A stretch of DNA of 58,555 nt from a virus. Under the pieces are notes generated by a model that saw nothing but the letters and a program-made list of their open reading frames with translations, had not been told where the DNA came from and did no database searches. Position 1 is the first letter of the stretch. Each line of letters begins with the position of its first letter. The translations under genes were made by a program, and so were the position numbers. The stretch spans positions 1 through 58,555 of the IMG/VR virus record IMGVR_UViG_3300042691_014317; one strand, written 5' to 3'. Shown piece by piece: positions 1 to 58,555 of the stretch.

Positions 1-2
1 AG

Positions 3-1913
3 GAAGGAGCGGGATTCTCTGCAGGTAAACCTTTCGCGTTGAAGGAAGTGGCTAAGATGGTACAGAAGGACATCGGTCTTGACGTAGAGAAGGAAGCCAA
101 CGAAGAGCAGCTCGAACTTAAGACTTCTATAAAAGCAAACGGTGGATCCATCACAAGCGCCAACTACGAAATATGGAAAGCAGACCTAGACATACTCGGT
201 AAGTACGCGGCCGCCGATACTGATCTCACTCTCAGACTCTACAATCACTTCATCAAAAACTTGTACGAAGAGGGATTGGAAAAACTATTCTTCGAAGAGG
301 AGGTGATGCCCCTTTACAGAGAAGTAACTATCCCAATGGAACAAAAGGGAGTAAAGCTTGACATAGAAACTATCCAGAAAACTAACCAGGAGCTACAGGA
401 CCTTATGAAGTTCTATCTCAATGAAGTAACAAAGAAGCTCATGGAGAAGGAAGAGACGAAGCTCTGGATCGTCTACAAAGCTAAGGAGACTTTTCCCTTT
501 ACTAACAAGGGAGCGTGGATAAACAAGTACATGAACATGATGGGTGTTGAGTTTCCTAAGTCTGAAAAGACTGGTAAATTCAATCTAAACGAGGCCAACA
601 TAAGGTCAATGCCCGATGGAGATCTCAAAGAGTTTTTGGTCACAGGAGAAGAACAGTACTTAGACAAAACTCTAGCTACTAAAGTGAGTCTAGATATGTG
701 GAAGGAACACAACGACGGTGCCTACTTCAATATTCAGTCTAAAGATCAGATAGGCGAAATAGCTTTCGGTGCTTTGGGAATAAAACCGCTATCAGAGACC
801 AAGAAGGGAAAGCCACAGTTTGACGATGATCTTATACAATCAATTGCTGACAAACACGAGTGGGCAAAGAATTTGAGAATATACAATCGTTTGCTAAAGA
901 TCAAGTCCACGTACGTTGATAGGTTCCTAGAGAATCAAGAGGACGGTAGGTACTACTTTTACTACAAGCAACACGGTACGGTATCTGGTCGTTACGGTTC
1001 TGATGCTCAGCAGTTGCCAAGACCAAAGGAGGAGGGAGATGACGATCCAGTAGTAGTGGAATATACAAACAGAGTGAGAGCTTTCTTTATCCACGACGAA
1101 GGTAACATATTCATAGACAATGACTACGAATCACTCGAGCCTCACGTGTTCGCTCACGTATCAGGAGACGATGGACTCAAGGACATCTTTAGAAACAATT
1201 GGGACTTTTATTCTACGATCGCCATAAAAACAGAGAAGCTTGATCAGTACTCTCCAGACAAAAAGGCAGATAACTATTTGAGAAAGCTGGCTCCTAAGGT
1301 GAGAAACAAGGCCAAAGCGTACGCACTCGGTATTCCTTACGGAATGGGAGCGTATGCTCTTGGTAAGAATTTGGAGATCTCTACCAAAGAAGCCAAAGTG
1401 CTGGTTGAAGGTTACCTAAACGGATTTCCAGAACTCAGAAAATGGATGGATAATTCTGCTAAGTTCGTTAAGGAGAACGGTTACATCAGAACTCAAGTCG
1501 GTCGCATAAGACACTTACCTAAAGTAAAAGCGATCTATGATCAGGTTGGAGATGGTATGCTTGACTATAACTTCGTAAAGGAATTGGAATACGATCACGG
1601 AGCGGAAGCCGTTAAAAGCATAAAAAGGGACTTCGTAAACGGAGTAAATAACAGTAGAAACGTACAGATTCAGGGTCTAGCTTCTTCTATCGTGAACAGG
1701 GCCGCAATAGCGATCAACAGAAAGTTTAAAGAAGTGGGCATAAAAGGATGGGTTTGCGCACAGATCCATGACCAGATTATCTGCGAAGTCGAAGAAGCGA
1801 AAGCTCAACAAGCTGCTGAAGTCGTTAAGGATTGCATGGAAAATACAACGAAACTTAGTATTGCTTTAAAAGCTCCTCCTGCTATAGCACACAACTGGAG
1901 AGACGGTCACTAG
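3..1913 (+). CDS. DNA polymerase I family (family A), 5'-truncated by window edge
   Basis: Replicative phage DNA polymerase with a 3'-5' exonuclease part followed by a family A polymerase domain. The frame is open to the window edge, so the true start lies upstream; a TTG at 39 is only an internal codon. Numbering from that TTG, an Exo III-type motif YAAADTDLTLRLY lies near residues 56-68. Polymerase motif A (DYESLEPHVFAHVSGD) lies near 363-378, motif B (RNKAKAYALGIPYGMGAYA) near 421-439, and motif C (QIHDQIICEV) near 573-583. Motif C reads HDQ where most family A enzymes have HDE; the catalytic Asp is kept. The family assignment is secure. A role in phage genome replication is inferred. Confidence 0.93.
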   Translation, partial: EGAGFSAGKPFALKEVAKMVQKDIGLDVEKEANEEQLELKTSIKANGGSITSANYEIWKADLDILGKYAAADTDLTLRLYNHFIKNLYEEGLEKLFFEEEVMPLYREVTIPMEQKGVKLDIETIQKTNQELQDLMKFYLNEVTKKLMEKEETKLWIVYKAKETFPFTNKGAWINKYMNMMGVEFPKSEKTGKFNLNEANIRSMPDGDLKEFLVTGEEQYLDKTLATKVSLDMWKEHNDGAYFNIQSKDQIGEIAFGALGIKPLSETKKGKPQFDDDLIQSIADKHEWAKNLRIYNRLLKIKSTYVDRFLENQEDGRYYFYYKQHGTVSGRYGSDAQQLPRPKEEGDDDPVVVEYTNRVRAFFIHDEGNIFIDNDYESLEPHVFAHVSGDDGLKDIFRNNWDFYSTIAIKTEKLDQYSPDKKADNYLRKLAPKVRNKAKAYALGIPYGMGAYALGKNLEISTKEAKVLVEGYLNGFPELRKWMDNSAKFVKENGYIRTQVGRIRHLPKVKAIYDQVGDGMLDYNFVKELEYDHGAEAVKSIKRDFVNGVNNSRNVQIQGLASSIVNRAAIAINRKFKEVGIKGWVCAQIHDQIICEVEEAKAQQAAEVVKDCMENTTKLSIALKAPPAIAHNWRDGH

Positions 1914-1948
1914 AGAATAAATTTTTTCTCTTGTACAAAAGTTATATA

Positions 1949-1956
1949 TATTTATA
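1949..1956 (+). promoter_or_regulatory. TATTTATA motif upstream of Hsp20 gene
   Basis: TATTTATA inside a TA-rich stretch, 16 nt before the GTG of the Hsp20 gene. One member of a recurring intergenic motif in this window; its promoter role is inferred from position only. Confidence 0.4.
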
Positions 1957-1972
1957 GAAAACAAAGGGTACT

Positions 1973-2449
1973 GTGGGTAGGCCCATAGGTTACGATCAAA
2001 CATTTAATAACCGCTCACCAAAAGGGAGCACAAAACATGAAACTATGACGTTCATTAAACCATTCACATTGGATGAGTTCGACCTTCTATGGAAGGACTT
2101 CTTTAACACATCGCCTCACTTCTCTGGAATCAACCAGAAAATTTCACACCCAACAGACATTTACGAAACAGACACGGGAATCACTATCGAAGTGGCTGCC
2201 GTAGGTCTCGATAAGGAAGACATTGAAATCCTTACCGAAGGGGATATCCTACGCATTCGCTACAAGAAAATAGATGACGAAAAACCCGTTATTTACAAGG
2301 GAATCAAGAAAAGCTCTTTCGATTTGGCTTGGAAGATCGCAACTAAGTTCGATCTAAATAAAATGACAGCTAAATTAGATAAGGGACTATTGAGTCTTGA
2401 TATCCCATTCGCAGAATCTAAAAAACCTAAATTAGTTACGATACAATAA
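1973..2449 (+). CDS. Small heat shock protein (Hsp20 / alpha-crystallin family)
   Basis: ATP-independent holdase chaperone of the IbpA type that binds unfolding proteins in the cytoplasm. The alpha-crystallin domain runs from about residue 60 to the end. It contains the conserved beta-strand pair around EVAAVGLDKEDIEI and the C-terminal core LDKGLLSLDIP (residues 135-145), the usual GVLxLxIP region. The length of 158 aa is normal for the family. The GTG at 1973 is chosen because a short AAAGGG lies just upstream and the TATTTATA motif sits at its usual distance. An ATG at 2045 would give 134 aa and keep the whole domain. It is the first of three chaperone genes, before GroES and GroEL. An 11-bp inverted repeat brackets the gene. 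Confidence 0.85.
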   Translation: MGRPIGYDQTFNNRSPKGSTKHETMTFIKPFTLDEFDLLWKDFFNTSPHFSGINQKISHPTDIYETDTGITIEVAAVGLDKEDIEILTEGDILRIRYKKIDDEKPVIYKGIKKSSFDLAWKIATKFDLNKMTAKLDKGLLSLDIPFAESKKPKLVTIQ

Positions 2450-2454
2450 AAAGT

Positions 2455-2465
2455 GGCCTACCCAC
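2455..2465. repeat. Right arm of 11-bp inverted repeat bracketing the Hsp20 gene
   Basis: GGCCTACCCAC here is the exact reverse complement of GTGGGTAGGCC at 1973-1983. The left arm covers the GTG start and the right arm lies just after the stop codon. The arms are about 470 nt apart, so a local terminator is unlikely. Confidence 0.5.
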
Positions 2466-2475
2466 CACCTTAGTT

Positions 2476-2667
2476 ATGTTTTCAATTTCCAGAACCTTTA
2501 TCAAAGTAAACGACGGACTGTTTCAAGTTCTAAGGACTTTTTCAGAAGAAAGAGTCAAGAACGTTGATTTGATCAAAGATTGGTTAGGAGCAGAGATAGT
2601 CTTTAGAAAGGATGGAAATTTCTACTTTTGCAAACAAATACAAGACCTAGAATATGAGCAAAATTAA
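2476..2667 (+). CDS. Hypothetical protein, 63 aa
   Basis: Small soluble protein with no family recognised. It sits between hsp20 and groES and overlaps the groES start by 14 nt, so it is probably co-transcribed and perhaps translationally coupled with groES. The overlap and good ATG support it as real; its function is unknown. Confidence 0.6.
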   Translation: MFSISRTFIKVNDGLFQVLRTFSEERVKNVDLIKDWLGAEIVFRKDGNFYFCKQIQDLEYEQN

Positions 2668-2944
2668 ACCGCTAAACGGAATCGTAGTCCTCAAAAAAAT
2701 AGAAGAGGAAGAGCAAACTTACGGACAGATCGTAATTCCAGACATGGGAAAAGAAAAGCCAGAACTCGGAATAGTAGTAGAAACATCGGACACGTACAAC
2801 TGGCACAACGATAGTTATTACAGATCAAAAGTGCAAGTTGGAGACAAAGTTGTGATACCAAAAATGGGATCGATGATCGTCTCTCACGAAAACGAAGACT
2901 ACATCCTTATTAAAGAAACAGAAATTTTAGCAATAATCAAATAA
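2654..2944 (+). CDS. groES: GroES-like co-chaperonin
   Basis: Lid subunit for a GroEL-type folding chamber. The 96-aa length matches GroES (about 97). Visible features are the N-terminal strand KIKPLNGIVVLKKIE, a mobile-loop-like segment QTYGQIVIPDM (about residues 22-32), the VGDKVVIPKMGS segment (about 62-73), and the terminal DYILIKETEILAII strand. It lies two genes before GroEL, the usual ES-EL order, with one small gene between them. It is the counterpart of T4 gp31 in role, but sequence features here are GroES-like. Probably expressed with hsp20 and groEL. Confidence 0.9.
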   Translation: MSKIKPLNGIVVLKKIEEEEQTYGQIVIPDMGKEKPELGIVVETSDTYNWHNDSYYRSKVQVGDKVVIPKMGSMIVSHENEDYILIKETEILAIIK

Positions 2945-2951
2945 AGCAGTC

Positions 2952-3137
2952 ATGGAAAACAATAACCAAGCACTATCAGCTGAACAATTTAAAAAAAATG
3001 CCTTTCAAGAAGCTGAAAGAATGAAAAACTCTCTACAAGAGAAGGGAGTAGACGAAAAAACTATTAACGAAACTATCGCGGCATTTATGAAATCGATAGA
3101 AGAAACAATAAAAAATCAAGATAATGAGCGTAACTAA
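2952..3137 (+). CDS. Hypothetical helical protein, 61 aa, between GroES and GroEL
   Basis: Short, charged, predicted all-helical protein with no recognised family. It starts 7 nt after groES and overlaps the groEL start by 14 nt, so all three should be on one transcript. Its position suggests, but does not show, a chaperonin-linked role such as a substrate adaptor. Confidence 0.6.
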   Translation: MENNNQALSAEQFKKNAFQEAERMKNSLQEKGVDEKTINETIAAFMKSIEETIKNQDNERN

Positions 3138-4746
3138 AAACGTATTTGGACAAGAATTAAAAGAGAAACTCCTTGTGGGAGTAGAGAAGCTAAACGCTTC
3201 TGTATCTTCAACTTTGGGCCCAGGTGGTCGCACTGTATTGATTCGTGAACAAAGCGGAGAGGTAAAAGTAACCAAAGACGGCGTATCCGTAGCGAAAGCG
3301 TTTCACAAGCTTGAGGACGACATCGAAGATCTCGGAGCCCAATTGGTGAAGCAAGTATCTATTAAGTCAGCAAACGAAGCAGGAGACGGTACCACAACTT
3401 CTACTCTAATCGCTACAGAAATGATCAGAGCAGGATTGAAAGAAATTCGTCAGGGATCCAACGCAGTAGCCATTAAGAAAGAGATCGACAACATCGTTAA
3501 TCAAATGGTAGATGAGATCAAGAAGGTAGCTATCGACGTATCCACTGAAGATCAGATCAAGCAAGTGGCAACCATCTCAGGTAACAACGACGAAGAGGTC
3601 GGTAACCTTATCGCATCAGCTATCGAAGCTGTTGGTCGCGAAGGCGTAGTGACCATCGAAGAATCCAAAACTGGAGAAACAAGCCTTGAAATCGTTGAAG
3701 GTATGCAGTTCGATCGTGGATACAAGTCACCTTACTTCGTTACGAACAACACCACAATGCAAGCTGGTCTTGAGAATCCTTACATTCTTATCTACGACGG
3801 TAGGATCTCAACAGCGCAAGAGTTATTGCAAGTACTTACGAAAGCCAATTCTGAAAATAGACCACTTTTGATTATTTCAGAAGACATCGGAGACGAAGCA
3901 TTGGCAACACTGATCGTAAACAAGATGAGAGGTATCGTACAAGTCTGCGCCGTAAAAGCACCTGACTTCGGAGAAAGGAAGACTTTGATCCTAGAAGACA
4001 TCGCTATCCTCACAGGAGGTCAAGTTATCTCTAAGGACAAGGGACACAAGCTTGACAAGATCACAGCTGCTCAGTTCGATCAGTTTCTAGGTTCTGCTAG
4101 ACTCGCTACTGTTTCTAAGGACGAAACAACCATCGTTGACGGTAAGGGATCAGAGGAAGCAATCGAAGCAAGGGCAGTAGAGATCAAAGATCAGATCGAA
4201 AACGCAACTTCTTTCTACGAGAAAGAGAAGCTACAAGAGAGACTAGGTAAGATCGTTGGAGGCGTAGCTATCATCAACGTAGGTGGAAACTCTGACATCG
4301 AGATCAAAGAAAAGAAAGATCGCGTAGAGGATGCTTTGTTCGCAACCAAAGCTGCGCTTGCAGACGGTATCGTACCGGGCGGAGGTACTGCTCTATACAG
4401 AGTAGGTCTCAATCACAGGGAAGAAACAAATAGCAACGTGTCTGTAGCAAGGGATATCGTTAGGAAAGCAGTACAAGCTCCTTTCGTTAAGATCCTCGCT
4501 AACGCAGGAGTAGAGAGTTGGTGGGAACACACTCCAACTGGATCTCCAAACGAAGTGTACGATGCGAAGAATCACGAGACCGTTGATGCATTCGAATCGG
4601 GTATCATCGATCCAGCCAAGGTCGTTATCACTGCTCTAAAGAACGCAGCTTCTGTAGCAGGAACTATTCTAACCACAGAATCGGTTATCTTCGAAAAGAA
4701 GGAGAAAGACGAAAAGTCACCCGATCCAATGGCAGGAATGTACTAA
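3124..4746 (+). CDS. groEL: GroEL-like chaperonin (Hsp60)
   Basis: ATP-driven folding chamber subunit. At 540 aa it is near full length (E. coli 548). The nucleotide-binding signatures are intact: TLGPGGRTV (residues 30-38), [10 protein letters not shown] (51-60) and the ATPase motif GDGTTT with Asp88. The apical and intermediate domains appear complete, and the C-terminal equatorial segment includes [10 protein letters not shown]. The tail ends DPMAGMY and lacks the long GGM repeat. It follows groES and is followed at once by a strong terminator. A phage-borne full chaperonin probably folds phage structural proteins or replaces the host system; this is inference. Confidence 0.97.
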
Positions 4747-4753
4747 AAATAAG

Positions 4754-4776
4754 AGCCCTCTTCGGAGGGCTTTTTT
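4754..4776 (+). terminator. Rho-independent terminator after groEL
   Basis: Perfect 7-bp stem AGCCCTC/GAGGGCT with a TTCG tetraloop followed by TTTTTT. It lies 7 nt after the groEL stop. An identical hairpin lies at 5049-5071. Confidence 0.93.
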
Positions 4777-4780
4777 ATGA

Positions 4781-4788
4781 TATTTATT
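4781..4788 (+). promoter_or_regulatory. TATTTATT motif before small gene at 4792
   Basis: TATTTATT placed immediately after the groEL terminator and 3 nt before an ATG. If it is a promoter, the downstream gene would be read from a nearly leaderless transcript. Confidence 0.35.
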
Positions 4789-4791
4789 AAC

Positions 4792-5040
4792 ATGAAAAAG
4801 CAACTAAACGAAATAAAACAGCTACAGAAGACCGCTGGAATATTAAATGAAGTCGAAAGCGCAGAACAAGAACTGTATAGACTTAAACAATCTTTTATGC
4901 CAGATTTTGAAGATTTTGTTGAGTTAAACTTAATAGCAAAACTTGAGGATAACGATAACGTAGGATATACGGAACAAGAAAAAGATTTTGCGAGACAATT
5001 GAAAGATGTTCTTTTCAAGTTAAAACACGGAGAAATCTAA
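4792..5040 (+). CDS. Hypothetical protein, 82 aa, single-gene unit between twin terminators
   Basis: Small acidic, mostly helical protein with coiled-coil-like character (KQLNEIKQLQKTAG). No family recognised. The ATG at 4792 is preferred over an ATG at 4777, which overlaps the T-tract of the preceding terminator. It has its own upstream TATTTATT motif and its own terminator, so it looks like a monocistronic unit. Confidence 0.6.
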   Translation: MKKQLNEIKQLQKTAGILNEVESAEQELYRLKQSFMPDFEDFVELNLIAKLEDNDNVGYTEQEKDFARQLKDVLFKLKHGEI

Positions 5041-5048
5041 AAATAAAT

Positions 5049-5071
5049 AGCCCTCTTCGGAGGGCTTTTTT
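5049..5071 (+). terminator. Rho-independent terminator, identical to the one after groEL
   Basis: Stem AGCCCTC/GAGGGCT, TTCG loop, then TTTTTT. Same sequence as 4754-4776. It ends the unit containing the 82-aa gene. Confidence 0.93.
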
Positions 5072-5116
5072 ATGTCACTTACAAAATAAATTTCCTAGGC
5101 CCCCTAAAATTTGTTA

Positions 5117-5124
5117 TATTTATA
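5117..5124 (+). promoter_or_regulatory. TATTTATA motif before gene at 5137
   Basis: TATTTATA, 12 nt before the ATG and preceded by TTGTTA. It lies directly downstream of a terminator, so some new transcription start is expected here. This makes it one of the better promoter candidates. Confidence 0.5.
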
Positions 5125-5136
5125 TAAAATAGAGTT

Positions 5137-6069
5137 ATGTCAAAATACGCGCTAGTTAGTATGTTAGGAAATGTGGGTAGCACTCTTGGATCCCAAGGAG
5201 GGGGCTATGGTCTCATCGCTACAAAGATGATTAAAGATTTCTTTCCTGAAGATCAAATCGATGTAAACGTTAGTCCTGAAATATGGAAAGATTACGAAGC
5301 ATTGTTTATTTGCGAAGGAGTCAATTTTGTTCCAGGATCTTTCAATGTGCCGGGAGGACCACAGCCATTACATTATGAAAAGATGAAAGCGATAGGAAAC
5401 TATAAAGGTCCCGTAAAGTTCATAAACAACGAGTTCGACTTCGAGGGATTCAATAAAAGACTCAAGATCGAAGGCTTAAACTTCCCAATAGGAAACTTTG
5501 TAGATCTATTCCACTCTTACGGAAATAAAACAAGAAAGTGCGTAATTGGAGACTCACACGCCCTATCAGTATGGAGACCCAAATTCTCTTTAGACTTCAC
5601 TCCCGGTCGTACTTTACACGGATTCTTAAAACGTAACACTCCAGAAGAGATCAACGAAAAGTACGACGAAGTGGTTCTATATTTCGGTAACATCGATCTT
5701 CGCTTCCACTTAATGAGACAAGAAAAGCCTTTCTCAGCAACGGTAGACCTATTCACTCGCTACGTAGAGTTTGCAAGAAAACTTAAGAACGTTAGGTTAG
5801 TTAACCTGCTTCCAGTAGAACACGAATCCAGAAAGATACCAGGCACTGGCTTGTACAAGAAGCAACCCTTCTTCGGAACAAGAGTAGAGAGGATGGAACT
5901 TTGGGAGACAGCGAACAAAATCATGAACGAGAGCGGACTGAACACGATCAAGTGGCCAGAAGAATGGGTCGACGAAGACGGTGCAAAAATGCTCGATATC
6001 CTCGAAATGAAACAATCGGTGCATCTCAAACCAAAGCACTATCCATTCCTAAACGAAATAATCAACTAA
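5137..6069 (+). CDS. SGNH-hydrolase-like protein, possible DNA-modification partner
   Basis: 310-aa soluble protein. It shows a block order like SGNH/GDSL enzymes: GDSHA with Ser140 (138-142), a Gly block GRTLHG (157-162), YFGNID with Asn185 (182-187), and a late His (His296 or His301) in VHLKPKHYPF. Those would be nucleophile, oxyanion residues and catalytic His. It ends TAATG, sharing one base with the next start, so it is coupled to a PLP-fold-like protein. It lies upstream of dCMP deaminase and a dCMP-hydroxymethylase-like gene, which suggests a nucleotide or base modification role. The family assignment is by motif only; the substrate is unknown. Confidence 0.5.
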   Translation: MSKYALVSMLGNVGSTLGSQGGGYGLIATKMIKDFFPEDQIDVNVSPEIWKDYEALFICEGVNFVPGSFNVPGGPQPLHYEKMKAIGNYKGPVKFINNEFDFEGFNKRLKIEGLNFPIGNFVDLFHSYGNKTRKCVIGDSHALSVWRPKFSLDFTPGRTLHGFLKRNTPEEINEKYDEVVLYFGNIDLRFHLMRQEKPFSATVDLFTRYVEFARKLKNVRLVNLLPVEHESRKIPGTGLYKKQPFFGTRVERMELWETANKIMNESGLNTIKWPEEWVDEDGAKMLDILEMKQSVHLKPKHYPFLNEIIN

Positions 6070-6953
6070 TGTTTTTAAACAAAGCAAAGAATCAAGAAAA
6101 TTTAGATTTAAAAGACGGAAAGACTCTCGAATACTACCTAGATCTAACTAAAGACTACAAACACGATTTTACTTTCACAGTAAAACAAGTAGAAGGATTC
6201 AACGTCATAGACGATGGCGAGTTTGAGTTTGGAACCAAAGCGAAGATGGGAGACTTCATGATAAGTCAAGTAAAAGAGGATGCGATGGTATACGTAGCTC
6301 CTCGTACAGGCTACGCTCCGTTCTCTCTTTGTCATCTTGCGAAGAAGTACAACAAGAAGTTGTATCTGATCATGCCGGCTTCTAAGGAAGCATCTTTGCA
6401 TCAATTAACAGCGATACAGTACGGAGGAATTCCCGTATTCTTGAGGATCCCAGCCATGCCAACCGCTAATATTTGGGCAAAACAGTTCGCTGAAAAAATT
6501 GGTGCTAAGTATCTACCATTTGGACTCAAACACGAACTAGTGGTGGCAGGAGGAGTCAGAGTATTCTACGACAACTTTAAAGACACAAATATCGAAGAGA
6601 TGTGGTCTGTGTTCTCAACCGGAGTGTTATCGAGAACTTTGCAAATTGCTTTACCTAACACTAAATTCAACGCTGTTGCTGTAGCAAGAAACATACAAGA
6701 CGGCGAACTCGGTCGAGCTAAGTTCTATACTCACGATAGACCCTTTTTAAAAGAATCAAGGATCGTTCCTCCATTCGATTGCATTCAGACTTACGACGCT
6801 AAGGGTTGGGAACTAATGAAGAAACACGGTAAGGAAGGAGATTGGTTTTGGAACGTGGCAAGAAACATGCCTTTACCGAGTATCAAACCCGGTGACATAG
6901 ATTCAGACAGGGCCTGGGGTGACCACAAAGATATTCAAAAGTATGTGTCATAA
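6069..6953 (+). CDS. PLP-dependent enzyme-like protein (fold type II, ACC-deaminase/TrpB-like)
   Basis: 294-aa protein. The ATG at 6069 overlaps the upstream TAA, so it is preferred to longer in-frame starts inside the upstream gene. A GTKAK segment (Lys57 or Lys59) is followed by a Rossmann-like run and AKKYNKKLYLIMPAS (about residues 96-110). This resembles the lysine and first domain of ACC deaminase/D-cysteine desulfhydrase relatives. A later FSTGVLSRTL may be the phosphate loop. PLP enzymes are known in some phage pathways that build amino-substituted pyrimidines, which fits the neighbours. Enzyme class is likely but not certain; the reaction is unknown. Confidence 0.5.
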   Translation: MFLNKAKNQENLDLKDGKTLEYYLDLTKDYKHDFTFTVKQVEGFNVIDDGEFEFGTKAKMGDFMISQVKEDAMVYVAPRTGYAPFSLCHLAKKYNKKLYLIMPASKEASLHQLTAIQYGGIPVFLRIPAMPTANIWAKQFAEKIGAKYLPFGLKHELVVAGGVRVFYDNFKDTNIEEMWSVFSTGVLSRTLQIALPNTKFNAVAVARNIQDGELGRAKFYTHDRPFLKESRIVPPFDCIQTYDAKGWELMKKHGKEGDWFWNVARNMPLPSIKPGDIDSDRAWGDHKDIQKYVS

Positions 6954-6959
6954 ATTCTA

Positions 6960-6969
6960 TACATTTACA
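6960..6969 (+). promoter_or_regulatory. TACATTTACA promoter-like element
   Basis: A TAnnTTTA element 2 nt before the ATG at 6972, reminiscent of the Bacteroidota -7 box (TAnnTTTG). No clear -33 TTG is seen. A similar TACATTTACA occurs at 44185. Confidence 0.3.
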
Positions 6970-6971
6970 TC

Positions 6972-7265
6972 ATGAGTAACATATTAGAACAAGCAAATCA
7001 GATAGTCAACAAGCGTTCTGAAGAAAAGGAACGCATGTACGGTCCATTCTCAGAAGGCATGGAACGTGCAGCCATGATCATGCGAGGCATGACAGGTAAA
7101 GACATTACAGGTGAGGATATGTACGCAGCGTTAGTGGCGCTAAAGCTGTCCAGACACTCCTATAACTACAAGGAAGACAACCTCCTGGACGCTGTAGCGT
7201 ATTTGGGAGCATTAGATAATCATGTAAAAGAAAAACAAAAGAAGAAAGATGGAACTAAAAAATGA
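6972..7265 (+). CDS. Small conserved phage-type protein, 97 aa (DUF6378-like)
   Basis: Helical protein with the pattern RxxxYGPFSEG...MYAALVALKLSR...DNLLDAVAYLGAL, which recurs in phage proteins encoded near nucleotide-metabolism genes. The family name is from memory and was not checked. It overlaps the next gene (MazG-like) by 17 nt. The all-helical form and the neighbour suggest a nucleotide-related role; that is inference. Confidence 0.65.
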   Translation: MSNILEQANQIVNKRSEEKERMYGPFSEGMERAAMIMRGMTGKDITGEDMYAALVALKLSRHSYNYKEDNLLDAVAYLGALDNHVKEKQKKKDGTKK

Positions 7266-7554
7266 ATTTCAGCCTATTAGGGATTGGGCTCAGCAACGCG
7301 GACTTTACGAGAAAGGAGATCCTAAGACTCAGTACATCAAATTGCAAGAAGAGGCAGGAGAGCTTGCCAAGGCCATTCTCAAGAATAACGACGAAGAGTT
7401 CGTAGACGCTATCGGCGATTGCGTTGTGGTATTGACCAATCTTGCAAAGCTGAAGGGGTACTCTATCGAAGAGTGTATCAACTCTGCTTACAATGAGATA
7501 GCCAATCGTAAAGGACAGATGGTAGGCGGAACCTTCGTAAAAGAATCACTGTAA
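7249..7554 (+). CDS. MazG-like nucleoside triphosphate pyrophosphohydrolase
   Basis: 101-aa all-helical NTP pyrophosphatase. The metal-binding motif is visible as QEEAGELA (Glu34, Glu35, Glu38) and the second half as DAIGD (Asp53-Asp57). Enzymes of this fold cleave (d)NTPs to NMPs and are common in phages. It lies directly before dCMP deaminase and a TS-fold enzyme, so hydrolysis of an unwanted dNTP such as dCTP would fit the pathway. The substrate is not shown by the sequence. Confidence 0.8.
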   Translation: MELKNEFQPIRDWAQQRGLYEKGDPKTQYIKLQEEAGELAKAILKNNDEEFVDAIGDCVVVLTNLAKLKGYSIEECINSAYNEIANRKGQMVGGTFVKESL

Positions 7555-7563
7555 AAAACTAAG

Positions 7564-8013
7564 ATGGAAGCCAACATTTTCGCCATGATGGAGAGGAAAA
7601 AAGCTAAACAAAAAAAGCTTGACTCCGTATTCATGAACGTTACCAAAGAGATATCGACCATGTCGCACTGCGTTAGATTCAAAGTCGGTGCAGTTTTGGT
7701 CAAGGACGGTAACATCGTTTCTTTTGGGTACAACGGAACTCCAGCAGGCATGGACAACGGCTGCGAGAAAGACAACGTTACTGTTCCTCACGTTATTCAC
7801 GGAGAAGTTAATGCCATTCTGAAAGCTGCCAAGAACGGAGTCTCTGTCAACGGTGGTACGCTTTACTTGACACTTAGTCCGTGCCTTGATTGCTCGAAAC
7901 TTATTTTACAATCGGGAATAAAAAGAGTAGTATATTTAACCCCGTACAGAAACTTAGAAGGCGTAGAATTCCTAAAACAATTTATCTCAGTAGAAGAATA
8001 TGGTAGTAAATAA
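7564..8013 (+). CDS. Deoxycytidylate (dCMP) deaminase-like zinc enzyme
   Basis: Cytidine-deaminase-fold enzyme of 149 aa that converts dCMP to dUMP for dTMP synthesis. Zinc ligands are visible: HGE (His79, Glu81) and PCLDC (Cys107, Cys110). The family usually has HAE, so Gly80 is a small variation. GAVLVKDGNIVSFGYNGTP (42-60) matches the substrate loop of dCMP deaminases. It overlaps the next gene by 14 nt. Coupled to a probable dCMP hydroxymethylase, it stands at the branch that splits dCMP between dUMP and modified dCMP. Confidence 0.88.
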   Translation: MEANIFAMMERKKAKQKKLDSVFMNVTKEISTMSHCVRFKVGAVLVKDGNIVSFGYNGTPAGMDNGCEKDNVTVPHVIHGEVNAILKAAKNGVSVNGGTLYLTLSPCLDCSKLILQSGIKRVVYLTPYRNLEGVEFLKQFISVEEYGSK

Positions 8014-8647
8014 CAATTACAAAGACGCAACGTCAGCTTTCGAAATGGCTTATCACTACGTTAGCGGATACGGTCAGTATTTTGCAGGAACAAAAGCAAT
8101 GTTCAACGCATCGTTTACTATACTGAATCCCCTAGAAAACGTAATAAAAACCCCAGCTAGAAAGTTCAATCCAGAATACGCTGAATACGAGTGGCAGTGG
8201 TATCTCTCTGGTAATCGTGATGCATCTGAGATCTCAGAAAGAGCTAAGATTTGGAAACAAATGTTTGTTGGAGATACTACAGAAGTAAATTCTAACTACG
8301 GTTACTTTTGGAACTATAACAACCAACTAGATCGTGCTATAGAAGAGCTCAAAAAAAATCCTCAATCTCGCAGAGCTATCGTTGTTCACTACGACATAAA
8401 CGAATTGGATAGATACAAGTACGATACGCCTTGCAATAACGTGCTTAACTTTTATGTACAAGACGAATTCCTAGAGCTTTCAGTATTCGCAAGATCAATT
8501 GACGTGTGGTTCGGTTTCTGTAACGATCAGTACTGCTTTTCTAAATTGATGGAATTAGTCGCAAATCGTTTAAATTTGAAGGTAGGTAAAATGCATTGGT
8601 CAATCACAAATCTTCACATATATGAGCGACATTTTAACAAGTTTTAA
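8000..8647 (+). CDS. Thymidylate-synthase-fold enzyme, probable dCMP hydroxymethylase
   Basis: 215-aa protein of the TS/nucleotide-hydroxymethylase fold. The nucleophile is Cys145 (TPCNN) and the phosphate-binding Arg is Arg165 (ARSIDVW). The base-reading position is Asp176 (FCNDQYC) where true thymidylate synthases have Asn. The Cys-to-Asp spacing of 31 residues equals that of E. coli TS (C146, N177) and T4 gp42 (C148, D179). Asp at this site is the known switch to dCMP, so the product is predicted to be 5-hydroxymethyl-dCMP. The C-terminus stops soon after the IYERHF segment and is shorter than ThyA. A normal ThyA is encoded separately at 50017. Confidence 0.8.
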   Translation: MVVNNNYKDATSAFEMAYHYVSGYGQYFAGTKAMFNASFTILNPLENVIKTPARKFNPEYAEYEWQWYLSGNRDASEISERAKIWKQMFVGDTTEVNSNYGYFWNYNNQLDRAIEELKKNPQSRRAIVVHYDINELDRYKYDTPCNNVLNFYVQDEFLELSVFARSIDVWFGFCNDQYCFSKLMELVANRLNLKVGKMHWSITNLHIYERHFNKF

Positions 8648-9125
8648 GGAGTCTTTAGTATTGTTAGACAGAGAAGTATTGGAAGAAAAAATTTCCCATC
8701 TATCTGAGAAAAAGTACAACAAGTATCAGTGGTGGAGAAGATACCAAGATATTCAAGAGCTGGACGATAAAGCTCCTATGATAAGCAAAATAAACAACGG
8801 TGATTACGATTACCCAAGTTACTTTTATCAAGCGCAACACGAAGTGTATAGAATGTGCGACGAGGTAAAAGATATGAAACCAGGAGAAGATAGAGTAGAT
8901 CGCATCAATCTTTACATGGAGCGCTACAGGAGACTCATGGAGGACTCAGAGAAGGAAGAGAATAAAAGATTCAATGCGCTAAAGAAGAGGTTATCCAAAG
9001 AGCTCAAAATAAGCAAGGAAGATCTTGAGTCTGTTATGGAAAACTTCGAAGGTACGATAGAAGAGCTATATTTATACCTAAAAAACAAGAAAGATGAACA
9101 AGAAAGTGATCTACGTTTCGGCTGA
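8622..9125 (+). CDS. Hypothetical coiled-coil protein, 167 aa
   Basis: Highly charged helical protein with long heptad-like stretches in the middle and C-terminal part (LMEDSEKEENKRFNALKKRL). No family recognised. It overlaps the gene before by 26 nt and thioredoxin after by 32 nt, so it is part of the same operon. Soluble, with no signal peptide. Confidence 0.65.
   Translation: MSDILTSFKESLVLLDREVLEEKISHLSEKKYNKYQWWRRYQDIQELDDKAPMISKINNGDYDYPSYFYQAQHEVYRMCDEVKDMKPGEDRVDRINLYMERYRRLMEDSEKEENKRFNALKKRLSKELKISKEDLESVMENFEGTIEELYLYLKNKKDEQESDLRFG
9069..9076 (+). promoter_or_regulatory. TATTTATA motif before thioredoxin gene
   Basis: TATTTATA inside the 3' end of the upstream gene, 17 nt before the thioredoxin ATG. 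Being within coding sequence it could be chance, but its spacing matches the other copies. Confidence 0.3.
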
Positions 9126-9348
9126 TTGGTGCGGTCCCTGTAGAGCTTACAAGCCTATTCTACAAAAGGTAACTTCAGAGCTCGGAATTCCAGTGCAGTA
9201 CGTTAATGTTGACTACGATGTAGCAGTTGTAGAAAAGTACGGAATACAATCGGTACCAACAACAATATGCGTTTCAGACAACACCATGCTTTTTAAGTAC
9301 AGTGGAGTGATGACAGAGTCCCAGCTAAAATCGAATTTGACGAGTTAA
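9094..9348 (+). CDS. Thioredoxin-like protein (glutaredoxin-sized)
   Basis: 84-aa cytoplasmic redox protein with the canonical WCGPC active site (Cys13, Cys16), the YVNVDYD strand, and the cis-Pro loop SVPTT (about residues 53-57). It is shorter than E. coli Trx (about 108). Phage thioredoxins usually reduce ribonucleotide reductase; no RNR is in the window, so the partner is inferred. Confidence 0.92.
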   Translation: MNKKVIYVSADWCGPCRAYKPILQKVTSELGIPVQYVNVDYDVAVVEKYGIQSVPTTICVSDNTMLFKYSGVMTESQLKSNLTS

Positions 9349-9350
9349 GA

Positions 9351-9358
9351 TATTTATC
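9351..9358 (+). promoter_or_regulatory. TATTTATC motif before secreted nuclease gene
   Basis: TATTTATC, 12 nt before the ATG at 9371, in the short gap after thioredoxin. Member of the recurring motif family. Confidence 0.4.
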
Positions 9359-9370
9359 AGTAAAGATTTC

Positions 9371-10009
9371 ATGAGGTTAATTATCTCTTCTTTACTTTGC
9401 CTATCTTTTCTGTTTTCTTATTCTCAAGATACGATTAGAATCAAACACACGGAATACACTACGGTGTTTTCCAAATCCCTTAAGTACCCTATACTCGTTC
9501 AGTGGTGGACAACGAAAGCGAAAGTAACTTGCGTCACTCCATTGAAAAGAGTCGACAGCTTCTCTCCCGATCCAAAACTATACGAAGAATCAAGTCTATC
9601 AGTGGACTATAGGGGATCTGGATTGGACAGAGGTCACGTTACTCCTGCTGCTGATAATCTTTGCGGAGGAAAGAAAGTGATGGAAGAGTGTTTCTATTTT
9701 ACGAACATGATCCCTCAGTATCACGCGCTAAACGCAGGAGACTGGAAAACTTTAGAAACTTTGACCAGGCAGATAGCGTCTCAAAAGGATTCGGTGATGG
9801 TGTGGGCAGGAGCTTTTGGAGTTCAATCGAAGATAGGTAGAGTTTCTGTACCTACAAAGTGTTGGAAAGTGATATACGTTAAAAAAGATAATGAGTATCA
9901 GTGCTACGTTTTTGAAAACAATAAAAACAAACAGCTCGGTTTACCGAGTCACAAAATATCTTTAGAGGAAATGGAAAAATTGACGGGTTTTAAATTTTCT
10001 ATCAACTAA
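9371..10009 (+). CDS. Secreted DNA/RNA non-specific endonuclease (NUC1/ENDO3 family)
   Basis: Metal-dependent nuclease of the Serratia nuclease type, 212 aa. A Sec signal peptide (about residues 1-18, ending SYSQ) precedes the catalytic motif DRGHVTPAADN (Asp86, general base His89). The metal-site segment FTNMIPQYHALNAGDW follows, with Asn residues where this family binds Mg2+. It is predicted to act in the periplasm or outside the cell. Possible roles are salvage of external DNA or destruction of DNA from a second infecting phage; neither is proven. It has its own promoter-like motif. Confidence 0.9.
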   Translation: MRLIISSLLCLSFLFSYSQDTIRIKHTEYTTVFSKSLKYPILVQWWTTKAKVTCVTPLKRVDSFSPDPKLYEESSLSVDYRGSGLDRGHVTPAADNLCGGKKVMEECFYFTNMIPQYHALNAGDWKTLETLTRQIASQKDSVMVWAGAFGVQSKIGRVSVPTKCWKVIYVKKDNEYQCYVFENNKNKQLGLPSHKISLEEMEKLTGFKFSIN

Positions 10010-10057
10010 AATTGTAAATTTATTGTTCACTATATCGTAGTTTTAAAAAATAAAAAA

Positions 10058-10294
10058 ATGCCAAAGTCAAAGGTTTTAGTCAAGAAACCGGTTATCACGT
10101 ACAAAGTAACCCCGTCTTTCTATCGCTACAGAATAAAAAATACTTATACTAAATTCTATCCTCTACCTACTTTGGAATACACGTATAATCACGACGAGTC
10201 TTTTTACGATTACTGTGAATACTACAAGTGGAGATTTTCCATAAAGTTCTTATTTTACGGACTTAGTTTAACCGTCACAAAAGACAAGCACTAA
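10058..10294 (+). CDS. Hypothetical basic, Tyr-rich protein, 78 aa
   Basis: Small protein rich in Lys and aromatic residues (YKVTPSFYRYRIKNTYTKFY) and ending near a short hydrophobic stretch (IKFLFYGLSLTV). No family recognised. Preceded by an A-rich leader, as is typical here. It lies between the secreted nuclease and a lipoprotein, so an envelope-related role is possible. Confidence 0.5.
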   Translation: MPKSKVLVKKPVITYKVTPSFYRYRIKNTYTKFYPLPTLEYTYNHDESFYDYCEYYKWRFSIKFLFYGLSLTVTKDKH

Positions 10295-10300
10295 TTTCAA

Positions 10301-10308
10301 TATTTATA
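10301..10308 (+). promoter_or_regulatory. TATTTATA motif before lipoprotein gene
   Basis: TATTTATA in the 25-nt gap before the ATG at 10320, with 11 nt between motif and start codon. Confidence 0.45.
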
Positions 10309-10319
10309 ATAAAACACGT

Positions 10320-10838
10320 ATGAAAAAGTTTTTAAGTATCATTGCAATCGTATTTTTTATGGTCTCTTGTTCTACAAAACCTAACGACGTAATTCATGAC
10401 ACAAAGAGTGAATCATCAGGTTGGGTAGTAGACAAATCAGTTAGCGAAAATCCAATACAAAAATACGAAGAGTATTATAAAATCTCTCCAACTTGGGGAC
10501 AATCTATCCACTACGCAAAAAAAGCACCAGATTTTCCAATTACATTGATCTTAGGAATTATTTGTTTAGCTGGAGCAGGAATTCTTTTTTATCTAAAAAC
10601 AGTTGATTCTTCTTTGATATCAGAGAAAGCTGATAAGATAGTGATATATATCGTATTTGTTCTATTCATAGGAGGAGTTTATTCAATCTATTCAAAACCA
10701 GGAGACATTAGGTGGAACAATGATAAGTGGGTTAAAAAAGAAGTTTACGACAAAGCAATTAAAGAAGCTGGATCTACTCAACCTATTTGGGATAGCTTAG
10801 AAAATAATTGCCTAATTGTAAGTGGACCATGCAAGTAA
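10320..10838 (+). CDS. Predicted lipoprotein with two transmembrane segments, 172 aa
   Basis: N-terminal lipoprotein signal ending FMVSC with Cys17 as the lipid anchor. A roughly 55-aa exposed segment and two hydrophobic spans (around FPITLILGIICLAGAGILFY and KIVIYIVFVLFIGGVYSIY) follow. A lipidated N-terminus plus inner-membrane spans implies retention in the cytoplasmic membrane. No family recognised. Its stop overlaps the start of the next membrane gene (ATGCAAGTAA), so the two are coupled. Such pairs in phages often affect the envelope, for example by blocking superinfection; that is inference. Confidence 0.6.
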   Translation: MKKFLSIIAIVFFMVSCSTKPNDVIHDTKSESSGWVVDKSVSENPIQKYEEYYKISPTWGQSIHYAKKAPDFPITLILGIICLAGAGILFYLKTVDSSLISEKADKIVIYIVFVLFIGGVYSIYSKPGDIRWNNDKWVKKEVYDKAIKEAGSTQPIWDSLENNCLIVSGPCK

Positions 10839-11200
10839 TATACAGCGTATTCTTATTTTGGCTATTCGTCGCGATAAACATAGGTTTAGCGAAAATAGAC
10901 GCTTATAAAATTAAGAGACACTTAAGAATAAGGCACGCAGTTAACGCTGTAGTGTATTTAGCGATAATGGGAATCTTTTACAAGTTCTTTACCGTTTACA
11001 AAGTATTCGGTATTTTGCTTGTGAGGATTCCCGTTTTCAATACCGCACTTAACGTTTTCAGAGGACTTCCAGCAGATCACATAAGTCATACTACTACTAG
11101 TATCATAGATCAATGCACCAATTCTATAGTGCAAAAAATTGGATACTATACTTACCACGTAATTTTATTCGTATTGTCATTTATTCTTGTATTAAATTAG
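10829..11200 (+). CDS. Multi-span membrane protein, 123 aa
   Basis: Three hydrophobic segments: near the N-terminus (VIYSVFLFWLFVAINIGLA), around AVNAVVYLAIMGIFYKFF, and at the C-terminus (YHVILFVLSFILVLN). The ATG at 10829 overlaps the upstream stop and is preferred over a TTG at 10808. No family recognised. Probably acts with the preceding lipoprotein. Confidence 0.55.
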   Translation: MQVIYSVFLFWLFVAINIGLAKIDAYKIKRHLRIRHAVNAVVYLAIMGIFYKFFTVYKVFGILLVRIPVFNTALNVFRGLPADHISHTTTSIIDQCTNSIVQKIGYYTYHVILFVLSFILVLN

Positions 11201-11214
11201 CATAAACGACAATT

Positions 11215-11781
11215 ATGGAAATAAAGTTCGCAGACAGTTTTTTTGATAGTCTTAAAGTGATCAGACGTCACAATACTTGGTGGTACAAGACTTACGAATT
11301 TTTTACGTATCGCCTACCACAATTCTTTAAGAACATTTACAAGTTTCGTAAAGAGCTGTACAATCATCGTTGGTGGGATTACTCTTTTACATTACAGATG
11401 CTAAAGAGATCTTTGGAAATTCAGGTCAAAGGGATGGAAGAAAAGGGTTATGAAATTAAAGAGACACTGGATAAGAAGATAGTCAAAATGAAAAGGACTA
11501 TTGAAATATTAGACAATCGAATAGAATCCAAGTACATAAATATGGCAGAAGAAGAACTCGGTAAAATTACTGATTGGAACTTTTCTGAGGAACACTACAC
11601 AGATGAACAGAGAGCACACGATAAAAAAGTATTTCAGCTAGCTCAAAAACTAGAAAAACAAGAGTGGAAAGAATTGTGGAGAATATTAGAAGGACAAAAT
11701 TACGAGTCTTACGATAAAGAAAAACACGGAGACTTTAATGAGTGGTACGATGGTAGTGGAATCCTCGGATGGTGGGACTAA
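11215..11781 (+). CDS. Hypothetical protein with central coiled coil, 188 aa
   Basis: Trp/Tyr-rich N-terminus (HNTWWYKTYEFFTYRLPQFF), then a helical coiled coil (about residues 60-105), then an acidic, Trp-rich C-terminus ending SGILGWWD. No family recognised; no signal or membrane span. Phage proteins with this TWWYK...NIYKFRKELYNHRWWDY arrangement occur widely as unknowns. Confidence 0.6.
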   Translation: MEIKFADSFFDSLKVIRRHNTWWYKTYEFFTYRLPQFFKNIYKFRKELYNHRWWDYSFTLQMLKRSLEIQVKGMEEKGYEIKETLDKKIVKMKRTIEILDNRIESKYINMAEEELGKITDWNFSEEHYTDEQRAHDKKVFQLAQKLEKQEWKELWRILEGQNYESYDKEKHGDFNEWYDGSGILGWWD

Positions 11782-11800
11782 AAAAATAAATTAACACACT

Positions 11801-11947
11801 ATGATAGGATTAATTATATTTGTTATAGCACTTTCTGCTTCTATCGCTTGGCTTTGGGCTGGAGGAATAGAGTACATGCGGAAAAATCACCCAGACTACA
11901 AAGGCGAAGACTTCTTTAACGAAGAAGACAAAAATCACGTTTTATGA
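11801..11947 (+). CDS. Single-span membrane microprotein, 48 aa
   Basis: Begins MIGLIIFVIALSASIAWLWA, one hydrophobic helix, followed by a charged acidic tail ending DKNHVL. It is preceded by an AAAATAAATTAACACACT leader typical of this genome and fills an otherwise empty gap. No family recognised. Confidence 0.5.
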   Translation: MIGLIIFVIALSASIAWLWAGGIEYMRKNHPDYKGEDFFNEEDKNHVL

Positions 11948-11982
11948 ACGTATTTCATTTGGAGTAAGATAAAAACTAGAAT

Positions 11983-12204
11983 ATGCAACAAAAACCAGTT
12001 AACGTTAAACTAGAAGACACTACGCCCGTAGCGTGCGAACATTGCGGATCAGAAACATTTAAAGAGGCACTGTTCCTCAGAAAGGTTAGTAGGTTCATTA
12101 CAGGACAACCACAAGATACGCTTAGTCCAGTTCCCACTTTTGTATGTTCTGAGTGCGGAAAGGTACCTGAAGAATTTAGTTTAAAGGTTATCGCAAAACA
12201 ATAA
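11983..12204 (+). CDS. Zinc-ribbon protein, 73 aa
   Basis: Two CxxC knuckles, CEHC (Cys18, Cys21) and CSEC (Cys55, Cys58), separated by a 33-residue strand-rich insert, forming a probable single-zinc ribbon. No signal or membrane span. Small zinc ribbons in phages can bind nucleic acid or RNA polymerase; the role here is unknown. Confidence 0.65.
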   Translation: MQQKPVNVKLEDTTPVACEHCGSETFKEALFLRKVSRFITGQPQDTLSPVPTFVCSECGKVPEEFSLKVIAKQ

Positions 12205-12209
12205 AGATT

Positions 12210-12479
12210 ATGTACAGTAAAGAAGGTCGCGTAATTATTTACGACGAATCAAACAGTCGTACGGTTTCTAAAACGGATTCTATAGTCGATTCTGTTATAG
12301 ATAAGTTGATAAGTAGAGCAAATGCAGGAAAAAAGAAATACAACACAGATTTGGACAGAAATGATCTCAGTCTAAGCGAGTGGTTGACGCACCTTCAAGA
12401 GGAGCTTTTAGACGCAGCAAATTATATTGAAAAACTTAAAAAGGTTGTAGATGGCGAAAAGAGATCAACTAGCTATTAA
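12210..12479 (+). CDS. MazG-like / DUF550-type helical protein, 89 aa
   Basis: The C-terminal half, LSLSEWLTHLQEELLDAANYIEKLKK, carries the EExxD pattern common in small phage proteins of the all-alpha NTP pyrophosphatase group. The central KKYNTDLDRNDL also fits that group. It overlaps the RecB-like nuclease gene by 29 nt. Possible second dNTP-related activity besides the gene at 7249; assignment is tentative. Confidence 0.5.
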   Translation: MYSKEGRVIIYDESNSRTVSKTDSIVDSVIDKLISRANAGKKKYNTDLDRNDLSLSEWLTHLQEELLDAANYIEKLKKVVDGEKRSTSY

Positions 12480-13359
12480 TTACGCTTACCAAAAGTCTGT
12501 CTCTTTCAGTCAATACTCGATGTACAATAGTTGTCAATACTCTTGGTATTTGGCATACGTAAAGAAGCAAAAAGTATTCAAGCCTGGAATCCATCTTTTG
12601 TATGGAACTAGCTTACACGAAGCTTTACAGGAATACCTTCGTAAGATGTACGATGAGTCCATAAAGTCAGCAGATGAAATGGATCTCTGTGGTTATTTCC
12701 AAGAGAGAATGCTAGAAAATTACAAGAGCGACTTAGAGGAGAACAACAAGGAACATTACTGCACAAAAGAAGAGTTTACAGAGTTCATAGAAGACGGCAT
12801 AGCTTCTTTACAATGGTTCAAGAGCAAGAGGTCTAAGTACTTTTCTAAAAAAGATACCCAATTGGTAGGAATAGAAATTCCTATTCTACAATCCATCACA
12901 GAGTATTCTCCTAACGTATTACTGCAGGGATACATAGATTTTATTTTATACAATAAAACTACTGATTCCTATACTATATATGATATAAAAACAAGCACCA
13001 GAGGTTGGACCGATAAAGAGAAGAAGGACGAAAGCAAAGTCAATCAGATTCTGTTCTACAAAAAGTTCTACTCGAAAGCATTGGAAGTACCTGAAGACAA
13101 GATTGATGTAATGTTCTTTATAGTGAAAAGGAAGATCTACGAAAACGCAGAGTTCCCTATACCCAGAATCCAAGAGTTCGTTCCTGCTAACGGTAAGACT
13201 AAAGTAAAGAAGGCTTTCGAAAGTCTAGAAAACTTTGTTAAAGAGTGCTTTACTCCAGAAGCAAAGTATAACACAGAAAGAACGTATCAGAAAAACTTGA
13301 GTGCTTGTAAGTATTGTCCTTATAAGGACAGGGAGGATCTGTGCGACAAAAAAAATTAA
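12451..13359 (+). CDS. PD-(D/E)XK nuclease, RecB/Cas4-like with Fe-S cysteines
   Basis: 302-aa nuclease of the RecB/Cas4 type. Active-site blocks are YGTSLHEAL (His56), QGYIDF (Asp163), YDIKT (Asp178, Lys180) and QILFYKK (Gln199, Tyr203). Cys28 near the N-terminus and Cys286, Cys289 and Cys298 at the C-terminus match the split 4Fe-4S ligand pattern of Cas4 and AddB. Such enzymes trim DNA ends during recombination or break repair. No CRISPR genes are nearby, so a replication or recombination role for the phage is more likely. Confidence 0.88.
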   Translation: MAKRDQLAINYAYQKSVSFSQYSMYNSCQYSWYLAYVKKQKVFKPGIHLLYGTSLHEALQEYLRKMYDESIKSADEMDLCGYFQERMLENYKSDLEENNKEHYCTKEEFTEFIEDGIASLQWFKSKRSKYFSKKDTQLVGIEIPILQSITEYSPNVLLQGYIDFILYNKTTDSYTIYDIKTSTRGWTDKEKKDESKVNQILFYKKFYSKALEVPEDKIDVMFFIVKRKIYENAEFPIPRIQEFVPANGKTKVKKAFESLENFVKECFTPEAKYNTERTYQKNLSACKYCPYKDREDLCDKKN

Positions 13360-13378
13360 TGTATATGTAAATTTAGTG

Positions 13379-13396
13379 TATTTATAGATATTTATA
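13379..13396 (+). promoter_or_regulatory. Tandem TATTTATA motifs at head of the glycosylation island
   Basis: Two copies, TATTTATA at 13379-13386 and again at 13389-13396, the only directly doubled copy noticed. The second ends 13 nt before the ATG at 13410. By eye no further intergenic copy occurs until 32035, so this may drive the whole island. Confidence 0.5.
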
Positions 13397-13409
13397 ATAA
13401 ATACGTTAG

Positions 13410-13628
13410 ATGAAACACACAGTAAAAAGAACGATCACTTCGGTTAAGATACCGGAGAATTTATACGAAGACTTTAAGATAATGTCAGTAAGATCGAAAA
13501 TTAACTTGCAAGAAATAGTAGAAAGGACAATATTCATGTACATTACGGATAGCAACTTCAGACAGAAAATTCATGAAAGGTACAGCACTTACTACACAGG
13601 ATCAGAGTTAATTAACGCAATAAAATAA
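13410..13628 (+). CDS. Ribbon-helix-helix-like protein, 72 aa
   Basis: N-terminal basic strand VKRTITSVKIPENLYEDFK followed by two helices with the spacing of Arc/CopG-type DNA-binding proteins. It is the first gene after the tandem motif and could regulate the downstream island. A short C-terminal extension rich in Tyr follows. No operator was identified. Confidence 0.5.
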   Translation: MKHTVKRTITSVKIPENLYEDFKIMSVRSKINLQEIVERTIFMYITDSNFRQKIHERYSTYYTGSELINAIK

Positions 13629-13638
13629 ACAAAACATA

Positions 13639-15081
13639 ATGAATAACGGTTACATCGAAAAAGACAAAAGAAAGAAAATTCTTCTCCTTTGTGACGATAT
13701 TCGTATGACATCTGGTATCTCGACAATGGCAAGAGAGATCGTCATAGGAACTTCGGGACACTACAATTGGGTCAACGTGGGAGGGGCAATGCAACACCCA
13801 GAAGCAGGAAAAAAATTAGACGTGTCTCAAGATACGTCCAATGTAGCAGGAATTCCTGACGCATCGGTGTTTTTGTATCCAACGAACGGTTACGGATCTC
13901 CTGAGCTAATTAGGCAACTAATAGAAATAGAGAAACCAGATGCTTTGATGATGTTCACAGATCCAAGGTATTGGGTGTGGTTGTTTCAAATGGAGAACGA
14001 GATTAGGAAAAAAATGCCTATTATCTATTTAAACATTTGGGATGATTTTCCCGCTCCTATCTACAACGAAGGATACTACGAGTCTTGCGACGCTCTGATG
14101 TCCATATCTAAACAGACCAAACTTATCAACGAATTGGTTCTCGGAGAAAAAGCAAAAGATAAAGTTTTGACTTACGTTCCCCACGGAATTAACGAAAAGC
14201 ACTTCTATCCTATCAGCGAATTCATGAAAGAAGATCAAGCTAAGCTAGAAGAAAAGAAGAAAAAGATCTTTGGAAAGGACATTCCAGAATTTGTGGTGTT
14301 CTATAACGCTAGGAACATCAGAAGAAAGTGTACATCGGATTTAATAGCGGCTTACGCTATGTTCTGTGATTCGATAGGAAAAGAAAAAGCTAAAAAGTGC
14401 GCGTTGTTGTTACACACTCAACCAGTAGATGAAAACGGTACGGATCTACCAGCTGTTATTAATCTGTTGTGCGATCCAGAATATCAAAAAGTTTATTTCT
14501 CAGAAGAAAGACTGGGAGTAGATGGAATGAATCTTCTCTATAACATAGGCGACGTAACGGCTTTGATATCTTCTAACGAAGGATTTGGATTGAGTCTAGC
14601 AGAATCTATGATGGCAGGTACCATGATCATAGCTAACGTAACCGGAGGAATGCAAGATCAGATGAAGTTTTTGGACGAAGAGGGTAAGTGGTTTACTCCA
14701 AGCAAAAAAGTTCCATCTAATCACTTTGGAAAATACAAAGAACACGGAGAATGGGCGGTGCCAGTTTTTCCAACCAACATAAGCATAGTGGGATCGATTC
14801 CGACTCCATATATCTACGATGATCGTTGTGATTTCAGAGATGTGGCAAAAGCTATAGAAGAAGTGTATCAACTAAGTCCTGAAGAAAGAACCAATAAAGG
14901 ACTGAAAGGTAGAGATTGGGTTACGTCTGACGAATCTATGATGAGCGCTAGGTTGATGTGTGAAAATGTAGCAAGCTCTATCGATGAAACTTTTAAAAAT
15001 TTCAAACCCAGAAAGTCTTTCGAATTGATTAAGACAGAGAAAATACAAAGAAAAGCAATTAAACACCCATTAGTATATTAA
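13639..15081 (+). CDS. GT-B glycosyltransferase (GT4-like), 480 aa
   Basis: Two-domain glycosyltransferase. The N-terminal Rossmann domain begins KILLLCDDIRMTSGISTMA. The C-terminal donor domain contains SSNEGFGLSLAESMMAG (about residues 314-330), the EX7E motif of retaining GT4 enzymes. No membrane span, so it acts in the cytoplasm. First large enzyme of the island and contiguous with the next GT-B gene (1-nt gap). Donor and acceptor are unknown; DNA, virion protein or a lipid-free glycan are all possible. Confidence 0.85.
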   Translation: MNNGYIEKDKRKKILLLCDDIRMTSGISTMAREIVIGTSGHYNWVNVGGAMQHPEAGKKLDVSQDTSNVAGIPDASVFLYPTNGYGSPELIRQLIEIEKPDALMMFTDPRYWVWLFQMENEIRKKMPIIYLNIWDDFPAPIYNEGYYESCDALMSISKQTKLINELVLGEKAKDKVLTYVPHGINEKHFYPISEFMKEDQAKLEEKKKKIFGKDIPEFVVFYNARNIRRKCTSDLIAAYAMFCDSIGKEKAKKCALLLHTQPVDENGTDLPAVINLLCDPEYQKVYFSEERLGVDGMNLLYNIGDVTALISSNEGFGLSLAESMMAGTMIIANVTGGMQDQMKFLDEEGKWFTPSKKVPSNHFGKYKEHGEWAVPVFPTNISIVGSIPTPYIYDDRCDFRDVAKAIEEVYQLSPEERTNKGLKGRDWVTSDESMMSARLMCENVASSIDETFKNFKPRKSFELIKTEKIQRKAIKHPLVY

Positions 15082-15082
15082 T

Positions 15083-16438
15083 ATGAAACAATATTGCGTA
15101 ATATCAGCCCCAGTTGATACGTACTCAGGTTACGGAAGCAGAGCTAGAGATCTAGTAAAAGCTATTTATGAATTAAAAGGACAAGAGTGGCACATAGAAA
15201 TTATAAGCCAGAGATGGGGATCCACTCCATGGGGATACATAAAAGATCACAAAGAATCTTGGGGATTTTTAGAAGATCTTATCAATAAGACAGGTCAACT
15301 TCATAAACAACCAGACGTGTGGATGCAGGTTACCGTGCCTAACGAATTTCAACCGGTAGGAAAATACAACATCGGATTTACTGCTGGAATAGAAACTACG
15401 ATTTGCGATCCCAGTTGGATAGACGGAGTTAACAGAATGAATTTAACTTTGGTGTCTTCAAATCACGCTAAACAGGTATTTCAACAGTCTTCATTCCAGC
15501 AACAAGACGATAAGGGTCAAGTAGTCAGACAAATTAAGTTAGAAAAGCCAGTGGAGGTTTTGTTCGAAGGAGTTGATCTAAATAAGTATTTTTTCTTGGA
15601 AGACGAAGACCTAGAAGAAACAGATTTGGTTTTAGAACTAGACGAGATAAAAGAGGATTTTTGCTATTTGGTTTTTGGTCACTGGTTGCAGGGAGATTTT
15701 GGACAGGATAGAAAAAACATAAGCGGAACAGTTAAATTGTTTTTAGAAACCTTTAAAGACAAGAAAAACAAACCCGCGCTTGTACTAAAAACATCTGGCG
15801 CAGGATCAAGCATATTAGACAGAAATTCTATATTGGAAAAAATAGATGGTATCAAAAAATCTATAGATTCAAAAGACCTTCCTAATGTGTATCTGCTTCA
15901 TGGAGATATGGAAGATTTTGAAATAAATAACCTCTACAACCATCCAAAAATAAAGTGTATGCTTTATCTCGGACACGGAGAAGGTTACGGAAGACCTCTA
16001 TTGGAATTTAGTGTGGTTAAAAAACCGATAATAGCCTCAGGTTGGTCAGGTCATGTAGATTTCCTTTCTAAAGAGTACGCTTGTTTAGTGCAAGGAGAAG
16101 TAAAGCAAATTCACCCTTCATCAGTAGTTCAAAACATGCTTATTCCTGAATCTGGTTGGTTTTACGCAGACGAAAAGCAAGCTCAGACTTATATAAAAGA
16201 TGTCCACGAAAAATACGATAAATATCTGACCATAGCAAAAAGACAGTCTAGAAAGAGTAGAGCAGAATTCTCTTTGGAAGAAATGAAAATTTCTTTGGAG
16301 CAATACTTGTCTTTCGTTCCAAAGGTTCAAGAGTTAAAATTGCCAACTTTGAAAAAACCAGAACTTCCCAAACTAGAATCCGCAAAAGCACCCAGTTTAA
16401 ATAAGATAGAGTTACCTAAACTTAAAAAAGTAGAGTAA
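15083..16438 (+). CDS. GT-B glycosyltransferase with Lys/Pro-rich C-terminal tail, 451 aa
   Basis: GT4-like enzyme. The N-terminal part begins YCVISAPVDTYSGYGSRARD; the donor site contains LGHGEGYGRPLLEFSVVKKP (about residues 297-316), an EX7E relative. After the catalytic domains comes a roughly 35-residue tail of repeated LPKL / KKPELPKL units, basic and Pro-rich. That tail is unusual for a glycosyltransferase and may be a linker or a contact for an acidic partner. Its last base is shared with the next start (TAATG). Confidence 0.82.
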   Translation: MKQYCVISAPVDTYSGYGSRARDLVKAIYELKGQEWHIEIISQRWGSTPWGYIKDHKESWGFLEDLINKTGQLHKQPDVWMQVTVPNEFQPVGKYNIGFTAGIETTICDPSWIDGVNRMNLTLVSSNHAKQVFQQSSFQQQDDKGQVVRQIKLEKPVEVLFEGVDLNKYFFLEDEDLEETDLVLELDEIKEDFCYLVFGHWLQGDFGQDRKNISGTVKLFLETFKDKKNKPALVLKTSGAGSSILDRNSILEKIDGIKKSIDSKDLPNVYLLHGDMEDFEINNLYNHPKIKCMLYLGHGEGYGRPLLEFSVVKKPIIASGWSGHVDFLSKEYACLVQGEVKQIHPSSVVQNMLIPESGWFYADEKQAQTYIKDVHEKYDKYLTIAKRQSRKSRAEFSLEEMKISLEQYLSFVPKVQELKLPTLKKPELPKLESAKAPSLNKIELPKLKKVE

Positions 16439-16821
16439 TGAATAGTAGAGACTTCGTAATTTGGCTTAAGGGATTTACAGAGGCGTGTAACGATTATACT
16501 GCGACACCAAAGCAGTGGGATCGTATCAAGGAAGTTTTAGAAAATGTAGAAGATTACAACGATAATCCTGGCATAGATGTTGAGATCGATGACGGCTGGA
16601 ATGATTGGTATCAAAAACAACCGCAAATCAACAGAGATACACCTTTATCAGGATCTATATCAACAGTTTCTTTGTGTGTAACCAGCGGATCATCGGGTAC
16701 TTTTTACACCACTAAAGTATGGAACGATCAAATGGGAAATTGGCACTATACCAATTATCCAGAAGGAACGGGAGGATACTATCACGCATCTAATAACAAA
16801 AAACAACAATTAAATGACTGA
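16438..16821 (+). CDS. Conserved phage-type hypothetical protein, 127 aa
   Basis: The N-terminal motif NSRDFVIWLKGFTEACNDYT...KQWDRIKEVL is a pattern common in phage proteins of unknown function (F-x-x-WLxGF...LTxxQ). The C-terminal half is Gly/Ser/Tyr-rich and low in charge. It overlaps the next gene by 8 nt. It interrupts the sugar enzymes and does not look catalytic. Confidence 0.65.
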   Translation: MNSRDFVIWLKGFTEACNDYTATPKQWDRIKEVLENVEDYNDNPGIDVEIDDGWNDWYQKQPQINRDTPLSGSISTVSLCVTSGSSGTFYTTKVWNDQMGNWHYTNYPEGTGGYYHASNNKKQQLND

Positions 16822-17254
16822 TAAATTAACAGATTGTCCGTTGTGCAATCAGCTGGGCGCTGTATACACTACACCAATAAATGAATTTCACAGTTCTTAT
16901 CTTTGCTTGGGATGCGGATTCTGTTCTAACGATCTGATGAGAGAGGGTGAATTTGATTTTGAACAGTACGAGTCAGAGCTTCCTCAGCTTTATATCGATG
17001 CGAAAAGAGTAGATTCTGATGGAAAAGTTTGGTATCCTAACACCGTAAACATACCTGAAAAGGGCACGGTTTTTCTTAACGGTCCAAGCGTAGAAGAATC
17101 CAAGTGGTCAGCTATACGCAGTGTAAAACTCACCAAAGAAGAAAAGAAAAATCCTAAGTTTAAAGGAAAAACACATAAGTCGGATTCAAACACGCTCCAG
17201 GATTTTGATGGAGACTATCTGGACGCATTGGAATACATAGGCATATCATTATAA
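16814..17254 (+). CDS. Zinc-ribbon hypothetical protein, 146 aa
   Basis: N-terminal CPLC (Cys8, Cys11) pairs with CLGCGFC (Cys31, Cys34, Cys37) as a zinc ribbon. The rest, with NIPEKGTVFLNGP and a Lys-rich segment, resembles a conserved unknown of large T4-like phages. Soluble. Lies in the island between GT-B and GT2 genes without obvious sugar-related motifs. Confidence 0.6.
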   Translation: MTDKLTDCPLCNQLGAVYTTPINEFHSSYLCLGCGFCSNDLMREGEFDFEQYESELPQLYIDAKRVDSDGKVWYPNTVNIPEKGTVFLNGPSVEESKWSAIRSVKLTKEEKKNPKFKGKTHKSDSNTLQDFDGDYLDALEYIGISL

Positions 17255-17257
17255 GAC

Positions 17258-17875
17258 ATGACAATAAGTTACGCCATAACAGCCCATAACGAACACAGGG
17301 AACTAGAAAGATTGCTAGAAATGATGACCACTCAGATCAGACCAGAAGATGAGATCGTGATTCAACTAGATAAAACGGCAACAGCAGAAGTCAGATCAAC
17401 CTGTTTTGATTTTGGTAGAGCTAATTTAAGAGTGGTAGAGTTTCCTCTAAACGGAGACTTTGCCGCTTTTAAAAATAATCTTAGCAAAGAGTGTTTAAAG
17501 GATTATATTTTTCAAATAGACGCAGACGAATATCCTCATCCGTATTTAATTCAATCACTTGATGATATTGTTTCTTACAATCAAACTATTGATGTATTTT
17601 TAACTCCTAGAATTAACACAGTCGAAGGTCTAACTCAACAACATATAGATAAGTGGAGATGGAATGTTAATGAACAAGGTTGGGTAAACTTTCCAGACTA
17701 TCAATGGAGAATATGGAAAAACAAGAAAGGCATTCATTGGATAAATAAAGTGCACGAAAGGTTAAATGGATTTCAACAGTATTCCTTACTTCCTGAATTG
17801 CAAGAATATTGTCTATTTCACCCTAAGGATATCAAAAGACAAGAGAGACAAAATAATTTTTATTCAACGCTATGA
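17258..17875 (+). CDS. GT-A glycosyltransferase, family 2-like, 205 aa
   Basis: Begins ISYAITAHNEHRELERLLE, the nucleotide-binding start of GT2 enzymes. The metal-binding DxD is in FQIDADEYP (around residues 88-96). A C-terminal RWNVNEQGWVNFPDYQWRIW region follows, seen in GT2 proteins of the WaaE/KdtX type. Inverting transferase, cytoplasmic. Stop and next start overlap (ATGA). Confidence 0.8.
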   Translation: MTISYAITAHNEHRELERLLEMMTTQIRPEDEIVIQLDKTATAEVRSTCFDFGRANLRVVEFPLNGDFAAFKNNLSKECLKDYIFQIDADEYPHPYLIQSLDDIVSYNQTIDVFLTPRINTVEGLTQQHIDKWRWNVNEQGWVNFPDYQWRIWKNKKGIHWINKVHERLNGFQQYSLLPELQEYCLFHPKDIKRQERQNNFYSTL

Positions 17876-18711
17876 ACAGTCCAATAACTTTTTGCATATC
17901 TACATATAACAATCTTAACTATCTCAAGATAGCAATAGATTCAGTTAGAAAGAATAGTTTTTTCTCAGAGGCTCCATTGATCATTCACGCAGAAAATTGT
18001 ACAGACGGAACCAATGAGTGGCTATCAGAAAATCAAAGCAAATACAACTTCGATTTTTACACAGAAAACAACGAAGCTCCAGTAGGAATAGGAGGAGGAA
18101 TGAACTTTTGCGCGAATAAAGTGAAAACAGAATATATAATGTTTTTACATTCGGACTTTTACGTGAGTAAAAATTGGGATCTTGCTTGTTACGAAGAGAT
18201 ACAAAAGCATGCACAGCCTACTTGGGTATTTAGTCACAGAGTAGAACCTGATATGTTCGGTAGTCCGCAAAGACCGGGCACAGTAATAGTACCAAAAGAT
18301 GCTTTTGGAGCTTACCACTACGACTTTGAAAGAGAATCGTTTGAACAATACGCAAGAGAGTTTGTAGAGTTAAATGATTTCACTATTCCCAAAGCAGAAG
18401 GCGTAAGCGGACTAATTAGAAAATCAGACTGGGATAGGATAGGAGGAAACGATCCAATATTTGCTCCCGCTAGTTGGGAAGATATGGATCTATTTTTAAG
18501 AATGATAAACGAAGGATATCAATTTTTGCTGACATCAAAATCAGTGGTGTGGCACTTCGGAGCAAGAGGCAGCCACAGATTGGAAGAAAACAACGGACAA
18601 ACTTCAGAAAGACAAAGAAGAGCGGAGTTTGAAAACGCAAAAAAGTGGTTAAACAAGTGGGGAAAAATGCCTCAGTTCGACAGTTTTGGAATGATAAAAA
18701 AGTTTAATTAA
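17872..18711 (+). CDS. GT-A glycosyltransferase, family 2, 279 aa
   Basis: Typical GT2 order: ITFCISTYNNLNYLKIAIDSV at the N-terminus, the metal-binding HSDFYVS segment (near 94-100), and the acceptor-side motif SWEDMDLFLRM (near 201-211). No membrane span, unlike lipid-linked polysaccharide synthases. It overlaps the previous gene by 4 nt. Confidence 0.85.
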   Translation: MNSPITFCISTYNNLNYLKIAIDSVRKNSFFSEAPLIIHAENCTDGTNEWLSENQSKYNFDFYTENNEAPVGIGGGMNFCANKVKTEYIMFLHSDFYVSKNWDLACYEEIQKHAQPTWVFSHRVEPDMFGSPQRPGTVIVPKDAFGAYHYDFERESFEQYAREFVELNDFTIPKAEGVSGLIRKSDWDRIGGNDPIFAPASWEDMDLFLRMINEGYQFLLTSKSVVWHFGARGSHRLEENNGQTSERQRRAEFENAKKWLNKWGKMPQFDSFGMIKKFN

Positions 18712-18713
18712 AT

Positions 18714-19538
18714 ATGAACAAGTATACAGTAGGTATTATCGGAAACGGATTTGTTGGAGAAGCTCAAGCTTTTACTTTTTCTCCAACCTCTAATATAAAA
18801 ATATACGACAAAGATCCTCTTAGATCAATACACACTCTAGAGGATACGCTAGAATCAGATTTCATTTTTGTTTGCGTTCCCACTCCTATGAAAACAGACG
18901 GATCACAAGATTTGTCTTTTATAGAGGACGTATTTTCTAAATGCAAGCCAGGTCCAGTATACATCATAAAGTCAACAGTAGAACCAGGAACTACCAAATA
19001 CTTAAATGAAAAATATAAGGAATTAAGTATTATATTCTCTCCTGAATTCCTGACAGAGAGGACTTCTAAATTAGATTCTATGACGCAGGCTAGAATTATT
19101 TTTGGAGGAGAAAAGGAGATTTGCGAAAAAGCTAAAGAGCTTTTTGAAAATAGATTCATGAACAGACATTTCATAATCACCGATTCTACAACTGCTGAGT
19201 TTGTTAAATACATGAACAACACATATTTCGCAGCGAAAGTATCTTTGATGAACGAATTTTATAGATTGGCTACGTTGTTGGATGTAAACTGGAAAGAAGC
19301 ACTGCACGGATTTGCTTCTGACGGTAGAGTAGCTGATTCTCACTTAAACGTTCCAGGACCAGACGGAAAATTGGGATTCGGAGGAACTTGTTTTCCTAAA
19401 GACATAAACGCATTAATTAACTTATCAAATAAATTAGGAGTTAAGATGAATGTTTTAGAAGGAGCTTGGAAAACTAATCTAGAAGTTAGACCAGAACAAG
19501 ACTGGAAAGAATTGAAAAATAGGGCAATATCAAAATAA
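18714..19538 (+). CDS. UDP-glucose/GDP-mannose dehydrogenase family protein, short form, 274 aa
   Basis: NAD-binding start VGIIGNGFVGEA and the signature STVEPGTTKYL. The catalytic segment GFGGTCFPKD contains the nucleophile Cys226, so the core two-step oxidation of a UDP-hexose to a uronic acid should be possible. At 274 aa it lacks most of the C-terminal nucleotide-sugar-binding domain of cellular enzymes (about 390-450 aa). It may be a minimal viral form or act on another substrate. Supplies a uronic-acid-type donor if active. Confidence 0.82.
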   Translation: MNKYTVGIIGNGFVGEAQAFTFSPTSNIKIYDKDPLRSIHTLEDTLESDFIFVCVPTPMKTDGSQDLSFIEDVFSKCKPGPVYIIKSTVEPGTTKYLNEKYKELSIIFSPEFLTERTSKLDSMTQARIIFGGEKEICEKAKELFENRFMNRHFIITDSTTAEFVKYMNNTYFAAKVSLMNEFYRLATLLDVNWKEALHGFASDGRVADSHLNVPGPDGKLGFGGTCFPKDINALINLSNKLGVKMNVLEGAWKTNLEVRPEQDWKELKNRAISK

Positions 19539-19547
19539 AAATAAAAA

Positions 19548-20207
19548 ATGAAAACATTAGAGCAAATCGCAAATCATTATGCCACAGACAAGAGAGAGTC
19601 TGATCATAATTACACAGTACACTACCAAGACTATTTTGAATCTTTAAGATTTGAAAAATTAAATGTAGTAGAGATCGGAATATTGAATCATCCCAACAAA
19701 GCGAGTAGACCTTTTGAAGGAGCTTCTATACTTCTATGGAAAGAATACTTTGAAAACTCCACTATTCACGGAATAGATATAAATGATCACTCTGGTTTAA
19801 CTCAAGATCGAGTCAATATCTACATCGCAGATCAAGGAAACAGGAATCAACTCGACGATGTATTTAAGAATTTTGAAGCCGATATAATTATCGATGACGG
19901 AAGTCATTACATGCATCATCAACAGATATCCTTTGGTCATCTATTCAAGTATCTAAAATCAGGAGGTTTATATATAATAGAAGATCTCCACACATCCCAT
20001 CCTAAACCACCATTTCCTCCATTGGGATTTCAGTTGTCAGAAAATGATACCAGAACTTTAGATATGCTACAAGAATATTGCGAGTCAAAAAAGATAGAAA
20101 GTATTTTTATGAATGACTCTGAAATTAAATATCTTGAAGACAACATCGACTTCTGTGATATTAGAATGGGAAGAGAATCAGAAATAGCCTTCATCAGAAA
20201 AAAATAA
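19548..20207 (+). CDS. Class I SAM-dependent methyltransferase, 219 aa
   Basis: Pattern YATDK...YTVHYQDYFESLR...VVEIGI...GIDIND...ADIIIDDGSH resembles macrocin/sugar O-methyltransferases of natural-product and surface-glycan clusters. The SAM loop is VVEIGI and the acidic metal-site-like IIDDGSH follows. A sugar O-methyltransferase in this island is a good fit, but the substrate is inferred. Confidence 0.75.
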   Translation: MKTLEQIANHYATDKRESDHNYTVHYQDYFESLRFEKLNVVEIGILNHPNKASRPFEGASILLWKEYFENSTIHGIDINDHSGLTQDRVNIYIADQGNRNQLDDVFKNFEADIIIDDGSHYMHHQQISFGHLFKYLKSGGLYIIEDLHTSHPKPPFPPLGFQLSENDTRTLDMLQEYCESKKIESIFMNDSEIKYLEDNIDFCDIRMGRESEIAFIRKK

Positions 20208-20210
20208 AAT

Positions 20211-20753
20211 ATGTCTTATACATTTACTTCAAAAAATAAAAATTACGCTAATAACGAAGATCTGTCTCATTCACCACAGCATAGAGATAGACTTAACGAA
20301 ATTTTTAAAAACTCCAAGACTATACTAATGGTGGGGTGGAGATACGATTCGGATTTTAGCTTCGTAGATTTTATGATAGAAGAGTCTAAGGATCTGACTA
20401 TAGTGGAGATATACGAACCAAATACAAAAAACGTTAGAAAAGAAGTAACCATCCACTGCTCAGATATTCTTGATTTTGATATAGAAAAAGAATACGATCT
20501 GCTATTGTGGCAACACGGACCAGAACACGTATTCAAATCAGAAGTCTTAGATTTCGTAAAGAAAGTCAGCGACAAATTCAAACACATAGTTTTTGAAACT
20601 CCATACGGTCACAATCCGCAAGGAGAAATGTATGGAAATATATACGAAACTCATGTTTCTGAGTGGGAAGAAAAAGACTATACAGATCTAGGTTTCAACT
20701 ACGTTAAATACGCAGGAGTTAATAACGATGCTTTTATAATAGGATATAAATGA
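20211..20753 (+). CDS. Methyltransferase-fold protein, 180 aa
   Basis: TILMVGWRYDSDFSF may be a SAM loop and EKEYDLLLWQHGPEHV the strand-4 region; the C-terminal FETPYGHNPQGEMYGNIYE segment is characteristic of a group of unknown SAM-fold proteins. Methylation of a sugar is plausible. It overlaps the next gene by 4 nt. Confidence 0.55.
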   Translation: MSYTFTSKNKNYANNEDLSHSPQHRDRLNEIFKNSKTILMVGWRYDSDFSFVDFMIEESKDLTIVEIYEPNTKNVRKEVTIHCSDILDFDIEKEYDLLLWQHGPEHVFKSEVLDFVKKVSDKFKHIVFETPYGHNPQGEMYGNIYETHVSEWEEKDYTDLGFNYVKYAGVNNDAFIIGYK

Positions 20754-21628
20754 GTACGAAAATTTTATTTATCTCGCAAGCAGAATTACCAGATTTTCAA
20801 TCAGACATGGTTTTTCACGGACTAAGGTCTATATACGGAGAGAATTGTGTAGATCACAAAGAAATGTGGTACATGTATTCCGATACCAAATCAAAGTATT
20901 GGAATTCCAGAGTGCCTAACGGAGGAAATAGTTACGGTCGAGGTTTTACTTTGTACGGAAGACTTCCTAACATATCGGTTGATAGATCTAATTTGGTGCA
21001 AAGAATAAAAAATAAGGAGTTCGATAAGATAGTGTACGGATCTGTTCACAGGTGTTTGGATCACTTTGACGAAGTCGTAAAACACTACAGCCCAGAGAAC
21101 GTAGTTTTTATAGACGGAGAAGATCAAACTAACATAAAGGAAGAATTGCTGCAATTCGGAATTTATAGAAAGAGAGAACTTGTTTACAGTCAAAGCGAAA
21201 GACTAAAGCCGATCAATTTTTGCATTCCAAAAGAGTGTATCGTAGATCACGTTCCTGAGAAAACAAAAGAATACGGCACAGTAATTCCTGGAGACACTAC
21301 AACTTACATCTTTGATAAAGAAGACGAGTATCATCAAGACTATCAAAAGTCTTATTACGGAGTAACAACCAAAAAAGGAGGATGGGATTGTCTAAGACAC
21401 TACGAAATAATAATGAACGGATGTTTCCCTTACTTTCCTAATTTAGAAAGCTGTCCAAAAAATACCATGACGCTATTTCCAAAAAATCTCGTCTTAGAAA
21501 ACAACAGATCTTTGGAAAAAAATGGACTGTCGATAAACTACAAAGAGGAAACCATGAGGTTGCTTAAGTACGCGAAAAAGTATTTGACAACCGAGTACAC
21601 AGCAAAAATTATAATAGAAAACATATGA
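20750..21628 (+). CDS. Putative glycosyltransferase (GT-B, CgeB-like), 292 aa
   Basis: Rossmann-like start TKILFISQAELPDFQSDMV; a middle VVFIDGEDQTNI; a C-terminal KKGGWDCLRHYEIIMNGCFP that resembles the donor-side helix of exostosin/CgeB-like transferases. No transmembrane segment. Overlaps neighbours on both sides by 4 nt, so it is translationally coupled. Assignment is moderate. Confidence 0.55.
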   Translation: MSTKILFISQAELPDFQSDMVFHGLRSIYGENCVDHKEMWYMYSDTKSKYWNSRVPNGGNSYGRGFTLYGRLPNISVDRSNLVQRIKNKEFDKIVYGSVHRCLDHFDEVVKHYSPENVVFIDGEDQTNIKEELLQFGIYRKRELVYSQSERLKPINFCIPKECIVDHVPEKTKEYGTVIPGDTTTYIFDKEDEYHQDYQKSYYGVTTKKGGWDCLRHYEIIMNGCFPYFPNLESCPKNTMTLFPKNLVLENNRSLEKNGLSINYKEETMRLLKYAKKYLTTEYTAKIIIENI

Positions 21629-22434
21629 CAAAATCGTGCGTAGTATTCGCGATATCGGTTGATTCAGAAGACAGATTATTCGTGGTCACAGAATTTCTAG
21701 ACATGATAAAAGCTAGATACTCTGATTGCGATGTGTACATAGGAATAAATTACGGAAGCCATGATAAAATAGAATCCATCATAGAGTCCTACAATCTGAA
21801 TGCAAAATACAGAAGATTGACAGATCCGTTTTTCCACACAAGAAGCGACGATTCAGCCTATCAAATTGCACTAAGTCTTTTGCACGAGAGCAAAAAAACT
21901 TACGATGTTTGCTGGTTCGTTCACACAAAGGGAGGATTCAACGGTAGAGAAGAACAAAGAAAACTATACATAGAAGATTTCTACTCAAGAAGGGATTACA
22001 TTGAAAGTAAGTTCGGGCAGTTACCTCACTTGGGAGTGTTTGGATACAGATCTGGAGTGTATTGGGTTGATCACACGAATCCTGTACAACCTCACATAAC
22101 CAATAGCTTCATGAGAAACATATGGTCAGAAGAAAAGAACAGCGAGTTTAAGTACGATCTTTGTAAGGTAATTATCATAGAAACTATGTTCGCATTGAGA
22201 GGAGAACTGATTCACAACTTCTTAAACAAGTACGAAGACTTTTTTACTAGCAAACTAAGAATGTTTTTTTTCGAATGTGAAATTTCTAATTTACTTTCAT
22301 CAAAGCAAGGATACTATCAAGGACTGGTGGACAAAAGAAACTGGGCAACAAAAGAGAGCATGAAGCCGCTATTCGATGAATGGATAGAAACAAATAAACT
22401 GTATCACTTAGAAAATTACTTTGATCTGATATGA
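21625..22434 (+). CDS. Putative glycosyltransferase-like protein, 269 aa
   Basis: N-terminal CVVFAISVDSEDRLFVVTEF and central WFVHTKGGFNGREEQRKLY resemble transferases of the rhamnan-synthesis type, but no clear DxD is seen. Soluble. Placement between glycosyltransferase genes supports the class; donor unknown. Confidence 0.45.
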   Translation: MTKSCVVFAISVDSEDRLFVVTEFLDMIKARYSDCDVYIGINYGSHDKIESIIESYNLNAKYRRLTDPFFHTRSDDSAYQIALSLLHESKKTYDVCWFVHTKGGFNGREEQRKLYIEDFYSRRDYIESKFGQLPHLGVFGYRSGVYWVDHTNPVQPHITNSFMRNIWSEEKNSEFKYDLCKVIIIETMFALRGELIHNFLNKYEDFFTSKLRMFFFECEISNLLSSKQGYYQGLVDKRNWATKESMKPLFDEWIETNKLYHLENYFDLI

Positions 22435-23186
22435 AGAACGTAATCGTTATGCCCAATTTTAAATCTCAAAATTATGTAGAAAGAGATTTTATAAAAAACT
22501 GTAGACAGTCTTGGTTAAATTTTTGTAAAAAGTACGATTGTAATTTCATAGAAATAGAAGATCCGATAATATCGTTTGACGCAATTCCTCCACAAGCTCA
22601 AAAAATGTGGGTGTACGATATCTTAGAGTATAACAACGTAAATTATGATCAAGCGGCTTTGGTAGATTACGACACATACGTATTGCCAAATTGTCCGAAC
22701 TTCTTCGAAACATCAGATAGAAAGTTTTGCGCAGTACCTGATAACGGATTCGGACCTCAGATCAATAGATTGGTCAGGTTATTTAAAAACGCATGGTATC
22801 CAAATTCTCCAGTAAACTGGGATAACTACTTCAATTCTGGATTCTTTATTTTTAACAAATCTCACGATAAGTTGTTCAAAGAGTGCATATCATTTTACAC
22901 AAACAATAAAGCAGAGTTTGCAAAATTAAACAAGTCAGACGACCTAAACGATCAGACCATCTTTAATTTCGTATTGCACGATTTGGGATACGAATTAAAA
23001 ATCCTTCCAAGAAGTTACAATGTTTTAGATTGGCACTGTAGAAACTTTTTCGCAAACTACGTAGACGAAAAGGGAAGAGAGATAAATTCTGTGGATAACA
23101 TAAGAGACTGCATTAACATCTTCCACTTGACAGGAGATTACGAATTTAGAGACAATGCTAGTAACTTTCTAAATCAAATAAAATAA
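22431..23186 (+). CDS. GT-A glycosyltransferase, family 8-like, 251 aa
   Basis: Contains ALVDYDTYVLPNCP (DxD-like metal site, near residues 76-89), YFNSGFFIFN (acceptor-side, near 131-140), DQTIFNFV, and a final HLTGD block. This order is usual for galactinol/LPS-type GT8 enzymes. Soluble and retaining by family. Overlaps the previous gene by 4 nt. Confidence 0.68.
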   Translation: MKNVIVMPNFKSQNYVERDFIKNCRQSWLNFCKKYDCNFIEIEDPIISFDAIPPQAQKMWVYDILEYNNVNYDQAALVDYDTYVLPNCPNFFETSDRKFCAVPDNGFGPQINRLVRLFKNAWYPNSPVNWDNYFNSGFFIFNKSHDKLFKECISFYTNNKAEFAKLNKSDDLNDQTIFNFVLHDLGYELKILPRSYNVLDWHCRNFFANYVDEKGREINSVDNIRDCINIFHLTGDYEFRDNASNFLNQIK

Positions 23187-23986
23187 TGGAAAAAATAGTA
23201 TTATACACCAAGTCTTACTCCAAAGATCTTGATAGATTAAAAGTATCTATAGACTCTATAAAGAAACACAACGTAGAAAGAATTAACTACTACGTGTCAG
23301 TATCTAAAGCAGATATCAGTTTATTTAAGAACACTATAGACACTCAATACGTTAATCTTATTGCTGACGAAGACTTGTATTTCGTAGATCAACAAAATTG
23401 GAATACGCAACAGATAGTAAAAAGCAATTTTTGGAAACTAGGAGTGTGCGAAAATTACGTGATGCTAGATTCTGATTCTTACTTCATAAAAGACTTTAGA
23501 AAAGAGGATTTTATTCACGAGAGTGGGAATCCATATACAGTAATGCACGAACAAAAGGATCTATTCTCTTGGACGGCTAAAAATCATACGTTACTGGGAT
23601 TTGATCCGTATCAATCCTTTGTTAACGAAAGAAAGATGGTAATGGAAACTTTTGGTAGATCTGGAAAAATTTACGATTTTGGACCGGGACCCATCATATG
23701 GAATTGCAATATTTGGAAATCGCTAAAAGAAAATTATCTAGATCCAAATAACCTGAGTTTCTCAGATCTTATTAAATTTGTGCCAAGCGAATTTAGCTGG
23801 TACGGAGAATACTTGCTAGTTTCAAAAATTATAGATCTTTATCCTATAGAACCACTTTTTAAATTTTTCCACTTTCAAAAACAATACATAGATTACAAGC
23901 AACAAGGATTTGTAGAAGATCATTTCAAAAGAAACTATTTCGGAATAGTTATGCAATCAAACTGGGGAGCACCTTTAAAATATTAA
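23186..23986 (+). CDS. Putative GT-A glycosyltransferase (DUF6492-like), 266 aa
   Basis: N-terminal KIVLYTKSYSKDLDRLKVSIDSI and metal-site-like VMLDSDSYFIKDF (around residues 92-104) with a terminal FHFQKQY segment. This resembles the GT-A-fold group of surface-glycan transferases. Shares one base with the stop of the previous gene. Soluble. Confidence 0.58.
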   Translation: MEKIVLYTKSYSKDLDRLKVSIDSIKKHNVERINYYVSVSKADISLFKNTIDTQYVNLIADEDLYFVDQQNWNTQQIVKSNFWKLGVCENYVMLDSDSYFIKDFRKEDFIHESGNPYTVMHEQKDLFSWTAKNHTLLGFDPYQSFVNERKMVMETFGRSGKIYDFGPGPIIWNCNIWKSLKENYLDPNNLSFSDLIKFVPSEFSWYGEYLLVSKIIDLYPIEPLFKFFHFQKQYIDYKQQGFVEDHFKRNYFGIVMQSNWGAPLKY

Positions 23987-23987
23987 T

Positions 23988-24845
23988 ATGAACATACTTG
24001 TAACAGGCGGAGCAGGATTTGTAGGAACAAACTTAGTAAAAAAATTAGTAGAGCTAAATAACACGGTAGTAGTTATCGACAATTACAGCGCAGGAAAAGA
24101 AAGGAATCACATATCAGGAGCTACGTATATTAAAGGTCACACAAAAGACGTAAAAGATCTTTTATCGAAAAACGTCTTTGCTCCAGATATCGTATATCAT
24201 TTGGGTGAATATTCTAAAATAGCGCCTTCCTTCGAAGAGATCGATTCAGTGTTTAGTTATAACATCGAAGGAAGCTTTGCAATGCTTCAGTACGTAAAAG
24301 AAAAAAACATTCCTATCGTATACGCGGCTTCTTCTACCAGATTGGCAGATGAAGGAGAGAGTCATTCTCCGTATAGCTTTTTCAAGTCCACCATCGCAAA
24401 GTTAGTAAAAAACTACGCTGATTGGTATGGGATAAAATACAGCATATGCTACTTCTTCAATGTTTACGGAGAATATCAAGACACATGGGAAAATGAATGG
24501 CAAACAGTGTTAGGTATTTTTGAAACGCAATACAAAAACAATAGTCCTATTACAGTTGTAGGAGACGGAACACAAAGAAGAGATTTTACTTACGTAGGAG
24601 ACATAGTAAGTGGTCTAATAAAATCCTCAGAGAATTTTAAAAACGAAGAGTATCAGTTGGGAACCGGAAAAGACTACTCCATACTAGAAATCGCAAAGAT
24701 GTTCAGCGATAACATACAGTTCATTCCAGCTAGAAAAGGTGACAGAAAGAGAGGAATTGCAAACGTAGAAGACACCAAACAGAAATTGGGATGGAAAGCA
24801 GAAATGACTGTAGAAAACTGGATAAGCAAAATAAAAAACAACTAA
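23988..24845 (+). CDS. NAD-dependent sugar epimerase/dehydratase (extended SDR), 285 aa
   Basis: Extended short-chain dehydrogenase that rebuilds nucleotide sugars. NAD-binding VTGGAGFVGTNL (residues 4-15), active-site pair in SPYSFFKST (Tyr and Lys), and DGTQRRDFTYVGDI (about 186-199), the substrate-binding signature of UDP-glucose 4-epimerase relatives. The length of 285 aa is slightly short for GalE. The exact reaction (4-epimerase, 4,6-dehydratase or other) is not resolved. Confidence 0.85.
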   Translation: MNILVTGGAGFVGTNLVKKLVELNNTVVVIDNYSAGKERNHISGATYIKGHTKDVKDLLSKNVFAPDIVYHLGEYSKIAPSFEEIDSVFSYNIEGSFAMLQYVKEKNIPIVYAASSTRLADEGESHSPYSFFKSTIAKLVKNYADWYGIKYSICYFFNVYGEYQDTWENEWQTVLGIFETQYKNNSPITVVGDGTQRRDFTYVGDIVSGLIKSSENFKNEEYQLGTGKDYSILEIAKMFSDNIQFIPARKGDRKRGIANVEDTKQKLGWKAEMTVENWISKIKNN

Positions 24846-24847
24846 GT

Positions 24848-25546
24848 ATGAAGAATATTCCTATAGTGATATTGAACAAAGACAGATTGACTCCTCTAAT
24901 CCCTTTAGTTCAAGGATTAAAACAAAGAGGATACCACAACATAACTGTATTAGATAACCTTTCTACGTACGAACCTCTTCTTGCGTGGTACAAGTCGGAA
25001 GGCCTAGACGTATTTTATAACGATATACCGGAAACAAAGTACGATACAGGAACTCTATTCAGATTAGCATTTGAAATAAAACATCCTAAATTTGTAGATA
25101 TAGTCAAATCGCATTACGCGTTCACAGACTCTGATATCGTATTGGGAGAAAACTGTCCTGAGAATTTTATAGAACATCTTGTAACTATAAGAGATTCTCA
25201 AAACGTATCAAAAGCAGGACTGGCACTGAAGATAGATGATCTTCCTAAAAATCATCACACCGAAACAGTTATAAGACTAGAGTCTCCTCTGTGGTCAAAT
25301 AGAATAGAGAGTCCTACTTACGAAATGTATAGAGCGGCAATAGATACGACTTTCGCTGTGTACGGTCCGAATGAAACTCCACTATACAGCGAAAACTCTA
25401 TAAGAGTGGCTGGAGATTATACGGCCACCCATCGCCCATGGTACTACGAAATCGATAACATGCCAGATGATGAGAGATATTATCTAACCAAATTGGAAGC
25501 AGGAAAAGGACCCAATTACTCAATGATGATAAAACATACAATATAA
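24848..25546 (+). CDS. Putative GT-A glycosyltransferase, 232 aa
   Basis: Start at ATG 24848, 2 nt after the previous stop; an in-frame start at 24791 lies inside the upstream gene and is less likely. Begins IPIVILNKDRLTPLIPLVQG, with HNITVLDNLSTYEPLL and the metal-site-like FTDSDIVLGENCPENF (near residues 94-109). This pattern occurs in GT-A proteins of phages and bacteria. Soluble. Confidence 0.65.
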   Translation: MKNIPIVILNKDRLTPLIPLVQGLKQRGYHNITVLDNLSTYEPLLAWYKSEGLDVFYNDIPETKYDTGTLFRLAFEIKHPKFVDIVKSHYAFTDSDIVLGENCPENFIEHLVTIRDSQNVSKAGLALKIDDLPKNHHTETVIRLESPLWSNRIESPTYEMYRAAIDTTFAVYGPNETPLYSENSIRVAGDYTATHRPWYYEIDNMPDDERYYLTKLEAGKGPNYSMMIKHTI

Positions 25547-25549
25547 AAA

Positions 25550-26512
25550 ATGGAAAATAAAAAAATACTACTGATCGGCGGTACGGGCGCTTTAGGTAAA
25601 ACGTTAGTTAGAAGGTATCAATCGAAAAACGATATCTTAATTTTTAGCAGAGACGAGCATAAACACGTGGCGCTAATGTCTTCTGATTGGGTAAGTAAAG
25701 ATCGAGTGTCTTTTATGATAGGAGATGTCAAAGACAGAAATTCCATACTAAATGCAATAGATCTATTTAAGCCAGAGGTGGTAATTAATGCCGCCGCTAT
25801 AAAACACGTTCCGATCTGTGAAATAAATCCTTACGAGTCTGTAAACGTGAACATACTCGGTCACCAAAATCTGTTAGAGTGCATATCTAGAGCCAATCAC
25901 AAAATCGAAACCATAATATACGTATCCTCAGATAAAGCTTGTAAACCCATCAATGTGTACGGAATGAGCAAGGCTATATCAGAAAGACTGTATATAGAGT
26001 TTTCAAAAAAAGTGAAAGACGTGAAAGTATGCCTAGTGAGATATGGAAATGTATTAGAGTCTACAGGATCCGTGATTCCATACTTTAAAAAATTACTTTC
26101 TGAAAATAATACATTTCTTCCAATCACAGATTTTAGAATGACTAGGTTTTTGCTAACGTTGGACGAAGCAGTTAATTTGATAGAGTGGGCTTACAATTGC
26201 GAAGAGTCTAACGGATGTATAGCGATACCAAAAGTAGAGTCATTTAAGATAGAAGATGTAGCTCGAGCTCTCATTAAGGATCGCTTGGGAGATGAAAACG
26301 CCATTCAGTTGAAAGAGGTAGGAATAAGAAAAGGAGAAAAGTTACACGAAGAAATGATATCAGAAGAAGAATGGATGAGAGCGGTTGAACTAGAAAATTA
26401 TCTTATCACAGATAACATATTAAAAGCTGACGCAAAGTCTTATAACTCTTTTGATTCTTTAATGCCAAAAAATAAAGTATATTCATTCTTAAAACAAACT
26501 AACGTAATATGA
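25550..26512 (+). CDS. UDP-GlcNAc 4,6-dehydratase-like SDR (PseB/CapE type), 320 aa
   Basis: Soluble member of the FlaA1/PseB/CapE group. NAD-binding LIGGTGALGKTLVRRY, AAIKHVP (near 88-94), SSDKACKPINVYGMSKA (near 125-141) with the Tyr-Met-Ser-Lys active site. Such enzymes turn UDP-GlcNAc into a 4-keto-6-deoxy sugar, the first step toward FucNAc/QuiNAc or pseudaminic acid. It lacks the membrane domain of CapD/WbpM. It overlaps the next gene by 4 nt. No aminotransferase (PseC) was recognised in the island. Confidence 0.85.
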   Translation: MENKKILLIGGTGALGKTLVRRYQSKNDILIFSRDEHKHVALMSSDWVSKDRVSFMIGDVKDRNSILNAIDLFKPEVVINAAAIKHVPICEINPYESVNVNILGHQNLLECISRANHKIETIIYVSSDKACKPINVYGMSKAISERLYIEFSKKVKDVKVCLVRYGNVLESTGSVIPYFKKLLSENNTFLPITDFRMTRFLLTLDEAVNLIEWAYNCEESNGCIAIPKVESFKIEDVARALIKDRLGDENAIQLKEVGIRKGEKLHEEMISEEEWMRAVELENYLITDNILKADAKSYNSFDSLMPKNKVYSFLKQTNVI

Positions 26513-27066
26513 AACCAGTTCACTTGAGGAACGTTCCTCCTCCGCTAGAAACTTTTGATCACATAAACTTACTGCATTGGATAGCGGGATGGATAAAACC
26601 AGAAAGATATCTCGAATTGGGAGTCAGAGACGGAAGATGTTTTACTCAAGTTGCTCAATACTGCAATCAAGCAATCGCAGTTGATTGCGCACCCATACCT
26701 TTTCAATTGCCATACAATGCAACATACGAACAGATGTATACAGACGAATACTTTGAGAAAATAAAAAACTCTGGTGTTCAATTCGATATGGTATTCATAG
26801 ACGCTGATCATAGCTTTGAGCAATCTTACAAAGACTTTCTCAATGTTAAAGATTACGTAGTAGATAACGGATTCGTATTTTTTCATGACACGTATCCTTG
26901 TAACGAAGAGTTAACAAAGCCCGAATTTTGTAACGATTGTTATAAAACACCGATAGAAATAAGAAAAAACTTTCCTAACGAGTGGGAATTGGTTACCTTA
27001 CCATTCAATCCTGGAGTAACTATCTGCAAAAAAATATACGGAAAAAACTATTTGCCATGGATGTAA
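26509..27066 (+). CDS. Class I methyltransferase (Methyltransf_24-like), 185 aa
   Basis: SAM site YLELGVRDGRCFTQVA (about 34-49) and FDMVFIDADHSFEQSYKDF (about 91-109), the acidic IDADHSF block typical of the Methyltransf_24/cephalosporin-hydroxylase-like group. Probable O-methyltransferase on a sugar. It overlaps the next gene by 1-10 nt depending on the start. Confidence 0.75.
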   Translation: MKPVHLRNVPPPLETFDHINLLHWIAGWIKPERYLELGVRDGRCFTQVAQYCNQAIAVDCAPIPFQLPYNATYEQMYTDEYFEKIKNSGVQFDMVFIDADHSFEQSYKDFLNVKDYVVDNGFVFFHDTYPCNEELTKPEFCNDCYKTPIEIRKNFPNEWELVTLPFNPGVTICKKIYGKNYLPWM

Positions 27067-27779
27067 TGGTTTTGGGTCACAACGGAATGTTGGGCCACAT
27101 GGTTAGAAAGTATTTGTTGGATAAAAAATACAAGGTTTATACAACAGACCACAGATATCCTTCAGAGGAGTTTAAAAACGACGTTTTAAATTTCAAAGGA
27201 GATTACGTTATCAATTGCATCGGTGCTATACCCCAAAAAACAAAGAGTTTCGAGATAAATTTTGATCTACCAATTTGGTTAGAAAACAACGCGAACACTT
27301 GTATAGTACATCCAGGTACCGATTGCGAGATGGATGAAGACAGTTATGGAGTTTCAAAAAGATCCGCTAAGCTTTATTTAATTCAGCACGCGAAAAAAAC
27401 CAAGATAATAAAAGCTTCTATTATTGGACCTGAATTAAAGACGTATTCTAGCTTATTAGAATGGTTTTTAAGAAGTGAAAACGAAGTTCAAGGGTACAGC
27501 GGAGCAATGTGGAACGGAATAACTACGTACGAGTGGGCAAAACAGTGCGAAGTGTTAATAAACAATTGGAAAGATTACGACACAGAGACCATTGTGTACA
27601 GCGAATGCATATCGAAATACGATCTTTTACAGTGCATAAAAAAAGTATTTGACAAGGATATTATTGTCACTCCAAATGACAAAGTCAATATAAATAAATG
27701 CTTAACAGGAAAAATAAAGGCCATCGACATATTCAATCAATTATCAGATCTAAAAAACTATTACTATGATAGTAAATGA
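27057..27779 (+). CDS. RmlD/CapF-like SDR sugar reductase, 240 aa
   Basis: Start ATG 27057 (or 27066, which shares bases with the upstream stop) removes an implausible in-frame extension from 26982. VMVLGHNGMLGHMVRKYL is the NADPH site, DYVINCIGAIPQK the RmlD-like strand, and EDSYGVSKRSAK the Tyr/Lys active site. It resembles the 4-keto-reductase of dTDP-rhamnose or UDP-FucNAc pathways. With the PseB/CapE-like dehydratase it could make a 6-deoxy-hexosamine donor. Confidence 0.75.
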   Translation: MDVMVLGHNGMLGHMVRKYLLDKKYKVYTTDHRYPSEEFKNDVLNFKGDYVINCIGAIPQKTKSFEINFDLPIWLENNANTCIVHPGTDCEMDEDSYGVSKRSAKLYLIQHAKKTKIIKASIIGPELKTYSSLLEWFLRSENEVQGYSGAMWNGITTYEWAKQCEVLINNWKDYDTETIVYSECISKYDLLQCIKKVFDKDIIVTPNDKVNINKCLTGKIKAIDIFNQLSDLKNYYYDSK

Positions 27780-28473
27780 CCAAAGCTATTGTGTTTGTAT
27801 AGCTACGTATTCAAAAAGAAAGGATTACATTAAAAATCTAATAGAAGATATTAGAAAACAGAGCCAAGATATTCCGATCTATATATCTGTGAATTGCGAC
27901 TATAAAAAACAATTTGACAATGAGTATAGAAAATACATTTTGGAATTGGCCAGTAAGCACGAGAATGTGTACTTAACTTTTTATTTAAAGTTTAGAGGAT
28001 TATCTAGAATGTGGAATGATATGATTACAAACACTTGTTACGATAATTGTATAATAATAAACGATGATTCAGCAATAAAAAACAATTTTATATCCGATTT
28101 TATAAATCATAAAATATCTACAAACAACGAAACTATATTAAAGACCAACAACGGCTGGGCTTGTTTTATCGTCAATTATAAGTACATTAACTCTGTAGGA
28201 TTTTTTAACGAGAACTACATAGGCATAGGATTTGAAGACGCAGAATTTGTGAGAAGAACTCTTGAATATCCTGCATACATGACCGAAGATTTTGTTGATT
28301 TGAACATAGAAGCTCTTCATACATTTCCAACATGCGAAGATGATAACGTGACCGTAAAAGAGTATTCGTCTTTCAATAAACATATGATCAATAGCGGACA
28401 AATAGGCGGAGGAATCCATTTTAGACCTTTTGAACAACAGTACATAGATAACTACGATAAAATTTTTGGGTAA
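27766..28473 (+). CDS. GT-A glycosyltransferase, family 2-like, 235 aa
   Basis: Starts SYCVCIATYSKRKDYIKNLI and has CIIINDDSAIKNNF (DDS metal site, near residues 85-98), then GIGFEDAEFVRRT (ED-like acceptor block). Soluble. Overlaps the previous gene by 14 nt. Confidence 0.7.
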   Translation: MIVNDQSYCVCIATYSKRKDYIKNLIEDIRKQSQDIPIYISVNCDYKKQFDNEYRKYILELASKHENVYLTFYLKFRGLSRMWNDMITNTCYDNCIIINDDSAIKNNFISDFINHKISTNNETILKTNNGWACFIVNYKYINSVGFFNENYIGIGFEDAEFVRRTLEYPAYMTEDFVDLNIEALHTFPTCEDDNVTVKEYSSFNKHMINSGQIGGGIHFRPFEQQYIDNYDKIFG

Positions 28474-28474
28474 T

Positions 28475-29377
28475 ATGGTATTCTTTAACGAGTATTTTCA
28501 AGGTGTAGCAGAAGTAGAATTATTGGGATTCTCTTCAAAAAATCCAAGATACATACCAAAAGAATATCTAGATCAGGAAGTCTTTACGATATTCAGAACC
28601 TGTCATTCTTACGGAGACTGGGTTATCTTATCGGCAATGCCTAGATTGATAAAACAAAAGTATCCAAATTCTAAAGTGATAATCCCTTCTCCAGATTGCA
28701 TATTGAAATACTTCTCTCCTTCAAATTGGAAAAATAAACACGATAATCCCTTTAACAACGTTATCGAAGTGTTTGCTAATAATCCATACGTGGATGGCAT
28801 GATAGACGAAATTCCCAAAAACTTTCCAGTTTATCACGATCACTTTAGGTTGTACGAAGAGAACAACCCTCATATTCCGCTGGTAAAACAGATGTTGAGT
28901 TTTTGGAGGTTTTCAGAAGAGGAGATGCAAGACTGTGAACCCGAACTTTATTGGTCAAAAGAAGAGATTGATCAAGGAAACAACATTATCAAAAACCTAT
29001 TTGAAGGAAAGGAATTTGGATTCTTATACTTAGACGATTCTTTTTTTTACTCCATAAACATGGAAGAATCCGAGATACAGAGAAGAAGAGACATAATTCA
29101 AAGAGAAATAAGTAAACACGACGTACCGTGGATTTATTTTTCAGGGAAAGATAAATTTCGTTATATTACAAATAATGAAGTGTTAGACGTTAGCAGCATA
29201 GAAATGTCTCTAAGAGTTCAAAACTACGTAAAGTCCCATGCAAAAGTTATTATAGGGCATCAAGGAGGATACGGAACGGATTGCATGTCTAGATATTCTA
29301 AATGCTATGTAGTACCTCTAACTAAAAATCAAGTCAGAGAACACATTCAATTAAAAACAACCTACTTACACGACTAA
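28475..29377 (+). CDS. GT-B glycosyltransferase, heptosyltransferase (GT9)-like, 300 aa
   Basis: ATG 28475 is used; a TTG at 28466 would overlap the previous gene. The segment YGDWVILSAMPRLIKQKYPN (about 49-68) resembles the GD-hl-sxPAl-al start of ADP-heptose:LPS transferases, and AKVIIGHQGGYGTDCMSRYS (about 261-280) the GTxxHlA donor-loop region. Soluble. Donor unknown. Confidence 0.62.
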   Translation: MVFFNEYFQGVAEVELLGFSSKNPRYIPKEYLDQEVFTIFRTCHSYGDWVILSAMPRLIKQKYPNSKVIIPSPDCILKYFSPSNWKNKHDNPFNNVIEVFANNPYVDGMIDEIPKNFPVYHDHFRLYEENNPHIPLVKQMLSFWRFSEEEMQDCEPELYWSKEEIDQGNNIIKNLFEGKEFGFLYLDDSFFYSINMEESEIQRRRDIIQREISKHDVPWIYFSGKDKFRYITNNEVLDVSSIEMSLRVQNYVKSHAKVIIGHQGGYGTDCMSRYSKCYVVPLTKNQVREHIQLKTTYLHD

Positions 29378-29378
29378 C

Positions 29379-30101
29379 ATGCTAATCGCAACGCTTAACC
29401 ACAATTTACCAGAATTAACAGATAACTTGGTGAATCAATTGAAAAAAGATCCCATGTTTAATCAATGTGAGTTGATGGTAGTGGACAACGGATCTTCTGA
29501 ATCTCTGGCAAAAAGTACAACGCACAGACTTGAAGAAAACATATTTTTTGGTGGAGGGTTTAATGTCGTGCTCGATTACTTTTTAAGTACGAACCACGAT
29601 TACCTGTACTTTCTAAACAACGATTTGATCTTTCACGGACCTTCTTTTATAACAACATCTCTTAAAGAGGCCAAAGAATCCAATTCAGCAGTTTATTCTC
29701 CGAGTGTTATAAACGCTTCGATAGACCAGTGTCATTGGAAGCAAATGTGGAACTGGGGTAAAGGAATTAGAAATGTTAAGTGGATAGACTTTCAGTGTCC
29801 CATGCTGAGAAGAGACATATTGGAAAAAATAGGTCAGTTTCCGCAAGAGCTGATGTTTGGATGGGGATTAGATTTTTATGCCGGATGCGTAGCAGAAGAG
29901 TTTGGGTTTTCTACAACAGTGTCGGATAACAATACGATATGTCACTTAAACTCTCAAACTTTTAAGCAAAATAAAATAAACATTGGTGTCCAAGAGTTCT
30001 GCAGAAACGCAGAGTTCAATATGAATTCCTACTTTAGCGGTAGTAAGTACAAGACCATATATTCTCAATTTAGGTATTACGGAGAAAGTTACGCTCAATA
30101 A
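29379..30101 (+). CDS. GT-A glycosyltransferase, family 2-like (rhamnosyltransferase-type), 240 aa
   Basis: N-terminal LIATLNHNLPELTDNLVNQL with CELMVVDNGSSES, FFGGGFN (near 49-55), FLNNDLIF (metal site) and GWGLDFYAGCVAEEFG. These four blocks in order are the typical GT2 rhamnosyltransferase pattern. Soluble. Confidence 0.8.
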   Translation: MLIATLNHNLPELTDNLVNQLKKDPMFNQCELMVVDNGSSESLAKSTTHRLEENIFFGGGFNVVLDYFLSTNHDYLYFLNNDLIFHGPSFITTSLKEAKESNSAVYSPSVINASIDQCHWKQMWNWGKGIRNVKWIDFQCPMLRRDILEKIGQFPQELMFGWGLDFYAGCVAEEFGFSTTVSDNNTICHLNSQTFKQNKINIGVQEFCRNAEFNMNSYFSGSKYKTIYSQFRYYGESYAQ

Positions 30102-30129
30102 TCAAAAACAGAAAAATAAAAACGCAAGA

Positions 30130-30837
30130 ATGAAGATACAAGTAAAAGACAGATCATTTCAAGTAGGATCTTTTTACGATCTATACAAAGACGTGTACAA
30201 TTGTTGGACCATTGAAGGCACAGAAGAGAATCAAGAGATGACTTGTTTCATAGAACAAACGAAAGATAAAAAAAGTTTGATCGACATAGGAGCATTGTTC
30301 GGAGTGTTTTCTTTGTTTTTCTCAGGACAAGACAGAGTGTCTCACGCTGTAGACGGTTCTCACGAAGGCATGTTACAGTTATTACAAAATCTGTGCAAAA
30401 ATCCAGATAAAAAAATATACCCTCATAAAGCATTGATGGGAGATAAGAACTCTTTGACTTCTTATTGGACAAAACCAGGAGAACTGCACTCTTTGTCCTT
30501 TCAGGGAAACGATAGTATAATCATGTTGACGGTTGATTACTTTTGCCAACTTTACGAAGTGGTTCCGGACGTAATGAAAATAGACACAGAAGGATTCGAA
30601 GTTAAAATTTTAAAAAATGCAGATCACGTGTTGTCGAATTACAAACCTATGATATTCTTAGAAGGTCACAACAACTTCGTTTACAATTACGGGGATACAG
30701 TAGAGGATATAGTGAGCATAGCAAAAAAATACGATTACAAAGTATTCGATCTCTCTAACAACCAGATCACTTACGAAGAATATCTTAATAGGTTAAAAAA
30801 CAAAAGCATAGACTCAACAAGAACTTATTGGAAATAA
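30130..30837 (+). CDS. FkbM-family methyltransferase, 235 aa
   Basis: SAM-dependent O-methyltransferase of the Methyltransf_21 type. LIDIGALFGVFSLFF is the SAM loop and DVMKIDTEGFEVKILKNADH (about 151-170) the diagnostic FkbM block. Family members methylate sugars or polyketides. Here a terminal or branch sugar of the island product is the likely target. Confidence 0.85.
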   Translation: MKIQVKDRSFQVGSFYDLYKDVYNCWTIEGTEENQEMTCFIEQTKDKKSLIDIGALFGVFSLFFSGQDRVSHAVDGSHEGMLQLLQNLCKNPDKKIYPHKALMGDKNSLTSYWTKPGELHSLSFQGNDSIIMLTVDYFCQLYEVVPDVMKIDTEGFEVKILKNADHVLSNYKPMIFLEGHNNFVYNYGDTVEDIVSIAKKYDYKVFDLSNNQITYEEYLNRLKNKSIDSTRTYWK

Positions 30838-30840
30838 ATT

Positions 30841-32010
30841 ATGGTTAGTATAATTATACCCAGTCACAACAACTTAAGACACTTAAAGAACGCATACAAG
30901 AGCGTTAGAAAGCACGCGCCTGACATAGAACTAGTATTGATAGATGATGCTTCTACCGATGGAACTTTGGAGTGGATGAGAGACATGTATAGGGAAGATC
31001 ACAACTTAGTTGTTCTAAAATCAGACGAAAGGAAGGGTCACACGTATCACTACGATTACGGAATAAGCAAAGCAAAGGGAGATGTGGTGGGAATCATGCA
31101 TGCTGACATGATCATGGGTCCAAACTATGTGAAGAACATGCTTAAGCACCTAAAACCGGGCGTAGTGGTAGCAGGAACTAGAGTTGAACCTCCTTTGCAT
31201 CCACCCGGTAACGAGAAGATTATTCAAAATTTCGGTGTTGATTTTGACGATCTAGACATTCTTAGTTTTGAAAAATTTTGCATCAAGATGCAAAGCTTGT
31301 ACGAAGGAGAAACGTCTAACGGAATGTTTGCGCCGTGGTTTATCTATAAAGAGGACTTCTTGAGGATAGGTGGTCACGATCAGATATACGCACCGTTCCC
31401 TTACGAGGACTCAGATATATTCGAAAGGTGGATATTGAAGGGATACAAGTTAATCCAGTCTAGAGATGCACTGGTTTATCACCTGACGTGCAGGGGTCAT
31501 CGCTGGACTGATCAAGTAGGTAAGGACGATGATTACTTTAAGAAAGCTTCTCAGCGCGCGGCAAGAGAATACCTGCGCAAATGGGGATCTTGGATAAAGA
31601 ACGATGAATATCAACATCCCATAATAAAACCCAAGTACGATATAGGATTTGTGGTAGAAAACTGTAACATTCATTATTTGGCATTTTTAGAACCAATATG
31701 CGACACTATATACATTTCTGATGCTGATATCATAAAAGACTACGTAAAATACGAACAACCCAATACTTATTTCGATCTAAAAGAAAGGATTAAACACACC
31801 AGCGAAAACAAAAATAACGATATACTCGTAGAGTTTGATCTGAAAAAATTAACCAGCAGTGATTTTCAGATCATACAGCAATTTCCAGAGATAATAAAAC
31901 AATCAGGTCAAATAGGGAATTTACAACTTGGATTCTTTTCATTCAAGATATTCTCTATGAAATCCAAAGAGAAAGACATGATTCTACCTATAAAATCTTA
32001 TTTTTCCTGA
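30841..32010 (+). CDS. GT-A glycosyltransferase, family 2, with C-terminal extension, 389 aa
   Basis: GT2 blocks: VSIIIPSHNNLRHLKNAYKS, LVLIDDASTDGTLEWM, MHADMIMG (metal site) and PYEDSDIFERWILKGY. After about residue 265 comes a further segment (KYDIGFVVENCNIHYLAFLE onward) without a recognised family, perhaps an acceptor-recognition domain. Last gene of the island. Confidence 0.82.
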   Translation: MVSIIIPSHNNLRHLKNAYKSVRKHAPDIELVLIDDASTDGTLEWMRDMYREDHNLVVLKSDERKGHTYHYDYGISKAKGDVVGIMHADMIMGPNYVKNMLKHLKPGVVVAGTRVEPPLHPPGNEKIIQNFGVDFDDLDILSFEKFCIKMQSLYEGETSNGMFAPWFIYKEDFLRIGGHDQIYAPFPYEDSDIFERWILKGYKLIQSRDALVYHLTCRGHRWTDQVGKDDDYFKKASQRAAREYLRKWGSWIKNDEYQHPIIKPKYDIGFVVENCNIHYLAFLEPICDTIYISDADIIKDYVKYEQPNTYFDLKERIKHTSENKNNDILVEFDLKKLTSSDFQIIQQFPEIIKQSGQIGNLQLGFFSFKIFSMKSKEKDMILPIKSYFS

Positions 32011-32034
32011 TTGATACAGCAATCCATGTGAGCA

Positions 32035-32042
32035 TATTTATA
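32035..32042 (+). promoter_or_regulatory. TATTTATA motif before structural gene block
   Basis: TATTTATA 20 nt before the ATG at 32063, in the 52-nt gap between the glycosylation island and the tail genes. Confidence 0.45.
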
Positions 32043-32062
32043 TGAAAATACCTAGTTTTTAA

Positions 32063-32308
32063 ATGGCCAATCCAAAAGATCTATTAATCAACAGGGAATC
32101 TTATTTCGAACCTACCAAAAATAAGAGACCTTACGAAAATACGGATACCTACGAAAACCGCATGAGACCCAATAGGATCGATCCCAGGGTTTTTAGCGTG
32201 TACAAGATTTTGGAAGATCCAAAGGAACCTATTTTTCCAAGAGTTTTATACGTAGACGACGATTACGTCGATTTTGGATACATAGAAATCCTGTTTGTAG
32301 AACCTTAG
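32063..32308 (+). CDS. Hypothetical structural-region protein, 81 aa
   Basis: Small Asp/Tyr/Pro-rich protein with no signal or membrane span. No family recognised. It lies immediately before the tail fibre and has its own upstream motif, so a virion or fibre-associated role is likely but unproven. Confidence 0.55.
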   Translation: MANPKDLLINRESYFEPTKNKRPYENTDTYENRMRPNRIDPRVFSVYKILEDPKEPIFPRVLYVDDDYVDFGYIEILFVEP

Positions 32309-32316
32309 CCTAGGTA

Positions 32317-32324
32317 TATTTATA
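32317..32324 (+). promoter_or_regulatory. TATTTATA motif before tail fibre gene
   Basis: TATTTATA only 6 nt before the ATG at 32331. If it is a -10-type element the mRNA would be leaderless or nearly so. Confidence 0.45.
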
Positions 32325-32330
32325 ATTACT

Positions 32331-35120
32331 ATGGCGAATTATCCAATTTATAGGCTAGTAAAGAAAAGCCAGCTAACCTTTCAAGAAATGGATGGCAACT
32401 TCGAGTGGCTATCCAGAACTTTGTCCGCATCGATTGTAGAAATTAGCGGTTCTACCGTAATATCAGGAAGTCTCAGTGTATCAGACGGTATTACAGGATA
32501 TTTATTTGGAACCGCAAGTTGGGCGGTATCATCATCTTATGCCATTAATGCCATCAGCGCGTCTTACGTTTCAGGATCTGGCGCGATTGTTAATAATTTG
32601 AGTAGTAGTAATGACGCTAATATTAATGGAGTCACAGTTGGTAGAGGTAATTTAGATGCAAATTTTTCAAATGTTGCAGTTGGCACGGGCGCCAATGTTC
32701 TTTTAAATTCAGCAGCTTCTACAAATACGTCTATTGGATACGGTGCTGGACAATCAAATATAGCGTCAAGCGCTAATACATTTTTAGGATGGTATGCTGG
32801 TAATGCAACTACTGGAGGAAATAATACGCTCGTAGGATCGGGTGCTGGCCGACTTTTAACAACAGGTATCGGTAATATTATTATTGGTAGATATACAGGA
32901 CTCGGTTCAGAAACTAACAATTATAATACAATAGTTGGTCACATAAATACTTCTTTAAACGCATCTAATAATATCATCTTATCAGATGGTCAAGGAAACA
33001 TTAGATATCGTTGGAATGGTGTATCTAACGTACTTTCAGGTAGTTTACATGTGTCTGGATCTATAACAGGGTCAAGCGCGTTGATCACAGGAACTATCAC
33101 AGCTGAAACTTTGGTAGTTCAGACAATCACTTCTAGCATCACATACAGTTCTGGATCAAACATATTTGGAAACAAACCAACCGACACTCATCAATTCACA
33201 GGATCTGTCTTGGCGCCGAATATCACAGGATCGTTGTTAGGAACCGCTAGCTCCGCTATTTATGCTGAAAACGGAGGAGTTACTAAGATAGTGGCAGGAA
33301 CAAACGTAACCATATCTCCAACCAATGGTCTAGGTAATGTTACGATAAATTCAGCAGCAGGTACCACGCTAAACGGAACAGGATACGTTAGCATGTCTGG
33401 AGCCACTGTCGCATACGTAGCTTCTATTCCGAATAAAGACTTGGCTAATAGCTCTATAACCATTCAAGGTACTTCAACAGCTTTGGGAGGATCAGTTAAC
33501 GTGTTAAACGGAACAGGATACGTCAGCATGTCGGGAACTAATATTAATTATCTAACTACTATTCCAAATTCAGGGCTTACTAATAGTTCTATAACTATTC
33601 AAGGAGCTTCTACCGCATTAGGATCATCAGTAAACGTAATAAACGGCACAGGATTTGTTAAGGCTTCTGGAACAAGTATAACTTACGATAACAGTACATA
33701 CTATTTAGCAAGCAATCCGAGCGGATACACAAACAACGTAGGAACGGTAACCTCGGTAACTGTATCAGCAGGATCTGGATTGAGCGGTGGTGGAACAGTC
33801 ACTTCAACAGGTACAATAACTTTAACTAACGCAGCTCCGGATCAAACTGTAGTTTTAAATAACGGTACAGGTATATCAGTAACAGGTACGTATCCCAACT
33901 TTACGATAGCTAGTACGGTAACGGACACAAACATTTACAACTCTAACGGATCTTTGTCTGGAAACAGAATAGTAACTGGCGGAAGTAACTCACTAACTTT
34001 CAACGGAACAAACGGATTAATAGTTACGAGCAGCGTTACCAACGAAGTTATGAAGCTAACTAGCGCAGAACCTTATTTGCTAATACAAGCAGATGGCGCA
34101 ACTAACGCAGCTTCTATCTTTCTAAAACCATCGACTTCTGCTCAAAACGGAACCATTCAAAATAGATCTGGCGGAGGATTGGAATTTTACACAGGAGGCA
34201 CTCCTTCGTTGGCGATGACAATAGGTTCTAACCTTAATCTTGGTATAGGAGCAGTTGCAAATATATCAAACTCTCTTGAAATTGGTAGAGCAAATCAATG
34301 GTCAGCTGCCTTTATCGGCAATCTAAATGGATCTAGAACTCCTTCTCAAAATTACGGTTTGCATTTTGGATGGAACTATACTGGAGGTTCTGGAGAATCA
34401 AATATTATATGGGGAACAGGTACAGGTGGTAATCCATATTTGACTTTTTCAAGTTGGAATGGTACTTCTAAAGTAGACAGACTTGAAATACAAGATAACG
34501 GAAGAATAGTATTTAAAAACTATACCACGACTACTTCTTTCACCGGCACTGTTGTTGGATTTTTAGGTTTTGACGCGAGCGGTAATATTCTAACTACCAC
34601 AGGATCAGGCGCAACAGGTGGAGCCAGTTTATCGGGAGGTAAAATAAATTATAATACTATATGGAATAGTACAACTACTGTTTCAACAGGATCTGTATAC
34701 CAATACTCAGCAACTCAAGTTGTAATTACAGGATCTTCGTTAGCCGTAGGAGATATAGCTCCTTCGGCTACACCAGGTAGAATAGACGCAACGAACGACA
34801 TAGTAGCGTATAGTACATCTGATATAAGATTCAAAGAAAATATTAAACCAATCATCAATGCGGTGTCTAAAGTCAATCAGATTAGCGGCGTAGAATTTGA
34901 TTGGATAGAAGACATTGATCACCACGGAAACAAAGGACACGATATCGGAGTGATAGCTCAAGAGCTAGAGAAAGTACTTCCAGAAGTCGTAACCACTAGG
35001 GATAGCGGATATAAAGCAGTGAAGTACGATAAGATAGTGACGCTATTGATACAGGCCATAAAAGAACAGCAATCAGAGATACAAGAATTAAAATCAAGGA
35101 TAGATGGCATTACCAAGTAG
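32331..35120 (+). CDS. Tail fibre/appendage protein with S74 auto-cleaving chaperone, 929 aa
   Basis: Host-recognition fibre. Residues 1-60 form the attachment part (YPIYRLVKKSQLTFQEMDGN). A long Ser/Thr/Gly-rich stretch follows, including FGTASWAVSSSY-type units and Gly-Asn-rich beta-helix turns. A 45-residue unit starting NGTGYVSMSG is repeated twice fully plus a partial copy (about residues 347-450). The last 100 residues are a peptidase S74 intramolecular chaperone with Ser830 and Lys835 (SDIRFKENI). That domain trimerises the fibre and is then cut off. It overlaps the next gene by 17 nt. Confidence 0.92.
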   Translation: MANYPIYRLVKKSQLTFQEMDGNFEWLSRTLSASIVEISGSTVISGSLSVSDGITGYLFGTASWAVSSSYAINAISASYVSGSGAIVNNLSSSNDANINGVTVGRGNLDANFSNVAVGTGANVLLNSAASTNTSIGYGAGQSNIASSANTFLGWYAGNATTGGNNTLVGSGAGRLLTTGIGNIIIGRYTGLGSETNNYNTIVGHINTSLNASNNIILSDGQGNIRYRWNGVSNVLSGSLHVSGSITGSSALITGTITAETLVVQTITSSITYSSGSNIFGNKPTDTHQFTGSVLAPNITGSLLGTASSAIYAENGGVTKIVAGTNVTISPTNGLGNVTINSAAGTTLNGTGYVSMSGATVAYVASIPNKDLANSSITIQGTSTALGGSVNVLNGTGYVSMSGTNINYLTTIPNSGLTNSSITIQGASTALGSSVNVINGTGFVKASGTSITYDNSTYYLASNPSGYTNNVGTVTSVTVSAGSGLSGGGTVTSTGTITLTNAAPDQTVVLNNGTGISVTGTYPNFTIASTVTDTNIYNSNGSLSGNRIVTGGSNSLTFNGTNGLIVTSSVTNEVMKLTSAEPYLLIQADGATNAASIFLKPSTSAQNGTIQNRSGGGLEFYTGGTPSLAMTIGSNLNLGIGAVANISNSLEIGRANQWSAAFIGNLNGSRTPSQNYGLHFGWNYTGGSGESNIIWGTGTGGNPYLTFSSWNGTSKVDRLEIQDNGRIVFKNYTTTTSFTGTVVGFLGFDASGNILTTTGSGATGGASLSGGKINYNTIWNSTTTVSTGSVYQYSATQVVITGSSLAVGDIAPSATPGRIDATNDIVAYSTSDIRFKENIKPIINAVSKVNQISGVEFDWIEDIDHHGNKGHDIGVIAQELEKVLPEVVTTRDSGYKAVKYDKIVTLLIQAIKEQQSEIQELKSRIDGITK
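33369..33700 (+). repeat. Tandem 135-nt coding repeats in the tail fibre
   Basis: Units start at 33369, 33504 and 33639 with period 135 nt (45 aa). The first two are closely similar, both encoding NGTGYVSMSG and then SSITIQG and TALG.SVNV segments. The third diverges after its start. Probably in-frame duplications that extend the fibre shaft. Confidence 0.75.
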
Positions 35121-35718
35121 CGGAGAACTTTCGGCAAATATGATTAGAGAAGAGATGTCTCAAAGTCAAGCCGTCAACTACGCATTTACGGAATGGGCAG
35201 CAGGATCTTGGGGATCGGGATCTTACTATGGTATTAGCTATAATTTGTATGCGCCAATAAACTTATATTCTGGAGAAGGTACATATTTTACGGGTTCTAT
35301 ATTTAATGGAATGCCAATGTCAAACTGGTATTCTTACAATCACACCAACTCGCTGTCTTTAGGAACTACTTCAATAGTAAAAAGAGTGGTAGATGATTAC
35401 TGCACTCCTTCTTCTATGGCAATTTACGACGCGGGTACCACAGATGCCACATTATCGATAAGCATATCAGGAGGAGCAGATCTGCCTTATAATTCTGGAC
35501 CTGGATTGGTTGTATATTACGGAAAACCATGGGGAATTTTGGGAAATTCTACGGGAAGCGTAGATAGAATTACTGGAAGTAAATTAGACTGGGATGCTTC
35601 TAGCGGAGTAATATGGGCTGACGTAAGTATGAGTTTCGATTATAATTATACTTACGATGTAAACAAAGGAAGATATCTATATTTTGTATTCTATTGCGAT
35701 AACTGCTATGGATTTTAA
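35104..35718 (+). CDS. Putative tail adhesin / structural protein, 204 aa
   Basis: Begins MALPSSGELSANMIREEMSQ, the N-terminal signature of many phage fibre-tip and structural proteins ((A/S)LPSSG.(I/L)S...IR.E). The rest is a Gly/Ser/Tyr-rich beta protein. It overlaps the fibre gene by 17 nt, so expression is coupled, and may form the fibre tip. Binding target unknown. Confidence 0.7.
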   Translation: MALPSSGELSANMIREEMSQSQAVNYAFTEWAAGSWGSGSYYGISYNLYAPINLYSGEGTYFTGSIFNGMPMSNWYSYNHTNSLSLGTTSIVKRVVDDYCTPSSMAIYDAGTTDATLSISISGGADLPYNSGPGLVVYYGKPWGILGNSTGSVDRITGSKLDWDASSGVIWADVSMSFDYNYTYDVNKGRYLYFVFYCDNCYGF

Positions 35719-35731
35719 AATAATATAAAAT

Positions 35732-36130
35732 ATGCCATTTACAATAAACGCTTTTCTAAAATCTTCTCCTCCTACAATAGTAACCATATATTGGAATCTT
35801 AGCGAGCAAGGATCAGGAGCAGCTAGACTGGTTATTAAAGATTCTACAAATACCGTGCTATTAAACGAAGAGTCCCAAGGATCGGGAGCGAAGAACGGAT
35901 CAATCACTATTTCTGAATCTAATACTCCCTATACACTAGAAGTAACAAGAACAGCTGGAACAGAAGTAGCTCAATGGAGACTTTGTAATGATAGTGTTGG
36001 TGTAGAAATGACAAGCTCTTTTAGTGTAACAGGCACAGACACTTATACCGTGAATCCAACTCCTCTAACTACCACAATAAATGTTACTTACGGAAACTCT
36101 AATACTCCACTAGCTTGCGGAGTTGCCTAA
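35732..36130 (+). CDS. Beta-sandwich-like structural protein, 132 aa
   Basis: All-beta, Thr/Ser-rich sequence such as TIVTIYWNLSEQGSGAARLV and TTTINVTYGNSNTPLACGVA. No signal peptide. It resembles phage decoration or fibre accessory proteins in composition, but no family is recognised. It lies directly after the adhesin-like gene. Confidence 0.55.
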   Translation: MPFTINAFLKSSPPTIVTIYWNLSEQGSGAARLVIKDSTNTVLLNEESQGSGAKNGSITISESNTPYTLEVTRTAGTEVAQWRLCNDSVGVEMTSSFSVTGTDTYTVNPTPLTTTINVTYGNSNTPLACGVA

Positions 36131-36171
36131 GATTGATAAATTAAATTTCTCCATGTCAAAATAGTTTTGTA

Positions 36172-36179
36172 TATTTATA
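36172..36179 (+). promoter_or_regulatory. TATTTATA motif before gene at 36195
   Basis: TATTTATA preceded by TTTTGTA, 15 nt before the ATG at 36195, in a 64-nt gap after the structural genes. Confidence 0.45.
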
Positions 36180-36194
36180 TGAAACTACGCGAGG

Positions 36195-36500
36195 ATGAAA
36201 TCGATAGAACCCATATACAACGTAACTATACTAGGTCAAAGATTAAAATTAAGGTTTGTTCCCGAAGATTCTCCTACCAAAATGGGAATAAACATGCAGT
36301 TTGTTATGGATAACGAACCTGAAGATCCAAGAGACAAGCAAGAACTTTCTAGTAAGATCAGTGTAGTTTTACAGAAAAAGTTCAGTGATTCTGGAATAGC
36401 GGTTGCTTTCAACGACAGGAATCCATACAAAAACGTAATCAGCTTCATAGTTCCCATAGATTCGATATCAAAGTTATTGGTTAATGCACTAAAAAACTAG
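36195..36500 (+). CDS. Hypothetical protein, 101 aa
   Basis: Mixed alpha/beta sequence with FVPEDSPTKMGINMQFVMDN and a C-terminal VISFIVPIDSISKLLVNAL. No family recognised. First of a four-gene run (36195-38019) with short gaps, no membrane spans and no signals. Confidence 0.6.
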   Translation: MKSIEPIYNVTILGQRLKLRFVPEDSPTKMGINMQFVMDNEPEDPRDKQELSSKISVVLQKKFSDSGIAVAFNDRNPYKNVISFIVPIDSISKLLVNALKN

Positions 36501-36506
36501 TATCAA

Positions 36507-36827
36507 ATGAGCAAGTACGTTATGAATAAGCGGCCGTTCAGAGTGAACTTCGAGAACATAGAAGATATGAGATCAGAAGATCTCGTAGAGTCCGAAGTGT
36601 TAGTGAAAGTATTAAAGACTGAAGTGCCTAAGGCCATAAACAAGGCCATAAAAGAAAAGAAATCTTACGCCACCGTATTCGAGATAAACACATTCAATGT
36701 GTTCGTAGAGATCCATAAGAAAGATTGGATCAGCGCGTTGAGTTCTTGCATAGATCTCCACACCAAGCAAGAGGAGTACGAAGCTTGCGCAGAGTTAGCA
36801 AAGACGATAGAGTCACTAAAAAAGTAA
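36507..36827 (+). CDS. Hypothetical protein, 106 aa
   Basis: Charged helical protein with ESEVLVKVLKTEVPKAINKA and a C-terminal EEYEACAELAKTIESLKK. No recognised domain. It has a 6-nt gap before it and a 2-nt gap after it, so it is in the same transcript as its neighbours. Confidence 0.6.
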   Translation: MSKYVMNKRPFRVNFENIEDMRSEDLVESEVLVKVLKTEVPKAINKAIKEKKSYATVFEINTFNVFVEIHKKDWISALSSCIDLHTKQEEYEACAELAKTIESLKK

Positions 36828-36829
36828 AG

Positions 36830-37240
36830 ATGGAAGACAATAAGTTTCGACAGATACAAGACGCAGTAGATCAGTTACTGAACGTCAAGAGCATCGCTAA
36901 GAGAAAGAAGAAGAGCGACAACGATAAGAAGCGTGAGATGTTCTGTCTCATAATCCAAAGCATAGAAGAAATAAACGTTAGACAGAATCTATTATACGCA
37001 GACATGAGGATCGACTTCAGTACATACGACGAGAAGTTTTTCATAGTCATAGATTCTTTGATAGAGATGAACTTTGGTAAACAGTGTTCCGATCTTATAG
37101 GATTTTATTTGTACGACAGATTTGCAGCAGACGGATCAATGAATCCAATCCTAACCGAGGACGGTAGAGAGCTCTACTTAAAAGATCCTTACGATCTTTG
37201 GGATTTGATGAAGCTCGTCAACAAGAAAATAGCAGAGTGA
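36830..37240 (+). CDS. Hypothetical protein, 136 aa
   Basis: ATG 36830 directly follows the upstream stop and is preferred over an in-frame start at 36725 inside the previous gene. Basic N-terminal helix (SIAKRKKKSDNDKKREMF), then helical. No family recognised. It ends with a stop that overlaps the next start (ATGA-type, sharing one base). Confidence 0.6.
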   Translation: MEDNKFRQIQDAVDQLLNVKSIAKRKKKSDNDKKREMFCLIIQSIEEINVRQNLLYADMRIDFSTYDEKFFIVIDSLIEMNFGKQCSDLIGFYLYDRFAADGSMNPILTEDGRELYLKDPYDLWDLMKLVNKKIAE

Positions 37241-38019
37241 TGGAGAACAGAGAGTGGCAGAGAAGAGAGGACCAATACGGAGAAAACAACCCATACAAGG
37301 GATTGCAGCTCAGCGAGCCCACAATAAGAGAAGCCATGATGTTTACTCAAAGCAACAAGGCAGCAGCACGATACCTAAAGATATCTTACAAATCGTACAA
37401 GAAGTACGCAAGCAAATATATAGATCAAGAAACAGGAAAAAGCCTATTCGAATTACACAAAAATGTGGCAGGACAGGGAATAAAGAAGCACAACGAATTT
37501 ATCAAGCTAAAACCCGGTCAGACCAAGATCCAAGCGATGTTGAAGAAGGGTCAGTGGTTTTCAGAAGAGAGGTTCACTAGACTCAAGTCTTTACTAGTTA
37601 CTACAGGTACGCTCCCAGCTTATTGCTGCTCTTGTGGCTACGATAAGAGAAGACTCTTAGACAACAAAGTGCCTCTAGTTTTAACATTCCTGGACGATGA
37701 CAGGACGAACTGGGAGTTAGAGAACTTGAATTGGTATTGCTATAATTGTGCGTTCCACTACGCATTGCCGAACATGATAACCAAACTCAAGCCAAGTTGG
37801 GTAAGAAAGATCGTTACTAACAATGGAATAAATGGAGACGAGATAACAAAAGAACAGTTCAATAACTTCTACAATTTGGACGATATGTACTACGAACATC
37901 TAAAAAGCGTAGGACTGGTCAACCAACAAGAAGACCTTGACGAGATGGACATCGTAGCTTACGAAGATCCAAATGAGGATAAAAATGATGGGTCGGAGTT
38001 CATAGATTTGAAAATCTAG
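37240..38019 (+). CDS. HTH plus zinc-knuckle (degenerate HNH-like) protein, 259 aa
   Basis: An N-terminal segment, TIREAMMFTQSNKAAARYLK (about 28-47), looks like a helix-turn-helix. A later region has CSC/CYNC pairs (Cys130, Cys132, Cys167, Cys170) around VLTFLDDDRTNWELENLNWY. That layout matches HNH endonucleases (usually DHIDG.RTN..ENL), but the His is replaced (Thr149-Phe150), so cleavage is doubtful. It could be a DNA-binding regulator descended from an HNH enzyme. ATG 37240 overlaps the previous TGA. Confidence 0.55.
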   Translation: MENREWQRREDQYGENNPYKGLQLSEPTIREAMMFTQSNKAAARYLKISYKSYKKYASKYIDQETGKSLFELHKNVAGQGIKKHNEFIKLKPGQTKIQAMLKKGQWFSEERFTRLKSLLVTTGTLPAYCCSCGYDKRRLLDNKVPLVLTFLDDDRTNWELENLNWYCYNCAFHYALPNMITKLKPSWVRKIVTNNGINGDEITKEQFNNFYNLDDMYYEHLKSVGLVNQQEDLDEMDIVAYEDPNEDKNDGSEFIDLKI

Positions 38020-38029
38020 AAGTCTCACA

Positions 38030-38037
38030 TATTTATT
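38030..38037 (+). promoter_or_regulatory. TATTTATT motif just before a terminator
   Basis: TATTTATT at 38030-38037, followed within 10 nt by the terminator hairpin at 38045. If both function, this would make only a very short attenuated transcript; it may instead be chance. Confidence 0.25.
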
Positions 38038-38044
38038 GAAGAAT

Positions 38045-38086
38045 AAGGGAATCGGTTACATCAGTAATTCGGTTCCCTTTTTTATT
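38045..38086 (+). terminator. Rho-independent terminator after gene at 37240
   Basis: Ten-base-pair stem AAGGGAATCG / CGGTTCCCTT with one T-G wobble and a 15-nt loop, followed by a T-rich run (TTTTTATTTT). Placed 25 nt after the stop at 38019, before the envelope/lysis cassette. Confidence 0.8.
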
Positions 38087-38106
38087 TTACAAATTAAAAG
38101 TACATT

Positions 38107-38355
38107 ATGAAAAACTTCTTTAAGGCTTTGTTTAATGATGACAACTCTATCAACGAGAAAGCGGTTATAGGATTTGCTTCTTTTACAATGATGTGTGTAT
38201 TCGCAATCGCAGATATTGTTACCGGCACTTTGGGAAAAGAACTAATCATTCAAGAGTTCATATTTAACGCGTTTTTGTGGATGACTTTGGGATGTTTTGG
38301 TATAGCCTCTGTTGATAAGTACATCAACAAGACTAAAGGAGAAGATGGAGAATAA
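38107..38355 (+). CDS. Holin-like protein with two membrane spans, 82 aa
   Basis: Two hydrophobic spans (around KAVIGFASFTMMCVFAIADI and FIFNAFLWMTLGCFGIA), a short charged N-terminus and a Lys/Glu-rich C-terminus, the form of class II holins. It starts a run of small envelope proteins and overlaps the next gene by 11 nt. The endolysin at 45127 has its own signal peptide, so if this is a holin it would time lysis rather than release the enzyme. Function is inferred from size and topology only. Confidence 0.5.
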   Translation: MKNFFKALFNDDNSINEKAVIGFASFTMMCVFAIADIVTGTLGKELIIQEFIFNAFLWMTLGCFGIASVDKYINKTKGEDGE

Positions 38356-38611
38356 GACATCAAACTTTTTATCCAATAACTGGAGTATCATTGTAGGTAT
38401 CCTCACGGTAGCGTTTGCCGCCGGAGGTATCTTCAGTGAGTTTCGTTTGATGAGATCTGAAATAGAGGAGTTAAAAAAAGAAACTAATTCTAAAATCCAA
38501 CAAATTATAGAAGAACGTCAACGCAAAAGCGATTGGTTAGAAGAACAAGAACAACGCATTGACGATCTCGAAGAGTGGAGAGCTTTTGAAGACGGAAAAC
38601 ATAGCAAATAA
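38345..38611 (+). CDS. Membrane-anchored coiled-coil protein, 88 aa
   Basis: One N-terminal membrane span (WSIIVGILTVAFAAGGIF, about 13-30) and then a long charged coiled coil (about 33-80). ATG 38345 is preferred to an in-frame start at 38312. Topology is like an inner-membrane spanin or holin-associated protein. No family recognised. Confidence 0.5.
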   Translation: MENKTSNFLSNNWSIIVGILTVAFAAGGIFSEFRLMRSEIEELKKETNSKIQQIIEERQRKSDWLEEQEQRIDDLEEWRAFEDGKHSK

Positions 38612-38623
38612 ATAAAAAATAAA

Positions 38624-38932
38624 ATGGCGCCAAAAAAGACAACAGCAGTAGATGCAGTATCAGGAGCGATTAAACCTCCTATATCTTTCAAAGAATTTAG
38701 CAAAGATCCGGTAAAAGGACTATTATTTATCGTATTAATTGCGATCGGATATCTTTATGTCGATGGTAAAATGACAAATAAAGACATCATCGCAAAACAA
38801 GATAGTAAGATAGAGAAGTTGGAAACTAAAATAGACACGTTAGAAAATCAATTGAAAGTGTTTATTTTCCAAGCAGCGACAGCTGAGGCAAAGAACGAAG
38901 TAGTAAGTAAATTAAACAAAATACCTCAATAA
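38624..38932 (+). CDS. Membrane-anchored coiled-coil protein, i-spanin-like, 102 aa
   Basis: A soluble N-terminus, one membrane span (GLLFIVLIAIGYLYVDG, about 33-49) and a periplasmic-type coiled coil (QDSKIEKLETKIDTLENQ). This is the topology of an i-spanin. It is followed within 2 nt by a lipoprotein gene that also has a coiled coil, the usual i-/o-spanin order. Confidence 0.5.
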   Translation: MAPKKTTAVDAVSGAIKPPISFKEFSKDPVKGLLFIVLIAIGYLYVDGKMTNKDIIAKQDSKIEKLETKIDTLENQLKVFIFQAATAEAKNEVVSKLNKIPQ

Positions 38933-38933
38933 C

Positions 38934-39275
38934 ATGAGAACACTAATAGTTATATTTGGTTTGTTTTTGGCTAGTTGCATTATAGTTGGTCAACAACCAA
39001 GTGAAGAAACAAAAAAAGATTCTGAGTTCGTAGAGCTTTTAAAGAAAGCAAAACAAACTCAAGAAATAAATAAAGTTGCAATACAAGAGGCTGATAAGAA
39101 AACAGGTGAAATGATCACCAAAGCAGCGAATCAAATAGTTTCGTTAAAAGCAGAAGTGAAACAATTAAAATCTGAATTAAATGAAGCTAATAAAAAGCTT
39201 GACTCTATTGACGCTCCTATTAGTAACGTCAAATTTGACCTACTCCCAGTATCCTCAGGTAAAGAAAATTGGTAA
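38934..39275 (+). CDS. Lipoprotein with coiled coil, o-spanin-like, 113 aa
   Basis: Signal ending LFLASC with Cys15 as lipid anchor, then a long coiled coil (about residues 40-95, e.g. AEVKQLKSELNEANKKLDSI). It begins 2 nt after an i-spanin-like gene and contains, in another frame, the start of the gene at 39181. A spanin pair would disrupt the outer membrane at lysis; that is inferred. Confidence 0.55.
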   Translation: MRTLIVIFGLFLASCIIVGQQPSEETKKDSEFVELLKKAKQTQEINKVAIQEADKKTGEMITKAANQIVSLKAEVKQLKSELNEANKKLDSIDAPISNVKFDLLPVSSGKENW

Positions 39276-39606
39276 TGACTCTATTGTACTTATTACCTTA
39301 AAGCAAGGTAATGATATCAATAAGCAATTTTCTGTATTAAATGATAGTATAAAGGGATTGAATAAGACATTAGAATTGTCTAAGTTTGACTTTAACAAAT
39401 ATAAAGTTGAAAGTGAAGACAAGTATAATCAGTTGAATGCTGTCTCATTAAAGTACAAAGCAGAAGTAGATAGTTTTAAGTATATGTACAAACAGAATAA
39501 AATAATCTATAAAAAGCATGAAGAGTGGTGGAATAAAGACAGGCAACATTATATGGGTTTATCTCTCGTACTTATGTTTGCTACTATATTCTTTGCAGCT
39601 CTATAA
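39181..39606 (+). CDS. Secreted, C-terminally anchored coiled-coil protein, 141 aa
   Basis: Signal peptide (about residues 1-22, ending TYSQ), a coiled-coil middle, and a C-terminal membrane span (GLSLVLMFATIFFAAL). The first 95 nt overlap the preceding lipoprotein gene in a different frame. This signal-plus-tail-anchor layout resembles u-spanins, which link both membranes with one protein. A role in lysis is inferred. Confidence 0.5.
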   Translation: MKLIKSLTLLTLLLVTSNLTYSQYPQVKKIGNDSIVLITLKQGNDINKQFSVLNDSIKGLNKTLELSKFDFNKYKVESEDKYNQLNAVSLKYKAEVDSFKYMYKQNKIIYKKHEEWWNKDRQHYMGLSLVLMFATIFFAAL

Positions 39607-39624
39607 TTAATGATTTGATAATAC

Positions 39625-39639
39625 GGGTTTTAGAAACCC
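39625..39639 (+). terminator. Weak hairpin before the TonB receptor gene
   Basis: GGGTTT TAG AAACCC, a 6-bp stem with a 3-nt loop and only TTT after it. Possibly a weak terminator or attenuator that separates the lysis cassette from the receptor operon. Confidence 0.3.
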
Positions 39640-39684
39640 TTTGAAGCGGTTTGATAATTATAAAGGTACTAACAGTCCTAAATA

Positions 39685-41937
39685 ATGATCAAGCCGTTTC
39701 TTATTTTTGTTTCGTTACTTCCTCTTTCTTTATTCTCTCAAGACACACTATTCAATCAAAGACTTAGCGAAATTACAGTAAAATCAGTAGCTAAGAAGGA
39801 AAGTAACATTTCAGTAATCAACATTGTTAAAAACAATTCCGTAGTATCAGACGGTATCTCTATCGAGTATCTAAAGAAGACTCCAGATAGAACTGTAGGT
39901 GATGCTCTTAAAAGAGTTAACGGAGTAACTATTCAAAATGATAGATTCGTTTTAGTAAGAGGTTTAGCAGATAGATACAATTCTGCTATGTTGAATAAAA
40001 CAGTTTTGCCTTCTACAGAACCTGATAGAAGAGCTTTCTCTTTTGATATTATTCCTTCTAGCCTAATAGACAATATCATAGTTGCTAAGTCAGCAGCTGC
40101 AAATTTACCTGGTGATTTTTCTGGTGGATTAGTTCAAGTAACAACCAAAGACGTATCAGGTAACTTTTTAAACGTATCATTAGGGAGTGGTTGGGGTTTA
40201 GTATCAACTTCGAAAGGCTTCAAGTTAGTACAAGATACTAAATTCCCTTCCACGTTCCCTTCTACATATAAGTTTCGTGTAGGTAGTTTAGGAGATAGAA
40301 GAGCTTACACTAAGTTGATAAACTCTTATGATCCTAGAAACTTTACATCTAGTCCCAACTACAATGGTGCTATTTCATTCGGTATTAAAAAAAACAAGTG
40401 GAATGTATTATTCAGTTCTACAGGAAGAAGATCTTACTCTTTGAATTACACAGATAGGTTGGACTATCAATCTTCTACTGAACTTGCTTACAAATACAAA
40501 GATACATCTTATACAACTACAGAGTCTTTAAATACTCTATTGAATATTACATACATAGGAAAGTACAAGTATAGTCTAAAGACATTATTCAATCATCAAG
40601 TAGAACAATCATATCTTACTAGGTTTGGTGAGAATTATGATAATGTTCAAGATGTTAAAAGTACATCAAGTAATAAAATAGTAAAGACAGTAGTTAACTC
40701 TCAGTTTGATACTAAGATCAAGACTATTGATTTTAATGTAGGTTATAATTTAATGTTGAGAGATCAACCAGATTATAGAGTTAATCCTATCACTAAGTCT
40801 TTAGGATCTAATCAAAACTATTCAATCGCTTGGAGAGATACATATAGATTTTGGAGTATAATGAATGAGAATAGCTTTAACACTGGACTTAACAAAGAGT
40901 TTAAGAATATTAAAGTAGGAGCTACGTACTTAAAGAAGATGAGGCAGTTTCAAGCAAGAGTATTTAGATATGAAGCTTCTGATTTGATGAATGAAATAAC
41001 AAACAATACAGACAGATACAAAGCTAATTTTGATTTGGCTACTGGCTATTTTATGTATGATAAAGAGTTCGGAGATTGGAAGTTAAACACCGGCTTAAGA
41101 ACAGAATACAACATATTCAATGTTAATACAGCAGACTTTAGTGGACAAAAAGTAAACGTAGATAGAACATACTTAGATTTTCTTCCATCGTTAAACGTGT
41201 CTAAGACAGTAGATAGGATCAAGAAGAGATTCTCTATAAGCAAAACATTGGCAAGACCTGAGTTTAGAGAGGTTGCTAACTTTGCATACTATGACTTTGT
41301 TAGAAATGCACAGTTGTTAGGCAACTCAAAGTTAGAAAAGTCTGATGTTTATAACATAGACTTGAAGTGGGAATACTATCCTAAAACTGGAGAGACTGTA
41401 TCTGTAGGAGTATTTGCTAAGCAATTCATAAAACCTATCGAGCAGATCGTAGCAGACGGTTCTGTTCCTTCTAATCTATTGTTGACATATACAAACCCAG
41501 ATAAAGCATCTTTATACGGTATAGAAATAGAAGTAAGAAAGAAAATGACAGAATGGCTAGACTTCTATGCTAATACTTCTCTTATGACTTCAGAAGTTAA
41601 TGTAAACGGATCTAAGAGGCAACTACAAGGACAATCTAACTATATTGTAAATGGTGGATTAAACTTACACAAGAAGTCTAATACATTAAACATAACATAC
41701 AATAGAGTAGGTGATAGAATATCTGCTGTTGGCTTTCAAGGATACTCTGATATATTCGAAAACTCTAGAGATGTAGTAGATGTTGTATATCTTAGAAAGA
41801 TAAAGAAAGGTGAAGTAAAGTTAGCAGTATCAGACATATTAGCGCAACCCTCTAAATACTATCAAAAGAATAGAGGTGATTTAATAAAAACAAACAATGA
41901 ACAAACAATCTCGTTAACACTAAACCTAAATTTATGA
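39685..41937 (+). CDS. TonB-dependent outer-membrane receptor, 750 aa
   Basis: Bacteroidota-type TonB-dependent transporter. Signal peptide (about 1-18, ending SLFSQ), a plug region with DALKRVNGVTIQ, VRGLADRYNS (about 91-100) and STEPDRRAFSFDIIPSSL, then GDFSGGLVQVTTKD. About 580 residues of alternating beta-barrel strands end in TLNLNL. It lacks the carboxypeptidase-like N-terminal domain common in Bacteroidota relatives. The barrel appears complete with no frameshift. The next gene starts within its stop (ATGA), so the two are coupled. Expected location is the outer membrane of the infected cell. Ligand is unknown. Confidence 0.92.
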   Translation: MIKPFLIFVSLLPLSLFSQDTLFNQRLSEITVKSVAKKESNISVINIVKNNSVVSDGISIEYLKKTPDRTVGDALKRVNGVTIQNDRFVLVRGLADRYNSAMLNKTVLPSTEPDRRAFSFDIIPSSLIDNIIVAKSAAANLPGDFSGGLVQVTTKDVSGNFLNVSLGSGWGLVSTSKGFKLVQDTKFPSTFPSTYKFRVGSLGDRRAYTKLINSYDPRNFTSSPNYNGAISFGIKKNKWNVLFSSTGRRSYSLNYTDRLDYQSSTELAYKYKDTSYTTTESLNTLLNITYIGKYKYSLKTLFNHQVEQSYLTRFGENYDNVQDVKSTSSNKIVKTVVNSQFDTKIKTIDFNVGYNLMLRDQPDYRVNPITKSLGSNQNYSIAWRDTYRFWSIMNENSFNTGLNKEFKNIKVGATYLKKMRQFQARVFRYEASDLMNEITNNTDRYKANFDLATGYFMYDKEFGDWKLNTGLRTEYNIFNVNTADFSGQKVNVDRTYLDFLPSLNVSKTVDRIKKRFSISKTLARPEFREVANFAYYDFVRNAQLLGNSKLEKSDVYNIDLKWEYYPKTGETVSVGVFAKQFIKPIEQIVADGSVPSNLLLTYTNPDKASLYGIEIEVRKKMTEWLDFYANTSLMTSEVNVNGSKRQLQGQSNYIVNGGLNLHKKSNTLNITYNRVGDRISAVGFQGYSDIFENSRDVVDVVYLRKIKKGEVKLAVSDILAQPSKYYQKNRGDLIKTNNEQTISLTLNLNL

Positions 41938-43136
41938 AAAAGCTATTAGTACTCTTTTTAGCATTTGGATTATTCAGTTGCACAAAAGAACTTGGTGGAG
42001 GTGATGAACCTATCAACGTACCTTCAACAACAACACTATCAGGAAACATTAACGCAACGACTACTTTAACATCAGATAAAGTATGGACACTCAAAGGATA
42101 TGTTTACGTAACTGATGGAGCTAAGTTAATCATTCAACCTGGTACAACTATCGTAAGTGATATCGCTGAGAAAGGTGCATTGTGTATTGAAAGAGGAGCT
42201 CAAATTATAGCTGAAGGAACTGTAACTAAACCTATAGTATTTACATCTGGTAAACCAGCTGGTGAAAAAGCTCCCGGTGATTGGGGCGGTATCGTAATAT
42301 TGGGTAGAGCAAAAACGAATCGTTCATCTGAACCAACTATTGAAGGCGGTATTGGTCGTCCTTACGGTGGTACAAACGATGCTGATAACAGTGGAGTCTT
42401 AAAGTACGTTCGTATCGAATACGCAGGTATCGCAGCACTGCCCAATTCGGAGATCAACGGTCTTACATTGGGAGCGGTAGGCGCGAGTACTATAATTGAA
42501 AACGTACAAACTATATATGCTAACGATGACGCGTTTGAATTCTTTGGAGGCACAGTATCGCCTAAGAATTTGTATGCTTACGCTACTGCAGACGATGACT
42601 TCGATTTTGATTTCGGTTATACGGGAACTGTAACAAACGGTGTATCAAAACGTGATCCTCAATTCGTAGATAACGGTGATGCTGGTAATGGTGTAGAATG
42701 TGACAATGATGGTACTGGTTCAACTGCTCAACCATTTACTCATCCTAAGCTAATTGGGATGGTTCTGGTAGGTCCATTCGACGCTAGCTCATTAACCAAT
42801 CACAATTTAGGATTGAGGTGGAGAAGAGCTACCCAATTCACAATCACAAACTCTAAGATATTGGGCTACATGAAAGGCGGATTTAGCGTAGAGTCAAACG
42901 AAACTGCACAAGCATACAAAGACGGAATAAGCAAGTTTGAAAACAACGAAGTACAATCTTATGATCCACTACAAAACTTTAGATCTACTTCTACTGTAAT
43001 TACAGCGGCAGACATGAAGATAAAGGCTTTAGGTCAAGGAAACAAAGAAGCTTCTTATACTAAGTCCGAAATGGAGGTGCTTTCAAAACCGGTGTGGATA
43101 AATGGATGGACTAGATTCCCAGTGAAGGGCCAATAA
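41934..43136 (+). CDS. Beta-helix-like surface lipoprotein coupled to the TonB receptor, 400 aa
   Basis: Lipoprotein signal ending GLFSC with Cys16. The following Gly-Asp-rich segment GGGDEP resembles Bacteroidota lipoprotein export signals that send lipoproteins to the cell surface. The body has parallel beta-helix character (WTLKGYVYVTDGAKLIIQPG, GDWGGIVILGRA, EYAGIAALPNSEINGLTLGA) with DDDFDFDFG-like acidic loops. It starts inside the receptor stop codon, so both are made together. In Bacteroidota such proteins often cap the receptor and bind its ligand; that role here is inferred. Confidence 0.85.
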   Translation: MKKLLVLFLAFGLFSCTKELGGGDEPINVPSTTTLSGNINATTTLTSDKVWTLKGYVYVTDGAKLIIQPGTTIVSDIAEKGALCIERGAQIIAEGTVTKPIVFTSGKPAGEKAPGDWGGIVILGRAKTNRSSEPTIEGGIGRPYGGTNDADNSGVLKYVRIEYAGIAALPNSEINGLTLGAVGASTIIENVQTIYANDDAFEFFGGTVSPKNLYAYATADDDFDFDFGYTGTVTNGVSKRDPQFVDNGDAGNGVECDNDGTGSTAQPFTHPKLIGMVLVGPFDASSLTNHNLGLRWRRATQFTITNSKILGYMKGGFSVESNETAQAYKDGISKFENNEVQSYDPLQNFRSTSTVITAADMKIKALGQGNKEASYTKSEMEVLSKPVWINGWTRFPVKGQ

Positions 43137-43202
43137 TCACTGAGAAGATAAAGTTCTCTGAGTCTTGCATATTGGGTAATTTTAAGCCCTAAACAAATAG
43201 TT

Positions 43203-43433
43203 ATGCAAGAAACAACACTGAGAATCTCAAAGACTACAGAAGTAGAAGATCCGCTTCCTTTAACAGAATGGTGTGAGCAGTACAAATTTGGATCTAGGGT
43301 GCAACGTAAGCAGCTAGACGTAGATATGTATAAGAGAGGAGAATACGATTTAGAAAAGTTAGCCAATCTAATAAAGTATGGAGCAAGTAAACCAGCCTGG
43401 TACAAGAGAATTTTGGACTTTAAAGCCGCATAA
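43203..43433 (+). CDS. Hypothetical protein, 76 aa
   Basis: Soluble protein with WCEQYKFGSRVQRKQLDVDM and YDLEKLANLIKYGASKPAW, a helical, possibly DNA- or protein-binding design. It overlaps the metallopeptidase-like gene by 56 nt in another frame. No family recognised. Confidence 0.5.
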   Translation: MQETTLRISKTTEVEDPLPLTEWCEQYKFGSRVQRKQLDVDMYKRGEYDLEKLANLIKYGASKPAWYKRILDFKAA

Positions 43434-43812
43434 GGGTCACGTACAAAAGATTTATGAATGGTGTAAAAAGAAGTACGGAAGATCTAAGTATAACGGTAGG
43501 TATCCCGATATAGTATTCAAAAAATCTGACTACTACACTGGAGAGGATTGGGGATACTATGACGAGATAGACAAAGTCATATTCGTTAGCAAGGACAAGC
43601 ACGAGACGGTTAAGGATCTTGCGCACACTATAATACACGAGTACACGCACTATCTACAGTCTATGTATCACTACAAAATACTGTCTTTGTACTTAGAACA
43701 TCACGAGAATCCGTTAGAAATACAGGCAGAAAGCGTAGCGGATAGGGACGTAGAAGAGTGTTTATATTATTTAGAATCTTTATATAAAAAAACTATTGTT
43801 TTGAGTGATTAG
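43378..43812 (+). CDS. Zincin metallopeptidase-like protein, 144 aa
   Basis: HEYTH (His87, Glu88, His91) is the zinc site, and Glu114 or Glu118 in NPLEIQAES could be the third ligand after a helix. No signal peptide, so it would act in the cytoplasm. Small HExxH proteins of this kind occur in phages, but substrates are unknown. Possible roles are prohead or chaperone processing. Confidence 0.7.
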   Translation: MEQVNQPGTREFWTLKPHKGHVQKIYEWCKKKYGRSKYNGRYPDIVFKKSDYYTGEDWGYYDEIDKVIFVSKDKHETVKDLAHTIIHEYTHYLQSMYHYKILSLYLEHHENPLEIQAESVADRDVEECLYYLESLYKKTIVLSD

Positions 43813-43825
43813 TGAATATTAAAAA

Positions 43826-43833
43826 TATTTATT
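43826..43833 (+). promoter_or_regulatory. TATTTATT motif before gene at 43855
   Basis: AATATTTATT, 21 nt before the ATG at 43855, in the gap after the metallopeptidase-like gene. Confidence 0.4.
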
Positions 43834-43854
43834 AGCATAAAAATAATAGATCCT

Positions 43855-44151
43855 ATGCATCTACTTCAAGTAGTAGCCAACGAAACAGTAGAATCCTCAT
43901 TCCTTCAGTACGGTGTGGTAGGCGCACTAGCCTTAATACTGGGATATTTTGCTTGGAACCAGTATAATAGACTCTTGAGAAAGAACGACGAACTAGAAAA
44001 GAAAGTCGATGCTTTACAAGACGAGATGCTCGGGCTAATCGTAGAACAGAAGGATCAGTTAGTAGATCTAGTCAAAGCAAATACAGAAGCACTAAGAGAT
44101 CTACAAAAGTTAGTGCTAGAATACGTTATCAGAGGCCCTCAGCAACACTAA
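43855..44151 (+). CDS. Membrane-anchored coiled-coil protein, holin-like (BhlA-like), 98 aa
   Basis: One N-terminal membrane span (FLQYGVVGALALILGYFAW, about 16-34) then a coiled coil (about 40-80). This resembles small holin-like proteins of the BhlA/UviB group in topology, though the match is not certain. Alternatively a membrane tether for another phage protein. Confidence 0.5.
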   Translation: MHLLQVVANETVESSFLQYGVVGALALILGYFAWNQYNRLLRKNDELEKKVDALQDEMLGLIVEQKDQLVDLVKANTEALRDLQKLVLEYVIRGPQQH

Positions 44152-44184
44152 GAATTTATATTTTACGGGCAAAACAGAATTCCT

Positions 44185-44194
44185 TACATTTACA
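44185..44194 (+). promoter_or_regulatory. TACATTTACA promoter-like element
   Basis: TACATTTACA, 17 nt before the ATG at 44212, with a CAATAAAAGTT leader between. It is a variant of the Bacteroidota TAnnTTTG box. Confidence 0.35.
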
Positions 44195-44211
44195 AAGTAA
44201 CAATAAAAGTT

Positions 44212-44376
44212 ATGAATACAATTATATTTGGTATAGTACTTTCTGTAGTATGGATTTGGATATTCATCGAAGTGGAAAACGCTCCTCTTATTAAACCAGA
44301 TGGTATAGAATACAAGGAGTATTTTACCATTTTAGGTATCAAAATCTGTAAGAACTTTAGGAAGCCAAAAAAATAA
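44212..44376 (+). CDS. Single-span membrane microprotein, 54 aa
   Basis: MNTIIFGIVLSVVWIWIFIE is a membrane helix followed by a Lys-rich tail ending RKPKK. The leader CAATAAAAGTT immediately before the ATG is the typical start context of this region. No family recognised. Confidence 0.5.
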   Translation: MNTIIFGIVLSVVWIWIFIEVENAPLIKPDGIEYKEYFTILGIKICKNFRKPKK

Positions 44377-44381
44377 TAGTC

Positions 44382-45122
44382 GTGAAAACAGTAGTATTAG
44401 GAGATACACACGGTAGATCCAATTGGAAGCTAGCCTTATACCAAGAAGAACCGATCGATAGATTGATATTCATCGGTGACTACTTCGATTCTTTCGACAT
44501 ACCGGGTGTAGAGCAGATTCATAACTTTAAAGAGATTGTACAATACAAAGAAAAGAATCCTCAAGTGGAAGTGGTGTTGTTAATCGGTAACCACGATCAC
44601 CACTATTTTCCAGAGATCGGATACACTGGCACGAGCGGATATCAGAGTAAGATTGCCCCTTCTATTACGCAAGTGATTGACGAGAACAGACATCATCTGT
44701 CTATGGCCTATGGATTTGATAATTACCTTTTCACCCACGCAGGAGTTAGTCCAATATTCATGGATCAGGTTTTTGGAGAGAACGGTTGGACAAAAGATAA
44801 TGTTGTGGCAGATTTAAACGATCTTTTTAAGTATAAACCCTTAGCTTTTGAGTTTAACGGATTCGATGCTTACGGAGATAACACAACGCAAACTCCTATC
44901 TGGATTAGACCAAGATCGTTAATGTCTTCTAACAAGAAGCATGATAAGGGACTAAAGAAAGACTACATACAAATTGTGGGACATACTGGAATGAAACGAA
45001 TTGACTTGGAAGGCAACGATAAATTCACAGGAGGCAGATACTACTTCATAGATACGATGGAAACATCGGGAGATTATTTAATCATAGAAGATAATAAGAT
45101 AAGAACTAATTCGGTAAAATAG
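44382..45122 (+). CDS. Calcineurin-like metallophosphoesterase, 246 aa
   Basis: All metal-ligand blocks are visible: GDTHGR (Asp8, His10), GDYFDS (Asp33), GNHDHH (Asn70, His71, Asp72) and GHTG near residue 202. It is a cytoplasmic phosphatase or nucleotidase of the PPP/lambda phosphatase type. It starts with GTG at 44382, 5 nt after the previous stop. Substrate not shown. Confidence 0.9.
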   Translation: MKTVVLGDTHGRSNWKLALYQEEPIDRLIFIGDYFDSFDIPGVEQIHNFKEIVQYKEKNPQVEVVLLIGNHDHHYFPEIGYTGTSGYQSKIAPSITQVIDENRHHLSMAYGFDNYLFTHAGVSPIFMDQVFGENGWTKDNVVADLNDLFKYKPLAFEFNGFDAYGDNTTQTPIWIRPRSLMSSNKKHDKGLKKDYIQIVGHTGMKRIDLEGNDKFTGGRYYFIDTMETSGDYLIIEDNKIRTNSVK

Positions 45123-45126
45123 TGGT

Positions 45127-45624
45127 ATGAAAAAAACGGTTATGATCACGCTAGCCATGATATGTTTCGTGGTGTACGCACAAACTCCCAGCAAACAAGA
45201 CGTTTACAGAGAGATAGTTTACCGCGGTATCAAGTTTCCCGATATCGCCATGTCTCAAGCGATCTTAGAATCAGGATCCTTTACCTCTAAGTTGGCAAAA
45301 CACAACAACAACTTCTTTGGTATGAGATATCCAAAAGTAAGGCAAACTACCGCAGTCGGTCAGAGGTACGGATACGCGAGGTACCTCTCTTGGAAGGATA
45401 GCGTTAAAGACTACAAACTGTGGCAAGATAACCTATTCAGAAAATATCCTAACATGACAAGAAGTCAGTACATGAACTACATAAAGAAAATGTATTCAGA
45501 GACTTCTAACTACATATCTTTGGTAAAAAAAATCATGAACAAAAACAAAATCGTGTATGAAACAAAAGATAGTGTTTGCGTTAGCGCTGATGTTTGCGTT
45601 GATAGCTTGCGAATCGTCATATAA
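45127..45624 (+). CDS. Exported endolysin, glucosaminidase-type (GH73-like), 165 aa
   Basis: Peptidoglycan hydrolase. A Sec signal peptide (about 1-18, ending YAQ) precedes AMSQAILESGSFTSKLAKHN (about 41-60), with probable catalytic Glu48, and NNFFGMRYP. This layout is that of GH73/FlgJ-like N-acetylglucosaminidases. Because it has a signal peptide it can reach the periplasm without a holin. Its 3' end contains a nested lipoprotein gene starting at 45557. Confidence 0.85.
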   Translation: MKKTVMITLAMICFVVYAQTPSKQDVYREIVYRGIKFPDIAMSQAILESGSFTSKLAKHNNNFFGMRYPKVRQTTAVGQRYGYARYLSWKDSVKDYKLWQDNLFRKYPNMTRSQYMNYIKKMYSETSNYISLVKKIMNKNKIVYETKDSVCVSADVCVDSLRIVI

Positions 45625-45718
45625 ACAAAAGCAAACAAAAGAAGAGGTAGATCAAATAGATTCGTCTGAGGTAGGATCGGCCACTACGGACAGCACGGCC
45701 AGGATCCCAGATAACTGA
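45557..45718 (+). CDS. Small lipoprotein nested in endolysin 3' end, o-spanin-like, 53 aa
   Basis: ATG at 45557 in the +1 frame of the endolysin, overlapping 68 nt. It encodes MKQKIVFALALMFALIAC with the lipidated Cys18, then a short hydrophilic, Ser/Thr/Asp-rich tail (to 53 aa). The lipobox LIAC is excellent. A small lipoprotein partly inside a lysis gene recalls Rz1-type o-spanins. Its stop codon lies in the left arm of the downstream repeat hairpin. Confidence 0.65.
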   Translation: MKQKIVFALALMFALIACESSYKQKQTKEEVDQIDSSEVGSATTDSTARIPDN

Positions 45719-45925
45719 TTGGTTTCCAATAGGTTATTCATAACTCGTTGGTTTTCAATCAGTTACGCTTGTTAGATATTTTTTAGCTTTCTTAGCTCCC
45801 AATTAAAAATCATACAGTCTGGGGCTCCAAGACTAAACAAACTAAAAACTTTAAAAAAAGTTAGAAAAAAGTGCCATGTTTGATGGAATTGGGGTAATTT
45901 TACCCTGTTACCAAATCAATACAGT
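45713..45925 (+). repeat. Intergenic regulatory module, copy 1 of 3
   Basis: Starts with inverted arms AACTGATTG (45713-45721) and CAATCAGTT (45756-45764), followed by ATATTTTTTAG. A CAGTCTGGGGCTCC segment comes next, then an A-rich tract ACTAAAAACTTTAAAAAAAG, then TAATTTTACCCTGTTACC and the ATG at 45926. Copies 2 and 3 lie at 52371 and 54594. Layout suggests terminator plus promoter plus leader. Confidence 0.8.
45895..45925 (+). promoter_or_regulatory. Promoter/leader core of module copy 1
   Basis: TAATTTTACCCTGTTACCAAATCAATACAGT directly before the ATG at 45926 (given in halves: TAATTTTACCCTGTT, then ACCAAATCAATACAGT). The first 8 nt fit TAnnTTT of Bacteroidota promoters. The GGGTAA-TT-TTACCC palindrome around it could be an operator. 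Confidence 0.5.
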
Positions 45926-46144
45926 ATGACAGCGATCTTACTCTTAGCCGACTTACCCTTACGAACCGATTACAATACCAGAATCAGAGCTGCCTTAGCC
46001 CAAGCAGGGGTCAAGTGGACGGAGGCTCCATCCAGAGTCAGTAGGGGCATATTCATCATGGTACCCAAGGAGCAAGCCAAGGTGGCGTACGATGCGGTAA
46101 GAGCCGTACCGTATGGCAAGGATTACTACTCCCAAAAGAATTAA
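45926..46144 (+). CDS. Hypothetical early-type protein, 72 aa
   Basis: Soluble small protein: an N-terminal helix with LPLRTDYNTRIRAALAQAG and a strand GIFIMVPKEQAKVAYDAV. No family recognised. It is the first gene behind module copy 1, so probably expressed early. Confidence 0.6.
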   Translation: MTAILLLADLPLRTDYNTRIRAALAQAGVKWTEAPSRVSRGIFIMVPKEQAKVAYDAVRAVPYGKDYYSQKN

Positions 46145-46172
46145 TTTTACACTGTTACCAAATCAAAAGAAT
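46142..46172 (+). promoter_or_regulatory. Partial fourth copy of the leader core
   Basis: TAATTTTACACTGTTACC then AAATCAAAAGAAT before the ATG at 46173. It matches only the 31-nt promoter/leader core of the three-copy module, without its hairpin and A-rich part. Confidence 0.45.
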
Positions 46173-46637
46173 ATGAACATCATCAACACACTCAACATTC
46201 AGACAGTTAACTTCATCAATGGTCGTAAGGGTACGTACAGAGTCGTAGTTAAATGTCCTGCTGGCTTTTACACTATCAAAGAAATTGAAGACTTCAATGG
46301 AGTAGAGAACGGAAGGACTTACGAGTCTCCGGCTGAGATCCTGTCTTGGTACAAAAAAGGAGCGTTAGCCACTATCGAATTCAAAGCAAATGACGGTGAT
46401 TACTTTTTGACTGTATTTGCTATGAAAGGTAAGAAGTGTGTCGTGATAGATGAGGATATTCTTAAAGGTCTGACCGTTGGAACAATCAATCAATATTGGT
46501 CGGAGACCAACCTTTACTCTCAGAGACAATACACTGCAGTTGGAGCTGTATCTTGGGTGGATAAAGCATTCGTTTTAGGATCCAGTCTTATTCACGATGG
46601 ATTGGGATTTGGAACTAGCGTAGCCATGAATAAATAA
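46173..46637 (+). CDS. Hypothetical protein, 154 aa
   Basis: ATG 46173 follows the leader copy; an in-frame start at 46113 lies in the previous gene. Beta-rich sequence with GTYRVVVKCPAGFYTIKEIE and AVSWVDKAFVLGSSLIHDG. No signal or span, no family recognised. Likely in the early gene set. Confidence 0.6.
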   Translation: MNIINTLNIQTVNFINGRKGTYRVVVKCPAGFYTIKEIEDFNGVENGRTYESPAEILSWYKKGALATIEFKANDGDYFLTVFAMKGKKCVVIDEDILKGLTVGTINQYWSETNLYSQRQYTAVGAVSWVDKAFVLGSSLIHDGLGFGTSVAMNK

Positions 46638-46653
46638 AATAAAAATAAAAGTT

Positions 46654-46890
46654 ATGTCACAATTCAATTTCACTTTCGAGACAGAAGCAGAACAGTTCGC
46701 CGCAGAGGGCACAGGATACATAGCAGAATATGACTGCGTAAGAATGGAGGTTAAGCATCCCAATGGCGGTTCGGTAGATTTTCCAGTTAAGAACCGCGAA
46801 AGCTACAACAAGATGCTGGAAATGCACGGTGAGAACATCGCTAAAGTGTACCCCACCGTTCACAGCTACGACATTCAAGACTACCTCTAA
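46654..46890 (+). CDS. Hypothetical protein, 78 aa
   Basis: Acidic small protein (FTFETEAEQFAAEGTGYIAE). Leader AAAATAAAAGTT directly before the ATG supports the start. No family recognised. Confidence 0.6.
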   Translation: MSQFNFTFETEAEQFAAEGTGYIAEYDCVRMEVKHPNGGSVDFPVKNRESYNKMLEMHGENIAKVYPTVHSYDIQDYL

Positions 46891-46910
46891 CCAAATTCAA
46901 AATAGAAGTT

Positions 46911-47123
46911 ATGAAAAAGAAAATCGCACTCACAGAGATCATCGAGACAGCTAAGAAAGTAGACGCAAATCAGTTCGCTAAATATCTTGACGAGAACAAG
47001 ATAGGTTGGACAATGCTTGATTGCAACATCATGGACTACAACGATGGTGACTTTAACATCACGTTGGATGCCTATAAAGACGAGAACGTTTACTTTTTGG
47101 ATGGCCAATATTTTGAAAACTAA
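46911..47123 (+). CDS. Hypothetical protein, 70 aa
   Basis: Acidic helical protein (EIIETAKKVDANQFAKYLDE) with an AATAGAAGTT leader. No recognised family; no membrane span. Confidence 0.55.
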   Translation: MKKKIALTEIIETAKKVDANQFAKYLDENKIGWTMLDCNIMDYNDGDFNITLDAYKDENVYFLDGQYFEN

Positions 47124-47133
47124 AAATAGAGTT

Positions 47134-47403
47134 ATGAGTTTGAAGAGTTACGAAGAATTAAAAGATTTGGATCTTAAAGGGTATTGTTACTACGTAGATG
47201 CTTGGGGTATGTCCATGACCAGTAGACATTCATATAGCCCTGAACTTTGGATCGTTTTAGAAGACACTGGCACAGAATGTGTGGTATCTGCTTTCGACAA
47301 TCAATCGTGGACAGAGAAGAGATCCAAAGACAATATTGCAAGGGCAATAGCGGGATATCCTGCCATATCATCAGAAACAAATAAAAATCTAATAAAAAAA
47401 TAA
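47134..47403 (+). CDS. Hypothetical protein, 89 aa
   Basis: ATG 47134 after an AAAAATAGAGTT leader is preferred over an in-frame start at 47017 inside the gene before. Small alpha/beta protein (GYCYYVDAWGMSMTSRHSYS). No family recognised. Confidence 0.55.
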   Translation: MSLKSYEELKDLDLKGYCYYVDAWGMSMTSRHSYSPELWIVLEDTGTECVVSAFDNQSWTEKRSKDNIARAIAGYPAISSETNKNLIKK

Positions 47404-47408
47404 AAGTT

Positions 47409-47516
47409 ATGAATAGGTATAATGACGATAAAACTTTCGCTCCCGTAATGGTTTTTTCTTTTGTGGTTATAGTATTAGGACTGATAATGGTGGTGGGAAA
47501 ATTAATAATGCACTAA
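47409..47516 (+). CDS. Membrane microprotein, 35 aa
   Basis: MNRYNDDKTFAPVMVFSF begins a protein with one hydrophobic helix (about residues 11-31) and a two-charge N-terminus. An AAAATAAAAGTT leader sits exactly before the ATG, the same context as neighbouring genes. No family recognised. Confidence 0.45.
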   Translation: MNRYNDDKTFAPVMVFSFVVIVLGLIMVVGKLIMH

Positions 47517-47549
47517 AAAAATAAGTTTTTAATTGTAAAAAAGCTTTCG

Positions 47550-47559
47550 TAAATTTACC
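47550..47559 (+). promoter_or_regulatory. TAAATTTACC promoter-like element
   Basis: TAAATTTACC, 15 nt before the ATG at 47575, related to TAATTTTACC of the repeat module. A TTG lies upstream at about 47533. Confidence 0.35.
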
Positions 47560-47574
47560 AAAATTAAATAAGTT

Positions 47575-54803: not shown

Positions 54804-55742
54804 ATGAATCAAAAGAATCTCAGTTACGGACAGTTGTACTACGCTAAAATGAAAGCTAAAGAATTCGGCATCACGGTCGATCAGTATCTCGCAAGCAAAG
54901 GCACTAAGCGTGTGTCCAGGGTCGAAGCCACCGAAGTTACAATCTCCAAGCCTGAAGTCATCGACCTTTCCAAAGTCGTCAAGCTTAGGAACCTCGACAT
55001 CACCGAGGGTATGCTCAAGCGTTATGCAACTGGCCAACCGGTCGATCAGCTCTTCTCTTATGAGGGCGGTGTTCCTGTAGGTACCAACATCATGTGTACA
55101 GGAGATCCAGGAGTAGGTAAGACCACGGTCCTCCTCCACACTTTGGCCAACCTTCAGGTTAAGAATCGCAACCTCAAGTGCCTCTTCATCTGCGCCGAAA
55201 TGAACAAGATCCAAATGTTCAAGTACACTCAGCGCTTCCCTATCTTCGGCGAAGTAGAGACAGTGTTCGCCTCAGACTTTATGCACACGAACTTCAAAAC
55301 TGTGTTGGAGAAGTTAATGGCCCGTGGTTATGACTACATCCTCATGGACAGTATCGTGGAAGTGTTAGAGACTGTTAGGGACGATAATGGTTGGGGACAG
55401 ATGCAGGCAGAGAAGTGGCTGATCGACCTTTGCGTCACCAATAACGAAGGTCGCAACGATCGTAACGCCTTCACCACTATGCTCCTTATCCAACAGGTCA
55501 CAAAGTCAGGAGTGTTCGTTGGATCCAACAAGATGAAGCACATCACTGACGCACACATGGAGATGAGACGTCAACGCGAGCGCGATGGCGGTGGTACCTA
55601 TATCGAGTTCAGTAAGAACCGTAACGGTCAGGCGGGCATCAGGTTCGGTTATCAATTGAGTAACGATCGCATCGACTACGGTACAGTAAGTCAGATCGAA
55701 GAAGGCGAATTCGAATTGGAGAACGAAGTTACCATTGGTTAA
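54804..55742 (+). CDS. RecA-fold ATPase (RadA/DnaB-like), 312 aa
   Basis: DNA recombination or replication ATPase. Walker A GDPGVGKTT (residues 100-108), Glu132 in FICAEMN, Walker B YILMDS with Asp182, and KNRNG (271-275), the strand-loop motif of RadA and DnaB-type proteins. There is no zinc finger or Lon-like domain, so it is shorter than bacterial RadA; it could equally be a minimal DnaB-like helicase core or a UvsX-like recombinase. The N-terminal 90 residues are unique. Directly behind module copy 3, suggesting early expression. Confidence 0.8.
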   Translation: MNQKNLSYGQLYYAKMKAKEFGITVDQYLASKGTKRVSRVEATEVTISKPEVIDLSKVVKLRNLDITEGMLKRYATGQPVDQLFSYEGGVPVGTNIMCTGDPGVGKTTVLLHTLANLQVKNRNLKCLFICAEMNKIQMFKYTQRFPIFGEVETVFASDFMHTNFKTVLEKLMARGYDYILMDSIVEVLETVRDDNGWGQMQAEKWLIDLCVTNNEGRNDRNAFTTMLLIQQVTKSGVFVGSNKMKHITDAHMEMRRQRERDGGGTYIEFSKNRNGQAGIRFGYQLSNDRIDYGTVSQIEEGEFELENEVTIG

Positions 55743-55760
55743 TCAAAACAAATCACAGTT

Positions 55761-55958
55761 ATGCGCACAGAATACACAAAACAGGAACTGAATAGGTTAG
55801 ATACAATTGAACAGGCCTGGGACGGGGACGAGCTCAAGATCCAAGAGTCAGACTACAAAGTCTGGCTCTCTCACCCAGAAAATAGAGCCTACAATGGAGA
55901 CTACACAATTGAGGTGTTAGTCAACGGTAAATGGGAACAATCAAATCATTCATTTTGA
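55761..55958 (+). CDS. Hypothetical protein, 65 aa
   Basis: Small acidic protein (YTKQELNRLDTIEQAWDGDE) 18 nt after the ATPase gene, with a CACAGTT leader before the ATG. Possibly in the same transcript. No family recognised. Confidence 0.55.
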   Translation: MRTEYTKQELNRLDTIEQAWDGDELKIQESDYKVWLSHPENRAYNGDYTIEVLVNGKWEQSNHSF

Positions 55959-55969
55959 AAATAAAAGTT

Positions 55970-56332
55970 ATGACACAGTCAGAAAAGAAAGCATTAGCAT
56001 CACAGATCATCGGAGACGGAAAATTACCAAACAAATTCTTTGTGACCACAGGACCGTGGGTAACCTTAGTCGATGAATACGGAGATCAAGAGTCTGAGCT
56101 TCTTGACGGATACACTGAACACGATTCTGTCACTGAAGTATTTGATACCTATGAAGAAGCAAACGAGTACTTCCAAAGGATCGAGTTGGATATCTACGAT
56201 GGTACAGCGCAAATCCTATTAGAAGACAGAAAGACAGGAGTTATAAAGGAAACTAGATTAGAGAAGATCTTAAAGGTGGAGTACATGCAAACTGGCCACA
56301 GCGATGCAAAACTGTTTGGTTACGAAAAATAA
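55970..56332 (+). CDS. Hypothetical protein, 120 aa
   Basis: ATG 55970 has the AAAATAAAAGTT leader and is preferred over an in-frame start at 55931 in the previous gene. Alpha/beta, acidic (TLVDEYGDQESELLDGYTEH). No family recognised. Confidence 0.58.
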   Translation: MTQSEKKALASQIIGDGKLPNKFFVTTGPWVTLVDEYGDQESELLDGYTEHDSVTEVFDTYEEANEYFQRIELDIYDGTAQILLEDRKTGVIKETRLEKILKVEYMQTGHSDAKLFGYEK

Positions 56333-56348
56333 AACAAAAAACACAAAT

Positions 56349-56597
56349 ATGAAAGTAGGAGACAAGTTCAGAGAGAATTCTCTATCAAAAATCCCAGGTG
56401 GATCAGTAGTTACCGTAAAGTACAAAGGTAAACAGCCTTTAGATTACGACAAGATCAAGGACGTAAAAGTTTACGTGAATCGAATTCTAAATAAGGCTAA
56501 GAAAACCGGAGAGATCGTGGATATCGAATACATCAAAGATGATAGTGGTACCACGTTGTATCCCAAAAGCTCAGACGATTTTAACCTTCCATTCTAA
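56349..56597 (+). CDS. Hypothetical basic protein, 82 aa
   Basis: ATG 56349; an in-frame start at 56304 overlaps the previous gene. Lys-rich beta protein (SVVTVKYKGKQPLDYDKIKD). No family recognised. Confidence 0.55.
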   Translation: MKVGDKFRENSLSKIPGGSVVTVKYKGKQPLDYDKIKDVKVYVNRILNKAKKTGEIVDIEYIKDDSGTTLYPKSSDDFNLPF

Positions 56598-56614
56598 ACA
56601 ATCAAAAAAAGCTT

Positions 56615-56839
56615 ATGACACTTTTAGGAAAACTTCAGAGACGAGAAGACTCTCGTTGGGAGATCAAAGACATGAACAGTGACACAGAGTTTCTGATAGA
56701 TCCTAGTAAGGGACCTATTTTAGAAGAATCTGACGAAGGCTCGATGTTCGAGTATTATCTTCACACCATCGCAATAGGACAGGATCAGTTCACCATAACA
56801 GGTATCGACGTAGCAGTTCTAAAAAGGAGGGCGTCATGA
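56615..56839 (+). CDS. Hypothetical protein, 74 aa
   Basis: Beta-rich acidic protein (WEIKDMNSDTEFLIDPSKGP). An AAAAAAAGCTT leader precedes the ATG. It overlaps the next gene by 4 nt (ATGA). Confidence 0.55.
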   Translation: MTLLGKLQRREDSRWEIKDMNSDTEFLIDPSKGPILEESDEGSMFEYYLHTIAIGQDQFTITGIDVAVLKRRAS

Positions 56840-57084
56840 CCGTGAGAGTGATAGATCTAATTGAGAAACTACAGACACTGGATCCAGAACTTCCGGTGTT
56901 TGTAGACGGATACGAGGGAGGATGCAATGATATTTCCCATGTAACAGAGATAGAAGTGGTAAGAAACGTTAACAGCGAGTGGTACTATGGTGCTCACGAG
57001 AAAGTTAGAGACTTACACGAAAAAGTGATCAGAGAATTTGAAGAGAAGGGTAAACTACCCACCAAGGGAGTCCTGATCTATTAA
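56836..57084 (+). CDS. Conserved phage-type hypothetical protein, 82 aa
   Basis: MTVRVIDLIEKLQTLDPELP-VFVDGYEGG... is a pattern common to small phage proteins (L..L..LDPDLPV.V.GYEGG). No function known. Translationally coupled to the gene before by an ATGA overlap. Soluble. Confidence 0.7.
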   Translation: MTVRVIDLIEKLQTLDPELPVFVDGYEGGCNDISHVTEIEVVRNVNSEWYYGAHEKVRDLHEKVIREFEEKGKLPTKGVLIY

Positions 57085-57092
57085 TATTTATA
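57085..57092 (+). promoter_or_regulatory. TATTTATA motif before membrane gene at 57101
   Basis: TATTTATA directly after the previous stop and 8 nt before the ATG at 57101. Confidence 0.4.
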
Positions 57093-57100
57093 ACATTGAT

Positions 57101-57439
57101 ATGAAACTTATACACGGACTTTTCTTAGTTGTGATCGCTCAGGTTATATCTTACATCCAATTACAGGGACCGGGGAAGTGGGAGATACTAAAAAAATACG
57201 AGTACGCGTTGGCTTTAATGGGAATTCCTATAGGATTGTTACTAATCAATTCTACAAAGTTAATTAATAGTCACTTCGATGGAGCCACGTGGCCAGGTAG
57301 GTTGTTGGGACAGAGCGTAGGTGTTATAGTGTTCACGATACTATCTTACACGATATACAACGAAGGACTTACCGCAAAGACTGGAGTCTGCCTAATGTTA
57401 TCTTTTGTAATAATTTTCATACAAATATATTGGAAGTAA
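57101..57439 (+). CDS. Four-span membrane protein, small-transporter-like, 112 aa
   Basis: Four hydrophobic segments separated by short loops (for example IHGLFLVVIAQVISYIQ near the start and VCLMLSFVIIFIQIYW at the end). Size and topology recall small multidrug-resistance or EamA half transporters, but key signatures are not clear. Inner-membrane protein; function unknown. Confidence 0.55.
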   Translation: MKLIHGLFLVVIAQVISYIQLQGPGKWEILKKYEYALALMGIPIGLLLINSTKLINSHFDGATWPGRLLGQSVGVIVFTILSYTIYNEGLTAKTGVCLMLSFVIIFIQIYWK

Positions 57440-57440
57440 A

Positions 57441-57683
57441 ATGAAAACACCCGTAGAAAAGATCTTCGATATGTTACACGAAGGAAAAGTATCGGATCTA
57501 TCAGAATTAAAAGAGTGGTTTTTAGTGGAAGAGGAGAAGATGATAGAGAATGCTATACTGTACTCTTTAGATGTAGATGGTCACACAGGAGAGTGGCGCA
57601 ATAACTTCGCCAAAGAATACGTTGACAGAGTCATCAGACAAAAATCAGAATTACAAAACAAAAAATACTTCGGTAAGTTATGA
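57441..57683 (+). CDS. Hypothetical protein, 80 aa
   Basis: Helical acidic protein (VSDLSELKEWFLVEEEKMIE). It begins 1 nt after the previous stop and overlaps the next gene by 4 nt. No family recognised. Confidence 0.55.
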   Translation: MKTPVEKIFDMLHEGKVSDLSELKEWFLVEEEKMIENAILYSLDVDGHTGEWRNNFAKEYVDRVIRQKSELQNKKYFGKL

Positions 57684-57868
57684 TAGATCCCACTTTAAAA
57701 GAGTTAGAAAACTCACTGAGCATAATGAATAGGTACGATATGGAAGAGGCATGGTTAGAGAGAATAGACGGAAAGCTATACACGTTTCAATCCAGACCCT
57801 CAGGAGAGGAGAACATCTACGTCACAGAATCCACTCTCATAGATTGGATAGAGAATTTAAAGAATTAA
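57680..57868 (+). CDS. Hypothetical protein, 62 aa
   Basis: Small acidic protein (IDPTLKELENSLSIMNRYDM). Coupled to the previous gene by an ATGA overlap and followed after 2 nt by the next gene. No family recognised. Confidence 0.5.
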   Translation: MIDPTLKELENSLSIMNRYDMEEAWLERIDGKLYTFQSRPSGEENIYVTESTLIDWIENLKN

Positions 57869-57870
57869 TC

Positions 57871-58290
57871 ATGTCGCAACAAGGTAACAAACCAAAAAGA
57901 TATTCTTATTCCACCGTAGGATACGGAGTGTTCAGCCTTTTCGGTGAGAAGTATAGGATGGGTAGAATAGAAGTCTTTGATCGAGAAGACGAATCTGGAT
58001 ACCAAGTACACGAAGGTATATATAGTATGCCGTTTGAGGCTGCAGCCAAGTTTGAAGAATTCATAGAATCACTGAAGACGGATTTACCTATCCACATAGA
58101 AATAGGTAGTCATGCTTGGTGCGCAGACGAATGCGCTAAGTCACTTGGTTTTGAAAACGATGAAGACATGAAAAACCCAGAAAAGGTAGCTGCGTATAGA
58201 AGAAAGAAGAACGATCTATACGCTCAAGAACAAGGATATAAAGACTGGGAAGATCTATTAGCTAATTCTAAATGGACAAAAAAAGATTAA
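57871..58290 (+). CDS. Hypothetical protein, 139 aa
   Basis: ATG 57871; a longer in-frame start at 57751 overlaps the previous gene. Mixed protein with a beta N-terminus (YSTVGYGVFSLFGEKYRMGR) and a charged helical C-terminus containing CADECAKSLGF. No family recognised. Confidence 0.55.
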   Translation: MSQQGNKPKRYSYSTVGYGVFSLFGEKYRMGRIEVFDREDESGYQVHEGIYSMPFEAAAKFEEFIESLKTDLPIHIEIGSHAWCADECAKSLGFENDEDMKNPEKVAAYRRKKNDLYAQEQGYKDWEDLLANSKWTKKD

Positions 58291-58291
58291 T

Positions 58292-58462
58292 ATGACAGAA
58301 GAACAGGTAAAACTTATACAGACTCTTGACAGGATCATAGAAACATCTAATAAGATAGATGATAAACTCAAACAAATCCTAGATCTAATAGAAGATAAGA
58401 AGACCCACACATTTGAATACGATGGAGAGATCATGTTTAAGAACAGAAAAAAGGATGAATAA
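58292..58462 (+). CDS. Hypothetical helical protein, 56 aa
   Basis: MTEEQVKLIQTLDRIIETSN begins a heptad-like helix; the end is basic (KNRKKDE). ATG lies 1 nt after the previous stop. No family recognised. Confidence 0.5.
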   Translation: MTEEQVKLIQTLDRIIETSNKIDDKLKQILDLIEDKKTHTFEYDGEIMFKNRKKDE

Positions 58463-58469
58463 CTTTGGA

Positions 58470-58477
58470 TATTTATT
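58470..58477 (+). promoter_or_regulatory. TATTTATT motif before gene at 58489
   Basis: GGATATTTATT, 11 nt before the last ATG in the window. Confidence 0.35.
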
Positions 58478-58488
58478 CTAAAATCAAA

Positions 58489-58555
58489 ATGGCAAGGAAT
58501 AAACCACAGAACAAAAGACGTCCAATGAAGAGCATCAAGAACGGTAGGAAGCATC
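58489..58555 (+). CDS. Basic protein, 3'-truncated by window edge
   Basis: Starts MARNKPQNKRRPMKSIKNGR and runs off the window after 22 codons. Strongly basic, so possibly nucleic-acid binding. Identity cannot be decided. Confidence 0.4.
   Translation, partial: MARNKPQNKRRPMKSIKNGRKH

Follow-up and report, generated by a model that had tools for sequence, protein, structure and literature searches.

The window analysed here spans positions 1 to 58,555 of the viral record IMGVR_UViG_3300042691_014317 and carries at positions 13639-32010 an island of 23 open reading frames (ORFs), all on the plus strand and spaced -16 to +28 nt apart (Table 1). A glycosylation gene island in the window is thereby confirmed, and the dense, one-directional packing described in the original prediction holds. 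The start given there, 13410, corresponds to a small conserved ORF of 72 aa that recurs ahead of GT4a in most relatives. Pfam and PHROG profiles back nine glycosyltransferases (GTs; 01, 02 just below cut-off, 05, 06, 12, 13, 19, 21, and 23), three methyltransferases (08, 17, and 22) and four nucleotide-sugar enzymes (07, 14, 16, and 18), while ORFs 10, 11, 15, and 20 are GT-like and ORF 09 methyltransferase-like by eye, with no assigning profile. The total agrees with the roughly 13 GTs, four methyltransferases and four nucleotide-sugar enzymes counted before, five of these ORFs being assigned by eye only. The island is surrounded by replication and lysis genes and lies outside the late structural block.

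Table 1. Features of the island and the ORF preceding it. Locus frequencies refer to non-redundant related loci.
ORF	Assignment	Position	Strand	Basis
	72-aa ORF preceding the island, possible regulator	13410..13628	+	Sub-threshold ribbon-helix-helix match, PF12651 E 0.066
01	GT4a; GT-B, GT4-type GT; invariant core opener	13639..15081	+	PF00534 1.2e-7; 60/60 loci
02	GT4b, second core GT	15083..16438	+	PF00534 9.6e-5, under curated cut-off; 60/60 loci
03	Small protein, near relatives only	16438..16821	+	phrog_28500 3e-4; 5/60 loci
04	Core protein, Zn-ribbon-like Cys pattern	16814..17254	+	56/60 loci; alignment
05	Core GT2	17258..17875	+	PF00535 3.9e-8; 60/60 loci (preselected to contain 05; 71/75 without preselection)
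06	GT2, cassette	17872..18711	+	PF00535 2e-12; 9/60 loci
07	Compact NDP-sugar (UDP-glucose type) dehydrogenase, without C-terminal domain	18714..19538	+	PF03721, PF00984; TIGR03026 2.7e-48, below cut-off
08	Methyltransferase	19548..20207	+	phrog_21658 2e-19
09	Methyltransferase-like by eye	20211..20753	+	No significant profile
10	Probable GT by eye	20750..21628	+	No profile or PDB match
11	Probable GT by eye	21625..22434	+	No profile match
12	GT8-like	22431..23186	+	PF01501 1.3e-4, just below cut-off
13	DUF6492/Stealth-CR2-like transferase	23186..23986	+	PF20102 1.1e-8
14	NDP-sugar epimerase/dehydratase	23988..24845	+	PF01370 5.5e-37
15	Probable GT-A by eye	24842..25546	+	No profile match
16	UDP-GlcNAc 4,6-dehydratase, inverting type	25550..26512	+	PF02719 6e-79; PseB model 1.9e-76, below cut-off
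17	Methyltransferase	26509..27066	+	PF13578 4.9e-10
18	Short RmlD/CapF-like reductase	27051..27779	+	PF01370 3.9e-5
19	GT2/galactosyltransferase-like	27766..28473	+	phrog_29879 1.5e-6
20	Probable GT-B (GT9-like by eye)	28466..29377	+	No profile or PDB match; alignment
21	GT2	29379..30101	+	PF00535 1.7e-4, just below cut-off
22	FkbM-type methyltransferase	30130..30837	+	PF05050 1.1e-8
23	GT2, conserved island closer	30841..32010	+	PF00535 3.5e-23; at island end in 20/23 loci

The phage is a large virus of Flavobacterium-like bacteria and belongs to the widespread Immutovirus-like group, as its gene order (PolA-GroES-GroEL, further on exonuclease-GT4a-GT4b-04-05, and finally GT2-23) is that of NC_055915; among named phages there is no nucleotide-level match to the window. 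The comparison of island gene content across related phages, proposed in the original prediction, reveals conserved opening and closing genes around a hypervariable middle, a main feature that a reading of one sequence could not bring to light. Wherever exonuclease-anchored loci contain enough sequence, the island starts with GT4a (29/29) and GT4b (21/21), usually followed by the Zn-ribbon protein 04 and a GT2, with another GT2 as the usual last gene. The cassette in between comprises 315 families among 542 ORFs, and pairs of loci with GT4a 80-90% identical have 9.5% of their cassette genes in common vs 77.5% of the upstream genes. Locus L177 has a 3' flank nearly identical to that of the window (d37198, 93%), yet a different cassette; in L184 genes 16 and 17 are 76% and 72% identical to those of the window and GT2-23 is 52% identical. 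By gene content, this turnover resembles that of a serotype cassette, with the middle exchanged almost completely between viruses. GT4a occurs in no fewer than 596 viral contigs, vs only 13 contigs from bacterial or archaeal assemblies, and all six of the latter that were inspected have the phage gene order, so that the core GTs appear to be phage-specific.

GT4a is modelled by AF2 with a pLDDT of 88.9, and the PDB matches of the model are GT4 enzymes including chlorovirus B736L; the NY-2A protein of that name is also its best PDB sequence match (6.5e-13). ORF 16 has its best PDB match in Megavirus Mg534 (4TQG, 4e-57), and both proteins thus resemble, in sequence, virion-glycan enzymes of other viruses. 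The confident AF2 model of core protein 04 (pLDDT 93.8) has a single viral structural match, itself of unknown function, and no structural neighbour was found in the PDB. PDB searches with ORFs 10, 18, and 20 gave no assignment. Among the relatives compared here, homologues of ORF 10 occur in phage islands only, those of ORF 15 (42-54%) in L046, L072, L183, L184, and L190, and an ORF 18-like gene stands beside a 16-like gene in L073 and L184 as well.

The argument that the island holds soluble enzymes only, with no membrane export genes, is now much more strongly supported. A scan that gives three to four transmembrane (TM) segments in the neighbouring ORFs 10320 and 10808 predicts none in the island ORFs, and no multi-pass membrane protein is encoded among the cassette ORFs of the 60 non-redundant loci, from which the lack of a polymerase is solely judged. 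An apparent 5-TM cassette protein (11687 in L157) sits past the island end, after d37198, and was discarded. The initiating transferase (PF02397) and the flippase (PF01943) were each found in 0/21 records, compared to 9/14 and 13/14 control genomes, respectively; in these records, these features of an O-antigen, capsule, or lipid-linked O-glycan locus are therefore missing. The island combines two traits of virion glycosylation systems of the chlorovirus/Megavirinae kind, namely GT and nucleotide-sugar genes that lie together in the viral genome, seen in profiles and relatives, and independence from membrane export genes of its own.

The other half of the earlier argument did not stand. A tail fibre gene with an S74 chaperone domain (32331-35120) does adjoin the island in the window, but this adjacency is lineage-specific and was rejected as evidence of island function, because most relatives have d36195/d36507/d37198 directly after the island end, without a fibre. 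Only the window and L177 have the fibre next to the island; it is about 4 kb off in L184 and L190 and absent in most. The adhesin genes reported nearby are doubtful, the large ORF at 39685 being a TonB-dependent-receptor-like outer-membrane protein; no paper on phage-encoded TonB receptors was found in the literature searched.

We lean towards reading the island as a phage-encoded locus for virion-protein glycosylation with a serotype-like organisation. GT4a, GT4b, GT2-05, and the Zn-ribbon protein would form a soluble core that starts and builds a conserved glycan base on a phage protein in the host cytoplasm. The exchangeable dehydrogenase, dehydratase, reductase, epimerase, GTs, and methyltransferases would then supply rare sugars of the 6-deoxy, uronic, or amino type and attach a strain-specific distal part, probably completed by GT2-23 and O-methylation. 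We infer the virion-protein acceptor, the order of sugar addition, and the methyl cap. Against this reading, the islands of relatives have no acceptor gene linked to them. The position among replication and lysis genes and the four GTs and one methyltransferase assigned by eye also count against it.

The original prediction had left virion protein or DNA as alternatives, and the DNA part has since lost ground. GTs that put a sugar chain on hydroxymethylcytosine (hmC) or another modified base, like extended T4-type or arabinosyl-hmC systems, would fit the dCMP-hydroxymethylase-like gene at 8000-8647 (best PDB match T4 enzyme 1b49, 3e-20), in which the Cys and the FxND-motif Asp are retained and which neighbours genes for a dCMP deaminase and a MazG-like pyrophosphohydrolase. 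However, of 26 GT-core records reached via loci of this group that are anchored on GT4a or the exonuclease, eight have the hydroxymethylase, 11, including the complete Immutovirus genome, have DpdA (7-deazaguanine), and in seven, including two with lengths of 131 and 197 kb, neither was found. The two predicted pathways are never seen together in a record, the GT core is kept in all, and a modified-base pathway does not accompany the GTs wherever they occur; none of the cassette GTs of the window is conserved across hydroxymethylase-positive phages. For the TET/JBP route to hydroxymethyl bases, the count of 0/14 records with PF12851 carries no weight, as the control genomes were equally silent. 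Known DNA glycans are smaller than ten or more GTs would imply. Because the core is constant across hmC, 7-deazaguanine, and neither-pathway phages, it is by sequence independent of DNA-base chemistry, and a modified-base acceptor is unlikely.

Remodelling of the host surface, for example against superinfection, is a somewhat less remote alternative, although still doubtful. Soluble GTs would extend undecaprenyl-linked host intermediates of the O-antigen or the Bacteroidota O-glycan, exported by the host flippase and ligase. Two points that weigh against the virion-protein reading belong here: lipid-linked sugars are also substrates of GT4-type enzymes, and a host flippase could stand in for a phage one. 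Cassette enzymes of O-antigen type, such as RfbH, fit this possibility, as does the general O-glycan of Bacteroidota, which has a shared inner core, a species-specific outer part, and a GT locus acting on undecaprenyl phosphate (PMC12871550). Yet multi-pass proteins of any sort, initiating transferases and flippases included, are missing from every island examined, and the seemingly phage-specific core is also present in a Microcystis phage, whose host belongs to another phylum. It is very improbable that the acceptor is another soluble molecule, be it host cytoplasmic proteins glycosylated during takeover or free oligosaccharides that are released. Soluble GTs can modify cytoplasmic proteins, but a hypervariable ten-GT cassette would be unexpected if a conserved host protein were to be inactivated, and such diversity usually stems from surface-exposed glycans.

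We give not quite an even chance to a bolder proposal: tailed phages of this group would have true glycan serotypes, in which a lipid-carrier-free, O-antigen-like chain on virion proteins is primed by the constant phage-specific GT core and whole sugar cassettes are swapped between phages, so that virion surface chemistry switches independently of all other genes. On the virion-protein reading itself, the diversity of the cassettes may be driven by antibodies, by predators, or by binding to the host surface. Phage virion glycosylation has so far been known from small systems, those of mycobacteriophages (as cited in PMC12619734). Here, the variable, O-antigen-like cassette of bacterial type behind the constant core, present across several hundred phage contigs from the environment, would imply strain-specific sugar coats in many aquatic Bacteroidota phages, affecting virion encounters with host surfaces, grazers, and antibodies, as well as a source of lipid-independent glycan-building enzymes. 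The main claim is directly testable because Immutovirus immuto, whose island has the same core, is in culture with its host, Flavobacterium sp. LMO8.

Bacterial O-antigen and Bacteroidota O-glycosylation loci share with the islands a conserved frame around variable sugar genes, methylation, and sugars of the deoxy, dideoxy, and amino types, but they depend on lipid carriers together with flippases and ligases, none of which the phage islands provide. In mycobacteriophages, GTs glycosylate virion proteins (capsid, tail tube; Freeman et al., 2023, as cited in PMC12619734). The likeness lies in phage GTs acting on virion proteins, here as a proposal. Mycobacteriophage systems of this kind have few GTs and are not known to include a large sugar-synthesis cassette. 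Moraphages, large Bacteroidota phages of 200-307 kb, hold four putative GT orthogroups in their core genome, with their role, DNA vs virion, left open and variable islands noted; that study does not tie the GTs to a core-plus-cassette island (PMC12619734). In Megavirinae, 6 to 33 sugar and GT genes are clustered, for the most part at a single conserved site of the genome; their content differs from clade to clade, the rare sugars are of bacterial type, and no constant GT4a-GT4b-GT2 opening is reported in the text consulted (PMC10117803). These viruses resemble the phage in their clustered, clade-variable genes and in Mg534, but infect amoebae, and their fibril glycans have been measured. Chloroviruses such as PBCV-1 glycosylate their major capsid protein in the cytoplasm with mostly soluble, virus-encoded GTs, the core oligosaccharide being common to all and the outer sugars virus-dependent, and a methyltransferase domain is proposed to methylate terminal rhamnose (PMC5408694, PMC7826918). 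These eukaryotic algal viruses, for which glycan and acceptor are proven, keep their GTs outside a single exchangeable island, but share with the phage soluble virus GTs, the similarity of GT4a to B736L, and, on the reading proposed here, a conserved glycan core with a variable outer part.

The 23 ORFs of the island lie on a single strand with intergenic gaps of -16 to +28 nt. Of the about 13 glycosyltransferases (GTs), four methyltransferases and four nucleotide-sugar enzymes originally predicted, profiles support nine, three and four, respectively, while the remaining five ORFs match by eye only. The window, a 58.6-kb viral fragment, encodes a DNA polymerase that shares 56% identity with its counterpart in the 160-kb Flavobacterium phage vB_FspM_immuto (Immutovirus immuto), and both phages have the order PolA-GroES-GroEL, exonuclease, GT4a, GT4b, 04, 05 (a GT2), ... 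GT2-23.

The opening genes form a constant core. In loci anchored on the upstream exonuclease, and thereby sampled independently of GT content, GT4a was present in 29/29 with at least 2.5 kb downstream and GT4b in 21/21 with at least 4.5 kb. Among 60 non-redundant loci, GT4a and GT4b each occur in all 60 and 04 in 56; this set was chosen to contain GT2-05, which is found in 71/75 loci without that criterion. GT2-23 is the last island gene in 20 of the 23 loci reaching the island end (18 scored by script; the other two are the window and the relative L177, in both of which a fibre follows it). Core protein 04 has a confident predicted fold with no PDB neighbor, and two relatives have lost some of its four Cys, so that metal binding may be dispensable.

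The genes in between are turned over, as emerged from the comparison among related phages that had been proposed as a check. No other window island gene is present in more than 15% of the 60 loci. The cassette ORFs of these loci group into 315 families at 40% identity, of which 230 have a single member. At 80-90% GT4a identity, paired loci have 77.5% of upstream genes in common (13 pairs) and 9.5% of cassette genes (31 pairs); overlapping records account for some of the pairs. In L177 the cassette differs, yet the 3' flank is near-identical (d37198, 93%); the relative L184 shows the reverse, with gene 16 at 76% and gene 17 at 72% against 52% for its GT2-23. Cassettes of relatives also encode aminotransferases, GDP-mannose dehydratase and GDP-fucose synthase-like enzymes, as well as RfbH (3,6-dideoxyhexose pathway), above the curated cut-off. 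The nucleotide-sugar dehydrogenase 07 has only 274 aa, keeping the GGTCFPKD motif without the C-terminal domain; since two relatives (L182 and L076) have copies of 273-277 aa, this is a compact phage form and not a chance truncation.

Relatives of GT4a were found in at least 596 viral contigs and in 13 contigs from bacterial or archaeal assemblies; all six of the latter inspected have the phage gene order, and these contigs are therefore probably phage DNA binned with genomes. Microcystis phage Mel-JY01 carries exonuclease, GuaB, GT4a, GT4b, 05 and a 23-like GT2; its GT4a comprises two adjacent ORFs, either a split enzyme or a sequencing error. A distant GT4a also occurs in Rhodothermus phage RM378.

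Features outside the core and selected island genes
Feature	Locus	Position	Observation
MazG-like	window	7249	in predicted hydroxymethylcytosine cluster 7249-9125
dCMP deaminase	window	7564	in the same cluster
dCMP-hydroxymethylase-like	window	8000-8647	best alignment T4 enzyme; Cys and Asp of FxND motif kept
Island	window	13639-32010	
04	window	16814-17254	
07	window	18714-19538	
TonB-dependent-receptor-like	window	39685-41937	outer-membrane barrel and plug domain
Lipoprotein-like	window	41934-43136	overlaps preceding ORF
Low-GC stretch	window	39685-43136	
Split GT4a	L193 (Mel-JY01)	11442-12933	
RfbH	L047 (relative)	5507-6823	similar ORFs in other relatives

The original prediction of soluble enzymes without export genes holds: a hydropathy scan of all island ORFs gave no transmembrane segment, the same scan giving 3-4 in nearby ORFs, and neither the initiating sugar-phosphate transferase (PF02397) nor the flippase (PF01943) was found in 21 phage records, both being detected in control genomes. 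Among 542 cassette ORFs of the 60 loci, one dehydratase-like protein (in the relative L058) has two transmembrane segments, and one ORF with five lies outside the island. A flippase could be supplied by the host.

As to the acceptor, the prediction had named virion protein or DNA, and the hydroxymethylase-like gene, with its dCMP deaminase and MazG-like neighbors, meant that glycosylation of a modified base had to be weighed. Among 26 related records, however, eight have the hydroxymethylase-like gene, 11 have DpdA (7-deazaguanine), none has both and seven have neither; two of these seven are fragments of 131 and 197 kb. Because the GT core is alike in all three groups, it probably does not act on a modified base, and we infer that a virion-exposed phage protein is the simplest acceptor fitting soluble enzymes and diversifying distal sugars. 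That the two modification genes never occur together in these 26 records suggests that DNA modification chemistry has been swapped.

In the proposed working, sugar donors would be made in the cytoplasm, 07 yielding a UDP-glucuronate-type donor and 16 UDP-4-keto-6-deoxy-HexNAc, perhaps reduced by the RmlD-type 18; 14 is a putative donor enzyme placed to superfamily level only. GT4a, GT4b and 05 would build the glycan base and the cassette GTs extend it, while methyltransferases and GT2-23 may finish it, an order guessed from gene conservation. The TonB-dependent-receptor-like/lipoprotein-like pair elsewhere in the window is unusual in phage and probably host-derived; distant homologues occur in five uncultured phage records.

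Four putative core GTs have been described in related large Bacteroidota phages, their function left open (PMC12619734), and the presence of GTs in a phage core is thus not new; new here are the constant-core/variable-cassette organization and the evidence against a modified-base acceptor. For two island enzymes the best PDB sequence match is a protein of these giant-virus systems, from a chlorovirus for GT4a and from Megavirinae for 16. Chlorovirus capsid glycosylation is cytoplasmic, with a conserved core oligosaccharide and a virus-specific periphery (PMC5408694, PMC7826918), and Megavirinae glycosylation clusters have a fixed genomic place and clade-specific rare sugars (PMC10117803). The island, a candidate virion glycosylation system, would work in a similar way to both, and its predicted glycan would share with that of chloroviruses a conserved base and a virus-specific outer part.
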